Source: Collimonas antrihumi (GTDB taxonomy: Bacteria > Pseudomonadota > Gammaproteobacteria > Burkholderiales > Burkholderiaceae_D). Taken from it: DNA of 64,000 nt. The stretch covers positions 496,001 through 560,000 of the forward strand of contig NZ_JAGQED010000001.1 in assembly GCF_018304965.1 (NCBI RefSeq), read 5' to 3'. Of the stretch, positions 1 through 64,000 are shown in pieces. The position numbers were made by a program, and so were the translations under genes. The first letter of the stretch is position 1; each line of letters starts with the position of its first letter. Below the pieces are notes generated by a model. The model searched no databases, was not told where the DNA came from, and was given only the letters and a program-made list of their open reading frames with translations.

Positions 1-224
1 ACATAGGTGCCGGAACCCTGGATCCGGACCAGCAACTGGTTGTCGGTCAGTTCGCGCAGGGCGCGGTTGACCGTCATTCGCGATAGACTGAATTGCAGCA
101 TCAGCTCACGTTCCGATGGTATCAGGTCGCCGGGTTTCCAGTCGCCATTGCGGATTTGTTGCAAGACATGGTCTTTTACTTGTTGAAACGCTGGTACTGC
201 TTTGTTGTTTGTTGCGCCATGCAT
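1..224 (-). CDS. hutC: Histidine utilization repressor HutC (GntR family), 5' part only
   Basis: The gene runs off the left edge, so only the first 74 or so residues are visible. They form a GntR-type winged-helix domain: a helix starting near VKDHVLQQI, then GDLIPSERELM, then the recognition helix around SRMTVNRALRELTDNQLL and the wing RIQGSGTYV. In HutC proteins a C-terminal UTRA domain that binds urocanate follows; it would lie outside the window. The ATG at 222-224 has an AGGAG seven bases upstream. The gene is divergent from the hutU-G genes, the usual arrangement for the repressor of histidine breakdown, which urocanate releases from DNA. The DNA-binding fold is clear; the HutC assignment rests on its position. 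Confidence 0.88.
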   Translation of the reverse strand, partial: MHGATNNKAVPAFQQVKDHVLQQIRNGDWKPGDLIPSERELMLQFSLSRMTVNRALRELTDNQLLVRIQGSGTY

Positions 225-386
225 GTGCTGGCTCCTACTAAAGAAAATTCATTACGGATACTACATCAGTTGCTGGCAAGCTAAGTATGCAGGCTCAAGT
301 GAACTTGAAGTCAATGTCTAATTCTCAATATTTCTCCATGTTTCTATGGAACGCGCCACATGTTCACAAGATTCGCATAAATTCGG

Positions 387-432
387 TTGACTAAGTTGTA
401 TAGGCATTATATCTTACTGGACTATACAACTT
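387..432 (+). promoter_or_regulatory. hutU promoter with inverted-repeat operator (probable HutC site)
   Basis: A perfect inverted repeat has arms AAGTTGTATAG (393-403) and CTATACAACTT (422-432), 18 bases apart. A sigma-70-like promoter lies across it, with -35 TTGACT at 387-392 and an AT-rich -10 TATATC at about 408-413. One arm would fall between -35 and -10 and the other near the transcription start. HutC operators in other proteobacteria are similar TGTATA-rich dyads, so HutC is the likely ligand. The repeat is seen directly; the protein that binds it is inferred. Confidence 0.7.
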
Positions 433-471
433 GTTGTTTATTTGCAGGCACTTTTCAGGAGACTAGCCAAC

Positions 472-2178
472 ATGAGCACATCGACCAATACCGATCCGCG
501 CCGCGACCCAAGCCGTACCATCCGGGCGCCACGCGGTACCACCCTGACCGCCAAGAGCTGGCTGACCGAAGCGCCGCTGCGCATGTTGATGAACAATCTC
601 GACCCGGAAGTGGCCGAGCGGCCGAACGACCTGGTGGTGTACGGCGGGATCGGCCGGGCCGCGCGCGACTGGGCTTGTTTCGACAAAATCATCGAAGCAC
701 TGACCAATCTGAATGAAGATGAAACCTTGCTGATCCAGTCTGGCAAACCGGTCGGCGTATTCCAGACCCATGCCGATGCGCCGCGGGTGCTGCTGGCCAA
801 CTCCAACCTGGTGCCGAAATGGGCCGATTGGGAGCACTTCAATGAACTCGACCGCAAGGGCCTGTTCATGTACGGCCAGATGACTGCCGGCAGCTGGATC
901 TACATCGGCAGCCAGGGCATCGTGCAGGGCACGTTTGAAACCTTTGCCGAAGCGGGGCGCCAGCATTTCGGCGGCGATCTTTCCGGACGCTGGATCCTGA
1001 CCGCCGGCCTGGGCGGCATGGGCGGCGCGCAACCGCTGGCAGCAACCTTGGCCGGAGCGGCGTCGCTGACCATCGAGTGCAAGCAGTCGAGCATCGATTT
1101 TCGCCTGCGCACGCGCTACCTCGACAAGCAGGCCAAGGATCTGGACCACGCCTTGGAACTGATCAAATATCATGCTGAACGCAAGGAAGCGATTTCCATC
1201 GGCCTGCTCGGTAATGCCGCCGAAGTCTTGCCGGAGTTGGTCAAGCGCGCCAAGGCCGGCGGCATCAAGCCGGACCTGGTGACCGACCAGAGTTCCGCGC
1301 ATGACTTGATCAATGGCTATCTGCCGATAGGTTGGAGCGTCGAGCAATGGGTGCAGGCGCAAAACGAACCGGCGATGCAGGCCAAATTGACTGCCGATGC
1401 CGCGCATTCCTGTGCTTTGCATGTGCAAGCGATGCTGGATTTCCATGCAATGGGCATCAAGACCGTCGATTACGGCAACAACATCCGTCAGGTGGCGTTT
1501 GACCATGGCGTCAAGAACGCTTTCGATTTTCCAGGTTTTGTGCCGGCTTATATCCGGCCGCTGTTCTGCGAAGGCAAAGGCCCGTTCCGTTGGGTCGCCT
1601 TGTCTGGCGATCCCGAGGATATCTACAAAACCGATGCCAAGATCAAGGAACTGTTCCCGGAAAACAAACATGTGCACCGCTGGCTGGACATGGCGCGCGA
1701 ACGTATTTCCTTCCAGGGTTTGCCGGCGCGGATTTGCTGGCTGGGCCTGGGCGAACGCCATATTGCCGGCCTCGCATTCAATGAAATGGTGCGCACCGGC
1801 GAGTTGAAGGCCCCGGTGGTGATCGGCCGCGATCACCTCGATACCGGCTCGGTGGCCAGCCCGAATCGCGAAACCGAAAGCATGAAAGACGGCACCGATG
1901 CAGTTTCCGACTGGCCCTTGCTGAATGCGTTGCTGAATACTGCCGGCGGCGCCACCTGGGTTTCGTTGCATCATGGCGGTGGCGTCGGCATGGGCTACTC
2001 GCAGCATGCCGGCATGGTGATTGTTGCCGATGGCACCGAAGCCGCAGCCAAGCGCCTGGCGCGGGTGCTGGTCAACGATTGCGCTTCCGGCGTCATGCGC
2101 CATGCCGATGCCGGCTACGAGGCGGCGATCGAATGCGCCAAGCGCCACAACCTGAATCTGCCGATGATAAAACGTTGA
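472..2178 (+). CDS. hutU: Urocanate hydratase
   Basis: HutU is the cytoplasmic NAD+-dependent enzyme that converts urocanate to 4-imidazolone-5-propionate, step two of histidine breakdown. The 568-residue product matches the family length (about 555-570) and shows the glycine-rich stretch [12 protein letters not shown] near residue 180 and the C-terminal part [16 protein letters not shown]. The ATG at 472 is preferred over an upstream in-frame ATG at 442 because AGGAG lies at 457-461. It is the first gene of the forward hut cluster, behind the inverted-repeat operator. 168 bases holding a copy of a dispersed palindrome separate it from hutH. Confidence 0.97.
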
Positions 2179-2188
2179 TTGCATTAAG

Positions 2189-2218
2189 GTAGGGTGGGCA
2201 CGCATTTGTGCCCACGCG
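2189..2218. repeat. Dispersed palindromic repeat, half-element copy between hutU and hutH
   Basis: The sequence forms a hairpin: GTGGGCAC at 2194-2201, a six-base loop, GTGCCCAC at 2208-2215. The whole 30-base unit, GTAGGGTGGGCACG onward, is nearly identical to the left part of the larger palindromic element at 54288-54416. It is a non-coding dispersed repeat of a type I associate with Oxalobacteraceae. In the hut transcript it could form a stem between hutU and hutH, which may lower expression of downstream genes or stabilise the upstream mRNA. There is no T-run, so it is not a classic terminator. Confidence 0.7.
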
Positions 2219-2346
2219 GAATTCCCGGAACGCGCAACGCTAATCCCGGCAACGCGCGAGAAAAAATACCGGCTCCAGAACGATCACCGCGATTTATCCA
2301 TAGAATTGAATACCAATTGAATACGTTGGGCACCATTGTGAAAGAA

Positions 2347-3894
2347 ATGACCATGAACACACCGTTGACTCTGCAGCCAGGAAAAATGTCTCTGGCAGAG
2401 ATTCGCCGCATCTGGGCCGAAGCCGTGCCGCTGCAGTTGCCGCCAGCTGCCTACGACGCGATCAATGCGTCAGCCGCCACCGTCGCCAGGATCGTTGAGC
2501 GTGGCGATGCCGCCTATGGCATCAACACCGGTTTCGGCAAGCTGGCCAAGACCCGGATTCCGGACGAACAATTGGAGTTGTTACAACGCAACTTGATCCT
2601 GTCGCACTCGGTCGGTACCGGCGAACTGATCGACGATGCCGCGGTGCGCCTGATCCTGGCAATGAAAATCGGCAGCCTGGCGCGCGGCTTCTCAGGTATC
2701 CGCGCGCAGGTGATCGACACCTTGCTGGCGATCTACAACGCCGGCATCATGCCGTGCATCCCGGTCAAAGGCTCGGTCGGCGCATCCGGCGATCTGGCGC
2801 CGTTGTCGCACATGACACTGGCAATACTAGGCGACGGCCAGGTACGGGTTGACGACAAGCTGATCGATGCCAAAGAAGCGCTGGCAAAGGCCGGCATCAC
2901 ACCTATCGTGCTGGCGGCCAAGGAAGGGCTGGCGTTGATCAACGGCACCCAGGTGTCTACCGCATTGACGTTGAACGGCCTGTTCCTGGCGGAGCGCGTG
3001 CTGGAAGCGGCAACCGTGACCGGCGCACTGGCAGTCGACGCCGCTCGCGGCAGCGATGCGCCATTCGATCCCCGTGTGCATGAAGTGCGGGGACAGCCGG
3101 GGCAAATCGCCACTGCTAAAATTTATCGCCAGCTGCTGAGCGGCAGCGCGATTCGCCAATCGCACCTGGTCAACGACGAGCGCGTGCAAGATCCCTACAG
3201 CTTGCGTTGCCAGCCACAGGTGATGGGCGCTTGCGTCGACCTGATCGGCAATGCTGCGCGCACCTTGCTGATCGAAGCGAATGCGGTGACCGACAATCCG
3301 TTGATTTATGCAGAACGTGATGAAGTCATTTCCGGCGGCAATTTCCATGCTGAACCGGTGGCTTTTGCGGCGGACACACTGGCGCTGGCGATTGCCGAGA
3401 TCGGTGCGCTGTCTGAACGCCGGATTGCGTTGCTGATCGATTCCTCCTTGTCTGGTTTGCCACCGTTCCTGGTACAGTCGTCCGGCCTCAATTCCGGCTT
3501 CATGATCGCCCACGTGACTGCCGCAGCCCTGGCATCCGAAAACAAAGCGCTGGCGCATCCGGCCAGCGTCGACAGCCTGCCGACTTCGGCCAACCAAGAA
3601 GACCACGTCAGCATGGCGACGTTTGCCGGTCGCCGCTTGCATGAAATGGCGCACAATACCGCCACCATCGTGGCGATTGAATTGCTGGCGGCGGCGCAGG
3701 GCGTGGATTGCCATCTGCCCTTGACCACTTCGCCGCTGCTGAACCAGGTCCAGCAACGTTTGCGCGAGCAGGTCGCGTTCTACGATAAGGATCGTTTCTT
3801 CGCACCGGATATCGAAGCTGCCAAACAGCTGGTATTGCAGGGCGCGGTCAGCGCTAGCTGCGCGGCTTTGTTTGCCGATTTGTACGGACGATAG
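2347..3894 (+). CDS. hutH: Histidine ammonia-lyase
   Basis: HutH deaminates L-histidine to trans-urocanate, the first and committed step. The product of 515 residues fits the family (about 510). The Ala-Ser-Gly triad that cyclises into the MIO electrophile is visible at about residues 146-148 in [14 protein letters not shown], and the active-site motif VTDNPLI is near residue 315. The open frame extends upstream to 2194, but that part runs through the hairpin repeat. ATG 2347 (or 2353) gives the normal N-terminus, with only a weak ribosome site. hutD starts one base after its stop, so the two are probably translationally coupled. Confidence 0.97.
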
Positions 3895-3895
3895 C

Positions 3896-4465
3896 ATGCG
3901 GCTGATCAGCTTTGAAGATCTGCGGGCCGTGCCCTGGAAAAACGGCGGCGGGGTTACACGCGAGCTGTACAGCTATCCCGCAGCAGCCTCATTCGACGAT
4001 TTTTTATGGCGGGTGAGTATTGCCGACGTTACCCGATCCGGCGCCTTTTCCAGTTTTCCCGGCGTCGATCGGGTGATTACCTTGCTGGAAGGCGACGGCA
4101 TGCAACTGCTTTCTGCCAGCGGCGAGCATGTCTCGCTAATGCGATTGCAGCCGCATCGCTTTCGCGGCGAGGAGCAGGTCAGCGCGCAGCTCGACGGCGC
4201 CGCCTGTCTGGATTTCAACCTGATGTTACGGCGCGGTGCGGCCATCGGCGCAGTCGAAGTCTGGCACGCGGATCAGGATCTGCCGCGTGGTTGCGATCTG
4301 CTGTTTTGCGTACAAGGACGCTGGGATGTACTGACAGAGAGCGGTGAGCGGATAACTCTGGAGCAACGTCAAACCTTGCTCAACGAGGACAAGGCAGGCG
4401 GAATGTCATTGCGTTCATTACAGGCTGGCAGTATCGTGATCAGTGTCAGCATCAATCTCTTATAG
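3896..4465 (+). CDS. hutD: HutD family protein
   Basis: HutD is a small cupin-fold protein found only in hut operons. In Pseudomonas it is proposed to set an upper limit on histidine-pathway activity, possibly by binding formylglutamate; it has no known catalytic step. The 189-residue product begins with the conserved segment [19 protein letters not shown], diagnostic of the family. The ATG at 3896 lies one base after the hutH stop, favouring it over an upstream in-frame start at 3872 that would overlap hutH. It is followed by hutI after ten bases. Confidence 0.93.
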
Positions 4466-4475
4466 GGAAGCCGAC

Positions 4476-5765
4476 ATGTCGCAGGATCAACATATTCAAC
4501 AGATGGCAACCCGGCAAATCCAGCCAATTCGATCAGCCGACGGCATCTGGCACAACGCCAGGATTGCGCCGGCCGGCAATCCAGCCCGAATCATCACGGA
4601 CGGCACCATCGTCGTACGCGACGGTTTGATCGCCTGGATCGGCAGCGAAGCGGACATGCCTGCCGAGTTCAGCCATGCGGAACTGGTCCGGTACGATGTC
4701 GGCAATCGCTGGATTACGCCTGGCCTGATAGATTGCCACACGCATCTGGTGTATGGCGGCAATCGCGCAGACGAGTTTGCCATGCGCCTGGCCGGCGCCA
4801 GCTACGAAGAAATTGCGCGCAGCGGCGGCGGTATCGTATCTACCGTGCGCGCCACCCGCCTGGCCGACGAAGACACTCTGTTTCAACAATCTGCACGGCG
4901 CCTTGAAGCCTTGCTGGCCGAGGGCGTGACCACGATTGAGATCAAATCCGGGTACGGCCTGGATCTGGCAACCGAGCGCAAAATGTTGCAGGTGGCGCGG
5001 CGTCTCGGCCGGTCCTACCCGGTTACCGTCTACACCACTTTTCTTGGCGCGCATGCGTTGCCACCGGAATACCAGGGCCGCGCCGACGACTATATCAAGC
5101 TGGTCTGCGAGGAAATGCTGCCAGCCTTGCATGCCGAAGGATTGATTGATGCGGTCGATGTCTTCTGCGAAAACATCGGTTTTTCGGTGGCGCAGAGCGA
5201 GCAGGTATTTATTGCCGCCGGCAAGCTTGGCCTGCCGGTGAAAATGCATGCCGATCAACTCTCGAATATCGGCGCCACGCAATTGGCGACGCGTTTCAAG
5301 GCGCTTTCGGTCGATCATCTGGAGCACCTGAACGAAGTGGATGTCATAGCGATGCGGAAAAGCGGCACGGTCGCCGTGTTGCTGCCGGGCGCGTATTACT
5401 TCATCCGCGAAACAAAACAACCACCGCTGGAGCTGTTGCGGCGCTACCGGATACCGATCGCGATCTCTACCGATAGCAATCCGGGCACTTCGCCCAGCAC
5501 CTCTTTGCTGCTGATGCTGAACATGTCTTGCACGCTATTCCGGATGACCACGGCTGAAGCCTTGATGGGAGTCACCGCCAACGCTGCGCTGGCGCTCGGC
5601 AAAGCCGATTGCCATGGTTTGCTGGAGATAGGGCGTGCGGCCGACTTTGTGGTCTGGTCAGTCGAATCGCTGGCGGAACTGGCCTATTGGTCGGGACTCA
5701 ATCCCTGCAATGCGATAGTCCGTGCCGGCCAGTTCAGCTTCACTCCACATCGCGAAAGGAATTAG
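4476..5765 (+). CDS. hutI: Imidazolonepropionase
   Basis: HutI hydrolyses imidazolone-5-propionate to N-formimino-L-glutamate, the third step. It is a metal-dependent amidohydrolase of 429 residues. The metal-binding [10 protein letters not shown] motif (His88 and His90) lies in the first strand of the barrel. Later motifs are KMHADQLSN (metal His), VDHLEHL, and [10 protein letters not shown] with the catalytic Asp. The ATG at 4476 follows the purine-rich AGGGAAG. hutF starts directly after it, with one base between stop and start, so the two are co-translated. Confidence 0.97.
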
Positions 5766-5766
5766 C

Positions 5767-7170
5767 ATGAAACAATTAATCGCTGACCGCGCCCTGTTGC
5801 CTGAAGGATGGCGCAACAATGTACTGTTGGAATGGGACGACAAAGGCATCCTGACGCGCGTCAGTCCCGATGCCTCGGAAATCGCTCTGGCCCCCAGAGC
5901 TGTCGGTCCGGTGCTACCGGGTATTGCAAATTTGCATTCGCATGCGTTTCAACGCGCTATGGCAGGGCTCTCTGAATATCGCTCAGATCTGAACGACAAT
6001 TTCTGGAGTTGGCGCACCTTGATGTACAAGTTTGCCGGCAAGTTGTCGCCTGTCGACCTGAAGGCGATTGCGGTGCAACTGTATATCGAGATGCTGCAAG
6101 CCGGCTATACCTCGGTCTGCGAATTCCACTATCTGCATCACGGCAGCGATGGCAAACCATACGCCAATCCGGTGGAAAACATGGTTTGCCTGATTGAAGC
6201 GGCGCAGGAAGTAGGCATCGGCCTGACTTTGCTGCCGGTAATGTACCAATACAATGGTTTCGGCGCACAAGCGCCGCATGCCGGGCAGGCCTGTTTCATC
6301 AATTCGCCGGAATGGGTCATGAACGCCTTGCAAACCTTGCAAGCGTCGCATCCGCAGCATGCCGGCTTGCGTTACGGCGTCGCACCGCATTCATTGCGCG
6401 CAGTGTCACCGCAATCGCTGCAAGAACTGCTGACACAGCTCAGGCAATGGGATGCGCAAGCACCGGTGCACATCCACATCGCTGAACAAAACAAAGAAGT
6501 GGAGGACTGCGTCGCAGCCTTAGGTGCGCGGCCGGTGGCCTGGCTGCTGGACAATGTCGAGGTGGATCGCCACTGGTGCCTGGTGCACGCCACCCAGATG
6601 ACTACGGCTGAAACAGAAAAACTGGCGCGCAGCGGCGCTGTCGCCGGCATTTGTCCGACTACCGAAGCCAATCTGGGCGATGGTATTTTCAATGGCGTCA
6701 CCTATGCGGCCGCGCAAGGCGCGTGGGGCATCGGCTCCGACAGTCATGTCAGCACCAGCGTCAGCGAAGAATTGCGTTTGTATGAGTACAGCCAGCGCCT
6801 GCTGCATCGCCAGCGCAATATGCTGGTCGACAGCGTGGCCGGCAGCGTGGCCGGCAGCGATAGCGCTTCGGTGGGTGGTTACATGTATCGGCAAGCTCTG
6901 CACGGCGGCGCTATCGCCAGCGGTCGCCAGGTGGCTGGCCTGGAGGTCGGGCAACGCGCCGATTTGCTGGCGTTGGACCCGCAGCACGCGGACCTGAGCG
7001 GTAAGCACGGCGAGCAATTGCTCGACAGTTTTGTGTTTTGCCACCACGGGCAAACACCGGTGCGCGATGTCATGGTCGGCGGCCATTGGGTCGTCCGGGA
7101 CCACAGGCATAGCCAGCAGGAACAGAGCGCCTTGTCATATGCGCGTACCATGAAGAGATTGCTGGACTAA
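5767..7170 (+). CDS. hutF: Formimidoylglutamate deiminase
   Basis: HutF deiminates N-formimino-L-glutamate to N-formyl-L-glutamate and ammonia, the branch that avoids formimidoyl transfer to folate. This 467-residue amidohydrolase-superfamily enzyme shows the first-strand metal motif NLHSHAFQRAMAG, a PHSLRAVS segment, VHIHIAEQ and the GIGSDSHVS motif with the catalytic Asp. A perfect 12-bp tandem duplication near 6833-6858 encodes SVAG twice in a predicted loop. It is in frame and probably harmless. Its presence with hutG shows the five-step pathway rather than the HutG formimidoylglutamase route. Confidence 0.95.
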   Translation: MKQLIADRALLPEGWRNNVLLEWDDKGILTRVSPDASEIALAPRAVGPVLPGIANLHSHAFQRAMAGLSEYRSDLNDNFWSWRTLMYKFAGKLSPVDLKAIAVQLYIEMLQAGYTSVCEFHYLHHGSDGKPYANPVENMVCLIEAAQEVGIGLTLLPVMYQYNGFGAQAPHAGQACFINSPEWVMNALQTLQASHPQHAGLRYGVAPHSLRAVSPQSLQELLTQLRQWDAQAPVHIHIAEQNKEVEDCVAALGARPVAWLLDNVEVDRHWCLVHATQMTTAETEKLARSGAVAGICPTTEANLGDGIFNGVTYAAAQGAWGIGSDSHVSTSVSEELRLYEYSQRLLHRQRNMLVDSVAGSVAGSDSASVGGYMYRQALHGGAIASGRQVAGLEVGQRADLLALDPQHADLSGKHGEQLLDSFVFCHHGQTPVRDVMVGGHWVVRDHRHSQQEQSALSYARTMKRLLD

Positions 7171-7206
7171 AATACCGCATAAGAGGTTGCAAAAAGAGGA
7201 TTGATG

Positions 7207-8028
7207 ATGGGTTTCCCTGTAGAAAAATTTATATTTCATCGCGGCAAATTGCCGTTGCTGGTGTCGATGCCGCATGCGGGTGAGTACATTCCGCCGGATA
7301 TCCGCGCCGGCATGAGCGCCGCGGCGCTGGATATTGCCGATACCGACTGGCACATGCCGCAGTTATATAACTTCCTGGAACAGCTCGGCGCTTCGATTCT
7401 GGTCGCGACTCATTCACGCTATGTGATCGATCTGAATCGCCCCGAAGACAACGTGAATCTCTATCCGGGGCAGGATACGACCGGACTGTGTCCGGTGGAT
7501 ACCTTTCACAAGGAAGCCCTGTATCAAGCCGGTAAAAATCCTGATGAGGCCGAGATCCAGCGCCGCGTCACCGAATACTGGCAACCTTATCACCAACAGC
7601 TGGAGCAAGAATTACAGCGCCTGCGCGCCGAGCATGGCGTGGCGATGCTATGGGATGCACACTCCATCGCATCCGTGGTGCCGCGATTCTTCGAGGGCCG
7701 TTTGCCCGACTTGAATCTGGGCACCGGCGCCGGCAGCTCATGCGCGCCGGAACTGACGCAGCAATTGCAGGTAGTTGCCGCCCAGGCGGCTGAAGCGGGC
7801 TACAGCCATGCGGTGAATGGCCGCTTCAAGGGGGGGCATATCACGCGCCATTACGGCAAGCCGGAGCAGAATATCCACGCGGTGCAGCTGGAGCAGACGC
7901 AAATCACTTATATGGAAGAACAATTGCCGTTTGCTTTCGACGAGCAACGGGCAGCGCGGGTACGGCCGACTTTGCAACGCTTCATGGACGTGATGCTGGC
8001 CTGGGCGCAAACTCACGCATTGCGCTGA
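7207..8028 (+). CDS. hutG: N-formylglutamate deformylase
   Basis: HutG hydrolyses N-formyl-L-glutamate to L-glutamate and formate, the last step. The 273-residue product belongs to the zinc-dependent N-formylglutamate amidohydrolase family. Recognisable segments are SMPHAGEYIPP near the N-terminus, DTDWHMPQLY, ATHSRYVIDLNRP and WDAHSIAS. Three consecutive possible starts exist (TTG 7201, ATG 7204, ATG 7207). The last gives the best spacing from AGAGGA at 7195-7200. This is the final gene of the hut cluster and converges on the next gene. Confidence 0.94.
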   Translation: MGFPVEKFIFHRGKLPLLVSMPHAGEYIPPDIRAGMSAAALDIADTDWHMPQLYNFLEQLGASILVATHSRYVIDLNRPEDNVNLYPGQDTTGLCPVDTFHKEALYQAGKNPDEAEIQRRVTEYWQPYHQQLEQELQRLRAEHGVAMLWDAHSIASVVPRFFEGRLPDLNLGTGAGSSCAPELTQQLQVVAAQAAEAGYSHAVNGRFKGGHITRHYGKPEQNIHAVQLEQTQITYMEEQLPFAFDEQRAARVRPTLQRFMDVMLAWAQTHALR

Positions 8029-8032
8029 TCGA

Positions 8033-8070
8033 TCACAACTCAATCACAACCCGTCACAACCCGTCACAAC
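8033..8070. repeat. 10-bp tandem repeat carrying the stop codon of the PLD gene
   Basis: TCACAAC is iterated at 8033, 8044, 8054 and 8064 with 10-11 bases between copies. Read on the reverse strand each copy contains TTGTGA. The copy at 8064-8066 is the actual stop codon of the phospholipase-D-like gene. The three further TGA copies follow downstream in changing reading frames because the period is not a multiple of three. The array sits in the short gap where hutG and the PLD gene converge. Confidence 0.8.
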
Positions 8071-9428
8071 CAATAACCGAGCGAGCGCGCGGCCCATTCC
8101 TTGACACGATCCGAAAATGGCCGGTGCTGCCATTGCTCTAGCGTGATTTGCTTGGAGCCGCGGATGTCTTCGCGGAAGGCTCTTTCCATTTGATGGCCAA
8201 ACTGGTCGTCGATGACAATCACGTTGGCTTCATAGTTGTGGAGAAAGCTGCGGATATCCATGTTGGCGGAGCCGACGGTAGACCAGCTGCCGTCGATTAC
8301 CGCGGTTTTGGCGTGCAGCACCGCGATCTGCAGTTGGTAAATGCGGACCCCGGCGCTCAGCAGCTGCGTATAAAACGATTGCCCGGCATGGTACATCAGG
8401 CCGACATCGGACACCCCGGGCAAGATGATGGTGACATCCACCCCGCGCTTCGCGGCGGCGACCAATGCGTCCACCAGCTGGCGGTCGGGGGTGAAGTAGG
8501 GCGTGGTGATGTGGATGCTTTTGCGGGCTTGCTGGATCGCCAGGATATAGGCTTTGTACAGGCTGTAGTCGCTGTCGGGCTGGCTGCTCAGCACATGTAC
8601 CGTCTTGTTGCCGGCTTCTGCCAGTTTCGGGAAATAATTCAGGTCTGGTAAATCTTCTGTAAATTGCGTACCCCAGGTTTGCATGAACAGTAATTGCAAG
8701 GAAGCGACGGCAGGGCCTTCTATTTGCACATGGGTATCGCGCCAACCTATGGCGCTGGCGCCGGTATTGGGGCGGCGGCTGGCGCGAAACAGCGAGCTGT
8801 TGGCATAAGCTGCGCTGATGTTGACGCCGCCGGTGAAGCCGATCTTGCCGTCCACCACCAGGATTTTGCGATGATCGCGATGATTCCATTGCCAGCGGCC
8901 AAAGCGTTTAAGCGGATTGACCGGATTGAATTCGATCAGCCTGATCCCGGCCGCATGCATGCGCTCAAAAAATTCGCTGGGAGTGCCGATGCTGCCGACA
9001 CTGTCGTAAATGATGTTGACCTGCACTCCGCTACGTTGCTTTTCTATCAGCAAATCCGCAAACTGCAGGCCGAGCTGGTCCTGGTCGAAAATATAGGTTT
9101 CAAAATTAATCGTGCTTTTGGCTTGCCTGATGGCTGCAATCATTGCAGTCAAGGTCTCCGGCCCGTCGAACAGCAAGGTCACCTTGTTGCCTTTGACTAG
9201 CGGGCTGCCGGTAGCCGCTGCTTCCATTGCCGCCATGTTGTCGAGCCTGGATGCGGCACCGTCCTGACCATTGCTCTGGCCGTTGCCGGTTGCGGCTACC
9301 TGCAACACCGACTCGCTCAAATGGCTGACGTCGGGCAAAGTCGAGCAGGCTGCTGTCAAGATGCACAGCAGCGCCACGACGTACCGTAGAAAATAATCAC
9401 GTAGCTGAGCGTTCAACATGTTTTCCAT
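8064..9428 (-). CDS. Phospholipase D / cardiolipin synthase-like lipoprotein
   Basis: The protein has two HKD motifs, HRKILVVD near residue 186 and HAKTAVID near residue 372. It therefore belongs to the PLD superfamily that moves or hydrolyses phosphatidyl groups. Length and spacing resemble cardiolipin synthases of the ClsB/ClsC type. The N-terminus is a hydrophobic segment ending in LTAAC, a lipobox with Cys28, so it is predicted to be a lipoprotein in the periplasm, unlike typical Cls proteins. The start is uncertain: ATG 9428 or 9419 gives a clean signal sequence, while a TTG at 9488 would lengthen it. The substrate is not deducible. Confidence 0.82.
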   Translation of the reverse strand: MENMLNAQLRDYFLRYVVALLCILTAACSTLPDVSHLSESVLQVAATGNGQSNGQDGAASRLDNMAAMEAAATGSPLVKGNKVTLLFDGPETLTAMIAAIRQAKSTINFETYIFDQDQLGLQFADLLIEKQRSGVQVNIIYDSVGSIGTPSEFFERMHAAGIRLIEFNPVNPLKRFGRWQWNHRDHRKILVVDGKIGFTGGVNISAAYANSSLFRASRRPNTGASAIGWRDTHVQIEGPAVASLQLLFMQTWGTQFTEDLPDLNYFPKLAEAGNKTVHVLSSQPDSDYSLYKAYILAIQQARKSIHITTPYFTPDRQLVDALVAAAKRGVDVTIILPGVSDVGLMYHAGQSFYTQLLSAGVRIYQLQIAVLHAKTAVIDGSWSTVGSANMDIRSFLHNYEANVIVIDDQFGHQMERAFREDIRGSKQITLEQWQHRPFSDRVKEWAARSLGYWL

Positions 9429-9492
9429 CGTGCGCCGATCGGCTTTAGTGTTTTGTACGTTGTTTGCAGTACGTCTTTTAGCACCCAAACAC

Positions 9493-11625
9493 CTAAACAG
9501 TAGGCTTGTCCTGTTCCAGCGGAGCGACTCTCTTGGGCGGGATGAAAAAATCCTTGGGGCCGCTCCTGAAACGTGTGAAGACCGCCCTGGCCAACGTCAG
9601 TCCATGCCGGAACCGGATCTGGCGCGCCCGCATGGCCACGAACAAGGCCAGTGAAAAGCTGACCCAAAGATTGATCGTGCCGATCCCCAGCACGCCAATG
9701 ACAGAGACCACCGCTGTATGCCAGCCCATCTGATTGTCCAGGCCGACCAGGGCAGTAGCAAAGTTGGTGGCCGAAAACGTAATGTGGCGGATGTCGATAG
9801 GCAAGCCGAGCATGAAACCTATCGTGCCTATCGTACCGAGCAATATGCCGAAGTAGAAATTACCCATCAGGCCGCCCAGGTTGCGTTCAACGTATTCGCC
9901 GAACCGGTTCAGCCGTTCCTGGCCCAGCAGCTTGCGCAGCCAGTGCGCGCGCGCCACGCGTTGCCCGATGTGGGTGTAGAGCGCCTTGTTGTCGTAGTAG
10001 CCAGAGATCAGGCCGGCCAAGAACAGGCAAACGCCGGCAATCGCCGCATGGAACAGCGCCAGGCTGGCGAACGGATCGATATCGTGCAACAGGTGCGCTG
10101 CCTTGTCGGGTGATACCAGATGATGGCCGGACAAGGTGTGATAAGCGAGGGCGATCAGGTAGGCTACCGGAAACGCCAGCAGCAAATTGCCGGCCACGGC
10201 GATAAATTGCGTGCGTATCACTTTGACGATCAGTTCCACCAGGCTGTCGAGATCGATATTGCGGCCGTCGCGGCTTTGCAGGCCGGAAGCGATGCGCGAT
10301 GCGGTCATCGCCGGTTGCTTGGTGGCGACCGTGAAATGCAGCACATGGATCAGCATGAAGCCAAACGAATAATTCATGCTGAATAAAAACGCCTCCACCA
10401 GCGGCGCGGCGCGCAGATAAGACGCCAGTATTTTTATCAACGACATGAAGCCGATGATCAGCCCGGCGCCGGAAGCGGAGCGGAACATCGCGCCGTATTC
10501 CTGGCGGTCTTCAGCAATATAGTGTTCGCCGGTACGACTGGCGTTTTCGGTGACATTGCGTGCCAGCAGATTGATATTGTCGGCGAATAGTTCGCGCACG
10601 GCATATTTGCGGTTATGCCCTTCGATCAGTTCCTGGCCTAGCGCCAACGCCTGAGTGCGTTTGACGAGTTGACTGACATCTGCCGTGCTTTGATCCGGCG
10701 CATCTTCAGCAGCTTCGGCCCTGGTTTCGCCGACATCGACAAGGCTCAGCAGCTTGCGCAGCCGCGTGATGCTTTGCTCCAGCCTGACCAACAGATAGGT
10801 CAGGGAAACGCTGCTACCCATACGCAAGGCGTTTTTACGGATTTTGAGGACAATGGTCTCGCATTGGTCCAGCATCACCGCCAGGTGACGGGCATCTTCC
10901 AGTGGCGGTAACTCGCCTGGTAACTGGCTCAGGCCGGCTGCCGACTCGCTCGCTGCCAGGTGGCGGCGATAGCTGTTCAGGTACAGGTGCAGCTCGACGT
11001 TTTGCATCAGGAACGGCGATTCGAATTCGTCGATGCTGGGGTAAAGCCTAAGCAGCGCGGGCTCCAGTCCCATCGCGCTGATGCGATAGGATAGTGTCTG
11101 GATCGCTTCCAGCAATTCGCCCACTGTTTTATGGCGATCGATGGCATCGCTGGCGGCGTTGGCGGCGTTGTTCTCGGCGTCGGCGTAGGGAGCCGCCTGG
11201 CTTAGCAAGTCATACAGGCTCAGCCAGTCTGCGGCCGGCACTGCGTTGATCCACAGATAATCGGATTCAACCGGCAACAGGCGGTCAAGGCAGTCGCGTA
11301 AATAATTTTCATCCAGCGCCGGCGGCAAGATGCGAAATGACAGGCGTTGAAAAAGTTCGGTGAAAAAGCCGGCGTTCGGCAAGATGCCGGTATCGGTATA
11401 CAAACTGATCTGGCGGCGCGTCGAAAACAGACGCAGCACGTAATGACGCAGGGCGCTGGCCTGGGCCGGCTCGCCATGCAGCAATTGCACCAACACTCGC
11501 ACGTTCTCGGCTGCCTGCTCGCCTTGCTCCGGTTTGGCGGGGCGCAAGGTCTTTATCAAGGCCACCAAGTGGTCGATATTGTCGGAGTTCGGATCGGCAG
11601 TGATGAGTTTCAGTGTTGACAGCAT
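9493..11625 (-). CDS. Membrane protein of the Gcr 'site-specific recombinase' family (COG4389-like)
   Basis: This 710-residue protein resembles the family annotated in beta-proteobacteria as site-specific recombinase (Gcr). The N-terminal half is a soluble helical region. From about residue 380 to 680 there are several hydrophobic helices, for example around AGLIIGFMSLIKILASYL, NLLLAFPVAYLIALAYH and FYFGILLGTIGTIGFMLGL. I see no tyrosine-recombinase R-H-R-Y set and no serine-recombinase catalytic motif. The recombinase name is therefore doubtful and an integral membrane role is more likely. Start chosen at ATG 11625; an open frame extends to 11814. It lies 64 bases upstream of the PLD gene on the same strand. 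Confidence 0.7.
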   Translation of the reverse strand: MLSTLKLITADPNSDNIDHLVALIKTLRPAKPEQGEQAAENVRVLVQLLHGEPAQASALRHYVLRLFSTRRQISLYTDTGILPNAGFFTELFQRLSFRILPPALDENYLRDCLDRLLPVESDYLWINAVPAADWLSLYDLLSQAAPYADAENNAANAASDAIDRHKTVGELLEAIQTLSYRISAMGLEPALLRLYPSIDEFESPFLMQNVELHLYLNSYRRHLAASESAAGLSQLPGELPPLEDARHLAVMLDQCETIVLKIRKNALRMGSSVSLTYLLVRLEQSITRLRKLLSLVDVGETRAEAAEDAPDQSTADVSQLVKRTQALALGQELIEGHNRKYAVRELFADNINLLARNVTENASRTGEHYIAEDRQEYGAMFRSASGAGLIIGFMSLIKILASYLRAAPLVEAFLFSMNYSFGFMLIHVLHFTVATKQPAMTASRIASGLQSRDGRNIDLDSLVELIVKVIRTQFIAVAGNLLLAFPVAYLIALAYHTLSGHHLVSPDKAAHLLHDIDPFASLALFHAAIAGVCLFLAGLISGYYDNKALYTHIGQRVARAHWLRKLLGQERLNRFGEYVERNLGGLMGNFYFGILLGTIGTIGFMLGLPIDIRHITFSATNFATALVGLDNQMGWHTAVVSVIGVLGIGTINLWVSFSLALFVAMRARQIRFRHGLTLARAVFTRFRSGPKDFFIPPKRVAPLEQDKPTV

Positions 11626-11731
11626 GTAAATTTTTATAAAATGCAAAGTAGATAGTGTACGTTTAGTTGAGCGAAACGGGTTGTGGATGAACGAATGAAT
11701 GTTATGTTTCGCGTTGTCATAGAAAGAATCC

Positions 11732-12325
11732 ATGAAATTCTCAAAATCTCTGTACTTGGGCAGATTCCTGACCTGCTGGTTCCTGCTGTTTATCCTGGCG
11801 GCTTGCCAAAGCATGCCGTCAACGCCTGGTGTCCAGTGCGGTCCCTCTGCTGCGGACGCCGGGCAGATCGATCAGTTGCTGACGCTGATCGATCTGCGCC
11901 TGGCAGTTGCGCCGATGGTGGCCAAAGCGAAATGGAACTCCGGTGCCGCCATCAACGATCCGCCACGTGAGCAACTGATACTGGACGCTGTCACTGCTCA
12001 GGCTGAAGGCTTGGATGCGACTTTTGTACGACGTTTCTTCCAGGCCCAGTTCGACGCCAGTAAAGCCCTGCAGCTAGGTTTGCATGCGCAATGGCGTCGA
12101 CAGGGCGCCGGCAGTTTCAGCGATGCTCCGGATCTGGGGCGAGATGTGCGGCCGGTGCTGGACCGGTTGACGCCGCAATTGATCGCTGTGCTAGGCAAGA
12201 TTCAACCGTTGCTGGCCCAGCCTGGCATGCCGGCCTATATCGACATGCGCTCGCGGCTTTTGGTACGCGGCGATCTGGACGGTTTGCCGCGCCGGGTGGC
12301 GCTGCAGGGGTGGATGGGGAATTAG
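11732..12325 (+). CDS. Exported chorismate mutase (AroQ-gamma type), predicted lipoprotein
   Basis: Chorismate mutase converts chorismate to prephenate. After the signal the helical AroQ pattern is visible: IDLRL (active-site Arg), VAKAKW (Lys), INDPPREQLIL (Asp/Arg/Glu cluster), then RRFFQAQFDASKALQ with a Gln. This order fits the secreted gamma class. The N-terminus, CWFLLFILAAC, ends in a lipobox, so the enzyme should be anchored in the envelope rather than released. ATG 11732 has GAAAG upstream. There is no aro or tyr gene nearby. The role of extracytoplasmic chorismate mutases is unsettled. Confidence 0.78.
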   Translation: MKFSKSLYLGRFLTCWFLLFILAACQSMPSTPGVQCGPSAADAGQIDQLLTLIDLRLAVAPMVAKAKWNSGAAINDPPREQLILDAVTAQAEGLDATFVRRFFQAQFDASKALQLGLHAQWRRQGAGSFSDAPDLGRDVRPVLDRLTPQLIAVLGKIQPLLAQPGMPAYIDMRSRLLVRGDLDGLPRRVALQGWMGN

Positions 12326-12336
12326 TCCTGTCATGG

Positions 12337-13452
12337 TCAAGGTTTGTTGTGCCTGGTGGCATAACGCATGTGCTGTTTGTAATTGGCGTGCGGCTTGCCA
12401 AAGGCTTCCAGCCCGCGCTGATAGCCGTATTGCCACTGCGCTTCGACATGCTCCACATAGGTTTCATAACGCGCCGGCATGAGCAGGCGCAAACGATTCT
12501 TCGGCCAGGACAGTTTCTGCTGCATGCCGCGTTTGTGGAATACGCTTTCCACATCCGAGGAATCTATCCAGATGTCGGCATGCTGGCGGTGGACATGGCG
12601 TAATCGCTGGTTGCCATCGACGCCCAGCACCGCGCGCCAGGCAGGGATAGCGGTTGCCTGGCTAAAAGGCGCCTTCAGCTCCATCACTACGCGTTGCGCC
12701 AATTTATTTGCCAGCTCGATAGGGAACAGATCGACCACGCCGCCGGTGTAGTACCTGGCCTGATGCGAATGGCAGCGAAAATAAAACATGTCCGAAATGG
12801 AAATCCGCACAGCATCGCCGATGGGCATATCAACGTCAGTCAGCAATTGCAGCGCGATCGCGTTGTCGCCCCACATCGGATCGCTCATGGGAGATCGCAT
12901 GCCGTCAAGCAGCGCTGCTGTGCGCGGATTGCAAAATACGGTCTCGGCAAATAATTTACGGCCCGCCCGGCGTTGTCCGATCTCGTCTTTCGAAAACAAT
13001 ATCTTCCCGCCGATAATGGCGACCGCAACCGGATCTGCCGATTGCGGCTGGAGCTGCGGCAAGGGCAATTCTGCCGGGATGTCGAAAAAATAATCGCTGA
13101 ACAGATCCGGAATCCTGGCGGCGCGCTTTACCGTAAGGCGGCGCTTGACCGCATGGATAAAGGAGCGGCCGATAGCGGCTTTAGGTGTCGATTGCAAGCC
13201 GCAGAGAAATTGATACATCGCTGGTGAGCTGATCCATGCCTTGCGCTGTGTATCGTCCGGCAATGCCTGGATCACCGCGGCGGCGATGGAACCGCCGCAA
13301 CTGGCCAGAAGCAGGTCGGGCTTGTTATTGGTATCGACTGCCGCTGCATACATGCCCAGGTAATAGCCAAAACGAAAACCACCGCCCGCCATCACCATGC
13401 AACATCGATACTTCCCGGTCCGGGTTTCGGTTTGAGTTTCGGTTTGAATCAT
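12337..13452 (-). CDS. Patatin-like protein with degenerate catalytic residues
   Basis: The 371-residue product has the order of patatin-family elements: glycine-rich loop AGGGFRFGYYLG near residues 22-33, nucleophile elbow LLASCGGSIAAAV, and later YYTGGVVDLFPIELA. In active patatins the elbow is GxSxG and the last motif DGG. Here the serine position is Cys (TGC codon, about residue 52) and the Asp is Thr (ACC codon, about residue 236). It may be an inactive homologue, a binding protein, or a thiol hydrolase. ATG 13452 starts just after the upstream gene's stop. The first codons include a 12-bp duplication giving TETQTETR. It is probably co-transcribed with the DUF4124-like gene. Confidence 0.72.
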   Translation of the reverse strand: MIQTETQTETRTGKYRCCMVMAGGGFRFGYYLGMYAAAVDTNNKPDLLLASCGGSIAAAVIQALPDDTQRKAWISSPAMYQFLCGLQSTPKAAIGRSFIHAVKRRLTVKRAARIPDLFSDYFFDIPAELPLPQLQPQSADPVAVAIIGGKILFSKDEIGQRRAGRKLFAETVFCNPRTAALLDGMRSPMSDPMWGDNAIALQLLTDVDMPIGDAVRISISDMFYFRCHSHQARYYTGGVVDLFPIELANKLAQRVVMELKAPFSQATAIPAWRAVLGVDGNQRLRHVHRQHADIWIDSSDVESVFHKRGMQQKLSWPKNRLRLLMPARYETYVEHVEAQWQYGYQRGLEAFGKPHANYKQHMRYATRHNKP

Positions 13453-13468
13453 GGGCTGGAATGATCCA

Positions 13469-14101
13469 CTAGCAATGCGCCCAGAACCTTCTGGTTTGCA
13501 GCTCGTCTCGTTCGCGCTGCATGCGGTCGCGGATATGCGGTGGCTGCCGGCGGTGGCCCATATAGTTAAGCCATTCAAGGCGCCGTCCAAGTGCCACGCA
13601 ATCGACGCCGGCCTCGGTGGTGACGGTGGTGATGGCCGGTTCGATAACGGTGCCTGATGGCGCAGCCTGGGCTAGCTGCGGCGGCGGTTGGCGTAGCGTG
13701 CGTTCGATCGTCGCCTGGTCGACGCCGGGGATGATGGCGTTGTCGGTAATCTGCACAGGTTTGGCTTTGCTGCCTTGAGGGCAGCCCTTGTCGGTATAGA
13801 CGATCTTGCCGTCGATGGTGCATTTGGCAATGACGCCGACGTTCTCAAGCAATGGCCGGCTGGCCCCGGTCGATGGCGCCGGTTGTGGCGGATCGCTCGC
13901 TGCCAATGTCGGCGTGACGGGCGTGGCGGACGTGGACGATGCGGGATTTGCCGCGAACGGCGCAGCGTTGGCGGTTTTTGCAGGACTGTCAGGATGCTGG
14001 CTGTTACCGCCATTGAGTGAATGGTCGATAGCATACAGAGCGCCGCTGGCCAGCGCGATGGCCAGGAAGAACGCGCCAAAAATCCGGATCGCAGCGGGCA
14101 T
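13469..14101 (-). CDS. DUF4124-like membrane-anchored protein
   Basis: I do not recognise a function. The 210-residue product has an N-terminal hydrophobic helix (IFGAFFLAIALASGALYAI). An Ala/Pro/Ser/Thr-rich linker runs from about residue 35 to 90. Then comes a short domain with KCTIDGKIVYTDKGCPQGSKA, which matches the DUF4124 pattern (two Cys flanking Y-T-D), and a C-terminal charged helix. It is likely tethered to the inner membrane and faces the periplasm. ATG 14101 is chosen over a TTG at 14113. The downstream patatin-like gene starts 16 bases after its stop. Confidence 0.7.
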   Translation of the reverse strand: MPAAIRIFGAFFLAIALASGALYAIDHSLNGGNSQHPDSPAKTANAAPFAANPASSTSATPVTPTLAASDPPQPAPSTGASRPLLENVGVIAKCTIDGKIVYTDKGCPQGSKAKPVQITDNAIIPGVDQATIERTLRQPPPQLAQAAPSGTVIEPAITTVTTEAGVDCVALGRRLEWLNYMGHRRQPPHIRDRMQRERDELQTRRFWAHC

Positions 14102-14189
14102 AGGTTTATTCAAAGGGCAGTGTCATCAATCGGCCGCCACGGCTGGCTTGTCATAGACAAGGGACGCATGGCGGCTTCGGGGGTGCAGG

Positions 14190-14633
14190 TCAGGGCAGCA
14201 GCTGGCCGCGGATTTCGCCGCCGGGTTTGGCCTCGCTATGGACGTTGATATACAGGTTGCCGGCCATGTAGCTGGCATACTGGGCGTCGGTTAACTTGGT
14301 GCCGGCCGGTACCGACCACGTGTTGTCGTCCGTCTTGGTCAAAGGCACCAGGACCGGGCCGTTCTTGCCCGTCGCGGCTTCATGGATATGCGCCATTTTC
14401 CCCTGTATGCCAATGGTGGTGACACTGCCGCTAACCGATTTGTCGGCTGCAATCACGATAGTGCCGCTGCCGGTTGCAGCCGAGCCGGTCGGTGGTACTT
14501 CATGCCCTCCGTCCAGGGTCACCTTGCTGGTGTGGCCCGGATTCGTCGACATCATCGAACATGCTCCAAGCAGCAATGCCAGTGCAACAGAAGCGAACAA
14601 CGATGGCCTTATGTTTTTTAACAGGGAAGTCAT
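14190..14633 (-). CDS. CHRD domain lipoprotein
   Basis: The 147-residue protein starts with a lipoprotein signal (ASVALALLLGACS). It then carries a CHRD domain, recognised by LDGGHEVPPTGSAATGSGTI at the start, AHIHEAATGKNGPV in the middle and NLYINVHSEAKPGGEIRGQL at the end. CHRD domains were first described in chordin and occur in many bacterial envelope proteins; the biochemical role is unknown. Start ATG 14633 has AAAGGAAA upstream; the longer open frame to 14783 has no ribosome site. It is divergent from the cation exporter gene. Confidence 0.85.
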   Translation of the reverse strand: MTSLLKNIRPSLFASVALALLLGACSMMSTNPGHTSKVTLDGGHEVPPTGSAATGSGTIVIAADKSVSGSVTTIGIQGKMAHIHEAATGKNGPVLVPLTKTDDNTWSVPAGTKLTDAQYASYMAGNLYINVHSEAKPGGEIRGQLLP

Positions 14634-14825
14634 TTGTTTTCCTTTGTGCTGGTTATCGGGGTATTGGTGTATCGGGGGAAAGCAAACATTAGTGTAGTCC
14701 GGTTTCATCGTTGCGGAAATTTTTATGTATTTGCTTGACCTTGTAGTAGCTATAGGGTTTTTAATGGAAGCATGCAATCGCAATAAAGCGGTACATTATC
14801 TGCACGGCACACTCCAAGGACAAAC

Positions 14826-15755
14826 ATGAGCGCAGGCCATTCGCATGCCTTACCTGGCAGCCAGAACGAGAAATATATCTGGATTGCATTAGGACTTACC
14901 ACGATCTTCCTGGTGGTCGAAGTTATCGGCGGCCTGATCACCGGCAGCCTGGCGCTGATCTCGGATGCGGCACACATGCTGACCGACACCATGGCCCTGG
15001 CAATCGCACTGGTGGCGATTCGTATCGCCAGGAAGGCGCCCGACGCCAAGCGCACCTATGGCTATCATCGTTTTGAAATCCTGGCAGCCGCGTTCAATGC
15101 CGTATTGCTGTTCATGGTGGCGATGTATATCTTGTACGAGGCTTACCAGCGCTTCCGCAGCCCTGCCGAAATCCAGTCGACAGGGATGTTGGTCATTGCC
15201 GTCTTCGGCCTGGTCGTTAACTTGATCAGCATGCGTCTGCTCAGTGGCGGCAAGGATGCCAGCCTGAACGTCAAGGGTGCGTATCTGGAAGTCTGGAGCG
15301 ATATGCTGGGTTCGGTCGGCGTGATTATCGGTGCGTTGGTGATCCGTTATACCGGCTGGGAATGGGTCGATTCGGTGATTGCCGTATTGATCGGGTTCTG
15401 GGTGTTGCCGCGTACCTGGATATTGCTGAAAGAGAGCATCAATATTCTGCTGGAAGGTGTACCGGAAGGTATGGATATTGAACAGGTGCAAGCTGCGCTG
15501 CGGGCAGTGCCGGGAATCCTGAGTGTACATGACTTCCACCTGTGGGCGGTCACCAGCGGCAAGGCCAGCCTGACCGCGCATGTGGTGTACGACCCGGCTT
15601 ATTCGACAGAGCAATTGCTGCCGACGCTGAAAGAGATCCTGGCGACGCAATTCGCGGTGTATCACACGACGCTGCAGTTTGAGATAAACCCTTGCGCCCA
15701 TACGGAAGACGGATGTAACTACAGCGCACCAGAGGAACAGCACGTGCATGTCTGA
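14826..15755 (+). CDS. Cation diffusion facilitator (CzcD-like metal exporter)
   Basis: CDF proteins export divalent metals (Zn, Co, Cd, Mn) in exchange for protons from the inner membrane. The 309-residue product shows six hydrophobic segments and a C-terminal cytoplasmic ferredoxin-like domain (from about residue 215). The TM2 metal site SDAAHMLTD lies at 46-54. In TM5 the sequence is LEVWSDMLGS: Asp159 is present, but the position often held by His (HxxxD) is Glu155. The His-containing tail PEEQHVHV and the N-terminal HSH may bind metal. Substrate is uncertain; Zn/Co/Cd is the usual range for CzcD-like members. Confidence 0.9.
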   Translation: MSAGHSHALPGSQNEKYIWIALGLTTIFLVVEVIGGLITGSLALISDAAHMLTDTMALAIALVAIRIARKAPDAKRTYGYHRFEILAAAFNAVLLFMVAMYILYEAYQRFRSPAEIQSTGMLVIAVFGLVVNLISMRLLSGGKDASLNVKGAYLEVWSDMLGSVGVIIGALVIRYTGWEWVDSVIAVLIGFWVLPRTWILLKESINILLEGVPEGMDIEQVQAALRAVPGILSVHDFHLWAVTSGKASLTAHVVYDPAYSTEQLLPTLKEILATQFAVYHTTLQFEINPCAHTEDGCNYSAPEEQHVHV

Positions 15756-15800
15756 CACGGCATCGATCTAAACAACAGTCCGGATACCGCTCGGCTATCC

Positions 15801-15833
15801 GGCTCCCGGTACCGGCTCCCGATACGGCTCCCG
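15801..15833. repeat. Short tandem repeat after the CDF gene
   Basis: GGCTCCCG occurs at 15801, 15814 and 15826, a 12-13 bp unit in three copies, 46 bases after the CDF stop codon. It has no coding role that I can see. It belongs to the same class of short tandem arrays found repeatedly in this window. Confidence 0.6.
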
Positions 15834-15916
15834 ATTCCTCAATTCCTCCCTTGTATCGATGCAATTCTTGAGTGTGATTGCAATTGCTGCCTCGTGAAAT
15901 TCTAAAATATACAATT

Positions 15917-15935
15917 GATAATCATAATCATTCGC
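15917..15935. promoter_or_regulatory. Fur box upstream of the TonB receptor gene
   Basis: The 19-mer GATAATCATAATCATTCGC matches the Fur consensus GATAATGATAATCATTATC at 15 or 16 of 19 positions. The surrounding DNA continues with ATTATTATTAATG, so a second overlapping Fur dimer could bind. It lies about 86 bases before the receptor ATG. Iron-dependent repression of the receptor and the following PepSY gene is therefore predicted. Confidence 0.75.
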
Positions 15936-16020
15936 ATTATTATTAATGTTTTAGAGAAATGACGCCTGCTTTAAACGCCATTCAAAACATAAAAACAATC
16001 AATCAACTCAGGGATAACAG

Positions 16021-18225
16021 ATGACAACTCCTAGCGCTGCGATACGCCTATCCGCAGATCCGGTTCCACGTACATCACAAGTTCCGCCGTCATTACGGGT
16101 AATGAGCATGGCTGTGGCAATGGCATTGTCAGCAGCCGCGCCACAGCAGGCGCTGGCACAGCAGTTGGCAGCGGCCGGCAATGATGCGGCGTTACCGGAG
16201 GTAGTTGTCACAGCGGGCAGCGATCAGCAAACGCCGACTGAAAAGACCGGCAGCTACACCGTACGCAAGAGCAATGCCGCAACCAGGATGGACATGTCGT
16301 TGCGCGAAACGCCACAATCGGTATCAGTGGTCACGCGCGCCAAAATGGATGATTTCAAGCTCGATAATGTCGATCAGGTACTGGCCGGCACCACCGGCGT
16401 TACCGTCGAAAAAGTCGAAACCAATCGCACGTATTACACGGCGCGCGGCTTCGACATCACCAATTTCCAGTTCGACGGGGTCGGCATTCCTCTCACCTTC
16501 GGTTTGCAGAATGGCGACCTCGATACCGCCATGTACGACCGTGTCGAGGTGGTACGCGGCGCCAACGGCCTGACTTCCTCCACCGGCAATCCTTCGGCCA
16601 CCGTGAACTTCGTGCGCAAACGCCCGACTTATGATTTCCAGGCATCCACCGGCATCAGCTACGGTTCCTGGAACACGCGCCGCATCGATGCTGATGTCTC
16701 CGGTGCGCTCAACGACGCCAAGACAGTAGCGGCGCGCGTAGTGGTGGCGCACGAAGACGGCGATTCCTACCTGGATCGCTACCAGCCCGCCAAGAACATA
16801 TTCTATGGCGTGATCGAAGCCAACCTGAGCAACGACACGTTGCTGACCTTGGGCTACAGTTATCAAAAAAATGACGGCAAGGGTGCGATATGGGGCGCCT
16901 TGCCGCTGCATTACACCGATGGCTCGCCGACCCGTTATGGCGTCGGCGCCAGCACTTCGGCCAACTGGTCGTCCTGGAACTCGGAAGAACAGCGCGCCTT
17001 CGCAGAACTGAACCATCGTTTCGGCAACGACTGGCAATGGAAAACTACCCTCAGCCAGAACAAATTGAGTACTGACGGCAAGCTGTTCTATGTCTACGGC
17101 ACGCCGGATCGTGTCACCGGCGCCGGTTTGTTCAGTTATCCGTCGCTCTACAGTTCAGACAACAAGCAAACCGTCATCGACAGCTATGTCAACGGCAAAT
17201 ATTCGCTGGGTGGACGTCGGCACGACCTGACCGTCGGCGCCAGCTGGTCGCGTTCGACGCTGGACGATATCTCGCATTACGGACGGGGAATCGGTACTCC
17301 GTTGACTGCAGCCGGTGCATTCGACGGTAGTTATCCAGAGCCGGGTTTCGATGCCTCGATCGACGGCAGTTCCTATACCGACAAGCGCAAGACCTTGTAT
17401 GGCGCCACCCGTCTCAACCTGGCTGACAACCTCAAGCTGCTGCTCGGCGCCAACTATACCGACGCTAGCACCACCGGCATCGCCTACGGCGTCAGCCACC
17501 AGACCAGCGCCAGCTCCACCACGCCGTATGCCGGCCTGGTCTACGATTTGAACCGGAACATATCGGCCTACGTCAGCTATACCGAGATTTTTAATCCGCA
17601 GTACCAGACTGACATTACCGGCGCGACGCTCAAACCAGTCGAAGGCAAGAGCTACGAGCTGGGCTTGAAGACCGAGTTTTTCAATCGCAAGCTGAATGCA
17701 TCGGCTGCCGTGTTCAGGGTGGAGCAAAGCAATTCGGCGGAGCAGGCTGGCTATATCGGCGCCAAGGCGTATTACCGCGGCATCGAAGCCCATCCGGAAG
17801 GACTGGAGCTGGAGCTGTCCGGCGAGCTGGCCACGGGTTTGCAGGGCAGCCTCGGCTACACCGTGATGACCATCAAGGACCAGGACGGCAATTCGGTCAG
17901 GAATTACGTCCCGAAACAAACTTTGCGGGCGGCAGCGAACTACCAGGTTCCGCAGCTGGAACAGCTGAAGATTGGCGCCAGCGTCAACTGGCAGGGCAAT
18001 ACCAGCCGCACTGACGTGCTGACAGGTACGCAGACGGTTACTACGGTGCAGCAAGGCTACGCATTGCTCAACCTGATGGCGCGTTACGACATCAGCAAGC
18101 AACTCAGCGTGATTGCCAATCTCAACAACGTCACCAACAAGAAATACATCTCCAGTCTCTACGCCTCGCAAGGCTATTACGGCGCGCCGATCAACGGCAG
18201 CGTTGCAATTAACTGGAAATACTGA
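16021..18225 (+). CDS. TonB-dependent ferric-siderophore receptor
   Basis: This 734-residue outer-membrane receptor imports iron-siderophore complexes using TonB energy. An Ala-rich signal peptide ends near residue 40 (QQALAQQ). The plug domain begins around LRETPQSVSVVT and contains RGFDITNFQFDGV and the conserved VEVVRGANGL. The beta barrel continues to the end, with the late motif NNVTNKKY and a C-terminal aromatic residue. The sequence resembles the hydroxamate receptors FhuE, FoxA and FpvA; the ligand cannot be fixed from sequence. AGGGA precedes the ATG and a Fur box lies upstream. The PepSY gene follows after eight bases. Confidence 0.93.
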   Translation: MTTPSAAIRLSADPVPRTSQVPPSLRVMSMAVAMALSAAAPQQALAQQLAAAGNDAALPEVVVTAGSDQQTPTEKTGSYTVRKSNAATRMDMSLRETPQSVSVVTRAKMDDFKLDNVDQVLAGTTGVTVEKVETNRTYYTARGFDITNFQFDGVGIPLTFGLQNGDLDTAMYDRVEVVRGANGLTSSTGNPSATVNFVRKRPTYDFQASTGISYGSWNTRRIDADVSGALNDAKTVAARVVVAHEDGDSYLDRYQPAKNIFYGVIEANLSNDTLLTLGYSYQKNDGKGAIWGALPLHYTDGSPTRYGVGASTSANWSSWNSEEQRAFAELNHRFGNDWQWKTTLSQNKLSTDGKLFYVYGTPDRVTGAGLFSYPSLYSSDNKQTVIDSYVNGKYSLGGRRHDLTVGASWSRSTLDDISHYGRGIGTPLTAAGAFDGSYPEPGFDASIDGSSYTDKRKTLYGATRLNLADNLKLLLGANYTDASTTGIAYGVSHQTSASSTTPYAGLVYDLNRNISAYVSYTEIFNPQYQTDITGATLKPVEGKSYELGLKTEFFNRKLNASAAVFRVEQSNSAEQAGYIGAKAYYRGIEAHPEGLELELSGELATGLQGSLGYTVMTIKDQDGNSVRNYVPKQTLRAAANYQVPQLEQLKIGASVNWQGNTSRTDVLTGTQTVTTVQQGYALLNLMARYDISKQLSVIANLNNVTNKKYISSLYASQGYYGAPINGSVAINWKY

Positions 18226-18233
18226 CACCGATC

Positions 18234-19508
18234 ATGACGATACGTCCCTTCATGGTGATCCTGCACCGCTGGTTCGGGCTGGCGGCGGCGGTGTTCCTGT
18301 TCATCGCAGGCGCTACCGGCGCCGTCATTTCCTGGGATCACGAACTCGACGCCTGGCTCAATCCGCAACTGTTCCATGCCCGCAGCGCCGGCCAGCCAGA
18401 AGCGGGCAAGACGCTGCCGGGCCTGGAACTGGCGAACCGGGTGGAAGCGCAGGACCGGCGTATGCGGGTGACCTATGTGATGACGGCAAACGAGCCGGGA
18501 CATACCAGCACCATGATGGTGGAAGGGCGTATCGATCCAGCCAGCGGGCAGCCTTACAATCTTGGCTTCAATCAAATCGCGGTGGACCCGGTCAGCGCTG
18601 AAATACAAGGCAAACGCATGTGGGGTGCCATCTCCCTTAGCCGCGAGAATCTGCTGCCATTTTTATACAAACTGCATTACACCATGCACCTGCCGGAGGT
18701 CGGCGGGATTGAACTTGGCACCTGGCTGATGGGCGTCATCGGCATCGTCTGGGCACTAGACTGTTTCATCGCCTTATGGCTGTCTTTTCCGAACTGGCGC
18801 AGCTGGCGCGGCTTGCGCAAATCGTTCGCGTTCCGCTGGCGCCAGGGCGGACATAAACTCAATTTCGACCTGCATCGCTCTGGCGGCGTCTGGCTTTGGA
18901 TGCTGCTGCTGGTCCTGGCGGTAACCTCGGTGTCCATGAATCTATACAACCCGGTCATGCGGCCTGTCGTGCAAACCTTCTCGACGCTGACGCCGGACCC
19001 GTTTGATGGCCGCAAACCGATGCTCCCGGCGCTGGCCGCCAAGGTCGAACCCGGCGTCAGCCGAGAACAGGTGGCGCACCTAGCCAGCCAGGACGGGCAA
19101 CGCCGCGGTTGGACGACACCGGTCGGCGGGGTATTCTATTCTTCCGCTTTCGGTTTGTACGGCGTCGGGTTTTTCGAAGCCGGCAATGACCATGGCGATG
19201 TCGGCCTGGGCAACAGCTGGCTGTATTACGACGCTGGCGACGGCCATGCCGCCGGCGCAAAAATTCCCGGCACGGGCAGCGCCGGCGATATCTTCATGCA
19301 AGCGCAGTTTCCTCTTCATTCAGGGCGCATTCTCGGCCTGACCGGACGCATCCTGATTTCCTTGATGGGCGTTGCCGTGGCGTTGCTGAGCGTTACCGGC
19401 GTGATCATCTGGGCCCGCAAGCGGCGCGCGCGCTTGCTGGCTGCGCGCCAGGCAAAGACCAGGAATTTGGCTGAAGCGAACGGCCCACGGCCAGCGATCG
19501 CCAAATAG
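18234..19508 (+). CDS. PepSY-associated membrane protein, probable siderophore iron reductase or release factor
   Basis: The 424-residue protein has four predicted membrane helices: at the N-terminus (HRWFGLAAAVFLFIAGATGAV), near residues 160-180 (LMGVIGIVWALDCFIALWL), near 220-240 (GGVWLWMLLLVLAVTSVSM) and near the C-terminus (LISLMGVAVALLSVTGVIIWA). Large periplasmic loops separate them. Histidines near helix ends (LHRWFG, LHRSGG) could bind haem. This is the PepSY-TM family, typically encoded beside TonB siderophore receptors and proposed to reduce ferric iron from the siderophore in the periplasm. Eight bases separate it from the receptor stop, so both should share Fur control. Confidence 0.85.
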   Translation: MTIRPFMVILHRWFGLAAAVFLFIAGATGAVISWDHELDAWLNPQLFHARSAGQPEAGKTLPGLELANRVEAQDRRMRVTYVMTANEPGHTSTMMVEGRIDPASGQPYNLGFNQIAVDPVSAEIQGKRMWGAISLSRENLLPFLYKLHYTMHLPEVGGIELGTWLMGVIGIVWALDCFIALWLSFPNWRSWRGLRKSFAFRWRQGGHKLNFDLHRSGGVWLWMLLLVLAVTSVSMNLYNPVMRPVVQTFSTLTPDPFDGRKPMLPALAAKVEPGVSREQVAHLASQDGQRRGWTTPVGGVFYSSAFGLYGVGFFEAGNDHGDVGLGNSWLYYDAGDGHAAGAKIPGTGSAGDIFMQAQFPLHSGRILGLTGRILISLMGVAVALLSVTGVIIWARKRRARLLAARQAKTRNLAEANGPRPAIAK

Positions 19509-19547
19509 CTTCCGGTCCAATCACCATGCAGGTCAGGGAAAGACTGC

Positions 19548-20558
19548 TTACTGCGCGATCTCGACCCGGTTCTTGCCACCGCGTTTGGCGCGATACAGCG
19601 CCTGATCGGCCAATTCCATCAGTTTTTCCTGGGAGCCGCCGCGCCGCGGCACCATGCTGGCGCCGCCGATGCTGACGGTGACCCTGGCGTCGTTGCTGGA
19701 AGAGGCGTGGGCGACGTTCAGCGCATGTACTGCCGCCTGCAGCTTGTCTGCCTGAACTTCCATATGTTCGCGTGACATGGATGGCAGCACCAATACAAAC
19801 TCCTCGCCGCCTATGCGTGCCGCCAGATCGGTCGGGCGCCGTGCAAAATGACCGATACCTTCTGCCACTTGCTTGAGCGCGGTATCGCCGGCCAGGTGAC
19901 CATAGGTGTCGTTATACAACTTGAAATCGTCGACATCGATCATCAGCAGCGATAATGAACTTTGCTCGCGTTCTGCACGCGTCCATTCGACGCTGAAATA
20001 TTCGTCGAAATAACGGCGGTTGGCGAGACCTGTCAAACCATCCGAGTTGGTCAGGCGCTGCAGTTCCAGATTGGTTTCCAGCAGTTGCTGCTGGCTTTGC
20101 CGCAGTGCGCGATAGGCTTCGTCACGCTGTAACAGGTTCACATAAGAGCGTGAGTGATAGCGGATCCGCGCCACCAGCTCTATCGTATCGGGCAGCTTGA
20201 CCAGGTAGTCGTTGGCGCCAGCGGTAAAAGCAGCGCTCTTGACCGCCGCATCTTCGCGGGTAGACAGCACGATAATAGGGACATTGCGGGTGGCTGGGTT
20301 GGCGCGGTACTGGCGCACCAGGGTCAAACCGTCGATGCCAGGCATCACCAGATCCTGCAAGATGACTGTGGGACGGGTTCTCTGGGCGGCTTCGATCGCC
20401 TCGTCGGGGTGGGCGCAGTAGTGGAAATCGATGTTGACCTGGTTCGCCAGTGCGCGCCTGACGGCTTCACCCACCATGGCCTGATCATCCACCAGCAGCA
20501 CCATGACTGGATAATCGCCTGGCGTCTGATCGATGTCGAGATTTAATTCTTTAGGCAT
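19548..20558 (-). CDS. wspR: Diguanylate cyclase response regulator WspR
   Basis: WspR is the output of the Wsp surface-sensing system and makes the second messenger c-di-GMP. The 336-residue product has a receiver domain (residues about 18-135, phospho-acceptor Asp69, conserved Lys121), a helical linker, and a GGDEF domain with GGEEF at 250-254. The inhibitory I-site RPTD is at 241-244, five residues before the active-site motif, so product inhibition is expected. GGAGAGAG precedes the ATG. It is the last gene of the reverse wspABCDEFR cluster, 39 bases after wspF, and converges with the PepSY gene. Confidence 0.95.
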   Translation of the reverse strand: MPKELNLDIDQTPGDYPVMVLLVDDQAMVGEAVRRALANQVNIDFHYCAHPDEAIEAAQRTRPTVILQDLVMPGIDGLTLVRQYRANPATRNVPIIVLSTREDAAVKSAAFTAGANDYLVKLPDTIELVARIRYHSRSYVNLLQRDEAYRALRQSQQQLLETNLELQRLTNSDGLTGLANRRYFDEYFSVEWTRAEREQSSLSLLMIDVDDFKLYNDTYGHLAGDTALKQVAEGIGHFARRPTDLAARIGGEEFVLVLPSMSREHMEVQADKLQAAVHALNVAHASSSNDARVTVSIGGASMVPRRGGSQEKLMELADQALYRAKRGGKNRVEIAQ

Positions 20559-20597
20559 GACTCTCTCCGTATCTTTACTGATTGTGGCTATCTGTAG

Positions 20598-21668
20598 TTA
20601 TCGCTTGTTGATGATGCTGACCAGCTTGCCGGCAATTTGATTAACCGGCAGGATGGCGTCGGCGGCGCTCAGCGAGGCTGCTGCTTTCGGCATGCCGTAA
20701 ACCGCGCTCGATTCCTGATCCTGGGCGATGGTGTAATAGCCTTTGTCGCGCATGGCTTTCAACCCGATAGCGCCGTCTCGTCCCATGCCCGTCAGCAGGA
20801 TGCCGACCGCTTTTCCTGCCCATAAGTCGACGACACTCTGGAAGAATACATCGATCGATGGCCGGTAAGGATAGCCGCTGGGCTGCTCGGTATATCCCAG
20901 CTGGAACGGCCCGGTCAGACGTAGGTGATCGTCGGTTCCGGCCAGCAGCACACTGCCTGGCGTCGGGCTGTCGGCCGCCTTGGCCAGCCGGACCGGTAAT
21001 TTCGACTGGCCACCGAGCCAGTCCGCCATGCCGGAGGCAAATTGCGCGTCCACGTGTTGCACCACCACCAAAGCTGCCGGAAAATCCGCCGGCAGTTGCG
21101 ATAGCAGGACTGCCAGCGCCGCCGGGCCGCCGGCAGACGCGCCGATGGCAATCAGGTACTTTGAATCTGGCGGAGGCAAAGCCGTTTCTTTACTATCGGT
21201 GGCAGTTGTGGCCATGCTGGTAGCGGCAGTCGATTTTTCGGCCGGCGCGTCATACTCAGGCGTTGATTTGCGCTGATTGAGCAGTTTTTCGATAGAGTCG
21301 ATCTTGGACAGCAACGAGTTGACATCGTTGCGCGGATAGCCGCTCAAGGTGCTCGGGGTATCGATTGCATCGAGCGCGCCGTAGGCCATCGCGTCATATA
21401 CCGCCGAAACATTGGCGCCGACATCGCCGGTGACGATCAGGATCGCACACGGCGTATGCGCCATGATATGGCGAGTGGCGCCGACGCCGTCGAGCACCGG
21501 CATGATCAAATCCATCAATATCAGGTCCGGCGTCTGCCATGCGCACAATTCGATGGCGCGCTTGCCGTCCTCTGCAATCCAGATGATTTCATGGCCAGGG
21601 CGTTGCAGCAGGGTGCGGCGTAGCGCTTCTACCGCAATCGGCGCATCGTTGACGATACCGATCTTCAT
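20598..21668 (-). CDS. wspF: Chemotaxis-type methylesterase WspF
   Basis: WspF is the CheB-like methylesterase that resets the WspA receptor; loss of WspF in Pseudomonas causes high c-di-GMP and wrinkly colonies. The 356-residue product has a receiver domain with Asp53 and a linker rich in Ala/Thr/Ser (about 135-168). A CheB catalytic domain follows with Ser178 (GASAGGP), His205 (VVQHVD) and Asp298 (TGMGRDGA). Its ATG overlaps the wspE stop (ATGA), so translation is coupled. Confidence 0.95.
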   Translation of the reverse strand: MKIGIVNDAPIAVEALRRTLLQRPGHEIIWIAEDGKRAIELCAWQTPDLILMDLIMPVLDGVGATRHIMAHTPCAILIVTGDVGANVSAVYDAMAYGALDAIDTPSTLSGYPRNDVNSLLSKIDSIEKLLNQRKSTPEYDAPAEKSTAATSMATTATDSKETALPPPDSKYLIAIGASAGGPAALAVLLSQLPADFPAALVVVQHVDAQFASGMADWLGGQSKLPVRLAKAADSPTPGSVLLAGTDDHLRLTGPFQLGYTEQPSGYPYRPSIDVFFQSVVDLWAGKAVGILLTGMGRDGAIGLKAMRDKGYYTIAQDQESSAVYGMPKAAASLSAADAILPVNQIAGKLVSIINKR

Positions 21669-23950
21669 GAATGAGCCTCTCCGATCAAGTCTGCTACCGC
21701 TTGCAACAAGGTCTCGTCGTGGAAACTGGCTTTAGCCAGGTAATAATCGGCGCCGGCTTCGAGCCCGCGCTGGCGGTCTTCCTGCCGGTCCTTGTAAGAT
21801 ACGATCATCACCGGAATCGCTCTCAACTGCAGGTTTTTCTTGATCAGAGTGACCAGTTCAATGCCATCCATGCGCGGCATGTCGATATCGGTCACCACCA
21901 GGTCGAATGGCTCGCTGCGCAATGCATTCCAGCCGTCCATGCCATCCACCGCAACCCGCACCGTATAACCGCGGCTAGTTAGCAGCTTGCGTTCCAGCTC
22001 GCGTACGGTAAGCGAATCGTCGACCACCAGCACCCGTTTGCTGGTCTGGGTCTGCTGTTGGCTGGCGCGGTTCTGAATTTTGTCGAGCTGGCCGTGTGCA
22101 ATCAGTTTTTCGACTGAATTCAGCATGTCGGCAACGTCCAGTATCAATACCGGCGCGCCGTCTTCCATCAGCGCCGCTGCCGCCACATCCTTGATCTTGC
22201 CCAGGCGCGTATCCAGCGGTTGCACCACCAGCATATGCTCGCCCAGCAAGCGGTCGACTTGCAGACCATAGGTCTGTGCCTGATCGCCGATCACCACCAG
22301 TGCAATTCTGTCGTCAAGCCTGTCATCGGGTGCGGCATCGCCGCTCTGTAAAATCTGGCTGGCGGCGATCAGGCCGATCTGGCGCTCTTCAAACATAAAG
22401 TGCTGGCGGCCTTCCAGCGATTCGATCTGATCCTTCTCCAATAGCATTGTGCGGTTGACGTAAGCCAGAGGGAAGGCGTAGGCTTCACCGCCGATATTGA
22501 CCAGCAAACTGCGCACCAGCGACAACGTCAACGGCAGTTGCAATTGAAAACGCATGCCTTGGCCCGCATCGCTGAAAATCTGGATCGTGCCGCGCATGCG
22601 CTTGAGCATGTTGTGGACCACGTCCAGGCCGACGCCGCGCCCGGAAATTTCGGTGACGATGTCGCGCATGCTGAAGCCTGGCAATAAGAGGAAATGCAGC
22701 AGTTCAGCATCGCTCAAGCGGCTTGCGGTTGCGCTGTCGACCAGGCCGCGCTGCACTACGGAAGTGCGCAATTGTTCCAGGTCCATGCCGTTACCGTCGT
22801 CGCTGATCGTGATTTGCAGCAGACCGGCATGGTGGCGCGCAGTCAAGGTAATCAGGCCCTCACCGCTCTTGCCGACGGCGCGTCGCTGCTGTGGCTGCTC
22901 GATGCCGTGGTCCAGCGCATTGCGCAACAGGTGCACCAGCGGTGCGTCGAGTTGTTCCAGGATGTCGCGATCGACCTGGGTGGTTTCGCCGTGGATTTCC
23001 AGCCTTACCTGCTTACCTAAAGTGCGTCCGAGATCGCGCACCATGCGATCGTAGCCCACCACCCGATCGGCAAACGGCCGCATGCGGCAAGCCAGCGCCT
23101 GATCGTACAAACGCTGGGCGCGGCTGCTGTTGCGGCGTTCGAACAGCTCTAATTCGGCCAAGCGTTCAGCCAGCATTTTCTGGTTGGCGTCGACATTCTG
23201 CCGGACGGCTTGCAATGCCTTGAATTGTGCGCCAGCGAGATTGTTCTCGCGCAGCGCGTCGTGCAAGATTTCCAGCGATTGCGCGGTGCTCTGCTGCAAT
23301 CGTTTCAGACGCAGCAACGATTCGTTGAATGCCGGCAGCCAGCGCGATTCCACCAGCGATTCACCGGACAGGCTGACCAGCTGGTTCAAATGCGCGGCGG
23401 TGACACGTAACATGCGGTCGGACTGGTCCTTGTTGTTGCCCTGATTACCACCGTGCCGGATTTCGCCGGCGTCGCTAGCGTCAGCATCATCCAGCTCTGC
23501 TATTGCAGTGACGGTAGTTTCCGGTTCACGGAAATGATCGTCAGCTTGCCGCAAGCTGTTTTCCAGGCCTTGCAGGAAAGCCGCGATTTCCGTGCGACCG
23601 CTGCCTGCTTGCCATAATTCGACGTCTTCTGCGCTGATTGCTATCCGTTGCAGCAGATCGACGCCATGCAATAGCTGGTCGATGCGGCGTGGCCCGAGTT
23701 GCACTTTTCCCTGTTGCACAGCAACGAAGCAGTCTTCCATTACATGGGTGACATCGACCCCGGCCTGGATGCCGACAATCCGCGCCGCGCCCTTGATCGA
23801 ATGGGCAGCCCGCATGCAGGCTTCCAATTGTTGCGGGGAAACCGAGCGTTCGATGGCCAGCAGGCCGCTGCTCATGAGCTGCGCCTGGGTTTCGACCTCC
23901 AGGCGAAACAGATCAAGCATGGAAGCGTCGCGTATGTCGTCGGCGTTCAT
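21665..23950 (-). CDS. wspE: Hybrid sensor histidine kinase/response regulator WspE
   Basis: WspE is the CheA-type kinase that phosphorylates WspR and WspF. Domains in order: Hpt with His50 in AAHSIKGAAR; dimerisation region; HATPase with LLRNALDHGIE (N box), ISDDGNGMD and GRGVGLDVV (G boxes); CheW-like regulatory domain; C-terminal receiver with Asp688 in VVTDIDMPRMDG. The 761 residues match the fusion architecture of WspE, unlike CheA, which lacks the receiver. Both ends overlap neighbours by four bases (wspD stop and wspF start), indicating tight coupling. Confidence 0.96.
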   Translation of the reverse strand: MNADDIRDASMLDLFRLEVETQAQLMSSGLLAIERSVSPQQLEACMRAAHSIKGAARIVGIQAGVDVTHVMEDCFVAVQQGKVQLGPRRIDQLLHGVDLLQRIAISAEDVELWQAGSGRTEIAAFLQGLENSLRQADDHFREPETTVTAIAELDDADASDAGEIRHGGNQGNNKDQSDRMLRVTAAHLNQLVSLSGESLVESRWLPAFNESLLRLKRLQQSTAQSLEILHDALRENNLAGAQFKALQAVRQNVDANQKMLAERLAELELFERRNSSRAQRLYDQALACRMRPFADRVVGYDRMVRDLGRTLGKQVRLEIHGETTQVDRDILEQLDAPLVHLLRNALDHGIEQPQQRRAVGKSGEGLITLTARHHAGLLQITISDDGNGMDLEQLRTSVVQRGLVDSATASRLSDAELLHFLLLPGFSMRDIVTEISGRGVGLDVVHNMLKRMRGTIQIFSDAGQGMRFQLQLPLTLSLVRSLLVNIGGEAYAFPLAYVNRTMLLEKDQIESLEGRQHFMFEERQIGLIAASQILQSGDAAPDDRLDDRIALVVIGDQAQTYGLQVDRLLGEHMLVVQPLDTRLGKIKDVAAAALMEDGAPVLILDVADMLNSVEKLIAHGQLDKIQNRASQQQTQTSKRVLVVDDSLTVRELERKLLTSRGYTVRVAVDGMDGWNALRSEPFDLVVTDIDMPRMDGIELVTLIKKNLQLRAIPVMIVSYKDRQEDRQRGLEAGADYYLAKASFHDETLLQAVADLIGEAHS

Positions 23951-24663
23951 GCCAGGCTCCGATCCAGCGTGTGAAACAACAGTCCCTGGTCCAGCAAACC
24001 TACGCTACGTCCGTTCCAGTGAATGACGGCATGGGTGAAATGGCCGACAGCGTGCGTCAGCGTGGTGGGCACCGCTTGCCAGGCTGAGGCGGCGACCCGC
24101 AGAGTACCGTGCACTTCATCTGCCGTGAAGGCGGTAGTCTGACCGTTGTGCCGAACTATCAGCAAGCGCCGCAACTGTTCATGGCGTTCGTTGCCCTCAT
24201 TACGCTTTTCGCCGTTGCTGATGCCGATGCCGAGCATCGCCGCCAGCGAAACGCAAGTGACCAACGCACCGCGAATATTGGTAATGCCCAAGACGACGGC
24301 GTTTTGCCGGTGAGGCAGGCGATGTATGGCACGCTGTTCGGTAATTTCTTCCAGCAGCGCAGTCGGCAACGCCAGCCATTCTTCACCGATGCGAAACAGC
24401 AGCAAGGAGCGCAGGTCTGCGGCGCTTTGCGATTGTTTTTCGGCGTTTTCTCCGGCTGGTTCAGGCAGGTTGTCGCCAATGTCATCTATTTGCAAACGGT
24501 CCAGCAGTTCCGCTGCCGCGCGCGCATGAACCGGGCAGTTGCGGCAGTCTATATGCAGCGTCAGCTGCTCGCACGAAGCATCGCCGCGCACGCCGATACG
24601 GTTCCAGCAATCGTCGATCTGCGTCATGGCCGTGTCGGCTTGATAGTGAAGGGATGTACTCAT
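23947..24663 (-). CDS. wspD: CheW-like coupling protein WspD
   Basis: WspD is one of two CheW-type adaptors linking the WspA receptor to the WspE kinase. The 238-residue product has an N-terminal extension with a Cys-containing motif, WNRIGVRGDASCEQL followed by HIDCRNCPVHARAA, characteristic of WspD-like proteins. A CheW domain follows from about residue 85 (LLLFRIGEEWLALPTALLEEI through the LGITNIRGALVTCVSL strand). The CxxC within the motif might bind a metal or be redox sensitive; this is not established. It overlaps wspE by four bases and sits 87 bases after wspC. Confidence 0.92.
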   Translation of the reverse strand: MSTSLHYQADTAMTQIDDCWNRIGVRGDASCEQLTLHIDCRNCPVHARAAAELLDRLQIDDIGDNLPEPAGENAEKQSQSAADLRSLLLFRIGEEWLALPTALLEEITEQRAIHRLPHRQNAVVLGITNIRGALVTCVSLAAMLGIGISNGEKRNEGNERHEQLRRLLIVRHNGQTTAFTADEVHGTLRVAASAWQAVPTTLTHAVGHFTHAVIHWNGRSVGLLDQGLLFHTLDRSLA

Positions 24664-24750
24664 GATAGTGGGCAGATCATACGACGAGGTTTGCCCAGCC
24701 GGGGCAACGCCTTTGTTTGAGGAGTGTCGAGGTTAAGCGCATGTCAGGGA

Positions 24751-25983
24751 TCAGGACGGATTGTTTTCTGTCGAACGCCGTGCGCGTTGCTGCAATAATC
24801 TGGCGCCGGCGAAATCTCCTTGCACTTGCAGCAGTGCCGCCAGATGCGTCATGGCGGCAGCATGGGCGGGTTCCAGATACAGGGCTTTTCGATAACAGTC
24901 GGCGGCGGCTTGTTTGCGGTCGGCCGCGTCATGGATCATACCCATCAGATAGTAGGATGCGGCTGATGCATCATGACGCTGTATCAGTTGTTCGCACAGG
25001 CTGGCAGCTTCGCTCAGCTTGCCCTGATCCGCCAGTAGTTGCACCGCTGCCAGGTTTGCTTGCGGTAATAGCGCTGGCGCCGTATCTGCCGGCACTTTGA
25101 TTTTTGCCTGCATTTCCTGGACAGTGCGCTCTGCGGCGAACCTCGACTTCGACCTCGGTCGCAGCAGTGACGCCGGTCTTGCAAATTCCTGTGCCGGCGC
25201 ACCTTGCCGGAACGCAAAGGCCATTGGCGCCTTGATCTGTGTCACCGGATGTTGCATCATCAGGGCGCCTTCCGCCGGGCCAACAAACAGCATGCCCCCA
25301 GGCAGCAGCAGCCGGAGCAGGATGGTGACTGCCTGATGCTGGGTGGCGCGATCGAAATAGATCAGCAGATTGCGGCAAAAGATGATGTCGTAGGGGGCTT
25401 GCCCGGCCAGCAGATCGGCAGCAAACAGATTGCTTTGCATAAAACGCACTTGTTGCCGGACCGTTTTCGACAGCGCATAACCTTGCTCATTGAGCGCAAA
25501 ATACTTATCTCGAAACGTCAAGAAGTCGCCGCGAAACGAATTCTTGCCGTACACGGCCTTGCGGGCGATATCGAGCGATTGCGAACTGATGTCGATGGCG
25601 TCGATACGGAAGTGCTGCGGCGGCAGGCCGGCGTCCAGCAGCGCCATCGCAATCGAATACGGTTCTTCACCGGTGGAGCAGGGCAGGCTAAGGATACGCA
25701 AGGGCTGGCCGGCGCTGGTTGGCCGCTGCAGCTGCCGCTGCGCCATTTCGATAAAGGCTTCGCGATTCCGAAAAAACCAGGTTTCCGGTACGATTACCGA
25801 CTCGATCAATAGCAGCTGTTCCGGTTCCGAAATCTGTAACAACTGCCAATAAGCATCCAGATCATCGATGCCGCAACTATCGCGTCTTTCCTGTAACGCC
25901 CGCTCCAGCATGGGCCGGCCTATGGATTGGATGTCCAGGCCCATGGTGCGTTTCAGCAGGGTTTCAAATTTTTCCAGTGGCAC
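24751..25983 (-). CDS. wspC: CheR-type methyltransferase with TPR tail, WspC
   Basis: WspC methylates glutamates of WspA with S-adenosylmethionine, opposing WspF. The 410-residue product has an N-terminal CheR domain (about residues 1-270), with EPEQLLLIESVIVPETWFFR, SLPCSTGEEPYSIAMAL (SAM binding) and IIFCRNLLIYFD visible. A C-terminal tetratricopeptide segment (about 315-405, AASYYLMGMIHDAADRKQAA and ALYLEPAHAAAMTHLAALL) follows. It starts with GTG, whose final base as read on the + strand side is shared with the wspB stop (TAG/GTG overlap of one base). Such fused TPRs occur in WspC of pseudomonads. Confidence 0.94.
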   Translation of the reverse strand: MPLEKFETLLKRTMGLDIQSIGRPMLERALQERRDSCGIDDLDAYWQLLQISEPEQLLLIESVIVPETWFFRNREAFIEMAQRQLQRPTSAGQPLRILSLPCSTGEEPYSIAMALLDAGLPPQHFRIDAIDISSQSLDIARKAVYGKNSFRGDFLTFRDKYFALNEQGYALSKTVRQQVRFMQSNLFAADLLAGQAPYDIIFCRNLLIYFDRATQHQAVTILLRLLLPGGMLFVGPAEGALMMQHPVTQIKAPMAFAFRQGAPAQEFARPASLLRPRSKSRFAAERTVQEMQAKIKVPADTAPALLPQANLAAVQLLADQGKLSEAASLCEQLIQRHDASAASYYLMGMIHDAADRKQAAADCYRKALYLEPAHAAAMTHLAALLQVQGDFAGARLLQQRARRSTENNPS

Positions 25984-26465
25984 TATTGCCCCCCGGCCGG
26001 AAACAGTTGCGCACGCACGTCGGGCGGCAGCAAGTCTTGTATCCGGATCGCTTGAATCAGGCCGCGCATATCGTCGGTAACCGGGCCTAGATAAGGCGCA
26101 TTGCCATGATCGAGGCCGCTATCGCGAAATTCGGAGGGTTCACGGCGCATGATTTCGCTGGCTTTTTCCAGTACCAGTCCGAGCAGGCGCTCACCCGCAC
26201 CGGGCACAGGGTAGTGCACCAGCACCATGCGCGTGCTCAGGCGGCGCAGAGCCGGGCGCCCTAGCGCCAGCTGGCTGAGATCGATCACCGGCACCGACTG
26301 GCCGCGATAGGTGAAGACGCCCGCTACCCAGGGTGCTGTCGCCGGCATTTGTTTCAGGTTGACCAGCGACAGCACTACTGCCACCTGACGGGTATCAAGC
26401 GCGTAATAGTCTTTGCCGATCTGGAACAATAAAAAAAGCATGGTCTTATCTGCGCAATTCCGCAT
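25983..26465 (-). CDS. wspB: CheW-like coupling protein WspB
   Basis: WspB is the second CheW-like adaptor of the Wsp array. The 160-residue product is a single CheW domain: FLLFQIGKDYYALDTRQVAVVLSL at the start, APWVAGVFTYRGQSVPVIDLS in the middle and RLLGLVLEKASEIMR near the end. The first ATG (26465) has GAGG just upstream and lies five bases after the wspA stop; an internal ATG at 26441 is the alternative. It overlaps wspC by one base. Confidence 0.92.
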   Translation of the reverse strand: MRNCADKTMLFLLFQIGKDYYALDTRQVAVVLSLVNLKQMPATAPWVAGVFTYRGQSVPVIDLSQLALGRPALRRLSTRMVLVHYPVPGAGERLLGLVLEKASEIMRREPSEFRDSGLDHGNAPYLGPVTDDMRGLIQAIRIQDLLPPDVRAQLFPAGGQ

Positions 26466-26470
26466 CAGCC

Positions 26471-28099
26471 TCAGCTGAGCTTCAACTTGAAGCGTGAGAC
26501 GCCGTTGCGCAAGCCGTTTGCAGTCAGCGTCAATTCGTCAATCGCCTGGCTTGACTGGCGCAGCGATTCCACACTTTGATGTGCGGCGTCGCTCAATTGC
26601 CCCAGCGCCTGGCTAATCTGTTCGGCGCCAATGGCTTGCGCCTGCACCCCTTCGTTGACCGACTGAAAACGCGGCGTCAACGCCTGCACCTGCTGGATGA
26701 TCTGCGATAGCTGGACACCGACATTCTGCACATCGGCGATACCGCGCCGTACTTCTTCGGAAAATTTATCCATACCCATCACACCGGCCGATACGGCAGA
26801 CTGAATCTCTTTCACCATCTGCTCGATGTCATAAGTAGCAACTGCAGTCTGGTCGGCCAGGCGGCGGATTTCGGTCGCCACCACGGAAAATCCGCGACCG
26901 TATTCGCCGGCCTTTTCGGCCTCGATGGCAGCGTTCAGCGATAGCAGGTTGGTTTGCCCGGCGACTTTGGTGATGGTCGTCACAACTTGATTGATGTTGC
27001 CGGCTTTCTCGTTGAGGATGGCCAGCTTGGCGTTGACCGAACCGGCCGCAGCCATCACGTGATGCATGGTGTCTTCCATCTGCGTCAGGCCGGCCTGGCC
27101 GGTGCCGACCAATCTGGCGGCTTCTTCGGCGCCAGACGAAACTTCATTCATGGTGCTCACCAGTTCGCGCGATGTGGAATAGATTTCACGGGAAGTGGCG
27201 CCGATTTCGGTGGTAGTGGCAGCTGTTTCGTTGGCTGTGGCTTGCTGCTGTTTGGCGGTGGCGGCAATCTCGACGACGGAGGTGGTGACTTGAATTGCCG
27301 ATTTCTGCGCTTGCCCGACCAGGCCGGTCAACTCGTCCGACATGCGGTTCAGACCCGTTTCCAACGCTTGAAATTCATCCTGCCGCTGGAGGTTGAGACG
27401 TTGCGACAGATCGCCGGAACGAATCACTTCCAGGGCTGCGATCAGGTCAGCCATCGGGCGCGTGATAGCGCGCAGCAGGAAGAATCCGCAGATCAGCGCT
27501 GCCGCCAGGGCAATTACCAGCGCTACCAGCAAAGTGCTCTTGGCGACCAGCACCGCAGCTTCGATTTTATCTACCGAGCGGACTTCTGCTTGCTGGTTAA
27601 AGTCGCGCAATTGCGTGGCGGCTCTGCGTCCTTGCTGCCAGGCCGGTTCCAGTTGTTCAATCAGCACACTGCGAGCTTGCGCATTTTTTTGCAAATCATC
27701 CAGTTTCAATACCTCGGACATGAGCCGGTCGTACTGCGTGCGCGCAGCTTTGAAGGCGATGAAATTGGCTTTGTCCTCGCTTTCGAAAATGGTTTTTTCG
27801 TAGTCCGCGACCAGCTTATCCATTTTCTCCGAGTCGGCGTGCACTGCCGCCAGATCTTGTTTTCGTTGCTCCGGATTATCCAAGGCTACCACCTGCAACG
27901 CCAACAGATAACTTTGAAACCAGGTCGAGCGGATGCCGGTGCTCAACTCAAGACCGGGTATGGAGTCGGTCTGGAAACTGGTGGTTTCATGTTCGATAGC
28001 TGCCAGCTTCAGGTAGGTGATGCCAGCCATGAATCCCATCAACGCCAAAATGACGCCAAAACTGACCAGCATTCTTTGCCGAATAGTCCATTGCTTCAC
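26471..28099 (-). CDS. wspA: Methyl-accepting chemotaxis-type receptor WspA
   Basis: WspA senses growth on surfaces and drives WspE. The 542-residue product has an N-terminal membrane helix (about 9-30), a periplasmic four-helix-type region with paired charged helices, a second membrane helix (about 185-210), a HAMP domain (ITRPMADLIAALEVIRSGDLSQRL) and a long cytoplasmic coiled coil. The coiled coil contains the signalling tip EAEKAGEYGRGFSVVATEIRRLADQT. The start is GTG at 28099 with AGGAGA eight bases before. It heads the reverse wsp cluster; a perfect 19-bp palindrome lies 65 bases upstream. Confidence 0.95.
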   Translation of the reverse strand: MKQWTIRQRMLVSFGVILALMGFMAGITYLKLAAIEHETTSFQTDSIPGLELSTGIRSTWFQSYLLALQVVALDNPEQRKQDLAAVHADSEKMDKLVADYEKTIFESEDKANFIAFKAARTQYDRLMSEVLKLDDLQKNAQARSVLIEQLEPAWQQGRRAATQLRDFNQQAEVRSVDKIEAAVLVAKSTLLVALVIALAAALICGFFLLRAITRPMADLIAALEVIRSGDLSQRLNLQRQDEFQALETGLNRMSDELTGLVGQAQKSAIQVTTSVVEIAATAKQQQATANETAATTTEIGATSREIYSTSRELVSTMNEVSSGAEEAARLVGTGQAGLTQMEDTMHHVMAAAGSVNAKLAILNEKAGNINQVVTTITKVAGQTNLLSLNAAIEAEKAGEYGRGFSVVATEIRRLADQTAVATYDIEQMVKEIQSAVSAGVMGMDKFSEEVRRGIADVQNVGVQLSQIIQQVQALTPRFQSVNEGVQAQAIGAEQISQALGQLSDAAHQSVESLRQSSQAIDELTLTANGLRNGVSRFKLKLS

Positions 28100-28163
28100 G
28101 TGTTATTTCTCCTGTCGTTAATCGCTGATCGCTGCGTTCTGTTCGACTCGCGGCTCGAGAACG

Positions 28164-28182
28164 CAATTCAATTATTGAATTG
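28164..28182. promoter_or_regulatory. Perfect palindrome upstream of wspA (candidate operator)
   Basis: CAATTCAATTATTGAATTG is a perfect inverted repeat with nine-base arms and one central base, 65 bases before the wspA start. A smaller dyad CTAATC-ATC-GATTAG follows at 28213-28227. The AT-rich symmetry suits binding of a dimeric regulator, but no candidate regulator is encoded beside it. The function is inferred only from symmetry and position. Confidence 0.45.
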
Positions 28183-28588
28183 ATAATTTGGCCGTCGTCG
28201 GCAATTTATCGACTAATCATCGATTAGTTTCTAAGCGGACACAATAAACCAGTCAGATCTAAAGCGCACGATTTTCAGCACGATTGCGCAAAATTTTGTT
28301 GGACCCCTTCAGCTAAGCAACGGCACTGCCGTTAATGCAAAGGAAAGCATGGCAGTGGGCTCGGCTGTTGGAAAGAAACAAAGAAACGGCTCATTACCGT
28401 GGTCAAGAGGTATACTTCGGACTATCGAAGATGCCCGTTTGCTGCGATGGCAAACGGGCAGTGCAGACGATGCATTGGTAATGCGTCATGATCTGCGTCC
28501 TGCCTACCCACACTGATCGAGACCAATCCATGAGTTTGAATTTCCCCACTGTCGGATTGCCTTCGGCTGAACGTCCTGCGGGCGCCCT
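28183..28588. other. Intergenic region between wspA and the methyltransferase gene, with a strong hairpin
   Basis: I find no convincing gene in this stretch. It contains a perfect 10-bp stem-loop, GCCCGTTTGC (28433-28442) and GCAAACGGGC (28450-28459), with a seven-base loop. A smaller stem CTTCG/CGAAG at 28415-28430 immediately precedes it. There is no T-run after either, so a Rho-independent terminator is not supported. The stems lie about 130 bases before the methyltransferase start and could be in its leader. Confidence 0.5.
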
Positions 28589-29746
28589 ATGACTATGCCA
28601 ATGAGCGAACAGCCGATGATCCACTGGATCGAAGAAGATCAGCCGCGCTCGGCGCGCTGGCGCTCGGAAAACGGCAACCCCGCGCCTAAGCGGGTGGTGA
28701 TTGCCGATGATCGGATGACTGCCGATACGGCTTATCGGCTGGCCTGCGAAGGCACCGGCATGCTATGGCGTGGCGATTTCCAGAATGCCCGGCAGTTGCT
28801 GCAGGCGCTGGCGCGCCGCGCTGAACCTAAGGCTGAAAAGCGTGGCAAGCCGCGCAAGCAGCCAACTTCACCGACCGATGCCTTCAATCTGCATCGTCAG
28901 GCGCAATCGCAACGCGCCCGCACCCTGGGCATGCTGTTGCTGCCGTTTGAGGCCGACTACAGCATCCCTCTGCGGCGCGCACCTGATGTTCATCTGGCTT
29001 GCAACGAAGCCTATGGCGCGCCGACCGAGCCGTTCGTGGCGTCGCTGCGCGAATTGCTGGGCCTGATCGGCGCGCACGAATGGCGCAAGAAGGGCGTTGA
29101 GATCGCCGCATTAGGTGAAGGTCAGCGCATTCATCCTCACTATGGCGTGTATTCGCCGGTTCGCGGCGAATATATCGAATTGGTGGCGGCGGCGCCGTTG
29201 CCATCGACCAAACTGGCCTTTGACATCGGCACCGGCACCGGCGTGCTGGCGGCACTATTGGCCAAGCGTGGCGTGCAGCGTGTCGTGGCTACCGATATGG
29301 ACCCGCGCGCCCTGTCATGTGCCCGCGAGAATCTGCTGCGGCTGAATCTGGATAACAAGGTAACCCTGCAACAGGCCGACCTGTTTCCCGAAGGCCGGGC
29401 GCCGCTGGTGATCTGCAATCCACCCTGGATTCCAGCACGGCCCAGTTCACCCATCGAGCATGCGGTCTACGATCCCGAGAGCCGCATGTTGCGCGGTTTC
29501 CTGAGCGGCCTGGCGCAGCATCTGGAGCCTGGCGGCGAGGGTTGGCTGATCTTGTCTGATCTGGCTGAGCATTTGGGATTGCGTTCGCGCCCCGAGCTGT
29601 TGGCAGCGATTGATACGGCAGGCTTGCAAGTATTGGGGAAAACCGATATCCGGCCGCTGCATCCGAAAGTTTCCGACCAGACCGATCCGCTGCATGCGGC
29701 GCGTGCCGCTGAACTGACTTCCTTGTGGCGACTGGCGGTCCGTTGA
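28589..29746 (+). CDS. Class I SAM-dependent methyltransferase (small-domain/HemK-like)
   Basis: The 385-residue product has an N-terminal region of about 200 residues without a recognised fold name. A Rossmann methyltransferase domain follows: SAM loop FDIGTGTGVLAALLA (motif I), ATDMDPRALSCARENL (motif II), and the catalytic NPPW near residue 275. NPPY/NPPW motifs mark enzymes that methylate a planar nitrogen (Gln or Asn side chains, adenine or guanine), so the substrate is probably a nucleic acid or protein amide. The exact target is unknown. Start 28589 is the first of several ATGs and the true one is uncertain. It stands alone. Confidence 0.85.
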   Translation: MTMPMSEQPMIHWIEEDQPRSARWRSENGNPAPKRVVIADDRMTADTAYRLACEGTGMLWRGDFQNARQLLQALARRAEPKAEKRGKPRKQPTSPTDAFNLHRQAQSQRARTLGMLLLPFEADYSIPLRRAPDVHLACNEAYGAPTEPFVASLRELLGLIGAHEWRKKGVEIAALGEGQRIHPHYGVYSPVRGEYIELVAAAPLPSTKLAFDIGTGTGVLAALLAKRGVQRVVATDMDPRALSCARENLLRLNLDNKVTLQQADLFPEGRAPLVICNPPWIPARPSSPIEHAVYDPESRMLRGFLSGLAQHLEPGGEGWLILSDLAEHLGLRSRPELLAAIDTAGLQVLGKTDIRPLHPKVSDQTDPLHAARAAELTSLWRLAVR

Positions 29747-30008
29747 GCAGGGTAGATTGATTAAAGTTGCATTTTCGTTGCTGATCGGAAAATATTTGTT
29801 GTAAATTCACCGGTTTCTCTTGATGAGACCGGTGATTTGTTGTGACGCATTGTTAAGGATTGCGAAATATATAAATTTGCTATTGCGGCAATTAATCTCC
29901 AAATCCAGGCTATCTCTCCTCCAAAACAGCTTATAGTCTCCATATCAGATCCGCGCATGCCAAGCCGGCATTCGTGGATTGGCAATTCCACTTTGATATG
30001 GAGAGCGC

Positions 30009-30413
30009 ATGGCGTCTGTACACTTACAAAGCACTAGCGGCTTTGCCCAGCAAATTCAAGCCAGGTCGCACCAGTTGCGTGCCGACGAACCGCTCAGCAA
30101 TGGCGGCACCGATAGCGGCCCCGCGCCATACGAATTACTGTTGGCCGGATTGGCCGCCTGTACTTCTCTGACTTTACGCATGTATGCCGATCGCAAGCAA
30201 TGGGATCTCGGCCTGATCGATGTGCGGTTGTGTTTTTCGCGCGATGAGCAGGGACGGGAAAAGATAGACCGCACAGTCGCTTTGGGTGCGCAACTTAGCC
30301 CGGAACAGATAACCAGGCTGGCCGAGATTTGTGAAAAGACACCCGTCACCAAAACCATCAGGCAGGGTACGGAAATTGTGACTACCTTGAGCCAGGCGAA
30401 GCTTGAAGGTTAA
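30009..30413 (+). CDS. OsmC family protein
   Basis: The 134-residue product has the OsmC/Ohr fold signature: GPAPYELLLAGLAACTSLTLRMYADRK with the first active-site Cys, and LAEICEKTPVTKTIRQG with the second. Members reduce organic hydroperoxides with thiols, and both redox cysteines are present here. The closest type seems to be the YhfA/OsmC-like group rather than Ohr. GGAGA precedes the ATG at 30009. A weak stem (CACCGGT/ACCGGTG) sits at 29808-29834 upstream. The FMN reductase gene follows on the same strand after 123 bases of repeats. Confidence 0.9.
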   Translation: MASVHLQSTSGFAQQIQARSHQLRADEPLSNGGTDSGPAPYELLLAGLAACTSLTLRMYADRKQWDLGLIDVRLCFSRDEQGREKIDRTVALGAQLSPEQITRLAEICEKTPVTKTIRQGTEIVTTLSQAKLEG

Positions 30414-30450
30414 GCTTGATTCATACAGCTAATATACGTAACTGAGATAC

Positions 30451-30516
30451 GCAATTGAATTGGGTTTATGCAATTGAGCCAGGCAGTTGAACAACGCAAT
30501 TGAACAATGCAATTGA
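30451..30516. repeat. Irregular tandem repeats of GCAATTGA
   Basis: GCAATTGA occurs at 30451, 30470, 30495 and 30509, with a variant GCAGTTGA at 30483, spaced 12-19 bases. The cluster fills most of the gap between the OsmC gene and the FMN reductase gene and ends just before the ribosome site of the latter. Each unit is partly palindromic (CAATTG). It could be a cluster of protein-binding sites or a simple slippage product. Confidence 0.6.
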
Positions 30517-30536
30517 GTAATTCAAAGGAGAAGCGC

Positions 30537-31088
30537 ATGACCAAGATAGTCGGTGTAGCTGGCAGCCTGCGCAGCGGTTCCCTGAATGCCGCATTGTTAC
30601 GCGCGGCGGCTGATCTGATGCCGGCAGGGTCGACGCTGGAGATCGGCACGATCAAAGGGATTCCCTTATACGACGGCGACCTTGAGCAGGCAGAAGGGAT
30701 TCCAGCGGCCGTGACCTTGTTGAAGGAGCAGATAGCGGTCGCCGATGCTTTGCTGTTGGTGACGCCGGAATATAATAATTCCATGCCGGGCGTGTTCAAG
30801 AATGCGCTCGACTGGCTATCGCGGCCGCCGGCCGACAGCGCTCGCATCTTTCGCGGTCGCCGGGTGGCGGTAATCGGTGCTTCACCGGGCGGTTTCGGCA
30901 CGATCCTGTCGCAAAATGCCTGGTTGCCGGTGTTGCGCACCCTGGGTATGCAACCGTGGTTTGGCGGGCGCTTGATGGTGTCGCGCGCGGGTAAGGTATT
31001 TAATGAAAACGGGGAGTTGGTTGACGAGCAGGTGCGCGAGCAACTCAAGGAATTCAACCGGAATTTTGTCGAGTTTTTAAAAAACTGA
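30537..31088 (+). CDS. NADPH-dependent FMN reductase (chromate/quinone reductase-like)
   Basis: The 183-residue flavodoxin-like protein has the FMN-phosphate loop [18 protein letters not shown] near the N-terminus, [26 protein letters not shown] (the family signature around the isoalloxazine site) and [13 protein letters not shown]. Relatives are ChrR/YieF and azoreductase-like enzymes that reduce quinones, azo dyes or chromate with NAD(P)H. The natural substrate is not predictable. The ATG at 30537 has AAGGAGA upstream; an earlier in-frame start lies in the repeats. The cbpA start is one base after its stop, so it is likely co-translated with the chaperone genes. Confidence 0.9.
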
Positions 31089-31089
31089 A

Positions 31090-32022
31090 ATGAAATTCAA
31101 AGACTATTACAGCGCTTTGGGCGTCGAGCGCAGCGCCAGTGCCTCCGAGATCAAGCAAGCCTATCGCAAACTGGCGCATAAATACCATCCGGATATCTCC
31201 AAGGACCCCGCCGGAGAAGAGAAATTCAAAGACATTGCGGAAGCTTACTCGACGTTGAAAGACAGCGAAAAACGCGCTGCTTACGACCAGCTGGGTAGCC
31301 ATCATGAAGGTGAAAATGTTGAGCCGCCGCAGTCCTGGCAACAAGGATTCGCCGCCGGCGGCGCGACGTTCGGCGATGTCGACATGGCCGATATCCTGGC
31401 CGCGTTTGCGGCTTCGCGCCATGGTGGCGGAGCGGGCGCCAGAATGCGTCCGGCCAGAGGTGAAGACTACGAAGTCAACGCACCCATCACCTTGGAGCAG
31501 ATTTATGAAGGCGGCGAAACCGATGTCCGCCTGAGCATGCCCGAGTACGATGAGCACGGCACCCTGCACCGGGTGCCGCGCACCTATCGGGTGAAGATAC
31601 CGAAGGGCGCGGAAGACGGACAAAGACTGCGCTTGTCGGGCAAAGGCGGGCAAGGGCAGGATGGCGGAAAACACGGCGATTTGTATGTCGTGATGAAAGT
31701 CATTCCGCATCCGCTGTATCGGGTAAGCGGGAAAGACCTGTATATCGATCTGCCTTTGGCGCCGTGGGAAGCCGTGCTGGGGGCTGCTGTGCTGGTGCCC
31801 ACTTTGGGCGGCAAGGTCGAGCTGAGCGTTCCCGCAGGTACTGCCGCCAACCGTCAGTTCCGTCTGGCCAAGCGCGGTTTGCCGTCCGCCAGTGGCGAGC
31901 ACGGTAATTTATATGCGGTAGTAAGGATAGAAGTGCCGCCGGTGGCAACTGCGCGCGAGCGCGAGCTATTTGAGCAACTGGCCGCTGAATCGACATTCAA
32001 TCCGCGGCAGCATCTTATTTAG
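31090..32022 (+). CDS. cbpA: Curved DNA-binding protein / DnaJ-type co-chaperone CbpA
   Basis: CbpA stimulates DnaK through its J domain and can bind curved DNA in the nucleoid. The 310-residue product has a J domain (residues 1-70, [15 protein letters not shown] with the essential HPD), a Gly-rich linker, and two C-terminal substrate-binding domains ([57 protein letters not shown]). It lacks the DnaJ zinc finger, which separates CbpA from DnaJ. It is followed ten bases later by its modulator cbpM. Confidence 0.95.
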
Positions 32023-32032
32023 GAGGGCGACA

Positions 32033-32356
32033 ATGACTGCTCTGTTAGTAGAAGCCGTTTGGTTAAACGATATTGCGTTGTGTTCGCTGGATGAGCTGGC
32101 TGAATTTTCCGGACTCAGCCATGACGAGCTGGCGGATCTGGTGGAGATTGGCGCCATCGAGCCGGATCGCAGCGCCGCGCCGGCCCATGTGTTTCGGGCG
32201 CAAACCATCGTGCTCGCCAGGACCGCGCGTCGTTTGCGCGACGATTTCGAGCTCGATATACACGGCGTGGCCATGGCGCTCAATCTGTTGCAAAAAATAC
32301 ATGCGCTAGAGACCCGGCTGGCTGCCCTGGATGCTAAATTGCCACACTTGGGTTAA
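32033..32356 (+). CDS. cbpM: Chaperone modulatory protein CbpM
   Basis: CbpM binds the J domain of CbpA and inhibits both its co-chaperone and DNA-binding activity. The 107-residue product has the MerR-like helical pattern of the family (LDELAEFSGLSHDELADLVEIGAIEP, then FRAQTIVLARTARRLRDDFELDIHGVAMALNLLQKI). AGGAGGG precedes the ATG at 32033. The pair cbpA-cbpM is conserved. Its end converges on kguD in a 15-base gap. Confidence 0.93.
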   Translation: MTALLVEAVWLNDIALCSLDELAEFSGLSHDELADLVEIGAIEPDRSAAPAHVFRAQTIVLARTARRLRDDFELDIHGVAMALNLLQKIHALETRLAALDAKLPHLG

Positions 32357-32371
32357 TAGCTGAGTTAGTAA

Positions 32372-33358
32372 CTAAGCTGGCAACTGAGTCAGCACTTCAG
32401 GATTGACGACATTGCGCTTAGCGTTGCCACGCAAGGCATCCAGCAAATTTTGCGCTGCGCAGACCGCCATCCCATGCCTGGTCTCATGGGTGGCGGAACC
32501 GATATGAGGCAATGCCACAACATTCGGCATCTTCAGCAAACGCGAATCCGGCGACACAGGCTCGCGCTCGAACACATCCAGCCCGGCGCCGCGCAGGCGG
32601 CCGTTTTCCAATGCTGAAATCAGCGCAGTTTCATCGATGATATTACCGCGGGAAATATTGATCAGGATGGCGCTGGAACGCATCTGCGCCAATTCTTGCG
32701 CGCCTATCATGCCATGGGTTTCCGGCGTCAGGGGAACCGTGATGCAAAGGAAATCGGCGCTCTGCAGTAAAGTGGCGAGCGAGCAGAAACGGGCGCCATA
32801 GGCTTTTTCAGCTGCCGGATCAGGGCGGCGATTATTGTACAAAACCGGCATGCCGAATCCTAACGATGCGCGTCGCGCTATGGCGCCGCCGATCCGTCCC
32901 ATGCCGACGATGCCCAAGGTTTTTCCTTGTACGTCGGTACCAAAACAGTCTTCACCGATGCTGTGCGTCCAGCGGCCTTGCCGGACGTAATCCGCCATTT
33001 CCACCACCCGCCGCGCGGTGGCCAGGATCAGCGCGAAACCGGTGTCGGCCGTGGTTTCCGTCAGTACGTCAGGTGTGTTGAGCAGCACAATCCCGCGCTT
33101 GCTCAGATCGACCAGGTCGAATTGATCGATGCCGACGGAAATGGTGGAAATCGCCTTAAGCCCGGGGGCGTGATCGAGAATCGTAGCATCGACTTTGACG
33201 CTGGCGCCGATCAGGCCCACGGCGTCTTTCAGTTCCGCCACGAAGGCTGCGCGATTGCCGGCATTGACGTCGTCAAATTGCACAACCTGATGCGACTGTT
33301 GGAGCATCGCCAGGACATCGTCAGCGACTTTTTTATACAGTACTATTTTTTCTTGCAT
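32372..33358 (-). CDS. kguD: 2-ketogluconate 6-phosphate / 2-hydroxyacid reductase
   Basis: The 328-residue D-2-hydroxyacid dehydrogenase has the NAD(P)-binding loop GIVGMGRIGGAIARR (152-157 core) and the catalytic Arg in INISRGNIID. The Glu is in DVFEREPV and the His in ALPHIGSATHETR. By itself it could be a glyoxylate/hydroxypyruvate reductase (GhrB-like). Its place as the last gene after kguE, kguK and kguT points to KguD, which reduces 2-keto-6-phosphogluconate to 6-phosphogluconate. AAGGAA precedes the ATG. The stop lies in a degenerate repeat shared with the cbpM end. Confidence 0.88.
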   Translation of the reverse strand: MQEKIVLYKKVADDVLAMLQQSHQVVQFDDVNAGNRAAFVAELKDAVGLIGASVKVDATILDHAPGLKAISTISVGIDQFDLVDLSKRGIVLLNTPDVLTETTADTGFALILATARRVVEMADYVRQGRWTHSIGEDCFGTDVQGKTLGIVGMGRIGGAIARRASLGFGMPVLYNNRRPDPAAEKAYGARFCSLATLLQSADFLCITVPLTPETHGMIGAQELAQMRSSAILINISRGNIIDETALISALENGRLRGAGLDVFEREPVSPDSRLLKMPNVVALPHIGSATHETRHGMAVCAAQNLLDALRGNAKRNVVNPEVLTQLPA

Positions 33359-33385
33359 AAGAATTCCTTCAGAATGGATGTCAAC

Positions 33386-34660
33386 TTACCGGTGAGCCAG
33401 GGCGATGTCGGGAACTGCTGCTTCCGGCTTGACTGAAATCGTCAATGCAACAGCGGCCAATAAGCCCCCCGCCATGAACAGATAGGATGCAAACGGGCTG
33501 CCGGTTGCGCCATTCAGATAGCCAACCACATAAGAGCCGAGGAAAGAACCGAGTGCCCCCATGCTATTGATCAAGGCCATCGCGCCGCCGGCGACATTCT
33601 TAGGCAACAACTCGGGAATGATGGCAAAGAAAGGACCGTAGGGCGCATACATTGCGGCGCCAGCAATCACCAGCAGGGTGTAGGACAGCCAAAAATTGCT
33701 GCTGCCGAGTAAATAGGAACCGAGGAAAGCCAGGGCGCCAATCAGCAATGCCGGCCAGACGAATAATTTACGGTTTTGCATTTTGTCGGAAGCCCATGAA
33801 GTCAGCAGCATGGCAATCACGGCGACAAGATAGGGTAAAGCCGACAGCCAGCCGGTTTGCACCATGTTGATATGCCCGGCATTTTTCAAGATGGAAGGTA
33901 ACCACAGCACAAAACCGTACACACCGATGCTCCAGCAAAAATACTGGGCGCACAGTTTGACCACGGCCGGCGACTTGAAGGCTTCGGCATGATTACGCAT
34001 CGGCTTCATGCCAACCTGCTCCAGATCGAGCACCGCTTTGAGATCGGCCTTTTCTTGCGGTTTCAGCCAGGTCGATTCCGCCGGTTTGTCCTGGACCACG
34101 AACCACCAGATACACGCCCACACTATCGCCGGCAATCCTTCGGCAATCATCATGTTGCGCCAGCCGAAACTGTTAACCAGATAGCCCGACAGCACGGACA
34201 TCCACAACACGGTGACCGGATTACCTAAAATCAAAAACGTGTTGGCGCGGGAACGTTCGGTTTTGGTGAACCAGTTGCTGATGTAGATCAGCATTGCCGG
34301 CATCACCGCGGCTTCCACCACTCCGAGCGAGAAGCGAATCACCATCAGCATCGGGATATTGCTGACCATACCGGTCAGTGCGGCGCAAGCACCCCACAGC
34401 ACCAGGCTCCAGAAAATCAATTTTTTGACGCTGCGGCGTTCGGCGTAGATGGCGCCGGGAATCTGAAAGAAGAAATAGCCGAGAAAGAAAAGGGCGCCGA
34501 TCAATGAAGAGGTGCCTTGGGTAATACCCAGGTCATGATTGATGCCGGCCGCACTGGCAAAGCCGAAGTTGGCGCGGTCGAGATAGGCCAGGCTGTAGGT
34601 AATAAAAACGATCGGCATGATGAACCACCAGCGCCGGACTGCTAATTTTTTTGTTTCCAT
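33386..34660 (-). CDS. kguT: 2-ketogluconate transporter (MFS, anion:cation symporter family)
   Basis: The 424-residue protein has twelve hydrophobic segments typical of the major facilitator superfamily. The N-terminal RRWWFIMPIVFITYSLAYLDRANFGFASAAG is characteristic of the anion:cation symporter (ACS) subfamily that includes KguT and glucarate/phthalate carriers. AAGGAGA precedes the ATG at 34660. In Pseudomonas KguT imports 2-ketogluconate made in the periplasm. The substrate here is inferred from the operon: kguK is upstream and kguD 27 bases downstream. Confidence 0.9.
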   Translation of the reverse strand: METKKLAVRRWWFIMPIVFITYSLAYLDRANFGFASAAGINHDLGITQGTSSLIGALFFLGYFFFQIPGAIYAERRSVKKLIFWSLVLWGACAALTGMVSNIPMLMVIRFSLGVVEAAVMPAMLIYISNWFTKTERSRANTFLILGNPVTVLWMSVLSGYLVNSFGWRNMMIAEGLPAIVWACIWWFVVQDKPAESTWLKPQEKADLKAVLDLEQVGMKPMRNHAEAFKSPAVVKLCAQYFCWSIGVYGFVLWLPSILKNAGHINMVQTGWLSALPYLVAVIAMLLTSWASDKMQNRKLFVWPALLIGALAFLGSYLLGSSNFWLSYTLLVIAGAAMYAPYGPFFAIIPELLPKNVAGGAMALINSMGALGSFLGSYVVGYLNGATGSPFASYLFMAGGLLAAVALTISVKPEAAVPDIALAHR

Positions 34661-34769
34661 GTTGTGTCTCCTTAGATTTTTTCGCATTTTCAGGTTTGTA
34701 CCTGTATTGTTTTTAGCGACTTTGCTTGTTTGACTGCTTTTTGCTTAATTGCTATCTGCTTAATTGCGA

Positions 34770-34802
34770 CTTATTTGCGACTTATTTGCGACTTATTTGT
34801 GA
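34770..34802. repeat. 11-bp tandem repeat carrying the kguK stop codon
   Basis: CTTATTTGCGA is repeated at 34770 and 34781, and as CTTATTTGTGA at 34792. On the reverse strand each unit contains TAA; the copy at 34793-34795 is the kguK stop codon. Further TAA-containing degenerate units (GCTTAATTG) continue to about 34743. The 11-bp period moves the copied stop through the reading frames. Confidence 0.8.
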
Positions 34803-35767
34803 CTTAACTGTTCTCTGGTCGGCAATCCTTCACTATCGCCGATTACCTGGATTGCCATTGCACCGATTCGATTGCCGCGCTCGACTGCCAAACGAGGCTC
34901 ATGTCCATCCAGCAATGCGCTGATCACGCCGACCGCGAAACCGTCGCCGGCGCCGACGGTGTCGACCACGTTTGTCACCAGCGGCGCCGGGACGGTGGCT
35001 TCATGTTCTGCGGTGCGCAAATAGGCGCCTGCGCTACCCAGTTTGATGATGATGCCAAGCGCGCCACGCGCCAGGTAGAAATCGGCAATCTCGCGCGGTG
35101 TCGTCAAGCCGGTCAGGATCCGCCCTTCTTCCAGGCCCGGCAGCACCCAGTCGGCATACGACGCCAAGGCATTGAGCCGGTCCACCATCAGTTCACGTGA
35201 GCGCCATAGCGTCGGCCGCAAGTTGGGATCGAATGTAATGCTCTTGCCGGCTGCGCGCATTTCGGTAGCGATATGGAAAGCCAGCTCCAGCGACGATTCG
35301 GAAATCGCCGGCGCGACACCGGACAAATGCAGGTGGCGTGCGGACTTGAAATATTCTGGCCGGTAGTCTGCGATCGACAAGTGGCTGGCCGCAGAGCCTT
35401 TGCGGAAGTATTCGATTTCCGGATCGCTGCCATCGTCATTGCGCGATTTCAGCTGGAAGGCGGTGGGGTAGCGCTCGTCGATTGTTACGGCGTCGCTATT
35501 GATGCCTTCGTTCGCCAGAGTTTCCAGTACGAAGCGGCCAAACGAATCCTGGCCGACACGACTCATCCAACCAACTTGAAACCCCAGGCGCGCCAAGCCG
35601 GTTGCGACGTTGAGTTCGGCACCCGCGGCGCGTTTGATAAAATTTTTGGCCTTGGCAAGGTCGCCTGTTTCGGTGGCGACAAACATCGTCATGGCTTCGC
35701 CGTAAGTCACCACATCCAGCTTTTTCATTTCAGCCGGTTCGCTTGAGGGCAGTGCTGTTATTGGCAT
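34793..35767 (-). CDS. kguK: 2-ketogluconate kinase (PfkB/ribokinase family)
   Basis: KguK phosphorylates 2-ketogluconate with ATP at C6. The 324-residue product belongs to the PfkB family: KRAAGAELNVATGLARLG in the N-terminal half, WRSRELMVDRLNAL in the middle, and the catalytic NVVDTVGAGDGFAVGV with its Asp base. The ATG at 35767 has AGGAG at good distance, although it overlaps the end of kguE by ten bases; an internal ATG at 35728 has no ribosome site. The overlap implies coupling. The sequence alone is also close to 2-keto-3-deoxygluconate kinases; the operon favours KguK. Confidence 0.88.
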   Translation of the reverse strand: MPITALPSSEPAEMKKLDVVTYGEAMTMFVATETGDLAKAKNFIKRAAGAELNVATGLARLGFQVGWMSRVGQDSFGRFVLETLANEGINSDAVTIDERYPTAFQLKSRNDDGSDPEIEYFRKGSAASHLSIADYRPEYFKSARHLHLSGVAPAISESSLELAFHIATEMRAAGKSITFDPNLRPTLWRSRELMVDRLNALASYADWVLPGLEEGRILTGLTTPREIADFYLARGALGIIIKLGSAGAYLRTAEHEATVPAPLVTNVVDTVGAGDGFAVGVISALLDGHEPRLAVERGNRIGAMAIQVIGDSEGLPTREQLSHK

Positions 35768-36576
35768 GCATTTACTCCTGCAACTGCTGCAATTGCCGCA
35801 ATTGCGGCCGATGTTGGCTTGCACGCCGAACGCAAGCGTTCCACATGCGCTGCCTGTGCCTCTTCGCCTGCAGGCAGCGGATATTCAATTGCTCGCGGCA
35901 CATGGCCGGGTAACTTTGACAGGCAGGCAAGCCAGTCGGCGCTTCCTTCGTCGGGCGCCACCGCAAAACGGCGCATGCCTTCGCCTCGCACTCCCTTGCA
36001 ATGAATATAACGTACGTGTGGAGCAAGCACCGCGGCAGCTTCGATGGCATTCTCGCCGGCCCAACTCCAATTTCCCATATCGAAAGTCATGGCAACCGGG
36101 ATGGCGGGCGCATACGCTTTGCATACGGAAAAAAAGCCGGCGAACTCGGCAATCCGGCTGCCGGTATCTTGCTGCCCATTTTCAAGCAGTAACGTAACTG
36201 GCGAGTCGGCCAAAGCTTGTTGCAGAAGTTGTACATCGACGCCGCCGGGGTAGTGATGCATCTGTAATTTGAGCGTTGCCGCTCCCAGAGTTTCTGCTTC
36301 AGCCAAGCGTGCAATCAAATCCGGCAGATTGAGATTGCCGTCTGGCAGGAACAAGGATTCCGGTGCGGAATACACAGCCTGCAATCCATGTGCAGCCAGT
36401 AGTGGTTTTAGGGCGGCAAGTTCCAGCGCGATTGCATCATCCGGTTGTAAGAATAACTCCCGGCGGATTTCGATGCCATTGGCGTTGGCGCCGGCCGCCA
36501 GGGGAATTAGCGCGGCATGGCCGTTTTTTTGTACAAAATCGACGCCGTAGGCTGAGGCCACGATGAAGATATCCAT
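35758..36576 (-). CDS. kguE: KguE, sugar phosphate isomerase/epimerase-like TIM-barrel protein
   Basis: The 272-residue product belongs to the xylose isomerase-like TIM-barrel superfamily: ANGIEIRRELFL, LKLQMHHYPGG, VTLLLENGQQDTG, VAMTFDMGNWSWAGEN and VRYIHCKGV supply the usual acidic and His metal ligands. KguE is the first gene of 2-ketogluconate operons; its precise reaction is not well established. The start at 36576 follows from homology-like length; an upstream open frame to 36645 would run through the operator. The C-terminal tail is a short Ala/Ile repeat (AAIAAIAAVAG). It overlaps kguK by ten bases. Confidence 0.85.
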   Translation of the reverse strand: MDIFIVASAYGVDFVQKNGHAALIPLAAGANANGIEIRRELFLQPDDAIALELAALKPLLAAHGLQAVYSAPESLFLPDGNLNLPDLIARLAEAETLGAATLKLQMHHYPGGVDVQLLQQALADSPVTLLLENGQQDTGSRIAEFAGFFSVCKAYAPAIPVAMTFDMGNWSWAGENAIEAAAVLAPHVRYIHCKGVRGEGMRRFAVAPDEGSADWLACLSKLPGHVPRAIEYPLPAGEEAQAAHVERLRSACKPTSAAIAAIAAVAGVNACQ

Positions 36577-36630
36577 GGTAGAGGGCAAATCTGTCTCCTG
36601 AATACGACTAGTTTTTGATATTTTTATTAT

Positions 36631-36644
36631 TGGAACCGGTTCCA
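36631..36644. promoter_or_regulatory. PtxS-type operator 1
   Basis: TGGAACCGGTTCCA is a perfect 14-bp palindrome 55 bases before the kguE start. It closely matches the TGAAACCGGTTTCA site bound by the LacI-family repressor PtxS in Pseudomonas. The dyad extends outward as TTAT...ATAA. It is expected to be released when 2-ketogluconate binds PtxS. Confidence 0.82.
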
Positions 36645-36715
36645 TAATAAATTAAAAAAAATGCCGGTAATTTATTAAATGATAGAAAGATTAAGGCAAT
36701 GAAGGCAGAAATCTA

Positions 36716-36729
36716 TGGAACCGGTTCCA
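36716..36729. promoter_or_regulatory. PtxS-type operator 2
   Basis: A second identical TGGAACCGGTTCCA palindrome lies 85 bases from the first (about eight helical turns), between ptxS and kguE. Two identical sites in phase suggest repression by DNA looping or cooperative binding. No further copy is seen upstream of ptxS itself. Confidence 0.8.
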
Positions 36730-36759
36730 AGTTAATCTAAAAAAAATGGGCAGTCAAGC

Positions 36760-37797
36760 CTAAGTTACACTTTTCAGCGCTGCCGTGGAGCCGCGTATCT
36801 CCAGTTCTCCGGGGAAGGCTAGAAAACGTGGCGGGGTGTTTGCGCCATCGATGCGTTGCACCAAAAACTCCAGCGCTGCCTGGCCGATATCGAACGTAGG
36901 CTGACGAATGCCGGTAATGCCGCTGCCGGCCAACACCGCCCAGTTGGGATCGTCAAAGCCCAATAAGCCGACATCATCCGGCCAGCGCGCGCCTAAGCCT
37001 TGCAAGCCGAGCGCGACATTCAGCAACATGCGGCCGTTGCCGGCAAGAATGGCGCTGCGCTTTTTACTATGCAACGCAGCCTGTAGCGCTAATTGCAATG
37101 CAGCGGCATCAGCTATGTCGACTTCTGAAGTGATTGCGGCGTATTGTTTTCCGGCTTTCCTCACCACTTGGTGGACCGCTTGTTCGCGTTCGCGGCGACT
37201 GCTGACCTGGCCAATCGGCTCGGTAAGAAAGTGAATTGCATGAAATCCCCGGGCAATCAGATGCTGGGTCGCCAGGGTTGCAGCCTGGGTATTGTCAAGT
37301 CCGACCATATCGCATTGCAAGCGATCGGCGCGGCGATCGATGATGACCATTGGCAGCCCAGTGTTGCTGATGGCAGCCAGATCTTCCTCAGGCAGACCGA
37401 TTGGATTGACTACCAAGCCTTCCACGCGATAGTTGACCAGCAAACTCAGATAACGCTTTTCCAATTCAAGCTGGTTATCGGAATTGCAGACCATCAGCAT
37501 GAAGCCTTGTTTTTGACAGGCAGCTTCGACGCCGCGCATGACTTCAACCGAATACGGGTTGCCGATGTCGGCGACTACCATGCCAACCATGCGTGTGCGG
37601 CCGCGTTTGAGTCCGCGCGCCATCTGATTGGGACGAAAGCCCAGCTTGCGGATGGCGTGCTGTATGCGCAGCCGGAGCGCATCGGAGAGACTGTCGAATT
37701 CGCCGTTCAGATAGCGGGATACGCTGGTTTTCCCTACCTTGGCTTCGCGCGCAACATCGTTGATTGTAGGCGTGCGGGTTGGATCGGTGTCGGGCAT
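36760..37797 (-). CDS. ptxS: LacI-family transcriptional regulator PtxS
   Basis: The 345-residue product has an N-terminal LacI helix-turn-helix (TINDVAREAKVGKTSVSRYLNG, hinge around PNQMARGLKRGR) and a periplasmic-binding-like effector domain (VGMVVADIGNPYSVEVMRGVEAAC ... VGLLGFDDPNWAVLAGSGITGIRQP). It sits directly upstream of, and in the same direction as, the kgu genes, with two LacI-type palindromes between them. This is the arrangement of PtxS, the 2-ketogluconate-responsive repressor. ATG 37797 gives the normal family N-terminus; the frame is open to 37845. Confidence 0.9.
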   Translation of the reverse strand: MPDTDPTRTPTINDVAREAKVGKTSVSRYLNGEFDSLSDALRLRIQHAIRKLGFRPNQMARGLKRGRTRMVGMVVADIGNPYSVEVMRGVEAACQKQGFMLMVCNSDNQLELEKRYLSLLVNYRVEGLVVNPIGLPEEDLAAISNTGLPMVIIDRRADRLQCDMVGLDNTQAATLATQHLIARGFHAIHFLTEPIGQVSSRREREQAVHQVVRKAGKQYAAITSEVDIADAAALQLALQAALHSKKRSAILAGNGRMLLNVALGLQGLGARWPDDVGLLGFDDPNWAVLAGSGITGIRQPTFDIGQAALEFLVQRIDGANTPPRFLAFPGELEIRGSTAALKSVT

Positions 37798-37973
37798 GGA
37801 GAGAACCAGGAAAATGTTAGGAATAGGGTAATGTTGCCCACGCATTATTCCATGCTTGTGTTTGCCGTGACCAGAACCTTTTATTACATTGTGCTGGATG
37901 AGTAACGCAAGTCAAGAGACATGCCGGCGCCGATGCCGCGCAATTTTACTTCGATTTTTTGGAGTGATAAATA

Positions 37974-38013
37974 CATCGTCACGCATCGTCACATTTTGTC
38001 GCACATCGTCACG
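37974..38013. repeat. 10-bp tandem repeat carrying the stop codon of the GntR regulator
   Basis: Four 10-bp units follow one another: CATCGTCACG, CATCGTCACA, TTTTGTCGCA (degenerate) and CATCGTCACG. On the reverse strand the intact units read GTGACGATG. The TGA at 38009-38011 is the regulator's stop codon, and copies follow at 37989 and 37979 in other frames. The array ends in the gap upstream of ptxS. Confidence 0.78.
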
Positions 38014-38908
38014 CCTCATCGACTAATTGATATCGCGCGATGCTCAGATGATGGCGCATCAGCGCAGCCGCCCATTCCCGGTTGTCGTTTTCCAGTGCCT
38101 GGATGATTTGCAAGTGCTCCTTGCATGAGTCGAGTTGGCGTGGAGCGTGGTGAACCGCGATATGTTCGCTCAGGCGCCGAAGCTGGTTCTGTTGCTGCAC
38201 CGCCTGCAGCACGAAGCGATTGTTGGAGAAGCGCGCTAGCATTTCGTGAAAAGCGGCATTGAGGGAGAGAAACGCCAGGGTGGAATATTCGGCGGGTGTC
38301 TGCGATAGCAGTTTTTCGTGCGCCAGCCGGCTGTTCTGCAACTGGGCAGCATCGATCTTGAAGGCATTTTCCAACAATCCGCCGCATTCCACCATGATGC
38401 GAAACTTGTAGCTTTCGGTCATCAGCTCGGGCGAACCTATGGCCGGCGAAAAATTCCAGCCCTGGCCGCGGCGTTTCTCTATCAGGCCGTCTGCCGCCAT
38501 GCGCACCAACGTTCCCCGTAACAAACTGCGCGGGACCGAATAGCGCGCCAGGAAATCTGTTTCCGTCATCGTGTCGGGCAGCAGATTATTAGTACGATCG
38601 TCGATCAGCCGCAAATACAAGGTATCGCTGCTAACGCCGTCTACCGCCATCTCCGCCGCTTTTCCCATGCGGGCATTGGTACTGACGAAATAGCCGCTGT
38701 TCACGTGGTATTCCAGCAACTCTTGTGCGGCCACCAGGCGCAATGCCGCTTTGACCGGAGTCCGCGAGACATCAAATTGATTTGCCAAGCCTTCTTCAGT
38801 CAAATGCGTTCCGGCAGGTAATTCACCGGTCGTTATCTGTTGGATCAGCCGATTCGCCAGGTCGAGTTGCAAGGGACTCGGACGGTTGGTTTTTTCTGTT
38901 TTTGTCAT
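38009..38908 (-). CDS. GntR-family regulator with two winged-helix domains and a C-terminal FCD-like domain
   Basis: The 299-residue product starts with a GntR DNA-binding domain (about 10-70: LANRLIQQITTGELPAGTHLTEEGLANQFDVSRTPVKAAL, wing VNSGYFVS). A second region (about 90-160) repeats the same layout (LYLRLIDDRTNNLLPDTMTETDFLARYSVPRSLLRGTL ... GLIEKRRGQGWNFSP), so there appear to be two winged helices. The rest is all-helical and resembles the FCD effector domain (NAAFHEMLARFSNNRFV, then SCKEHLQIIQALENDNREWAAALMRHHL). The ligand is unknown. It is divergent from a porin gene. ATG 38908 is preceded by AAGAGA. Confidence 0.85.
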   Translation of the reverse strand: MTKTEKTNRPSPLQLDLANRLIQQITTGELPAGTHLTEEGLANQFDVSRTPVKAALRLVAAQELLEYHVNSGYFVSTNARMGKAAEMAVDGVSSDTLYLRLIDDRTNNLLPDTMTETDFLARYSVPRSLLRGTLVRMAADGLIEKRRGQGWNFSPAIGSPELMTESYKFRIMVECGGLLENAFKIDAAQLQNSRLAHEKLLSQTPAEYSTLAFLSLNAAFHEMLARFSNNRFVLQAVQQQNQLRRLSEHIAVHHAPRQLDSCKEHLQIIQALENDNREWAAALMRHHLSIARYQLVDEA

Positions 38909-38945
38909 TCTCTTGCCACTGTCAGGTTTACATTTGATTGATGTT

Positions 38946-38963
38946 AAATGATTAATATCATTT
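38946..38963. promoter_or_regulatory. Inverted repeat between the GntR regulator and the porin gene (candidate operator)
   Basis: AAATGATTAATATCATTT has perfect seven-base arms (AAATGAT/ATCATTT) around four bases. It lies 38 bases upstream of the regulator start, in a very AT-rich divergent region of 292 bases. GntR proteins commonly bind short palindromes in their own promoter, so autoregulation is plausible. Binding is inferred. Confidence 0.5.
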
Positions 38964-39200
38964 GAGTAAACTATCGGGCAAATTTGGTCGGGATACTTAG
39001 CAGATAAGACAATTCTTAAAAAGTAGCATTCATTTGATTTTATCAAAAAGTTAATGCAGACTATTTTATAGTTATCTATTTGATAATTAGCATAAATGCA
39101 AAGCATTCACATGACGCGGGTAAAGCCGCGGTGAAGGATAGTGGTGCTCAAAAAAACATATGCGCACGGTGAGTAAACAACAAAGGAGGGACAAATAAAT

Positions 39201-40256
39201 ATGAAGCAAACAATAACCTTGGCGGCGATGGCTGCCACGCTGGCCGGCGGCGCTCATGCGCAGTCGGGCGTCACCGTTTTCGGCGTGATAGATACCGGAA
39301 TCGAAGTAGTCGACAATGCGCCGGACGCCAATGGCAACGCCGCCAGCCTCGCCCACCTCAAATCCGGCAATCTATGGGGTTCGCGCTGGGGTCTGCGGGG
39401 CAGGGAGGATCTGGGTGGCGGCCTTGGCGCCATCTATCATCTGGAAGGCGGGTTCGCCTCCGATACCGGCGCTGCAGGCCAGGGCGGGCGCTTGTTCGGC
39501 CGTAGCGCTTATGCAGGCCTTGGCGGCCAATCCAATCGCGTGACTGTCGGGCGCCAGAATAATAGTTTATATGACGTGATGTATTTCCACGATCCCCTCG
39601 GCATGGCGACCTATTCCACGCTGACACATGATCCGGTGCTGGCCGGACGTGCCGATAACGCTATCAAGTACACGGGACAATTCAAGGAAGTGATGGTGAC
39701 GGGCCTTTACAGCTTCGGTCATGACAGCACCGTGAAAGATGGCGGAGAAATAGCTGGCGCACCTAAAGTCGGGCGCGAGTTGAGCGGCGGGTTGAGATAT
39801 ACGCCTGGCGCGCTGAACTTTGGCCTGGCTTTCGATCAGCGCCACGGCACTTCGCATGCCTCTCAAAATGAAACTGAACAACGCATTGCAGCCGGCATCA
39901 GCTACAGCATGGGGGCGGTCAAGACCTACCTCGGTTATCGCTGGCTGAAATCCGATGCGGCTGACAGCTCCGGCGGTTCCAGCTTTTATTGGGGTGGCTT
40001 GAGCTATCAGGCAACGCCAGCATTTTCATTGACGGGAATGACTGCCTATACCGACACCAGGGGAAGCGATGCCGATCCACTTACTTTCGTGCTATTGGGG
40101 TCTTACGATCTGTCCAAGCGCAGCAGTTTGTATCTGCTGACTTCTTATGCACGCAATGCGGGGGAGTCGAATATGGGTGTCAACGGCATTAGCAACCAAA
40201 TCGTGGCGGGCAACAACCAGACAGGGGTGATAGCGGGGATTCTTCACACATTCTAA
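39201..40256 (+). CDS. Outer-membrane porin (Gram-negative general porin family)
   Basis: The 351-residue product has a signal peptide ending in HAQS and the beta-proteobacterial porin pattern: VTVFGVIDTGIEV as the first strand, RWGLRGREDLGGGLGAIYHLEGGF, a strand-rich body, and a C-terminal strand ending in Phe (GVIAGILHTF). Trimeric porins of this type allow diffusion of small solutes, often anions. AAAGGAGGG precedes the ATG. It is divergent from the GntR regulator, which may control it. Confidence 0.93.
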   Translation: MKQTITLAAMAATLAGGAHAQSGVTVFGVIDTGIEVVDNAPDANGNAASLAHLKSGNLWGSRWGLRGREDLGGGLGAIYHLEGGFASDTGAAGQGGRLFGRSAYAGLGGQSNRVTVGRQNNSLYDVMYFHDPLGMATYSTLTHDPVLAGRADNAIKYTGQFKEVMVTGLYSFGHDSTVKDGGEIAGAPKVGRELSGGLRYTPGALNFGLAFDQRHGTSHASQNETEQRIAAGISYSMGAVKTYLGYRWLKSDAADSSGGSSFYWGGLSYQATPAFSLTGMTAYTDTRGSDADPLTFVLLGSYDLSKRSSLYLLTSYARNAGESNMGVNGISNQIVAGNNQTGVIAGILHTF

Positions 40257-40288
40257 ACCTGCCAACCGCGCCGGACCGGAGCCAGCTA

Positions 40289-40948
40289 CTATCTGGTTCC
40301 ATCCGGCGTCGCCGCCTCATATTCCTTGATGGCTTCAACACTGATATGCAGCGTCACCGCATCGCTGACAAAGGGCACGTAGCGTGCAAGCTTGTAATCG
40401 CTGCGTAAAATCTTGGCGGAGCCGTTAGCGCCGCAAGCCTGTTTGCCGTAAGCGAGCATGAAGCGACAATTGAAATGGCTGATTTCCAGTGTTACCGGAT
40501 GCGTGATGCCCTTGATAGTCAGGTCGCCGTCGACTTGCGTAAGCCGCTTTTCTTCAAAATGCAGGCTGGAGGATTTGAAACTGATCTTCGGGTAGTTGGC
40601 AGCGTCGAAAAAATCGCCGGAGCGCATTATCTGGTTGAAACTGTCGCTGCCGGTACTGACCGATGCCGCATCGATTTCGATGTCGATACTGCCGCTATGC
40701 GTGTCCTGGTCAATTTCAATCGAGCCGGTGGTGGTGTCAAAGCGGCTGCGTTGCTTCGATAAACCCCAATGGTTGTATTCGAAATACGAAAAAGTGTGCT
40801 CTGGATCAATCAGATAACGGTCGGCGGCGAAACATGCGCTGCTATCGAGCACCAGCAATAACAGTAAAGAGCGCAGCAGGGCGCTTTTTTTAGGCAACCG
40901 CTTCTGCAGGGCTGTTTTCTGGCTGTCGCTGGTTTGCATGATGGCCAT
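40289..40948 (-). CDS. YceI family periplasmic protein
   Basis: The 219-residue product has a signal peptide (LLRSLLLLLVLDSSACFA) and a YceI lipocalin-like domain: DRYLIDPEHTFSYFEYNHWG at the start, then FDTTTGSIEID, NQIMRSGDFFDAANYPKISF and DLTIKGITHPVTL. YceI proteins bind isoprenoid or amphiphilic ligands in the periplasm; the ligand here is unknown. Two Cys residues late in the chain (HFNCRFMLAYGKQACGANG) may form a disulfide. Start 40948 or 40939. Confidence 0.9.
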   Translation of the reverse strand: MAIMQTSDSQKTALQKRLPKKSALLRSLLLLLVLDSSACFAADRYLIDPEHTFSYFEYNHWGLSKQRSRFDTTTGSIEIDQDTHSGSIDIEIDAASVSTGSDSFNQIMRSGDFFDAANYPKISFKSSSLHFEEKRLTQVDGDLTIKGITHPVTLEISHFNCRFMLAYGKQACGANGSAKILRSDYKLARYVPFVSDAVTLHISVEAIKEYEAATPDGTR

Positions 40949-41131
40949 GGTGACGTACCGCCTTCGATTTTCGGATCTCTACCAAGTCCTTAACGATACA
41001 GATAGTACATATATTCCGATGCGGAAGCATATAAAATAGTTCTTTCGCAGCAACGCACAAAATCCGTTGTCTGTATTCATCGTCTGTATCCGGGATTAAT
41101 CGTAGCAACTCAAAACGGAGCGTCTTCCATC

Positions 41132-41848
41132 ATGTACGAGCTGTATATCGCCAACAAAAATTATTCATCATGGTCTTTGCGGCCGTGGATCCTGATGCGT
41201 CAACTCGGGTTGACGTTTAACGAACACATTGTGCCTTTTACGGACGGTCCGCCAGGATCCAACTGGGATACGTTCCGCAGTTTTTCACCGACCGGCAAGG
41301 TGCCGGCGTTGATACACGACAGTACTTCGCTGTGGGATTCGCTTGGGATTGTCGAGTATCTGGCCGAACGCCATGACGGCGTCTGGCCGAACGACCCGCA
41401 AGCCAGGGCCTGGGCGCGCTGCGCTGCTGCCGAGATGCATTCCGGCTTTGGCGCCTTGCGGCAGCATTGCACCATGAATTGCGGCATCCGGGTGCGGCTT
41501 GAGCATGTGTCTGAAGCGCTCCAGGGCGACATTGCCCGGCTCGATGAATTGTGGAATGAAGGCCTGGCACGTTTTGGCGGACCTTTCCTGGGCGGGGCAA
41601 ACTTCAGCGCCGTTGATGCGTTTTTTGCACCGGTGGCTTTCCGCGTACAAACCTACGGCCTCAAATTGAGCCCGGCGGCGCAAGCCTATGTGGCGCGATT
41701 GCTGGATTTGCCAGCCATGCGGGAGTGGCTGGCCGATGCGCTGGCGGAAACCTGGCGCGAACCTGGCCATGAAGCTGAAGCCATGGAGGCGGGTACACTG
41801 TTGGAAGATTTGCGTAGCGCGCCATCCCGTAGCGCGCCATCCAAGTGA
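41132..41848 (+). CDS. Glutathione S-transferase family protein
   Basis: The 238-residue product has an N-terminal thioredoxin-like domain (LYIANKNYSSWSLRPWILMRQLGL, with the Ser-Ser-Trp-Ser region that activates glutathione, and the PTGKVPALIHD cis-proline segment followed by SLGIVEYLAE). A C-terminal all-helical domain follows. Pathway and substrate are unknown. The last residues RSAPSRSAPSK come from an exact 15-bp tandem duplication at 41813-41842; a third, degenerate copy lies after the stop at 41857. The duplication lengthens the tail by five residues. Confidence 0.9.
   Translation: MYELYIANKNYSSWSLRPWILMRQLGLTFNEHIVPFTDGPPGSNWDTFRSFSPTGKVPALIHDSTSLWDSLGIVEYLAERHDGVWPNDPQARAWARCAAAEMHSGFGALRQHCTMNCGIRVRLEHVSEALQGDIARLDELWNEGLARFGGPFLGGANFSAVDAFFAPVAFRVQTYGLKLSPAAQAYVARLLDLPAMREWLADALAETWREPGHEAEAMEAGTLLEDLRSAPSRSAPSK
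41813..41842. repeat. 15-bp tandem duplication at the 3' end of the GST gene
   Basis: CGTAGCGCGCCATCC is present twice without change, in frame within the GST coding end, and a diverged copy CGTGTAGCGTGCCAT follows nine bases after the stop codon. Unlike the stop-codon arrays in this window, the exact copies stay within the coding region. Confidence 0.75.
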
Positions 41849-41890
41849 AACGGAAGCGTGTAGCGTGCCATAATATCGGCCATGTTTATC

Positions 41891-42158
41891 AGAACTCATT
41901 TAACCAATATCCGTGAGTGCGAACGCGGCTATTTGGGAGGTAGTGCAAGGCGCGTCGGGCAGCCAAGGGTAGTTCCCTTGGCAAGCGGCGCAACGCAGCA
42001 ATACGCCCAAATAGCCCGTTCCCGAAGGGTTCTTGCCAGGAGAGGCGCTGGCCGCGTTGTGCTCCTTGCCAATAGCATCGCTATTGGACGCGTCGCACGC
42101 CTTGCCAGCGCCTCTCCTGGCAAGAACGCATCTCACGGATATTGGTTAAATGAGTTCT
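41891..42158. mobile_element. 268-bp element with perfect 27-bp terminal inverted repeats and internal hairpins (MITE-like)
   Basis: The ends, 41891-41917 and 42132-42158, are exact inverted copies of 27 bases (outer AGAACTCATTTAACC, inner ATATCCGTGAG). Inside are further exact inverted repeats. GGCTATTTGGG at 41927-41937 pairs with 42006-42016. GCCAAGGG/CCCTTGGC lies at 41962-41982. A 23-bp pair joins 42030-42052 and 42104-42126 (core CCAGGAGAGGCGCTGG). CCAATAGC/GCTATTGG lies at 42069-42087. No protein is encoded and no clear target duplication is seen. The element could be a non-autonomous transposon or a structured RNA gene. The arfB start codon lies inside its right terminal repeat. Confidence 0.7.
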
Positions 42159-42587
42159 AGTAACGATGACAAACTGCTCCGTATCACCGACTCACTCGCC
42201 ATTGCGCTGAGTGAGGTTGAGATAAGCGCCGTCCGCGCCCAGGGCCCGGGCGGCCAGAACGTCAACAAAGTCTCGTCGGCGATACATCTGCGGTTTGACA
42301 TCGGCGCATCGTCGCTATCGGATTTTTACAAGGAAAAGCTGCTGGCGTTGAACGACCAGCGCATTACCAAAGACGGGGTGTTGATCCTCAAGGCGCAACA
42401 ATCACGCAGTCAGGAAAAGAACAAGGGCGAAGCCTTGCTGCGCTTGCAGGAATTATTGTTGAGCGTTACCGTGATTCCCAAGAAGCGGCGGCCAACGGCG
42501 CCTAGCCGGAGCGCAAAATTAAAGCGAGTCGATAGCAAGACCCGGCGCGGCAAAGACAAAGCCATGCGCGGCAAGGTCATTGTCTGA
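42150..42587 (+). CDS. arfB: Alternative ribosome-rescue factor ArfB (YaeJ)
   Basis: ArfB releases ribosomes stalled on mRNAs without a stop codon by hydrolysing peptidyl-tRNA. The 145-residue product has the release-factor motif GGQ at 34-36 in RAQGPGGQNVNKVSSAIHLRFD, the following helix-strand elements, and a basic C-terminal tail (KKRRPTAPSRSAKLKRVDSKTRRGKDK) that enters the empty mRNA channel. The only suitable ATG, 42150, lies within the right terminal inverted repeat of the 268-bp element and has no evident Shine-Dalgarno sequence. The element therefore supplies the 5' leader. Confidence 0.93.
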   Translation: MSSSNDDKLLRITDSLAIALSEVEISAVRAQGPGGQNVNKVSSAIHLRFDIGASSLSDFYKEKLLALNDQRITKDGVLILKAQQSRSQEKNKGEALLRLQELLLSVTVIPKKRRPTAPSRSAKLKRVDSKTRRGKDKAMRGKVIV

Positions 42588-42626
42588 AACAGCCGGCGAT
42601 CCGGATAGGTGTGTCCTACGCCAGGG

Positions 42627-43763
42627 TCACGCAGGGACCAGTCGCAAGCGCGTGATTTCCGACGGCGCGAACAAGCGTTTTGGCGGTCCCCAATAACCGG
42701 TACCGCGGCTGGTATACACCCATAAATTGCGCAAGCGACGCAGGCCGGCCGTATACGGTTGCTGCAATGGCACGAAAAAATTCCAGGGAAAGAATTGACC
42801 GCCGTGCGTATGGCCGGATAGCTGCAGGTCGAAACCGGCGTCGGCCGCGGCCGCGGCCGAGCGCGGTTGATGCGCGAGCAGCAGTTTCAACGCTACGTGC
42901 TGCGGACCGCCGGCCAGTGCTGCATGCGGATCGCTGCGCTGGGCTTCGTCAAAATGATGGGCGCTATAGTCGGTGACGCCGGCCACCAGCAGTGACGTAC
43001 CTTGATGGTCGATGACTACGTGCTGATTCATGAGCACGGTTAATCCGAGTCTGCGCACTTCTGCTACCCATTCCGGCGCATTCGAATAATATTCGTGATT
43101 GCCGGTCACGAAATAAGCGCCGTGACGGGAACGCAGCTTGGCCAGTGGCGCAGTGTGTGCCGCCAGCTGCTGCACGCTGCCGTCGACCAGATCGCCGGTG
43201 ACCGCGATCAAGTCGGGTTCAAGGGTGTTGACCTTGTTGACGATAGCATCCAGATAGTTGCGCTTGATGGTCGGGCCGACATGGATGTCGCTGATCTGCA
43301 CGATGCTGTAGCCGTGCAGGGCAGCGGGCAAGCCGCTGATAGGAACATCGACGTTGACCACCGCAGCCAGGCGGCGTGCATTGAAAAAGCCTATGACGGT
43401 CGTCACGGCGGTCAGCAGCAACACCGCCACCGCGCTCCAGAATGCGAATTGATCTTGGTTCAGCGCGAACCAAGGCGACAGCCACAGGCACAACTCACGC
43501 AACAGAGTTGTCAGCAACAGCGATGAAAATACCCCCATGGCCAGCATGCCGGCCCAAGCCAGGCGATCAGACAGAGGCTGGCGCTGGACGACACGAGCCA
43601 GCAGGGCGGCAGGGATCAGCAAGAACGACAGCAGCAGCCAGCTGCCTAGCAGGATTGACAAGAATGGGATGACCGACAGCACCGGCATCAGGAGCCAACC
43701 GATAAGCGCATGCAATACGCCCAGCAAAAACAGAACAACCATGATGGCAAAGCGCGAGGGCAT
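42627..43763 (-). CDS. Membrane-anchored metallophosphoesterase (YkuE/YaeI-like)
   Basis: The 378-residue product has about four N-terminal membrane helices (residues 1-130). A calcineurin-like phosphoesterase domain follows with QISDIHVGP, VTGDLVDGS, FVTGNHEYYS, LLLAHQPR and LSGHTHGGQFFPW, the complete set of metal ligands. Related proteins act on phospholipids or lipid A-linked phosphates; the substrate is unknown. It is divergent from the PlpD-like gene and converges on arfB. Confidence 0.9.
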   Translation of the reverse strand: MPSRFAIMVVLFLLGVLHALIGWLLMPVLSVIPFLSILLGSWLLLSFLLIPAALLARVVQRQPLSDRLAWAGMLAMGVFSSLLLTTLLRELCLWLSPWFALNQDQFAFWSAVAVLLLTAVTTVIGFFNARRLAAVVNVDVPISGLPAALHGYSIVQISDIHVGPTIKRNYLDAIVNKVNTLEPDLIAVTGDLVDGSVQQLAAHTAPLAKLRSRHGAYFVTGNHEYYSNAPEWVAEVRRLGLTVLMNQHVVIDHQGTSLLVAGVTDYSAHHFDEAQRSDPHAALAGGPQHVALKLLLAHQPRSAAAAADAGFDLQLSGHTHGGQFFPWNFFVPLQQPYTAGLRRLRNLWVYTSRGTGYWGPPKRLFAPSEITRLRLVPA

Positions 43764-43993
43764 GAGGATACCTGTGAGGATAGTGAGTCAAGTAAATGAA
43801 TGAAGCGCCATGAGCTGTCTTGTGGAGGCGCTTTTTACCCATATCAGGGCGCAGATGCCAGCTTCAATAGCCGCGCGCTCACATAAGACATGCAATGGCG
43901 TGTGGTGTATTGAGGAAACTACGGGCTTATTCAAATATAATCAGGTGGTTTTTATTTGACTCTCTTCCAACATCAGGTGCTTTCCCGCAAGTT

Positions 43994-46336
43994 ATGGCTC
44001 TTCCGAAGCGAAATAATGTAATTTCCCGCCTGTTCCGCGGTTTGTGTCTTTACCTGGGGTGCCTGCTGTTGAGCCTGGCGCATGTGGGGCCGCTGTCTGC
44101 GTCGACCTTGGCCGCACCGGAAGCAGCTGTCGATGTCAAAAGCGCAAATTCGACCCGGCCGCGTATCGGCCTGGTGCTGTCCGGCGGCGGCGCGCGCGGC
44201 TACGCTCATCTGGGCGTATTGCAAGCGCTGGAAAAAATGCACATTCCTATCGATTATGTTGCGGCAACCAGCATGGGAGCGGTGGTCGGCGGTTTGTACG
44301 CGAGCGGGCTGTCGGTGGCGGAGTTGGACCGCATCCTGACCGAAACCAACTTGAGCGATATCGCCTTCGACCGCAATGACCGGGCGGATCTGCCGCAATC
44401 TCAGCGTGAGGACGATTTCCAATACCCGATCGGCTTGTCGGCCGGTTACGGTGATGGCAAGCTGAAACTGCCTTCCGGTCTGGTACAGGGCAATAATCTG
44501 CTGCTGCTATTGCAAAACTGGACTCCGCAATTGCCTGCAAATATTTCTTTTGACAAGTTGCCGACACCTTTCCGTGCAGTGGCAACCGATCTGGGCAGCG
44601 GCGCCGAGGTGATTCTGAGCCACGGCTCGCTGCCGCGCGCGATTCGCGCCAGCATGGCGGTGCCAGGGCTGTTCGCGCCGCTCAAGCTGGATGGCAGGAC
44701 TTTGGTGGATGGCGGCCTGGTGCGCAACTTGCCGGTATCGCTGGCCCGCAGCATGGGCGCCGACATCATCATCGCGGTCAATATCGCAACCGATTTGGCG
44801 GACCCGTCCACCCTCGAATCGCCCACCGCGGTGGCGCAACAGATGGTGACGATCCTGATTCACCAAAACGTCAAGCAACAGATCGACTCGCTCAAGAAAG
44901 ACGACATATTGATAGAGCCGGAGTTGGGCGACCTGTCATTTGCCGATTTCTCCCGCGGCAAGGACGGCGTCAAAGCTGGCTACGAGGCAGCGGAGCGCCA
45001 GCGCGCCAAACTCGCAGCGCTGGCGTTGCCGCCGCAGCAGTGGAAAGACTATCTGGCTGCGCGTAGCGGCGGCCCGGTGCTGGCGCAGGAAACCCACATT
45101 GATGCCATTGAAATCAAGAGCAACGGCCGGGTGCCGGCAGCGGTAGTGCGCCGCGCGCTGGACGTCAAGGAAGGCGACTTCTACAACCCGGTTGCACTGA
45201 ATAAAGATGTGGCGCGCCTGGCGACCAACGGCGACTTCAAAAGCGTGACGCAGGAACTGGTGACGGAGAATGGCCGCAATGTGCTGAAGGTCGATGCAGA
45301 CGATAAATCGTGGGGGCCGCACTTCCTGTTGTTCGGCCTGGGCGTGTCGAATAATTTCGATGGTCGCGGCGACTTCAATTTGCAAATCGGCCATCGCTTG
45401 CCGTGGATTACCGAAAGCGGCCTGGAATGGCGCAACGATGTGGTGCTGGGTAGTAATCAAGCGAGCTTGCATACCGAATTGCGGCAGCCGATCTGGGGCC
45501 AGGTCGGGTTATATGTGGCGCCCTACGCAGAATTCGGGCGTCGCCATTTTGACATCTACTCCGACGACAGCGCCACTTCGAACACGGTTCCGGTTACCGC
45601 CTATCGGCTCGATACCACCAAGGTCGGCGTTGATATGGGGATACCGATTGGCCGGCTCGGCGAGTTTCGAATGGGGGTCAACTATCAATGGCTGGTGGCC
45701 AAGCCTTCGTACAATATTCCCATCGGTGATCAGGGGGCGGATGGAATATTTCAGTCATTCCGCATAAAGCAACCGGCATTTCGTGCCCAGCTCACCATCG
45801 ATCAACTCGATGACCCATTGTTCCCGCGCAAAGGTTATTATCTTTCCGCCATCAGCAACATCGGCTTTGGCGGCGCCGCCAACAGTTATAGCGACTATCA
45901 AGGCAAGGCGCTGTGGTCGGTCAGCCGCGGCAATAATACGCTTAACCTGGCGCTGGAAGCGGCAGGCACCTATGGCAATGAGTCAAATGATGTCAGCGGC
46001 AACGGCGGCCTTGGATTTACTCTGGGGGGGTTCCAGCACTTGTCTGCCTACGCGCCGGATCAGTTTACCGGCAACTATCTGCTGTATGGCCGCCTGACTT
46101 ATCTCCGTGACATGCCGTGGCTGAATTTGCCCGGATTACGCAATACGGTGCTGGGCACCAGCCTGGAAGCCGGCGACGTCTGGCAGACCCGCACTGCCTT
46201 TGGCACCGGGCCATACAAGAAAAGCGCCAGCATGTTTTTAGGCGGGAGCAGCTTCCTTGGCCCTCTGTACTTCGGCCTGGCGCTTGCGCCGCGCGGGGTC
46301 TGGAACGTGTATTTGCAACTGGGCCGGGTATTTTAA
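43994..46336 (+). CDS. Patatin-like type Vd autotransporter (PlpD-like)
   Basis: This 780-residue protein combines an N-terminal signal region, a patatin phospholipase domain, a POTRA-like segment and an outer-membrane beta barrel. The patatin domain (about 56-250) keeps the active residues: oxyanion loop SGGGARGYAHLGVL, Ser93 in ATSMGAV and Asp239 in LVDGGLVRNLP. The POTRA-like part is around 375-450 (DAIEIKSNGRVPAAVVRRALDVKEGDF). The barrel runs from about 455 to the end, closing with VYLQLGRVF. This is the architecture of PlpD, a secreted phospholipase A1. The start at 43994 has a weak ribosome site; the open frame begins at 43895. Confidence 0.9.
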   Translation: MALPKRNNVISRLFRGLCLYLGCLLLSLAHVGPLSASTLAAPEAAVDVKSANSTRPRIGLVLSGGGARGYAHLGVLQALEKMHIPIDYVAATSMGAVVGGLYASGLSVAELDRILTETNLSDIAFDRNDRADLPQSQREDDFQYPIGLSAGYGDGKLKLPSGLVQGNNLLLLLQNWTPQLPANISFDKLPTPFRAVATDLGSGAEVILSHGSLPRAIRASMAVPGLFAPLKLDGRTLVDGGLVRNLPVSLARSMGADIIIAVNIATDLADPSTLESPTAVAQQMVTILIHQNVKQQIDSLKKDDILIEPELGDLSFADFSRGKDGVKAGYEAAERQRAKLAALALPPQQWKDYLAARSGGPVLAQETHIDAIEIKSNGRVPAAVVRRALDVKEGDFYNPVALNKDVARLATNGDFKSVTQELVTENGRNVLKVDADDKSWGPHFLLFGLGVSNNFDGRGDFNLQIGHRLPWITESGLEWRNDVVLGSNQASLHTELRQPIWGQVGLYVAPYAEFGRRHFDIYSDDSATSNTVPVTAYRLDTTKVGVDMGIPIGRLGEFRMGVNYQWLVAKPSYNIPIGDQGADGIFQSFRIKQPAFRAQLTIDQLDDPLFPRKGYYLSAISNIGFGGAANSYSDYQGKALWSVSRGNNTLNLALEAAGTYGNESNDVSGNGGLGFTLGGFQHLSAYAPDQFTGNYLLYGRLTYLRDMPWLNLPGLRNTVLGTSLEAGDVWQTRTAFGTGPYKKSASMFLGGSSFLGPLYFGLALAPRGVWNVYLQLGRVF

Positions 46337-46416
46337 AATGACCGGTGCGGATAGTGCGCTATAGGTGTCAAGTTATAAGTCTTAAGTCTTAAGGGCAGCT
46401 CGAATAATACTGTTGC

Positions 46417-46458
46417 GTCTCGGCGACCCCGTCTCGGCGACCCCAGCTCGGCGCCCCC
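46417..46458. repeat. 14-bp tandem repeat, three copies
   Basis: GTCTCGGCGACCCC is repeated exactly at 46417 and 46431, with a variant AGCTCGGCGCCCCC at 46445. It lies in the gap after the PlpD-like gene, immediately next to the dispersed palindrome at 46457. A small 7-bp repeat (AAGTCTT, twice) at about 46377-46392 precedes it. Confidence 0.7.
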
Positions 46459-46528
46459 GTCCTTCCCGCGAACGCGGGAATCTATTTTAAATCAGCAAAC
46501 TGGATCCCCGCGTTCGCGGGGATGACGG
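46457..46528. repeat. Dispersed palindromic repeat (CCCGCGAACGCGGG type)
   Basis: The left half, CCGTCCTTCCCGCGAACG and on to GGGAATC, and the right half, GGATCCCCGCGTTCGCGG and on to GATGACGG, are inverted copies separated by about 20 bases. Each half also forms its own short hairpin (CCCGCG-AA-CGCGGG; CCCCGCG-TT-CGCGGGG). Elements of this kind are frequent between genes in many proteobacteria. Being between two convergent genes, it may end transcription from both sides. Confidence 0.72.
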
Positions 46529-46545
46529 AGTTTTTAGAGGTCGCC

Positions 46546-47352
46546 TTAAGCCTTGTCGGCACCGCGTACCCGTCGTGGAGGCACCGGCGGGTAGCCGAAA
46601 AATTCCAGCACGCTGTTGACCACTTGTTCCCGGTCATTGTCGACGCAAATCATGTGGTAACTGTTTTCCAGCATCACCACGCGTGCATCCGGCAATGTCG
46701 CTTGCAGGAATTCGGCCGATTTCAGGCTGGTCAGTTCATCTTCCCGCGCATGCACAATCAGGGTCGGGCAGGCAATCCTGTGGGCTTCGGCCAGCACTTT
46801 TTTGCGTAAACGGTCGACCTGGCGTATGCAAGCCAGCGGAACCCAGCGATAGTGAAAATTATCGCCGCGCGCGAATTTGGCCTTGACGATGGCGCGCACC
46901 GTGGCATTCTTGATGCCGAACGGTTCGTCTTCTTCAACCTTCATCCTGTTTGCCATGCCGGGAATCCAGTACACCAGATGCCGCAGCTGGCGATACCAGG
47001 GCGTGGACCAGCCATCGATAAAGACCGGCGGCGCCAAGGTCACCAATTTGCCTTTGTCTTTACTATGCTGCACGCGCTCGCATAATGCCAGCGCTAGCAA
47101 CGAGCCCAGGCACATGCCCATCACATGGAAAGTGTCGTACTGCGGCGCCAGTTCACGGTAGCTGGCGGTGACGCTGTCCAGCCAGTCCTCGTAGCTTACC
47201 TCCACCAGATCCTCAGGCTGGCCGCCGTGGCCGGGCAGGGTAACCGCGTGGGTTTCCACGCCGGCACGCTGTAGCACTTTGTGCATCGAGCCGAGATCGA
47301 ATTGGGTACCGCCCAGGCCGTGAATCAGCAAGGCGCCGGTACGAACACTCAT
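46546..47352 (-). CDS. Alpha/beta hydrolase with a cysteine nucleophile
   Basis: The 268-residue product is a single alpha/beta-hydrolase domain. It has the oxyanion motif LLIHGLGGT, the nucleophile elbow HVMGMCLGSLLAL with Cys81 where lipases and esterases usually have Ser, Asp205 in HAREDELTS and His233 in NSYHMICVD. A Cys-Asp-His triad occurs in dienelactone hydrolase and in PHA synthases (GxCxG). The overall sequence is otherwise like monoacylglycerol lipase/carboxylesterase. The substrate is unknown. Its ATG overlaps the stop of the MASE1-PAS gene by four bases, so the two are co-translated. Confidence 0.85.
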   Translation of the reverse strand: MSVRTGALLIHGLGGTQFDLGSMHKVLQRAGVETHAVTLPGHGGQPEDLVEVSYEDWLDSVTASYRELAPQYDTFHVMGMCLGSLLALALCERVQHSKDKGKLVTLAPPVFIDGWSTPWYRQLRHLVYWIPGMANRMKVEEDEPFGIKNATVRAIVKAKFARGDNFHYRWVPLACIRQVDRLRKKVLAEAHRIACPTLIVHAREDELTSLKSAEFLQATLPDARVVMLENSYHMICVDNDREQVVNSVLEFFGYPPVPPRRVRGADKA

Positions 47353-48641
47353 GCCCGGCCCCGTTGCCGCACATCCTCCTTGAGATTGAAGCGCCAGGCG
47401 CCGGCGACCATGGCGACCGATTCGTCGGCGTCGAGCAACACGGCACTCATGTCGGTCATATGGCTTTCTTCGCCGGCTGGCAGCAGCAGGCGGAAACTCA
47501 GGTCAGGCCGGGCATCGTCGTCGGTTTCATCGAGCCAGCGGCTGCGCAACGGCAGCCGATCGTCTGGATGGACATGTGCCAAAACGTGGTCGAGATCGCT
47601 GAAAGCGGCGTTCGTTACGCCGAGCAATCCGTGCAGATCACCGCTCCAGCACAGTTTTTTGCTATGCGGGTCCATGTTGTAGACCAGTTGCCGGCTGGCG
47701 GTCAGGGCCAGTTCAGTATCGTTTTTCCACTGCGCGGCATCTTCATGCAGTTGTTCGCGGGTAGTCTTGAGAGCGCTGATCAACAGGCTGAGGAGGGCGG
47801 CGACAGCAAGATAGAGCTGGGCTTCCAGCAGTGAGTGTTTGGAATAGGTATCCGCAAAGGCGGCAAACGGCCCTTCGCCCTGGACCGTGTTCAACAAGGC
47901 GAAAAAAGCCAGCATGGCGACTGCCAGCGAGCCGCCCCGGCCGCCCCACAGCAGGGTGACAACTGCAACGAAAAACAGCGGTACATAAGTCAGCGCAAAA
48001 TTGACGCCGGCAGAAAACTTGCTGATGTCATGGCCGTCGAAGATGATATATGCCGTCACTCCCAAGGCGACAAAAGCCGTCAGGCCGAGCAGGAAGTCGT
48101 GGCGATCCATGCCGCCCGAACGCATCGCGTGGAAGCGCGACCAGCCTGCCAGCACAGGCGTGACGATCAGGATGCCGACCAGGTCGGATGCAGCCCAGAC
48201 GCGCGCTGTCGGCCAGAACGGCACTTGCTGCACCAGCAAGAACCAGGCTGCGCCGATGGCTGCGCTGATGGTGCTGCAGGCGATTCCCGCGATCAACAGG
48301 CCGCGCACGAAATGCAAGCCTTCCATTGGCAACCGGAGCATGCGCACCAGCGCCACTACGATCGCCGCGACGCCGATTTCGTCGAGGGCAAACAGTGCAA
48401 TCCGTAGCAGATTGCGGTCTTCGATCCAGCCCAGGAGCAATTGCGCCAGCACGAAGCCGATAGCTACAGGCAGCCAGCGTTTGGTGGTGGTCAACATGAA
48501 TGCCGCCACGGTAACGCCGGCCGGCAGCCAGATATAGCCGGTCGCCGCGATCGGGCCATTGAGCTGATGCGACATATAGCCGGTGGCCAGATAGAGCATG
48601 CCCCACAATAATGCAATGACGGATTGGTTGGTCAGTTTCAC
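47349..48641 (-). CDS. MASE1 membrane sensor protein with PAS domain and no output domain
   Basis: The 430-residue product has a MASE1 domain of about eight to ten membrane helices (residues 1-300; for example NGPIAATGYIWLPAGVTVAAFML, WAASDLVGILIVTPVLAG, LTYVPLFFVAVVTLLWGGRGGSLAVAM). A PAS-like domain fills the rest (NDTELALTASRQLVYNMD, DLDHVLAHVHPDDRLPLRSRWLDE). MASE1 proteins usually end in a GGDEF, EAL or histidine-kinase domain; none is present. The start is taken as GTG 48641, with AAGGAT seven bases before it, rather than the ATG at 48707 without a ribosome site. It overlaps the downstream hydrolase (ATGA). Confidence 0.85.
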   Translation of the reverse strand: MKLTNQSVIALLWGMLYLATGYMSHQLNGPIAATGYIWLPAGVTVAAFMLTTTKRWLPVAIGFVLAQLLLGWIEDRNLLRIALFALDEIGVAAIVVALVRMLRLPMEGLHFVRGLLIAGIACSTISAAIGAAWFLLVQQVPFWPTARVWAASDLVGILIVTPVLAGWSRFHAMRSGGMDRHDFLLGLTAFVALGVTAYIIFDGHDISKFSAGVNFALTYVPLFFVAVVTLLWGGRGGSLAVAMLAFFALLNTVQGEGPFAAFADTYSKHSLLEAQLYLAVAALLSLLISALKTTREQLHEDAAQWKNDTELALTASRQLVYNMDPHSKKLCWSGDLHGLLGVTNAAFSDLDHVLAHVHPDDRLPLRSRWLDETDDDARPDLSFRLLLPAGEESHMTDMSAVLLDADESVAMVAGAWRFNLKEDVRQRGRA

Positions 48642-48919
48642 ACTAAATATCCTTATGGCGTTGGCGCCTGTGCCATCGAAAAAAGCGGCGATTTTGGCGT
48701 CGCCCATTATATGGTGAATCTGGAAAGAATTTGGCTATCGGCAAGATTGACGGTTTTGGTGTCGGTGTTGACGGTGATCTGGCAAGCCGAGTGGATCCGA
48801 TCCGAGCCGATAAAAGAGGCCGGGACGCGCTGCGTCTGGATTATTGCAATTTGCTGATATCATGCAGCGTGTTTAAACTGGATGCGCCAAACTGGCGAAC
48901 CGTGATGCCCGATGCATTT

Positions 48920-48976
48920 TTTAACACTCGGTTTAACACTGGGTTTAACACTGGGTTTAACACTGGGTTTAACACT
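48920..48976. repeat. 12-bp tandem repeat, five copies
   Basis: TTTAACACT recurs at 48920, 48932, 48944, 48956 and 48968 with GGG (CGG in the first gap) between copies, a perfect 12-bp period. It lies in the 443-base gap between the MASE1 gene and tRNA-Leu, where I find no supported gene. Read forward it would encode repeats of GFNT in a small open frame, but that frame has no ribosome site and no recognisable product. Confidence 0.8.
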
Positions 48977-49051
48977 ATTAATAAGGATGTTAATCCTGAC
49001 ATCCACTGTGCATCCCGATAAATCGGGAAATGCCGGGAATTTTGCGGAGAG

Positions 49052-49073
49052 CTAGACCCCGGGAAGGGTCTAG
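49052..49073. terminator. Stem-loop downstream of tRNA-Leu
   Basis: CTAGACCC (49052-49059) pairs with GGGTCTAG (49066-49073) around a six-base loop, 12 bases beyond the 3' end of the reverse-strand tRNA. No clear T-run follows on that strand, so termination is possible but not certain. Confidence 0.45.
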
Positions 49074-49084
49074 TCTATGGTATA

Positions 49085-49169
49085 TGGTGCCCACGGAGGG
49101 ACTCGAACCCCCACACCTTGCGGCACATGGACCTGAACCATGCGCGTCTACCAATTCCGCCACGTGGGC
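49085..49169 (-). tRNA. tRNA-Leu (anticodon CAG)
   Basis: The reverse strand folds as a class II tRNA: acceptor stem GCCCACG/CGTGGGC, D-arm GGCGGAATTGGTAGACGC, anticodon stem CATGG-TTCAGGT-CCATG with anticodon CAG, variable arm TGCCGCAAGGTGT, T-arm GGGGGTTCGAGTCCCTC, discriminator A and an encoded CCA end. It reads CUG codons, abundant in this DNA. It is divergent from rnr. Confidence 0.96.
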
Positions 49170-49314
49170 TTGAGAGAGCAAGATTATAAGCTAACCTGAA
49201 AATAAGTCAACTCAGTCATAACGATATGAAGATATAAATTGCTTGGTTAGGAGAATCTGATAATCCTCCGTTACACTGAGCCTTGATGAATAACAACCTG
49301 TTGAAAATAGCCTT

Positions 49315-51780
49315 TTGAGCCAATATTCCTACACAATCCCCAGCCGGGAGGAAATTCTCGGCCTTCTGCGCACCTCTTCCGAGGCGCAAAACGCCGCCGC
49401 TCTAGCCGCCGCGCTAAATGTCAAACCCGATGAAATGGATGGTTTGACGCGCCGCCTGAATGCCATGGAACGCGACGGGCAAATCAAGCCCGACCGCGGC
49501 GGCATCTACAAACTGACCAATTCTCCCGGCTTTATCGAGGGCCGCGTCAGCAGCCATCGTGACGGTTTCGGCTTCCTGATCCCGGACGAGGGCGGCGATG
49601 ACGTTTTCCTGCCCGAAAAGGAAATGCAGAAAGTGCTGCATGGCGACCGGGTACAGGCGCGCATCGTCGGCACTGACCGCCGCGGTCGTCCCGAGGGAAC
49701 GATTGTCGAGGTGGTGTCACGCGCGAATACCCATGTGATCGGCCGTTTGCTCAATGAAAACGGGGTCTGGGTGATCGCGCCCGAAGACAAGCGCATCGGG
49801 CAGGACATTATTTTGGCCGGTTCGCCGGGCAAAGCCAAGGCCGGGCAAGTAGTGAGCGTCCAGCTGACCGAGCAACCTTCGCGCTTTACCCAGCCGGTCG
49901 GCAAGATTGTCGAAATCCTGGGTGATATTGACGATCCGGGCATGGAAATTGAAATTGCGGTGCGCAAATACGGCGTGCCGCACGAGTTTTCCGAAGCCGC
50001 CAAGAAGCTGGCCGCCAAGCTGCCGGGTGAAGTACGTGCTGCCGACCTGGGTGATCGCGTCGATTTGCGCGACGTGCCGCTGGTAACCATCGACGGCGAA
50101 GACGCCCGCGATTTCGACGATGCCGTCTATTGCGAACCGATCAAGATCGGCCGCACCAACGGTTACCGGCTGATTGTGGCGATTGCCGACGTCAGCCATT
50201 ACGTCAAACCTAACGATGCACTGGATGTCGATGCGCTGGAGCGCAGCACTTCGGTATATTTCCCGCGTCGTGTGATTCCGATGTTGCCGGAGAAACTGTC
50301 CAATGGCCTGTGTTCGCTCAATCCCGACGTCGACCGCCTGACGCTGGTGTGCGATGCCGTGATCAGCGCCAAGGGTGAAATCAAGGCTTACCAGTTCTAT
50401 CCCGCGGTGATTCACTCGGCGGCACGCCTGACGTACACCGAAGTGGCGGCCATCCTGGGCAATACCAAGGGCCCGGAAGCAGCCAAGCGTCCCGGCCTGG
50501 TGCCGCACTTGCTGCATCTGTATGAAGTCTTCCATGCATTGCTGCAAGCGCGCCATGCCCGCGGCGCTATCGATTTCGAAACCACTGAAACCTACATCGT
50601 CTGCAATGCCGCCGGCAAGATAGAGAAAATCCTGCCGCGCACCCGCAACGATGCGCATAAGGTGATTGAGGAATGCATGCTGGCGGCCAACGTCTGTGCC
50701 GCCGACCTGATGGAGCGTCATAAGCATCCGGGTCTGTTCCGGATCCATGCGCACCCGACCAAGGAAAAACTGACGATACTGCGCACCTTCCTGAAACAGG
50801 TCGGCCTGACGCTGGCTGGCGGCGATACGCCGTCGGCCTCCGATTATGCCGAGCTGATGCCGAAGATCAAGGCGCGGCCGGATGCCTTGCTGTTGCAAAC
50901 CATGATGTTGCGCTCCATGCAGCAGGCGGTCTATAACCCGGAAAATATCGGCCACTTCGGTTTGTCGTACGAATCGTATGCGCATTTCACCAGCCCGATC
51001 CGGCGCTATCCCGATTTGCTGACGCACCGGACCATCAAGGCGATCCTGCAAGGCAAGCGCTATGATCCGAAAGGCCTGGACACCAGCGCCCTGAACACCA
51101 TGCTGTCGCCGGCCGGCCGCAAGAAGCAGGCGGAAGACAAGGCGGCGGGCAAGAAGAAAAACGAAGGCAGCCTGGCTATCTGGGAAGCACTCGGCGTGCA
51201 TTGTTCCGCCAATGAGCGGCGCGCCGATGAGGCTTCGCGTGATGTCGAAGCGTGGCTCAAGTGTTATTTCATTCGCGACAAATTGGGCGAAGAGTTCACC
51301 GGCGTGATTTCCGGCGTTGCCACGTTCGGTATTTTTGTCCAGCTCGATGCGTTGTACATCGAAGGCCTGGTGCATGTCACCGAGCTTGGCGCGGATTATT
51401 TCCAGTACGACGAAGCGCGCCACGAATTGCGCGGTGAGCGTACCGGTATCCGTTATCAGCTGACTGACCGGGTAACGGTGCAGGTGAGCCGGGTTGATCT
51501 GGACGCACGCAAGATAGATCTGCGCCTGGTCAACGAGCCGGGTATCAAGACCGTACTCAAGAATGAGGCACGGCGTGCCGACAATGAGCAAGCGCGCAGC
51601 GCCAAGCCAAAAGGCGGGGCCAAGGCGGCGCCACCTAAGAAAACCGGCGGCGTCACCACTGCGGCCAGGACCACCAGCCCGAGTAAGGCAAGTAAAGCCA
51701 AGAAGGCCAAGGCGGCAATCGTTCCTGAAAAGACGCGTGCACCGAAGGCGTTCACGAAATCCAGCAAACGTAAAAGATAG
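49315..51780 (+). CDS. rnr: Ribonuclease R
   Basis: RNase R is a processive 3'-5' exonuclease that degrades structured RNA, defective rRNA and stalled mRNAs. The 821-residue product has an N-terminal helix-turn-helix-like domain, cold-shock OB domains (EGRVSSHRDGFGFLIPDEGG), the RNB catalytic domain (GEDARDFDDAVYCE near residues 260-274 with the metal-binding Asp residues, and the late FTSPIRRYPDLLTHR), an S1 domain (GEEFTGVISGVATFGIFVQL) and a Lys-rich tail. The start appears to be TTG 49315: the only in-frame upstream stop is TAA at 49291 and no ATG precedes MSQYSYTIPSREE. rlmB follows after a stop-bearing repeat array. Confidence 0.94.
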   Translation: MSQYSYTIPSREEILGLLRTSSEAQNAAALAAALNVKPDEMDGLTRRLNAMERDGQIKPDRGGIYKLTNSPGFIEGRVSSHRDGFGFLIPDEGGDDVFLPEKEMQKVLHGDRVQARIVGTDRRGRPEGTIVEVVSRANTHVIGRLLNENGVWVIAPEDKRIGQDIILAGSPGKAKAGQVVSVQLTEQPSRFTQPVGKIVEILGDIDDPGMEIEIAVRKYGVPHEFSEAAKKLAAKLPGEVRAADLGDRVDLRDVPLVTIDGEDARDFDDAVYCEPIKIGRTNGYRLIVAIADVSHYVKPNDALDVDALERSTSVYFPRRVIPMLPEKLSNGLCSLNPDVDRLTLVCDAVISAKGEIKAYQFYPAVIHSAARLTYTEVAAILGNTKGPEAAKRPGLVPHLLHLYEVFHALLQARHARGAIDFETTETYIVCNAAGKIEKILPRTRNDAHKVIEECMLAANVCAADLMERHKHPGLFRIHAHPTKEKLTILRTFLKQVGLTLAGGDTPSASDYAELMPKIKARPDALLLQTMMLRSMQQAVYNPENIGHFGLSYESYAHFTSPIRRYPDLLTHRTIKAILQGKRYDPKGLDTSALNTMLSPAGRKKQAEDKAAGKKKNEGSLAIWEALGVHCSANERRADEASRDVEAWLKCYFIRDKLGEEFTGVISGVATFGIFVQLDALYIEGLVHVTELGADYFQYDEARHELRGERTGIRYQLTDRVTVQVSRVDLDARKIDLRLVNEPGIKTVLKNEARRADNEQARSAKPKGGAKAAPPKKTGGVTTAARTTSPSKASKAKKAKAAIVPEKTRAPKAFTKSSKRKR

Positions 51781-51864
51781 GCCTGGTAAAAGATCGTCTT
51801 GCAAAAGATAGACCCTGCAGTAGATAGGCCCTGTAATAGATTGAAGATAGACCCTGATAGATAG
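51776..51864. repeat. 15-16 bp tandem repeat carrying the rnr stop codon
   Basis: GATAG, with a following GGCC/ACCCTG, recurs at 51776, 51807, 51823 and 51846, with degenerate units at 51792 and 51839 and two more GATAG at 51856 and 51860. The TAG in the first copy (51778-51780) is the rnr stop. The array fills the whole gap to rlmB, whose ATG follows three bases after the array. Confidence 0.75.
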
Positions 51865-51867
51865 AAT

Positions 51868-52611
51868 ATGAAAAGTAAAATGATTTTCGGCTTTCACGCC
51901 GTCACCGCGCGTTTGCGTCATGAAGCATCGTCGGTGGAAGAGATTTATGTGGATGCCGGCCGCGTCGACCGCCGCATGCAAGAACTGCTGAATGCCGCAA
52001 AGGCGGTTGGCGTACGTGTGATCCCGGTGGATGATGCGCGTTTGTCGAATATCGTCGGCACGCGCCGCCATCAAGGCGTGGTAGCAAAAGCCGGCGAGTT
52101 GTCGCTGGCACGTAACCTGGACGAATTGCTGGACGCGATTGTCGGCCCGCCGCTGTTGCTGGTTCTCGACGGCATCACCGATCCGCACAACCTGGGCGCT
52201 TGCCTGCGGGTAGCAGACGGTGCCGGCGCGCATGCCGTGATTGCACCGAAAGACCGCGCGGTCGGCTTGAATGCCACCGCCGCCAAGGTCGCCAGCGGCG
52301 CTGCGGAAACCGTCCCCTACATCACCGTGACCAATCTGGCGCGCACCTTGCGCGAGCTGAAAGAGCGTGAAATCTGGCTGATCGGCACTAGCGAAGACGG
52401 CGAGAAAGGCTTGTATGAAGCCGATTTTTCCGGCCCGGCAGCGCTGGTCATGGGTTCCGAAGGCGAAGGCATGCGCCGCCTCACGCGCGAAACTTGCGAC
52501 GTGCTGGTCAACGTGCCGATGTTCGGTTCGGTTGAAAGCCTGAATGTGTCGGTAGCGTCCGGCGTCTGCCTGTATGAAGCCCGCCGCCAACGCATGGTAA
52601 AGGGTTGTTGA
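51868..52611 (+). CDS. rlmB: 23S rRNA (guanosine-2'-O-)-methyltransferase RlmB
   Basis: RlmB methylates the ribose of G2251 in the peptidyl-transferase P loop of 23S rRNA. The 247-residue SpoU-class (knotted) enzyme has an N-terminal L30e-like substrate-binding domain ([15 protein letters not shown]) and the SpoU motifs [39 protein letters not shown] and [23 protein letters not shown]. It follows rnr on the same strand, an arrangement common in proteobacteria. Its leader consists of the rnr stop-repeat array. Confidence 0.96.
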
Positions 52612-52754
52612 TCCCATTCCGCCGTACCCATTCTGATCCAGTCTGAAACCGGTTTGCCGGCTTGCCGGCCTCCCTAACCTCCGGACTCTCGCAGCAAAAG
52701 ACGGCAGGCGTAATTTGGAATAACATTACGCCTCCGCATTGATTCGACATCCTT

Positions 52755-53504
52755 ATGTTCAGCCGCATTCGTGAAGACATTGCCAACATCATGGCACGTG
52801 ACCCCGCCGCTCGCACCCAGTGGGAAGTATTGACTTGCTACCCGGGCTTGCATGCCATCATCCTGCATCGCTGGGCGCATCATTGCTGGCATAACGGCTT
52901 CAAATGGCCGGGACGTTTCATTTCGCAGATTGCCCGTACTTTGACCGGAATCGAAATCCATCCCGGCGCAACCATCGGCCGGCGCGTGTTCATCGACCAT
53001 GGTTTTGGCGTGGTGATCGGTGAGACCGCCGAAGTCGGCGACGATTGCACCATTTACCAAGGCGTGACCCTGGGCGGAACCTCCCTGAGCAAGGGTGCCA
53101 AACGCCATCCAACCCTGGCGCGCGGGGCGATCATCGGCGCCGGCGCCAAGGTGCTGGGTGGTTTTACTGTCGGCGAGGGCGCCAAGATCGGTTCCAATGC
53201 GGTGGTGGTCAAAGAAGTACCACCGGGAGCGACTGCAGTCGGTAATCCAGCGCGCATCGTCTTGAAAGAAAGCAACAGCGGCAAGGATGAAGCTGCGGCC
53301 CGCATGTTTGCAGCTTACGGCGTCACGCCCAACGGCGATGATCCTCTGTCCAAGGCCTTGCATGGCTTGATTGACAACGCCGCTGCGCAGGAACATCAGA
53401 TTGACCGCATTATTGCGTTGTTGAAGAAATCGGGCATTGCTTGCGAGAGCTTGCCTGAACTCGAAAAATTTGATCCGGACCAGCTCAACAAACTGGTTGA
53501 GTAA
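52755..53504 (+). CDS. cysE: Serine O-acetyltransferase
   Basis: CysE makes O-acetylserine from serine and acetyl-CoA, the first step of cysteine synthesis. The 249-residue product has an N-terminal helical domain ([35 protein letters not shown]) and a left-handed beta helix of hexapeptide repeats ([43 protein letters not shown], then [20 protein letters not shown]). A C-terminal extension of about 60 residues follows. The His of the DHG motif is catalytic. It resembles the shorter CysE of Burkholderiales rather than the enteric form. Confidence 0.95.
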
Positions 53505-53534
53505 GATGGTGGCGGTGCGCCAGGAGAGAGGGCT

Positions 53535-54269
53535 ATGAATCAAGAAGTAGACGGTATTCCGGTCGGTAACAATGATGGCGAGCAAGCAGCGGATTCTGCC
53601 CGCGCCGATGAGTTTCTCGATCAGTTTGAAATTCGCGTGTTGGCGGTGCTGGCAGAAAAAGAAGCGCTGACGCCGGACAATTACCCCTTGTCCTTGAATA
53701 CCTTGACCAATGGCTGCAACCAGTTGTCCAGTCGCGATCCGGTGATGGCCATCGCCGAGTCGACGGTGCAGGATGTCTTGCATCGCCTGATGCAGCGCAA
53801 GCTGGTGGTCGAGGTGAACCAGGCGGGCGCACGGGTAGCCAAATACGAACACCGGATGCGCGTCAAATGGCTGCTGGAGCAAGACAAGCTCGCGGTATTG
53901 ACCACCTTGATGCTGCGCGGGATTCAGACCGCAGGCGAGTTGCGCAGCCGTAGTGGCAGGCTGCATGAATTCGCCTCTGTCGGGGACGTTGAAGCGGCCT
54001 TGCAATTCCTGGTCGATAAGTATCCGCCGTTAGTGGCGCGCCTGGCGAAAGCGCCCGGCACCAAGGAGTCGCGTTACGCCCATTTGCTGGCGGGCGAGGA
54101 AATACTGGAACAGCAGGCAATTGCCGATGCAATGGCCGGTAGCGCCTCAGTGGTGAAAAGCGGGAGTCAGGACCGGATCGCCCAGCTTGAAGAAGAAGTT
54201 GTCAGCCTGCGGCGGCAAATGGATGATTTGTCGGCACAGTTTGCCGAGTTCAAGCGACAGTTCGACTAA
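53535..54269 (+). CDS. yceH: YceH family protein (UPF0502/DUF480)
   Basis: The 244-residue product belongs to the conserved YceH family of unknown function: EIRVLAVLAEKEALTPDNYPLSLNTLTNGCNQLSSRDPVM is the signature, followed by a second winged-helix-like half (LMLRGIQTAGELRSRSGRLHEF). A C-terminal coiled coil (about 210-244, IAQLEEEVVSLRRQMDDLSAQFAEFKRQFD) is typical. Two winged-helix domains suggest nucleic-acid or protein binding, but no role is known. AGGAGAG precedes the ATG. Confidence 0.9.
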   Translation: MNQEVDGIPVGNNDGEQAADSARADEFLDQFEIRVLAVLAEKEALTPDNYPLSLNTLTNGCNQLSSRDPVMAIAESTVQDVLHRLMQRKLVVEVNQAGARVAKYEHRMRVKWLLEQDKLAVLTTLMLRGIQTAGELRSRSGRLHEFASVGDVEAALQFLVDKYPPLVARLAKAPGTKESRYAHLLAGEEILEQQAIADAMAGSASVVKSGSQDRIAQLEEEVVSLRRQMDDLSAQFAEFKRQFD

Positions 54270-54287
54270 TCGCTCTCGCCGCAACGG

Positions 54288-54416
54288 GTAGGGTGTGGCA
54301 CGCCTTTGTGCCCACGCGTGAACTTACACCACGTACATGCGCCTATTTCCGTGCCGCGGAGGCCCTCACTCCGGTTATCGCGGTCACGCGTGGGCAAAAA
54401 ACCTTGCCCACCCTAC
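54288..54416. repeat. Dispersed palindromic element, full-length copy
   Basis: The ends GTAGGGTGTGGCA (54288) and TTGCCCACCCTAC (54404) are inverted copies. Inner arms GTGCCCACGCGTGA (54308) and TCACGCGTGGGCAA (54384) are also inverted. The left half matches the 30-base copy at 2189-2218. It occupies the gap between convergent yceH and lpxH and could act as a bidirectional transcription stop. No coding capacity is evident. Confidence 0.75.
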
Positions 54417-54419
54417 GTC

Positions 54420-55211
54420 TCAATCTGTGAGTTCCTGGCCATCGTGGCCGAAGCGCCGAATCACGCCATTCGCGTCAATCGCAATCCAGCCGCCTCTTTG
54501 CGCCTTGACGTCATACTCCCAATCCGGCAACACATAACGCGTACGGGCGGTTTCTCCGTCACCGGAATGGTGGCGTGCCGGCCTGTGGGTGTGGCCATGA
54601 ATCAGGGTGGTGGTAGAGGTAGTGTCAAACAAGGCGGCCACCGCCGCCGGATTGACATCCATGATTTCCATGGATTTGTGGCGCTGCTCTTCCTGGCTTT
54701 CTTTGCGGACGCCGGCAATGATTGCCTTGCGTTGCGCCAGCGGCAGCGCCAGAAATTGCGCTTGCCATTGCGGCTGGCGTACCTGCGCGCGAAACTGCAT
54801 GTAGGCAAGATCGTCGGTACATTGCGCATCGCCATGGGCGATTGTCAGGCGGCGGCCACCCACCGTAATTACCGATGGGTCAGGCAACATGGTCAGCCCG
54901 GCCGCTTGCGCGAAGCTTTCGCCAACCAGGAAATCACGATTGCCGGCGATCCAGAAAACCTGTACGCCGCTATCGCTGACTTGCCGGATCGCTTCGGCAA
55001 TTTCACGGTTATACGGTGTTTCCAGATCGTCGTCGCCAGCCCAGTACTCGAACAAATCGCCCAGCAGATACAGTTGCGGCACCCGTATTGCCTGTTCCCG
55101 CAGGAAATCCAGGAAGGCTTGCGTAGTGCGCGGGTGCGCCGCCTGCAGATGCAGGTCGGAAATAAATAAAGCAACGGCGGCGCCGGGCTGGTTCGAGACT
55201 GAAGCTGTCAT
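54420..55211 (-). CDS. lpxH: UDP-2,3-diacylglucosamine diphosphatase
   Basis: LpxH hydrolyses UDP-2,3-diacylglucosamine to lipid X and UMP in lipid A synthesis at the inner membrane. The 263-residue calcineurin-like enzyme has the metal ligands FISDLHL, LLGDLFEYWAGDD, IAGNRDFLVG, IAHGD and LIHGHTHRPA, plus the LpxH-specific insertion between residues 125 and 185. Its start is 32 bases downstream of the ppiB stop on the same strand, so ppiA-ppiB-lpxH may be one unit. Confidence 0.95.
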   Translation of the reverse strand: MTASVSNQPGAAVALFISDLHLQAAHPRTTQAFLDFLREQAIRVPQLYLLGDLFEYWAGDDDLETPYNREIAEAIRQVSDSGVQVFWIAGNRDFLVGESFAQAAGLTMLPDPSVITVGGRRLTIAHGDAQCTDDLAYMQFRAQVRQPQWQAQFLALPLAQRKAIIAGVRKESQEEQRHKSMEIMDVNPAAVAALFDTTSTTTLIHGHTHRPARHHSGDGETARTRYVLPDWEYDVKAQRGGWIAIDANGVIRRFGHDGQELTD

Positions 55212-55243
55212 AGGATGCGCTAAAAGAAGAAGCTAAACCAGGA

Positions 55244-55735
55244 TTAAGCTACTACTTCGGCTTTTTCGATGATGACGTCATCCACCGGTACGTCGGCAAA
55301 CATGCCGGTACGCGTGGTTTTTACGTTTTCGATCTTGTCGACGATATCGGTGCCTTCAACCACTTTGCCGAATACGCAATAGCCCCAGCCGTCCTGGCCT
55401 GGATAGTCGAGGAAGCTATTGTTCTTGACGTTGATGAAAAATTGCGCGGACGCAGAGTGCGGCGCCGAAGTACGGGCCATCGCCAGGGTGTACGGTTCGT
55501 TCTTGAGGCCGTTCTTGGCTTCGTTTTCGACCGGATCGTTGGTCGGTTTTTGTTTCATGCCAGGCTCGAAGCCGCCGCCTTGGACCATGAAGCCTGGAAT
55601 TACGCGGTGGAAAATCGTACCGTTATAGTGGCCGGCATTGACATATGCCAGGAAATTTTCCACGCTCTTCGGCGCTTTTTCTGCGTCGAGTTCGATTTTG
55701 ATCTTGCCGTGGTTGGTGGTGAGAAGGACAGCCAT
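55244..55735 (-). CDS. ppiB: Cytoplasmic peptidyl-prolyl cis-trans isomerase (cyclophilin)
   Basis: Cyclophilins speed cis-trans isomerisation of Xaa-Pro bonds during folding. The 163-residue product has no signal peptide and shows [18 protein letters not shown] with the catalytic Arg, NGLKNEPYTLAMART and SAQFFINVKNNSFLD. It is the cytoplasmic PpiB type. It shares about half of its visible residues with the next gene upstream (ppiA), a periplasmic paralogue, indicating a local duplication followed by gain or loss of a signal peptide. Confidence 0.95.
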   Translation of the reverse strand: MAVLLTTNHGKIKIELDAEKAPKSVENFLAYVNAGHYNGTIFHRVIPGFMVQGGGFEPGMKQKPTNDPVENEAKNGLKNEPYTLAMARTSAPHSASAQFFINVKNNSFLDYPGQDGWGYCVFGKVVEGTDIVDKIENVKTTRTGMFADVPVDDVIIEKAEVVA

Positions 55736-55798
55736 GGTATTTCCTATTAAATTGATGGAGGTTGAAGAAGTTGGAAAAAAGGAAGTAAAAATCCGGTT

Positions 55799-56401
55799 TT
55801 ATTTGGTTACTTTAGCCGATTCGATGATAACCGGGGTGGTCGGCACATCTTGATAAGCGGTCTTCACGTTCTTGATCTTGTCGACAACGTCAGTACCTTT
55901 GATGACCTTGCCGAATACCGCATAACCCCAGCCATCACGGCCAGGGTAGTTGAGGAATTCATTGTCGTTTACATTGATGAAAAATTGCGCGCCAGCCGAT
56001 TGCGGGTCCGAAGTGCGGGCCATGGCAACACTATATGGTACGTTCTTGAGGCCGTTCTTGGCTTCGTTTTCTACCTTGTTTGGCGCCGGCTTCTCACGCA
56101 TGTCCTTGGTCATGCCGCCACCCTGGATCATGAAATTGTTGATGACGCGATGAAAAATGGTGCCGTTATAGTGGCCGCTGTTCACATAGCTTAAAAAATT
56201 CTTGACAGTCTTCGGCGCCTTTTCCGGGTTCAGTTCGATGACGATGTCGCCCATATTGGTTTTCAACAAAACATGCGGCTTGTCGGCAGCGCTGGCAAAC
56301 GACGGATTACCTATGAGGCAGGCAGCTGCAAGTGTTGATGCAAGCGCCATTGTAAAGGTGCGGCGCGGCAAGCGAAAAGTCAAGCGAAGAGGTGTTGGCA
56401 T
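55799..56401 (-). CDS. ppiA: Periplasmic peptidyl-prolyl cis-trans isomerase (cyclophilin)
   Basis: The 200-residue product has an N-terminal signal peptide ([27 protein letters not shown]) and a cyclophilin domain with [33 protein letters not shown] and [24 protein letters not shown]. It should help fold exported proteins in the periplasm. ATG 56401, with AAGGAAC upstream, is preferred over a TTG at 56404. It lies 63 bases before ppiB on the same strand and is divergent from cysS. Confidence 0.95.
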
Positions 56402-56638
56402 CAAAGTTCCTTCTTGTAAGTGGTACCGTGTTCGTATCTCATGTGCTGCATTTTCGGATTTCAGTAATGATATACTGCGGCGAAAAGCAACATTTTATCA
56501 AACTAAGCACTGCAAAAGAGTTTTGGCTATTTAGTTGTACCCGGTTGTTCTGATGTCTCGCACGGTAACAGTGCGGGCAGATGGAACGGCGTGCAATATT
56601 TCTGTGCTTTATTTCTGTGCCCTAAGCCGTAACTTCCC

Positions 56639-58060
56639 ATGAGCGACCTGAAAATATATAACACGCTGGCGCGTGAGAAGCAGCTGTTTTCTCCAATCGA
56701 ACCAGGCAAGGTCCGCATGTACGTCTGCGGCATGACGGTCTACGACTATTGCCATCTTGGTCACGGACGGGTGATGGTGGTGTTCGATATGGTGCAGCGT
56801 TGGCTGCGCCAGTCGGGATTGGACGTTACTTATGTGCGCAATATCACCGACATCGATGACAAGATCATCAAGCGCGCCGTCGAGAATGGCGAAACGATCT
56901 CGCAGCTGACCGGCCGCTTCATTCAAGCCATGGATGAGGATGCGGCCGCGCTGGGCGTGCAAAAGCCGGATCACGAGCCACGTGCGACGGCGTTCGTGCC
57001 GCAGATGCTGGCCCTGATCGAAAAGCTGGAGCATAAGGGCTTGGCATACCAGGGCGGCGACGGCGACGTAAATTATTCAGTACGCGATTTTGCCGGCTAC
57101 GGTAAGTTGTCGGGCAAGTCGCTCGACGATTTGCGCGCCGGCGAGCGCGTCGACGTCAATGTCGGCAAGCGCGATCCGCTCGACTTCGTCTTGTGGAAAG
57201 CCGCTAAAGAGAGCGAGCCGGAAGAAGTTAAATGGAACTCGCGCTGGGGGCATGGCCGGCCGGGCTGGCATATCGAATGTTCCGCCATGGCGGAGCAATT
57301 GCTGGGTGAGCAGTTCGATATTCACGGCGGCGGCCAGGATTTGCAGTTTCCGCATCATGAAAATGAAATCGCGCAATCGGAAGGCGCGCATGGCCATCAG
57401 TTCGTCAATTACTGGATGCACAACGGCTTTGTGCGCATCGACAATGAAAAGATGTCCAAGTCCTTGGGAAATTTTTTCACGATTCGCGACGTCCTGAAAA
57501 AATATGATGCGGAAGTGGTGCGTTTCTTTATTCTACGGGCGCATTACCGTAGTCCATTGAATTATGCCGATACTAATCTGGATGACGCCAAGAATGCGCT
57601 GACACGTCTGTATACAGCATTGAAAGAAGTGCCGGCCGACGCTGAGCCGCTGGACTGGAGCGAGGCCCATGCCGAGCGCCTGGCGCAAGCCATGGATGAC
57701 GATTTCAATACGCCTATGGCCATCTCGGCTTTGTTCGATCTGGCCAATGAAGTCAATAAGAATCGCTCGCCGGCAGCGGCGCGCCAACTCAAAAATCTGG
57801 CCGGCGTAATGGGACTGTTGCAGCGTACTCCTGAAGATTTTTTGAAAGGCCGTGCACTCGCAGGTAACGATGTTGTCGGAAATGGCATTGCACAAGCTGC
57901 TTTGTCAGAGCAAGATATCCTACTCAAAATTCAATCTCGTCAAGCAGCAAAAATTGCCAAGGATTTTTCTGCCGCAGACCAGATCCGCAAGGAGCTGCAG
58001 GCCGATGGCATTTTGCTGGAAGATAAGCCCGGTGGTCAGACCGAATGGCGAAGGGCGTAA
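56639..58060 (+). CDS. cysS: Cysteinyl-tRNA synthetase
   Basis: CysS charges tRNA-Cys. The 473-residue class I synthetase has the zinc ligand Cys30 in [16 protein letters not shown], the HIGH-type HLGH at 39-42, further zinc ligands in GWHIECSAM and FPHHENE, and KMSKS at 271-275 in [14 protein letters not shown]-terminal helical domain follows. The upstream 235-base gap to divergent ppiA contains no recognised gene. alkA begins four bases after the stop. Confidence 0.97.
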
Positions 58061-58064
58061 CCGT

Positions 58065-58715
58065 ATGCAAAAACCGATAGCTGTCGACACCTCCTTTTTT
58101 GTGCCTTCGTATTGGGAGGACGCCAAAGTTGAGTTGATGAAGCGCGACCGCATCATGCGTAAATTGATCCCGCAATTCGGCGACCTGCATCTGGTTGGCC
58201 GCGGCGAAGCGTTTACCACGCTGGCGCGTTCGGTAGTCGGTCAGCAGATTTCCGTCAAGGCAGCGGAATCTGTATGGCAAAAATTTCTGTTAGTCTGTCC
58301 TAAAACCACTCCCGCCCAGGTATTAAAAGCCGGCCCCGAGCAACTTGCTGCTTGCGGTTTGTCTAAGCGTAAAGCAGACTATATTCTTGATCTGGCCGAT
58401 CATTTCAAGGCGAAACGGGTCAATGCCGAGCAGTGGCAGGAGATGGAAGATGAGGCGGTCATCGCGGATTTAACGCAAATTCGCGGCATCGGACGCTGGA
58501 CAGCGGAGATGTTTTTGATATTTAATTTGCTCCGGCCCAATATTTTGCCTTTGGATGACATGGGGTTGCTTAAAGGCATTAGTGTCAATTACTTTTCAGG
58601 AGAGCCGGTTTCGCGTAGCGATGCGCGCGAGGTATCTGCCAACTGGGAGCCGTGGCGCACCGTGGCGACCTGGTATCTATGGCGTAGCCTGGATGCGGTG
58701 TCTGCAGAATATTAA
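58065..58715 (+). CDS. DNA-3-methyladenine glycosylase II family protein
   Basis: The 216-residue product removes alkylated bases from DNA, judging by its helix-hairpin-helix GPD fold. It shows ARSVVGQQISVKAAESVWQKF near the start, the hairpin QIRGIGRWTAEMFLIF at 139-154, and the catalytic Asp (164 or 165) in LPLDDMGLLKG. It lacks the N-terminal domain of E. coli AlkA and is closer to the short form found in many proteobacteria. The start is taken as ATG 58065, four bases after cysS; an open frame reaches back to 57852 within cysS. This suggests coupling with cysS. Confidence 0.92.
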   Translation: MQKPIAVDTSFFVPSYWEDAKVELMKRDRIMRKLIPQFGDLHLVGRGEAFTTLARSVVGQQISVKAAESVWQKFLLVCPKTTPAQVLKAGPEQLAACGLSKRKADYILDLADHFKAKRVNAEQWQEMEDEAVIADLTQIRGIGRWTAEMFLIFNLLRPNILPLDDMGLLKGISVNYFSGEPVSRSDAREVSANWEPWRTVATWYLWRSLDAVSAEY

Positions 58716-58729
58716 GTCATTGTCGGATA

Positions 58730-58770
58730 GTTACTTTAAGTAACTTATTTAAGTAACTTATTTAAGTAAC
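58730..58770. repeat. 13-bp tandem repeat upstream of accA
   Basis: TTATTTAAGTAAC is present twice (58745-58757 and 58758-58770) after a partial copy, and GTTACTTTAAGTAAC at 58730-58744 is itself a palindrome. It lies 15 bases after the alkA stop, whose context TATTAAGT resembles the unit. The TAA content again places stop codons in several frames beyond the gene end. Confidence 0.7.
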
Positions 58771-58805
58771 CTTCTCCGCAGTGACAGTTTAATCAAGGGA
58801 ATAAT

Positions 58806-59780
58806 ATGAGTAAAACAACATTTCTCGGCTTCGAACAACCGATTGCCGAGTTAGACGCCAAGATCGAAGAACTGCGTTTTGTCCAGGACGACTCCGCGGT
58901 AGATATTTCGGAAGAAATCGACCGCTTGTCGAAAAAAAGCCAGCAGTTGACTAAGGATATCTACGCAAAACTGACTCCTTGGCAAGTTTCTCAGATTTCA
59001 CGTCATCCGCAACGCCCATACACCATGGATTATGTGAATGAAATATTCACCGATTTCCATGAGTTGCACGGCGATCGCACTTACGCCGACGACCAGTCGA
59101 TAGTCGGTGGTCTGGCGCGCTTTAACGGCCAGGCTTGCATGGTGATCGGTCACCAAAAAGGGCGCGACACCAAAGAGCGCGCATTGCGTAATTTCGGCAT
59201 GCCTAAGCCGGAAGGTTATCGCAAGGCTCTGCGCCTGATGAAAGTGGCGGAGAAATTCGGCCTGCCGATCTTCACCTTTGTCGATACTCCTGGCGCGTTC
59301 CCTGGCATCGATGCGGAAGAACGCGGGCAGTCGGAAGCTATCGGCCACAATTTGTACGCGATGGCGGAATTGAAAGTGCCGCTGATCGCCACTATCATCG
59401 GCGAAGGCGGTTCCGGTGGCGCCTTGGCGATTGCGGTCGGCGATGCAGTCCTGATGCTGCAGTACGCAACTTATTCGGTGATTTCACCTGAAGGTTGTGC
59501 CTCGATCCTGTGGAAAACCGCTGAGCGCGCATCCGATGCGGCCGATGCTCTGGGCCTGACCGCGCATCGCTTGAAAGCAGTCGGCCTGATCGACAAGATC
59601 GTCAGCGAACCGTTGGGCGGCGCCCATCGCGATCCGAAGCAGATGGCTTCCCTGTTGAAGCGCGCACTGGCGGATACCTTGCGCCAGTTCCAAGGTGTCA
59701 AGACCAAGGACCTGTTGAATGCCCGCCATGAAAAACTGATGAGCTACGGTAAATTCAAGGAAGTGCTGGCTGCAGAATAG
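58806..59780 (+). CDS. accA: Acetyl-CoA carboxylase carboxyltransferase subunit alpha
   Basis: AccA, with AccD, transfers the carboxyl group from biotin carboxyl carrier protein to acetyl-CoA, the committed step of fatty-acid synthesis. The 324-residue product has the family pattern: [65 protein letters not shown] and [21 protein letters not shown] precedes the ATG. tilS starts three bases after its stop. Confidence 0.97.
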
Positions 59781-59782
59781 GC

Positions 59783-61240
59783 GTGTCGAATTCATCTACT
59801 ACAAGTATCTGCGCGTACTTGGAAGCTACCCTGGCGGAGATCGCGCAAGCCGCACAAGCGCACTCTGCTGTCGTTCCTGCAACTACCCAAGAGTGGCCCG
59901 CGCGGCTGGCAGTCGCCTATAGCGGCGGGCTGGATTCCAGCGTCCTGCTGCATGCGGCTGCGCACTATGCCAGCACGCGTGGCATCAAACTATTCGCCTT
60001 CCACATCCATCACGGCATCAGTCCCAACGCAGATCAATGGCAAATTCATTGTGCAGAGACTTGCGCAAAGCTGAATGTGCAATTCGATACACGAGGCATC
60101 GAATTGCACAACCGTGACAAGAGCGGTGTGGAAGAGGCGGCCCGCATCAGCCGCTACGCAGCGCTGGGCGATTTGTGCCGCCAGCATCAGGTTCCTTTGC
60201 TGTTGACCGCGCATCATCTGGATGACCAGGCTGAGACGGTGTTGCTGCAATTGTTGCGCGGCTCCGGTGCGGCCGGCTTGTCCGGCATGGATCGCTGGAA
60301 CACGGCGTCGACTTTGCTGGGTGACGCCGAGTTGCTGATGGCGCGGCCGTTGTTGAAAGTGTCGCGTGCAGCATTGGAAGAGTATGTAGAAAAATATGTC
60401 TCAACTCAACAGCTGACGTATATCGAAGACGAATCGAATCACGATCCACGCTATGCCCGCAACGCCTTGCGCCAGCAAGTCATGCCGGTGCTAGCCCAAT
60501 ATTTCCCTGGGTTCCAGGAGCGTTTCTCGCGGAGTTCCGGGCATATGCAGACCACGCAACGATTACTGGTCGATCTGGCGGCGCAAGACATGGCCACCTG
60601 CGCGGATGGCGCATGCCTTGATCTGGAGCACGTGCGCAAGTTGAGCGGCGAGCGGATCGATAATCTGCTGCGCTATTGGTTCGGCTTGCATCATCTGCGC
60701 ATGCCATCCAGCGCCTGGCTGAGTGAAATGCGCCAGCAATTGCTGGAAGCTAAAGCCGATGCGCAATTATGCGTGACACATCCGGATTGCCATATCCGCC
60801 GTCACAGGAACCGCGTGTTCCTGACGCCGCGCGACGATATCGATCGCTCGGAGATCGAGCCGCAAGCGTTTCGCTGGAATGGCGAGGCCGAGTTGCATTT
60901 TCCTGAATTCGGCGGGGTGCTGCATTTTGACCAGGCAGAGCAGGGCATTGCCGCCGACTGGTTACGCGCGCAACCTTTGCAAATTCAATATCGGTCCGGC
61001 GGCGAGCGCCTCAAGCTGGCGTTTAACCGCCCCACAAAAAGCATCAAATATCATTACCAGGCGTTCGACGTGCCGCCCTGGGAGCGTGAACGCCTGCCTT
61101 TGGTGAGCAGTGGCAAGCAGATCCTGTTTGCGGCTGGCATCGGCATGGATTGCGTGCAATTGGCGAGCGGGCCGGGGCCGCATATCAGCCTGCGCTGGCA
61201 AGCCAATGAGATTGCATTTAAGCAAGATATTTTAAGCTGA
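59783..61240 (+). CDS. tilS: tRNA(Ile)-lysidine synthetase
   Basis: TilS attaches lysine to C34 of tRNA-Ile(CAU) so that it reads AUA as isoleucine. The 485-residue product begins with GTG at 59783. It has the P-loop YSGGLDSSVLLHAA (SGGLDS 47-52) and the H-H-H region LTAHHLDDQAETVLLQLLRGSG. It also has substrate-binding and C-terminal domains (QIQYRSGGERLKLAF). It follows accA directly, an arrangement common in beta-proteobacteria. Confidence 0.95.
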   Translation: MSNSSTTSICAYLEATLAEIAQAAQAHSAVVPATTQEWPARLAVAYSGGLDSSVLLHAAAHYASTRGIKLFAFHIHHGISPNADQWQIHCAETCAKLNVQFDTRGIELHNRDKSGVEEAARISRYAALGDLCRQHQVPLLLTAHHLDDQAETVLLQLLRGSGAAGLSGMDRWNTASTLLGDAELLMARPLLKVSRAALEEYVEKYVSTQQLTYIEDESNHDPRYARNALRQQVMPVLAQYFPGFQERFSRSSGHMQTTQRLLVDLAAQDMATCADGACLDLEHVRKLSGERIDNLLRYWFGLHHLRMPSSAWLSEMRQQLLEAKADAQLCVTHPDCHIRRHRNRVFLTPRDDIDRSEIEPQAFRWNGEAELHFPEFGGVLHFDQAEQGIAADWLRAQPLQIQYRSGGERLKLAFNRPTKSIKYHYQAFDVPPWERERLPLVSSGKQILFAAGIGMDCVQLASGPGPHISLRWQANEIAFKQDILS

Positions 61241-61365
61241 GCTGTATCGCTGCCCGTACTTTCTCTCTGGTAAGCCTCTTGTCATAATCGGCCGTTGCGG
61301 GTACAGTAAAGGGTTGATTTTATTTTTTGCACCACACCCGCTTCTAGCACCCACCTACATTCCCT

Positions 61366-62616
61366 ATGGCTTTAATTGTCCACAAATACGGCGGCACTTC
61401 GATGGGCTCACCCGAGCGCATCAAGAATGTCGCCCTGCGCGTCGCCAAATGGCATGACGCCGGCCACCAAATCGTCGTGGTGCCCTCCGCGATGTCCGGT
61501 GAAACCAACCGTCTTCTGGCTCTGGCAAAAGAAATTACCGCCCAGCCCGATCCACGCGAACTCGATATGCTGGCCGCCACCGGCGAGCAGGCATCGGTCG
61601 CCTTGCTGGCCATGGCCTTGCATGCGATAGGCAAGGACGCGGTATCCTACGCGGGCTGGCAAGTCGCCATTGAAACCGACTCGGCCCACACCAAAGCCCG
61701 GATTCGTTCGATTGACGATGGCAAAGTGCGGCAAGACCTGGATGCCGGCAAAGTGGTGATCATCACCGGTTTCCAAGGTGTCGACGACCTGGGCAATATC
61801 ACGACGCTGGGCCGTGGCGGTTCCGATACGTCGGCAGTCGCCGTGGCCGCTGCACTGAAGGCTGCGGAGTGCATGATCTATACCGACGTCGACGGTGTCT
61901 ACACCACCGACCCGCGCGTGGTATCGGATGCGCGCCGCCTGAAGACCGTAACCTTTGAAGAAATGCTGGAGATGGCATCGCTGGGCTCTAAAGTGCTGCA
62001 GATTCGCTCGGTCGAATTTGCCGGCAACTACAAGATGCCAACCCGCGTGCTGTCTTCGCTGACTGACCCATTAATGCCGTTGGAAGAAGAAGCAATTTCC
62101 GGCACCCTGATTTCGTTTGAGGAAGACACCAAGATGGAACAAGCCACCATTACCGGCATCGCGTTTAATCGCGACGAGACCAAGATCACCGTACTCGGCG
62201 TGCCTGACCGTCCCGGCATCGCCTACCAGATTCTCGGCGCAGTCGCCGATGCCAATATCGAAGTCGACATGATTATCCAGAATCAGTCGGTCGATGGCAA
62301 AACCGACTTCACCTTTACCGTACCGCGCGGCGAGTACACCAAGGCGATGGATGTCCTGAACGAGAAGGTCAAAGCGCATATCGGCGCCGCTAGCATCACA
62401 GGCGACGCCAAGGTGTCCAAAGTGTCGGTAGTGGGCGTAGGCATGCGCAGCCATGTCGGCATCGCTTCGCAAATGTTCCGTACCCTGGCGGAAGAGGGCA
62501 TCAATATCCAGATGATTTCGACCTCTGAAATCAAGATTTCGGTGCTGATCGATGAGAAGTACATGGAGCTGGCGGTACGCGCTTTGCATAAGGCTTTTGG
62601 GCTGGAAAGCGCGTAA
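61366..62616 (+). CDS. lysC: Aspartate kinase
   Basis: Aspartokinase phosphorylates aspartate, the first step toward lysine, threonine and methionine. The 416-residue product has VHKYGGTSMGSPERI at the N-terminus, TGFQGVDDLGNITTLGRGGSDTSAVAVA and YTDVDGVYTTDPRVV in the kinase domain. Two C-terminal ACT domains (from about residue 265) bind amino-acid inhibitors. The stop lies in a 10-bp repeat. Confidence 0.96.
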   Translation: MALIVHKYGGTSMGSPERIKNVALRVAKWHDAGHQIVVVPSAMSGETNRLLALAKEITAQPDPRELDMLAATGEQASVALLAMALHAIGKDAVSYAGWQVAIETDSAHTKARIRSIDDGKVRQDLDAGKVVIITGFQGVDDLGNITTLGRGGSDTSAVAVAAALKAAECMIYTDVDGVYTTDPRVVSDARRLKTVTFEEMLEMASLGSKVLQIRSVEFAGNYKMPTRVLSSLTDPLMPLEEEAISGTLISFEEDTKMEQATITGIAFNRDETKITVLGVPDRPGIAYQILGAVADANIEVDMIIQNQSVDGKTDFTFTVPRGEYTKAMDVLNEKVKAHIGAASITGDAKVSKVSVVGVGMRSHVGIASQMFRTLAEEGINIQMISTSEIKISVLIDEKYMELAVRALHKAFGLESA

Positions 62617-62628
62617 TCGCGCTTAATC
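62609..62628. repeat. 10-bp repeat carrying the lysC stop codon
   Basis: GCGCGTAATC (62609-62618) is followed directly by GCGCTTAATC (62619-62628), nine of ten bases alike. The TAA in the first copy (62614-62616) is the lysC stop; the copied TAA at 62624 is in another frame. Confidence 0.6.
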
Positions 62629-62741
62629 GAAAAATTTTTCGAAAAAAACTGATAATCTTGCATGGCGTTATTGACCAAAACCGCATGAAAAGTTATTATT
62701 CGTGTCCTTAACGCGGCGTTGTAAAAAAGCCGTTTAAGTTT

Positions 62742-62835
62742 GGAGGCGTGGCCGAGTGGTCGAAGGCACTTCCCTGCTAAGGAAGCATATGGGCTTAAAC
62801 CTGTATCGTGGGTTCGACTCCCACCGCCTCCTCCA
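62742..62835 (+). tRNA. tRNA-Ser (anticodon GCT)
   Basis: The sequence folds as a class II tRNA: acceptor GGAGGCG/CGCCTCC, D-arm TGGCCGAGTGGTCGAAGGC, anticodon stem CTTCC-CTGCTAA-GGAAG with anticodon GCT, a long variable arm (about 62785-62808), T-arm GTGGGTTCGACTCCCAC and an encoded CCA. The discriminator reads T when the acceptor stem is drawn with seven pairs; most serine tRNAs have G. It reads AGC/AGU codons. Confidence 0.95.
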
Positions 62836-62865
62836 AGAACATGTTCTGCAATGTTGAGAACGTAC

Positions 62866-62906
62866 AAAAAACCGCTTCTAGCCTTGTGCTGATGCGGTTT
62901 TTTTTG
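62866..62906 (+). terminator. Rho-independent terminator after tRNA-Ser
   Basis: AAAAAACCGC (62866-62875) pairs with GCGGTTTTTT (62894-62903), and the T-run continues to 62906. This is a typical intrinsic terminator 30 bases after the tRNA and should end the tRNA transcript. A 12-bp palindrome AGAACATGTTCT lies just before it at 62836-62847. Confidence 0.88.
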
Positions 62907-63037
62907 TTTTTGCGGGACTTTTCTTTGTCAGTTTATTACTTGCTGTAGCGAACCTTGCTCCGTAAACTGGCTCTTACCAGTGTTATAGCAGTCAACGGGT
63001 GGCCTGATCGAGGTTCAGCCGGATAGATAAAGGTTTC

Positions 63038-64000
63038 ATGGCACATCATTCATCCCCATCCCAAACTGAGAATCCGACGCCTGCCGTTACTCCCGACGTT
63101 ACTTCTGGCATCACTTCTGTCGTCCAGAAGACGGGCGTAAGCTGGCGCTTCTGGCTGACGGTGCTGTTGGTGCTGATCCTGGGCGCGATGGTATTCAAAT
63201 CCTTGCATACCTTGCTCGCCACCGTGCACTATCGCAGCATCGTGCATGCGGTCAAACATACGCCGCCGAGCAACCTTTTACTGGCGGTGCTGGCGACGGC
63301 AGTCAGTTATCTGTCGCTGGCCGGCTACGATGTGTCCAGCTTGCGTTACGTCGGCGCCAAGGTCAAAGGAACCACCATCGGTTTGACCTCGTTCATTGCC
63401 TACGCACTCGGCAATACCGTCGGACTCGGGGTGCTGACCGGCGGTACGATACGCATGCGCCTGTACACGGCGAGCGGCGTCGAAGCCTCCCAGGTGGCGC
63501 AGGCCATCGCCTTCAATGCCGGCGCGTTCGGCCTCGGCATGACTACGTTTGGCGCCATCGGCTTGCTGTGGGGCGCGCCACAGGTCCAGGCGCTGGCGCA
63601 TATTCCGAGCTGGCTATTGCGGGCGATCGCCAGTGTGGTGCTGCTGGGTGTCGCCGCTTTTATCATCCTGTGCCGCGTGCGCCGTGATCTGCTGCTGTTC
63701 GGGCGCTGGAATTTGCGTTTGCCGGAAGCCGGCCTGGCCCTGCGTCAATTGTTGATCTCCGCCGTGGATTTGAGTGCGGCGGCGGCAACCCTGTGGTTCT
63801 TGCTGCCGAGCGGCGTAATCGATTTGCCGACCTTTGTCGCGTTCTATGCGATAGCAATGGCGCTGGGCGTGATCAGCCATGTGCCGGGCGGTGTCGGCGT
63901 ATTCGAGGCGGTGATCTTGCTGGCTTGCGCCAATCACGCGCCAACCAGCGACATCGCGGCTGCCTTGCTGCTGTATCGAGGCGTTTATTTTCTGCTGCCG
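63038..64000 (+). CDS. mprF: MprF-like lysylphosphatidylglycerol synthetase/flippase, N-terminal part
   Basis: The gene runs off the right edge; 321 codons are visible. After a Thr/Val-rich cytoplasmic start, a series of hydrophobic helices follows (FWLTVLLVLILGAMVF, NLLLAVLATAVSYLSLAGYDV, GLTSFIAYALGNTVGLGVLTGGTIRMRLY, AISVV-like and AIAMALGVISHVPGGVGVFEAVILL). The SH-PGGVGVFE segment is a signature of the MprF/UPF0104 membrane domain, the flippase half. In MprF a C-terminal domain adding lysine or alanine to phosphatidylglycerol follows; whether it is present here cannot be seen. ATG 63038 follows AAAGG. Confidence 0.8.
   Translation, partial: MAHHSSPSQTENPTPAVTPDVTSGITSVVQKTGVSWRFWLTVLLVLILGAMVFKSLHTLLATVHYRSIVHAVKHTPPSNLLLAVLATAVSYLSLAGYDVSSLRYVGAKVKGTTIGLTSFIAYALGNTVGLGVLTGGTIRMRLYTASGVEASQVAQAIAFNAGAFGLGMTTFGAIGLLWGAPQVQALAHIPSWLLRAIASVVLLGVAAFIILCRVRRDLLLFGRWNLRLPEAGLALRQLLISAVDLSAAAATLWFLLPSGVIDLPTFVAFYAIAMALGVISHVPGGVGVFEAVILLACANHAPTSDIAAALLLYRGVYFLLP

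Follow-up and report, generated by a model that had tools for sequence, protein, structure and literature searches.

The window, a 64,000-nucleotide stretch of the genome under study (the soil bacterium Collimonas antrihumi; G000), carries short tandem repeats at and near the ends of several genes (Table 1). The original prediction held that the stop codons of five genes are embedded in such repeats. For the PLD-domain gene, kguK and the gene for a GntR/FCD regulator, the stop does lie in a clear array, although that of the regulator is degenerate; at lysC the case is weak, and the rnr stop falls outside the arrays found by TRF. The observation of stops in tandem arrays is largely real. The PLD array (TRF 8044-8071, score 56) holds the stop of the minus-strand gene, which matches PLDc_2, but not that of the plus-strand gene 7204-8028 (stop 8026-8028). 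In the rnr-rlmB spacer, a 16-bp periodicity is present, with a lag-16 identity of 0.50 versus 0.11 to 0.38 at other lags from 8 to 24, but the TRF arrays begin only at 51800, downstream of the rnr stop.

Table 1. Tandem repeats at and near gene ends in the window (positions are those of the window)
Feature	Coordinates	Strand	Remarks
10-bp array	8033-8071	-	Contains TGA stop (8064-8066) of minus-strand PLD-domain gene 8064-9428
11-bp array, 4.4 copies	34759-34806	-	Contains TAA stop (34793-34795) of PfkB-family kinase gene kguK; TRF score 82
Degenerate 10-bp array	37973-38013	-	Contains TGA stop (38009-38011) of GntR/FCD regulator; 66% matches, TRF score 45
14-bp array, 3.3 copies	46416-46461		Convergent gap 46337-46545, no stop inside; from TRF and gene calls
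12-bp array, 4.8 copies, 97% matches	48920-48976		Divergent gap before rnr; from TRF and gene calls
Degenerate 16-bp repeat, rnr-rlmB spacer	51776-51866	+	rnr stop TAG (51778-51780) touches upstream edge
Exact 13-bp array	58735-58770		Begins 20 bp past stop at 58715; no stop inside
10-bp duplication, two copies	62609-62629	+	Contains lysC stop TAA (62614-62616); TRF 2.1 copies, score 35

Two further gene ends had been put forward as weaker cases. At kguD, TRF returned no array even at score 30; at alkA/accA an array is indeed present but encloses no stop. The arrays in the convergent gap 46337-46545 and in the divergent gap before rnr belong to the same repeat class as the stop arrays, without a stop.

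Array copy number varies among relatives, as judged by eye at the PLD, kguK and lysC loci with one genome compared per species. The lysC unit forms a ladder, with one copy in G012, G003 and G004, two in G000 and three in G013 and G014 (the contig of G009 ends before the copies could be counted). Since relatives carry one and three copies, the lysC duplication is real despite its low score; a DNA similarity search with E. coli lysC gave no match. The PLD and kguK arrays are present or absent: no array was seen at the PLD position in seven congeners, so that G000 is the sole carrier among eight species, and none was seen at kguK in G014, G012, G005, G011, G007 or G006, while the kguK locus of G013 also has an 11-bp array but one of other sequence. 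The C-terminus and spacer of the GntR regulator vary among relatives, and the rnr-rlmB spacer is not alike across Collimonas species.

The survey beyond the window covered 1,220,391 of the 4,722,432 bases of G000 and samples of three congeners (788,777 bases from G014 and 400,000 from each of G004 and G007). Genes were taken from our own simple caller (codon log-odds plus start and RBS bonuses) rather than from curated annotation. Against a single size-matched Markov resample per genome, noncoding arrays numbered 156 versus 2 in G000, 48 versus 1 in G014, 21 versus 1 in G004 and 19 versus 5 in G007. Array density was highest in G000 among the four species sampled, and within G000 arrays with periods of 8 to 15 bp numbered 6.93 per 10 kb in noncoding DNA and 0.91 in coding DNA. 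Divergent gaps carry 32 of 164 arrays in G000. Unit size is sharply limited at about 15 to 16 bp: adjacent duplications with at least 90% identity, pooled over the four species, numbered 28, 24, 10, 1 and 0 for units of 13, 14, 15, 16 and 17 bp, respectively.

Bacterial short tandem repeat or VNTR (minisatellite-like) loci consist of head-to-tail units, are biased toward intergenic DNA and differ in copy number between relatives. The G000 arrays resemble them in that adjacent head-to-tail copies exceed chance in noncoding DNA, lie mostly between genes and vary in number among relatives, as at lysC. They differ in having units of about 8 to 15 bp with a sharp upper edge and in forming many low-copy, unrelated arrays rather than a few long ones.

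Arrays enclose 39 of 994 stops in G000, compared with 6 of as many starts and 2 of as many mid-gene points; restricting the set to genes of 120 amino acids or more leaves 29 of 892 stops. Those 39 do not include the window's lysC and rnr stops, which fall below the score limit or outside an array. In small outgroup controls, no stops in arrays were found in E. coli K-12 (0 of 164 in 200 kb), pSymB (0 of 39 in 50 kb) or pHG1 (0 of 34 in 50 kb). The enrichment at stops over control positions that had been proposed as support was recovered in part: stops in G000 exceed starts, mid-gene points and all noncoding triplets (3.9% versus 2.64%, P = 0.011), and arrays exceed the shuffle, but stops do not exceed the 60 nucleotides that follow them (3.9% versus 5.55%). 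The corresponding values for stops and following DNA in the three congeners were 1.8 and 2.9%, 0.9 and 2.5%, and 1.2 and 1.3%, with no excess in any of the four species, and in none of the three was there a stop excess over noncoding triplets or the following 60 nucleotides at P < 0.05. In G007, starts and stops are alike (4 and 4 of 337), a point against the neutral reading given below.

The size of the apparent excess depends on the null. A naive expectation from all noncoding DNA, in a smaller sample, gave 29 stop arrays versus 6.5 expected, but was not relied upon because long gaps are constrained and gap size is ignored. Placement within each array's own gap gave 37 observed versus 18.9 expected (P = 3e-6). 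When the 20 bp before starts were excluded, same-direction gaps of G000 held 25 stop-holding arrays versus 22.8 expected (P = 0.28), the exclusion being our own choice; 27 of the 102 arrays in these gaps fall beyond the zone that it permits. A modest excess remained in convergent gaps (11 versus 6.2 expected; P = 0.009), where the other three species gave 3 versus 2.6, 0 versus 0.9 and 2 versus 1.3. Where gaps measure 100 bp or more, the 5' ends of arrays have about equal density at -15 to -1 (11 in 15 bp) and at 0 to +49 (31 in 50 bp).

We consider that neutral head-to-tail duplication of 8- to 15-bp segments, filtered by selection, accounts for the stop arrays (probability about 0.8). Array abundance, size range, location, differences between species and the missing terminal microhomology in most two-copy cases were observed. 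Segments of about 8 to 15 bp would be duplicated head to tail at a fairly high rate in G000, and the resulting arrays would afterwards expand, contract and homogenize. Selection would then purge duplications within a coding frame unless their length is a multiple of three, as well as most duplications over a start or ribosome-binding site. A duplication spanning the stop leaves the protein unaltered because the first copy still terminates the gene and the extra copies lie downstream; being harmless, such duplications would catch stops at about the same frequency as the DNA immediately downstream. The stop begins within the first copy in 34 of the 39 G000 arrays (16.4 expected under even placement), as expected from harmless duplication, and the arrays extend on average 6.1 bp upstream of the stop and 26.0 bp downstream. 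At kguK and GntR, the array accompanies a stop shifted by a few codons. Periods of coding arrays in G000 were divisible by three in 89 of 113 cases.

Turnover between species is consistent with such a process. The G014 sample held orthologues for 17 of the 39 stop-array genes of G000, with the stop in the same position in 14 and in an array in only 2; the stop arrays are little conserved between these sister species. Many 8- to 15-bp insertions separate G000 from G014, but only 16 of 99 noncoding G000 insertions were tandem at 85%, a point against the neutral reading; the alignments are unreliable (52 of 61 kept; 414,577 bp at about 90% identity) and of limited use for polarization.

Classical slipped-strand mispairing at short direct repeats, making both the first duplication and later copy changes, has slightly less than an even chance of being correct. 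Once two copies exist, copy-number differences and within-species homogenization (lysC and kguK) fit it, and among 108 exact duplications 44 match over 4 or more further bases, although partial third copies and homology-assisted events are indistinguishable among them. The other 64 match the chance distribution of end matches, with 34, 17, 9 and 4 cases of 0, 1, 2 and 3 extra bases (chance, 55:29:11:4 per cent), and the sharp 15- to 16-bp limit is no obvious outcome of slippage. Because most two-copy cases are without microhomology, slippage is doubtful for the first step. The proposal of repeated local slippage at gene ends comes close: local duplications do recur, but across noncoding DNA and not specifically at gene ends.

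Since end matches of two-copy cases are no more frequent than chance, we favor over classical slippage an origin of the first copy at nicks that lie close together on opposite strands, although this is a tentative guess of our own. A short duplex, at most about 15 bp long, would separate between the nicks, and the two ends would be filled in and rejoined. A report on mammalian cells (PMC8355091) describes small tandem duplications that arise where DNA breaks are staggered, with end joining predominant in the wild type, microhomology commoner in theta-pathway duplications and a process largely dependent on Ku80. Short tandem duplications are common to that system and to G000, but the former is mammalian and largely Ku80 dependent, whereas G000 has no Ku match. 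Of 15 Collimonas genomes, only G004 and G005 gave a match to Ku (PF02735); G000, G014 and G007 gave none. Ku-dependent end joining in G000 was rejected for want of a PF02735 match, and a version of nick rejoining that requires Ku is unlikely for the same reason.

An alternative is that a process at gene ends, such as the termination of transcription or translation, triggers duplication immediately beyond the stop. In same-direction gaps of G000, array coverage is indeed higher near stops, at 4 to 7% in the first 60 nucleotides versus 1.8% mid-gap where gaps are at least 120 bp, and 6.0% versus 3.6% mid-gap in gaps of 150 to 400 bp, but constraint near promoters and starts yields the same pattern. 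Convergent gaps of 150 to 400 bp, which are bounded by a stop on either side, have no lower coverage in the middle than beside the stops: in G000 it is 7.1% mid-gap versus 3.2 and 5.9% (small counts of 5, 1 and 2 array centers, respectively), and in the congeners 3.9% mid-gap versus 1.7 and 0%. Divergent gaps hold arrays too. We therefore regard a gene-end process as unlikely.

It is more improbable still that selection keeps stop arrays as multiframe back-up stops that catch frameshifted or read-through ribosomes, an idea that proved mostly unsupported. All three frames are closed within 30 nucleotides in 11 of 39 stop-array genes, compared with 5 of 65 that have an array close by and 36 of 890 that have none, and the convergent-gap excess in G000 agrees with such selection. 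The lack of a local excess over the following 60 nucleotides in four species and the few arrays common to species argue against it, as do the periods in G000. These had been predicted to avoid multiples of three at stops, but in G000 they divide evenly modulo three (12:12:12), and the period is a multiple of three in 12 of 36 arrays at stops and in 44 of 129 elsewhere in noncoding DNA (Fisher P = 1). The three congeners lean in the predicted direction (3 of 18 versus 37 of 76; P = 0.017), and the four species pooled give 15 of 54 versus 81 of 205 (P = 0.12). The congeners' bias is an unexplained loose end that runs contrary to the neutral reading we favor. Fail-safe additional stops were addressed by Ho and Hurst (2019; PMC6764699), whose abstract reports no compelling evidence for selected additional in-frame 3' stops in eubacteria and makes no mention of arrays. 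As in that work and the ambush hypothesis, the G000 arrays place other-frame stops downstream of a gene end; the difference is that, with no sign of selection by period or local excess in G000, the extra out-of-frame stops look like a mechanical by-product of duplication.

Insertion of one mobile or interspersed repeat family at gene ends is extremely improbable and was rejected, in agreement with the original prediction: the 39 stop-array units are unrelated by eye, and a search of G000 with 33386-36645, which among the arrays covered that of kguK alone, found one other place (36 bases, 89% identity), inside the kguK coding part, and no second copy of the array.

A literature search, with most subscription journals outside its scope, found no description of stop-spanning 8- to 15-bp arrays in bacteria. 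The back-up-stop idea was tested in G000 and no need for it was found; the results also show how readily harmless duplications collect around the ends of genes. Should the size limit and missing microhomology hold in fresh mutants, they would define a specific and testable route to short bacterial insertions, for which the species of G000 would be a natural high-rate case. Conceivably, though we would not wager on it, Collimonas, and most of all this species, may carry an active process that duplicates 8 to 15 bp without microhomology and with a physical limit of about 15 bp, e.g., Ku-less fill-in and rejoining at nicks. Such a process, if true, would steadily supply new intergenic DNA and keep gene ends shifting.

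The source genome of the window is a 4.72-Mb Collimonas genome in 83 contigs (G000; the window is G000:C11:496001-560000), and 14 further genomes of the genus were searchable. The original prediction placed the stop codons of five genes within short tandem repeats. Base-by-base examination and TRF upheld this clearly for three of them, PLD, kguK, and GntR, whereas the lysC case is weak and the rnr stop lies outside the TRF array (see the table). Neither of the weaker proposed cases held: no array was obtained at kguD, and that at alkA/accA (58735) begins 20 bp past a stop. The repeat units had been described as unrelated in sequence, which inspection by eye bears out.

Stop codons and repeat arrays at the gene ends, with the top-scoring TRF array of the window
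Gene or site	Product or location	Strand	Stop	Position	Array
PLD	PLD-domain protein	minus	TGA	8064-8066	clear
kguK (name from the original prediction)	PfkB-family kinase		TAA	34793-34795	clear
GntR	GntR/FCD regulator		TGA	38009-38011	degenerate
rnr	ribonuclease R				16-base period; TRF start downstream of stop
lysC	aspartokinase-like protein, AA_kinase and ACT domains				two copies, TRF score 35
Top-scoring array	divergent gap upstream of rnr, away from stops			48920-48976	12 bp, 4.8 copies, 97% matches, score 107

Arrays with a TRF score of ≥40 and a period of 7 to 30 were counted in a G000 sample of 1,220,391 bases and 994 called genes. Stops lay in arrays at 39 of the 994 genes (29/892 when only genes of ≥120 aa were considered), compared with 6 starts and 2 mid-gene points, so an excess of stops over both is present in G000. 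Arrays lying mostly in noncoding DNA numbered 156, whereas a single Markov resample of that DNA yielded 2. Stop arrays were scarcer in the three congeners sampled: G014 (12/666 stops, 2 starts, and 4 mid-gene points), G004 (3/333, 1, and 1), and G007 (4/337, 4, and 0). Four 50-kb stretches of E. coli K-12 gave 0/164 stops in arrays.

Whether the stop appears special depends on the comparison used. In G000, 3.9% of stops were in arrays, compared with 2.64% of all noncoding triplets (p=0.011) and 5.55% of the 60 nt after stops, against which there is no excess and, if anything, a deficit; the three congeners gave no excess by either comparison. Shifting each array within its own gap gave 18.9 expected stop-holding arrays against 37 observed (p=3e-6), with the start side avoided (5 observed, 13.9 expected). 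A refined model barred arrays from the 20 bp before starts and is approximate, because we chose the width of this zone and 27/102 same-direction arrays fell outside the space allowed; it gave 25 stop arrays observed against 22.8 expected in same-direction gaps (p=0.28) and a mild excess in G000 convergent gaps (11 against 6.2, p=0.009), the convergent gaps of the other three species summing to 5 against 4.8. In gaps of ≥100 bp, which leave space on either side, 11 array 5' ends fell in the 15 bp before the stop and 31 in the 50 bp after it, a similar density. Overall, stop codons are probably not targeted in themselves.

Geometry would explain how stops come to lie in arrays. In 34 of the 39 stop arrays the first copy is the one where the stop starts, compared with 16.4 expected under an even spread, and the arrays extend on average 6.1 bp upstream and 26.0 bp downstream of the stop. 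A tandem duplication of any length spanning the stop would leave the protein intact and displace the spare copy downstream, while within genes chiefly duplications of multiple-of-three length would persist. In G000, periods were divisible by three in 89/113 coding arrays, 44/129 other noncoding arrays, and 12/36 stop arrays.

Selection for multi-frame back-up stops, offered originally beside repeated local slippage at gene ends, predicts too few multiple-of-three periods at stops, and the G000 counts reveal no such shortage. The three congeners do have one (3/18 stop arrays against 37/76 other noncoding arrays, p=0.017; 15/54 against 81/205 for four species pooled, p=0.12), possibly because numbers are small or because some of their other arrays, nearly half of which have periods divisible by three, lie in coding DNA that escaped annotation. 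All frames were stopped within 30 nt in 11/39 stop-array genes, 5/65 genes with an array nearby, and 36/890 without one, as must follow when a stop is copied with a period that frequently is not divisible by three. The extra stops are a side effect requiring no selection. Ho and Hurst (PMC6764699) report finding no compelling evidence in eubacteria that additional in-frame stops are selected for.

Comparison between species indicates that arrays appear, vanish, and homogenise fast. Seventeen of the 39 stop-array gene ends were located in the G014 sample, 14 with the same stop position and 2 with the stop in an array, so few of these arrays are shared with this sister species. The lysC end has one copy in G012, G003, and G004, two in G000, and three in G013 and G014; the PLD array occurs in G000 only, among eight species read. 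At kguK, the 11-bp array of G000 has a counterpart in G013 of the same period and different sequence, and no array was seen in six other species. Stops are shifted by a few codons at kguK and GntR, and kguK C termini vary by a few residues among close species (L253, L254, L255, and L256) because the stop lies in or near a changing array. Two Herbaspirillum records (L006 and L009) have their own TTATTTAGTGA-like repeat in the rnr-rlmB spacer, unlike the AGATAG-type repeat of Collimonas. G010, filed as Collimonas, has a size of just 1.7 Mb despite a listed completeness of 99%; it has an rnr match at 90% identity and no match to kguK or GntR, and is perhaps a strongly reduced Collimonas relative.

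Adjacent duplications (≥90% identity) in noncoding DNA of the four Collimonas species numbered 60, 51, 54, 28, 24, 10, 1, and 0 at lengths of 10, 11, 12, 13, 14, 15, 16, and 17 bp, falling sharply between 15 and 16 bp; the 10-bp class contains some chance matches (E. coli gives 3 in 40 kb). Of 22 duplications of 18 to 30 bp, 19 are of even length and may be double units. In other bacteria near Collimonas this class recurs more sparsely: 76 rnr-region loci, mostly Oxalobacteraceae, with 117 kb of noncoding sequence in all, held 15 duplications of 11 to 15 bp and 2 of 16 to 21 bp. E. coli had none of 11 to 30 bp in 40 kb. Duplications of 11 to 15 bp occur at 5.7 per 10 kb of noncoding DNA in G000 and 1.6 to 2.6 in the three congeners; noncoding arrays of period 8 to 15 are ∼1.8 to 3 times denser in G000.

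Among 108 exact duplications of 9 to 15 bp, 64 have 0 to 3 extra end matches, split 34:17:9:4 as under chance, which suggests that the first step likely needs no microhomology for most; the other 44, with four or more extra matching bases, may be partial third copies. The favoured, hypothetical origin is that nicks lying close together on opposite strands are filled in and rejoined, because a duplex of more than about 15 bp would stay together. Ku-dependent joining is an unlikely cause, as G000, G014, and G007 gave no Ku match. The repeats are real and the cause of arrays at stops is probably ordinary; the mutational process, with its size limit, is worth direct testing.
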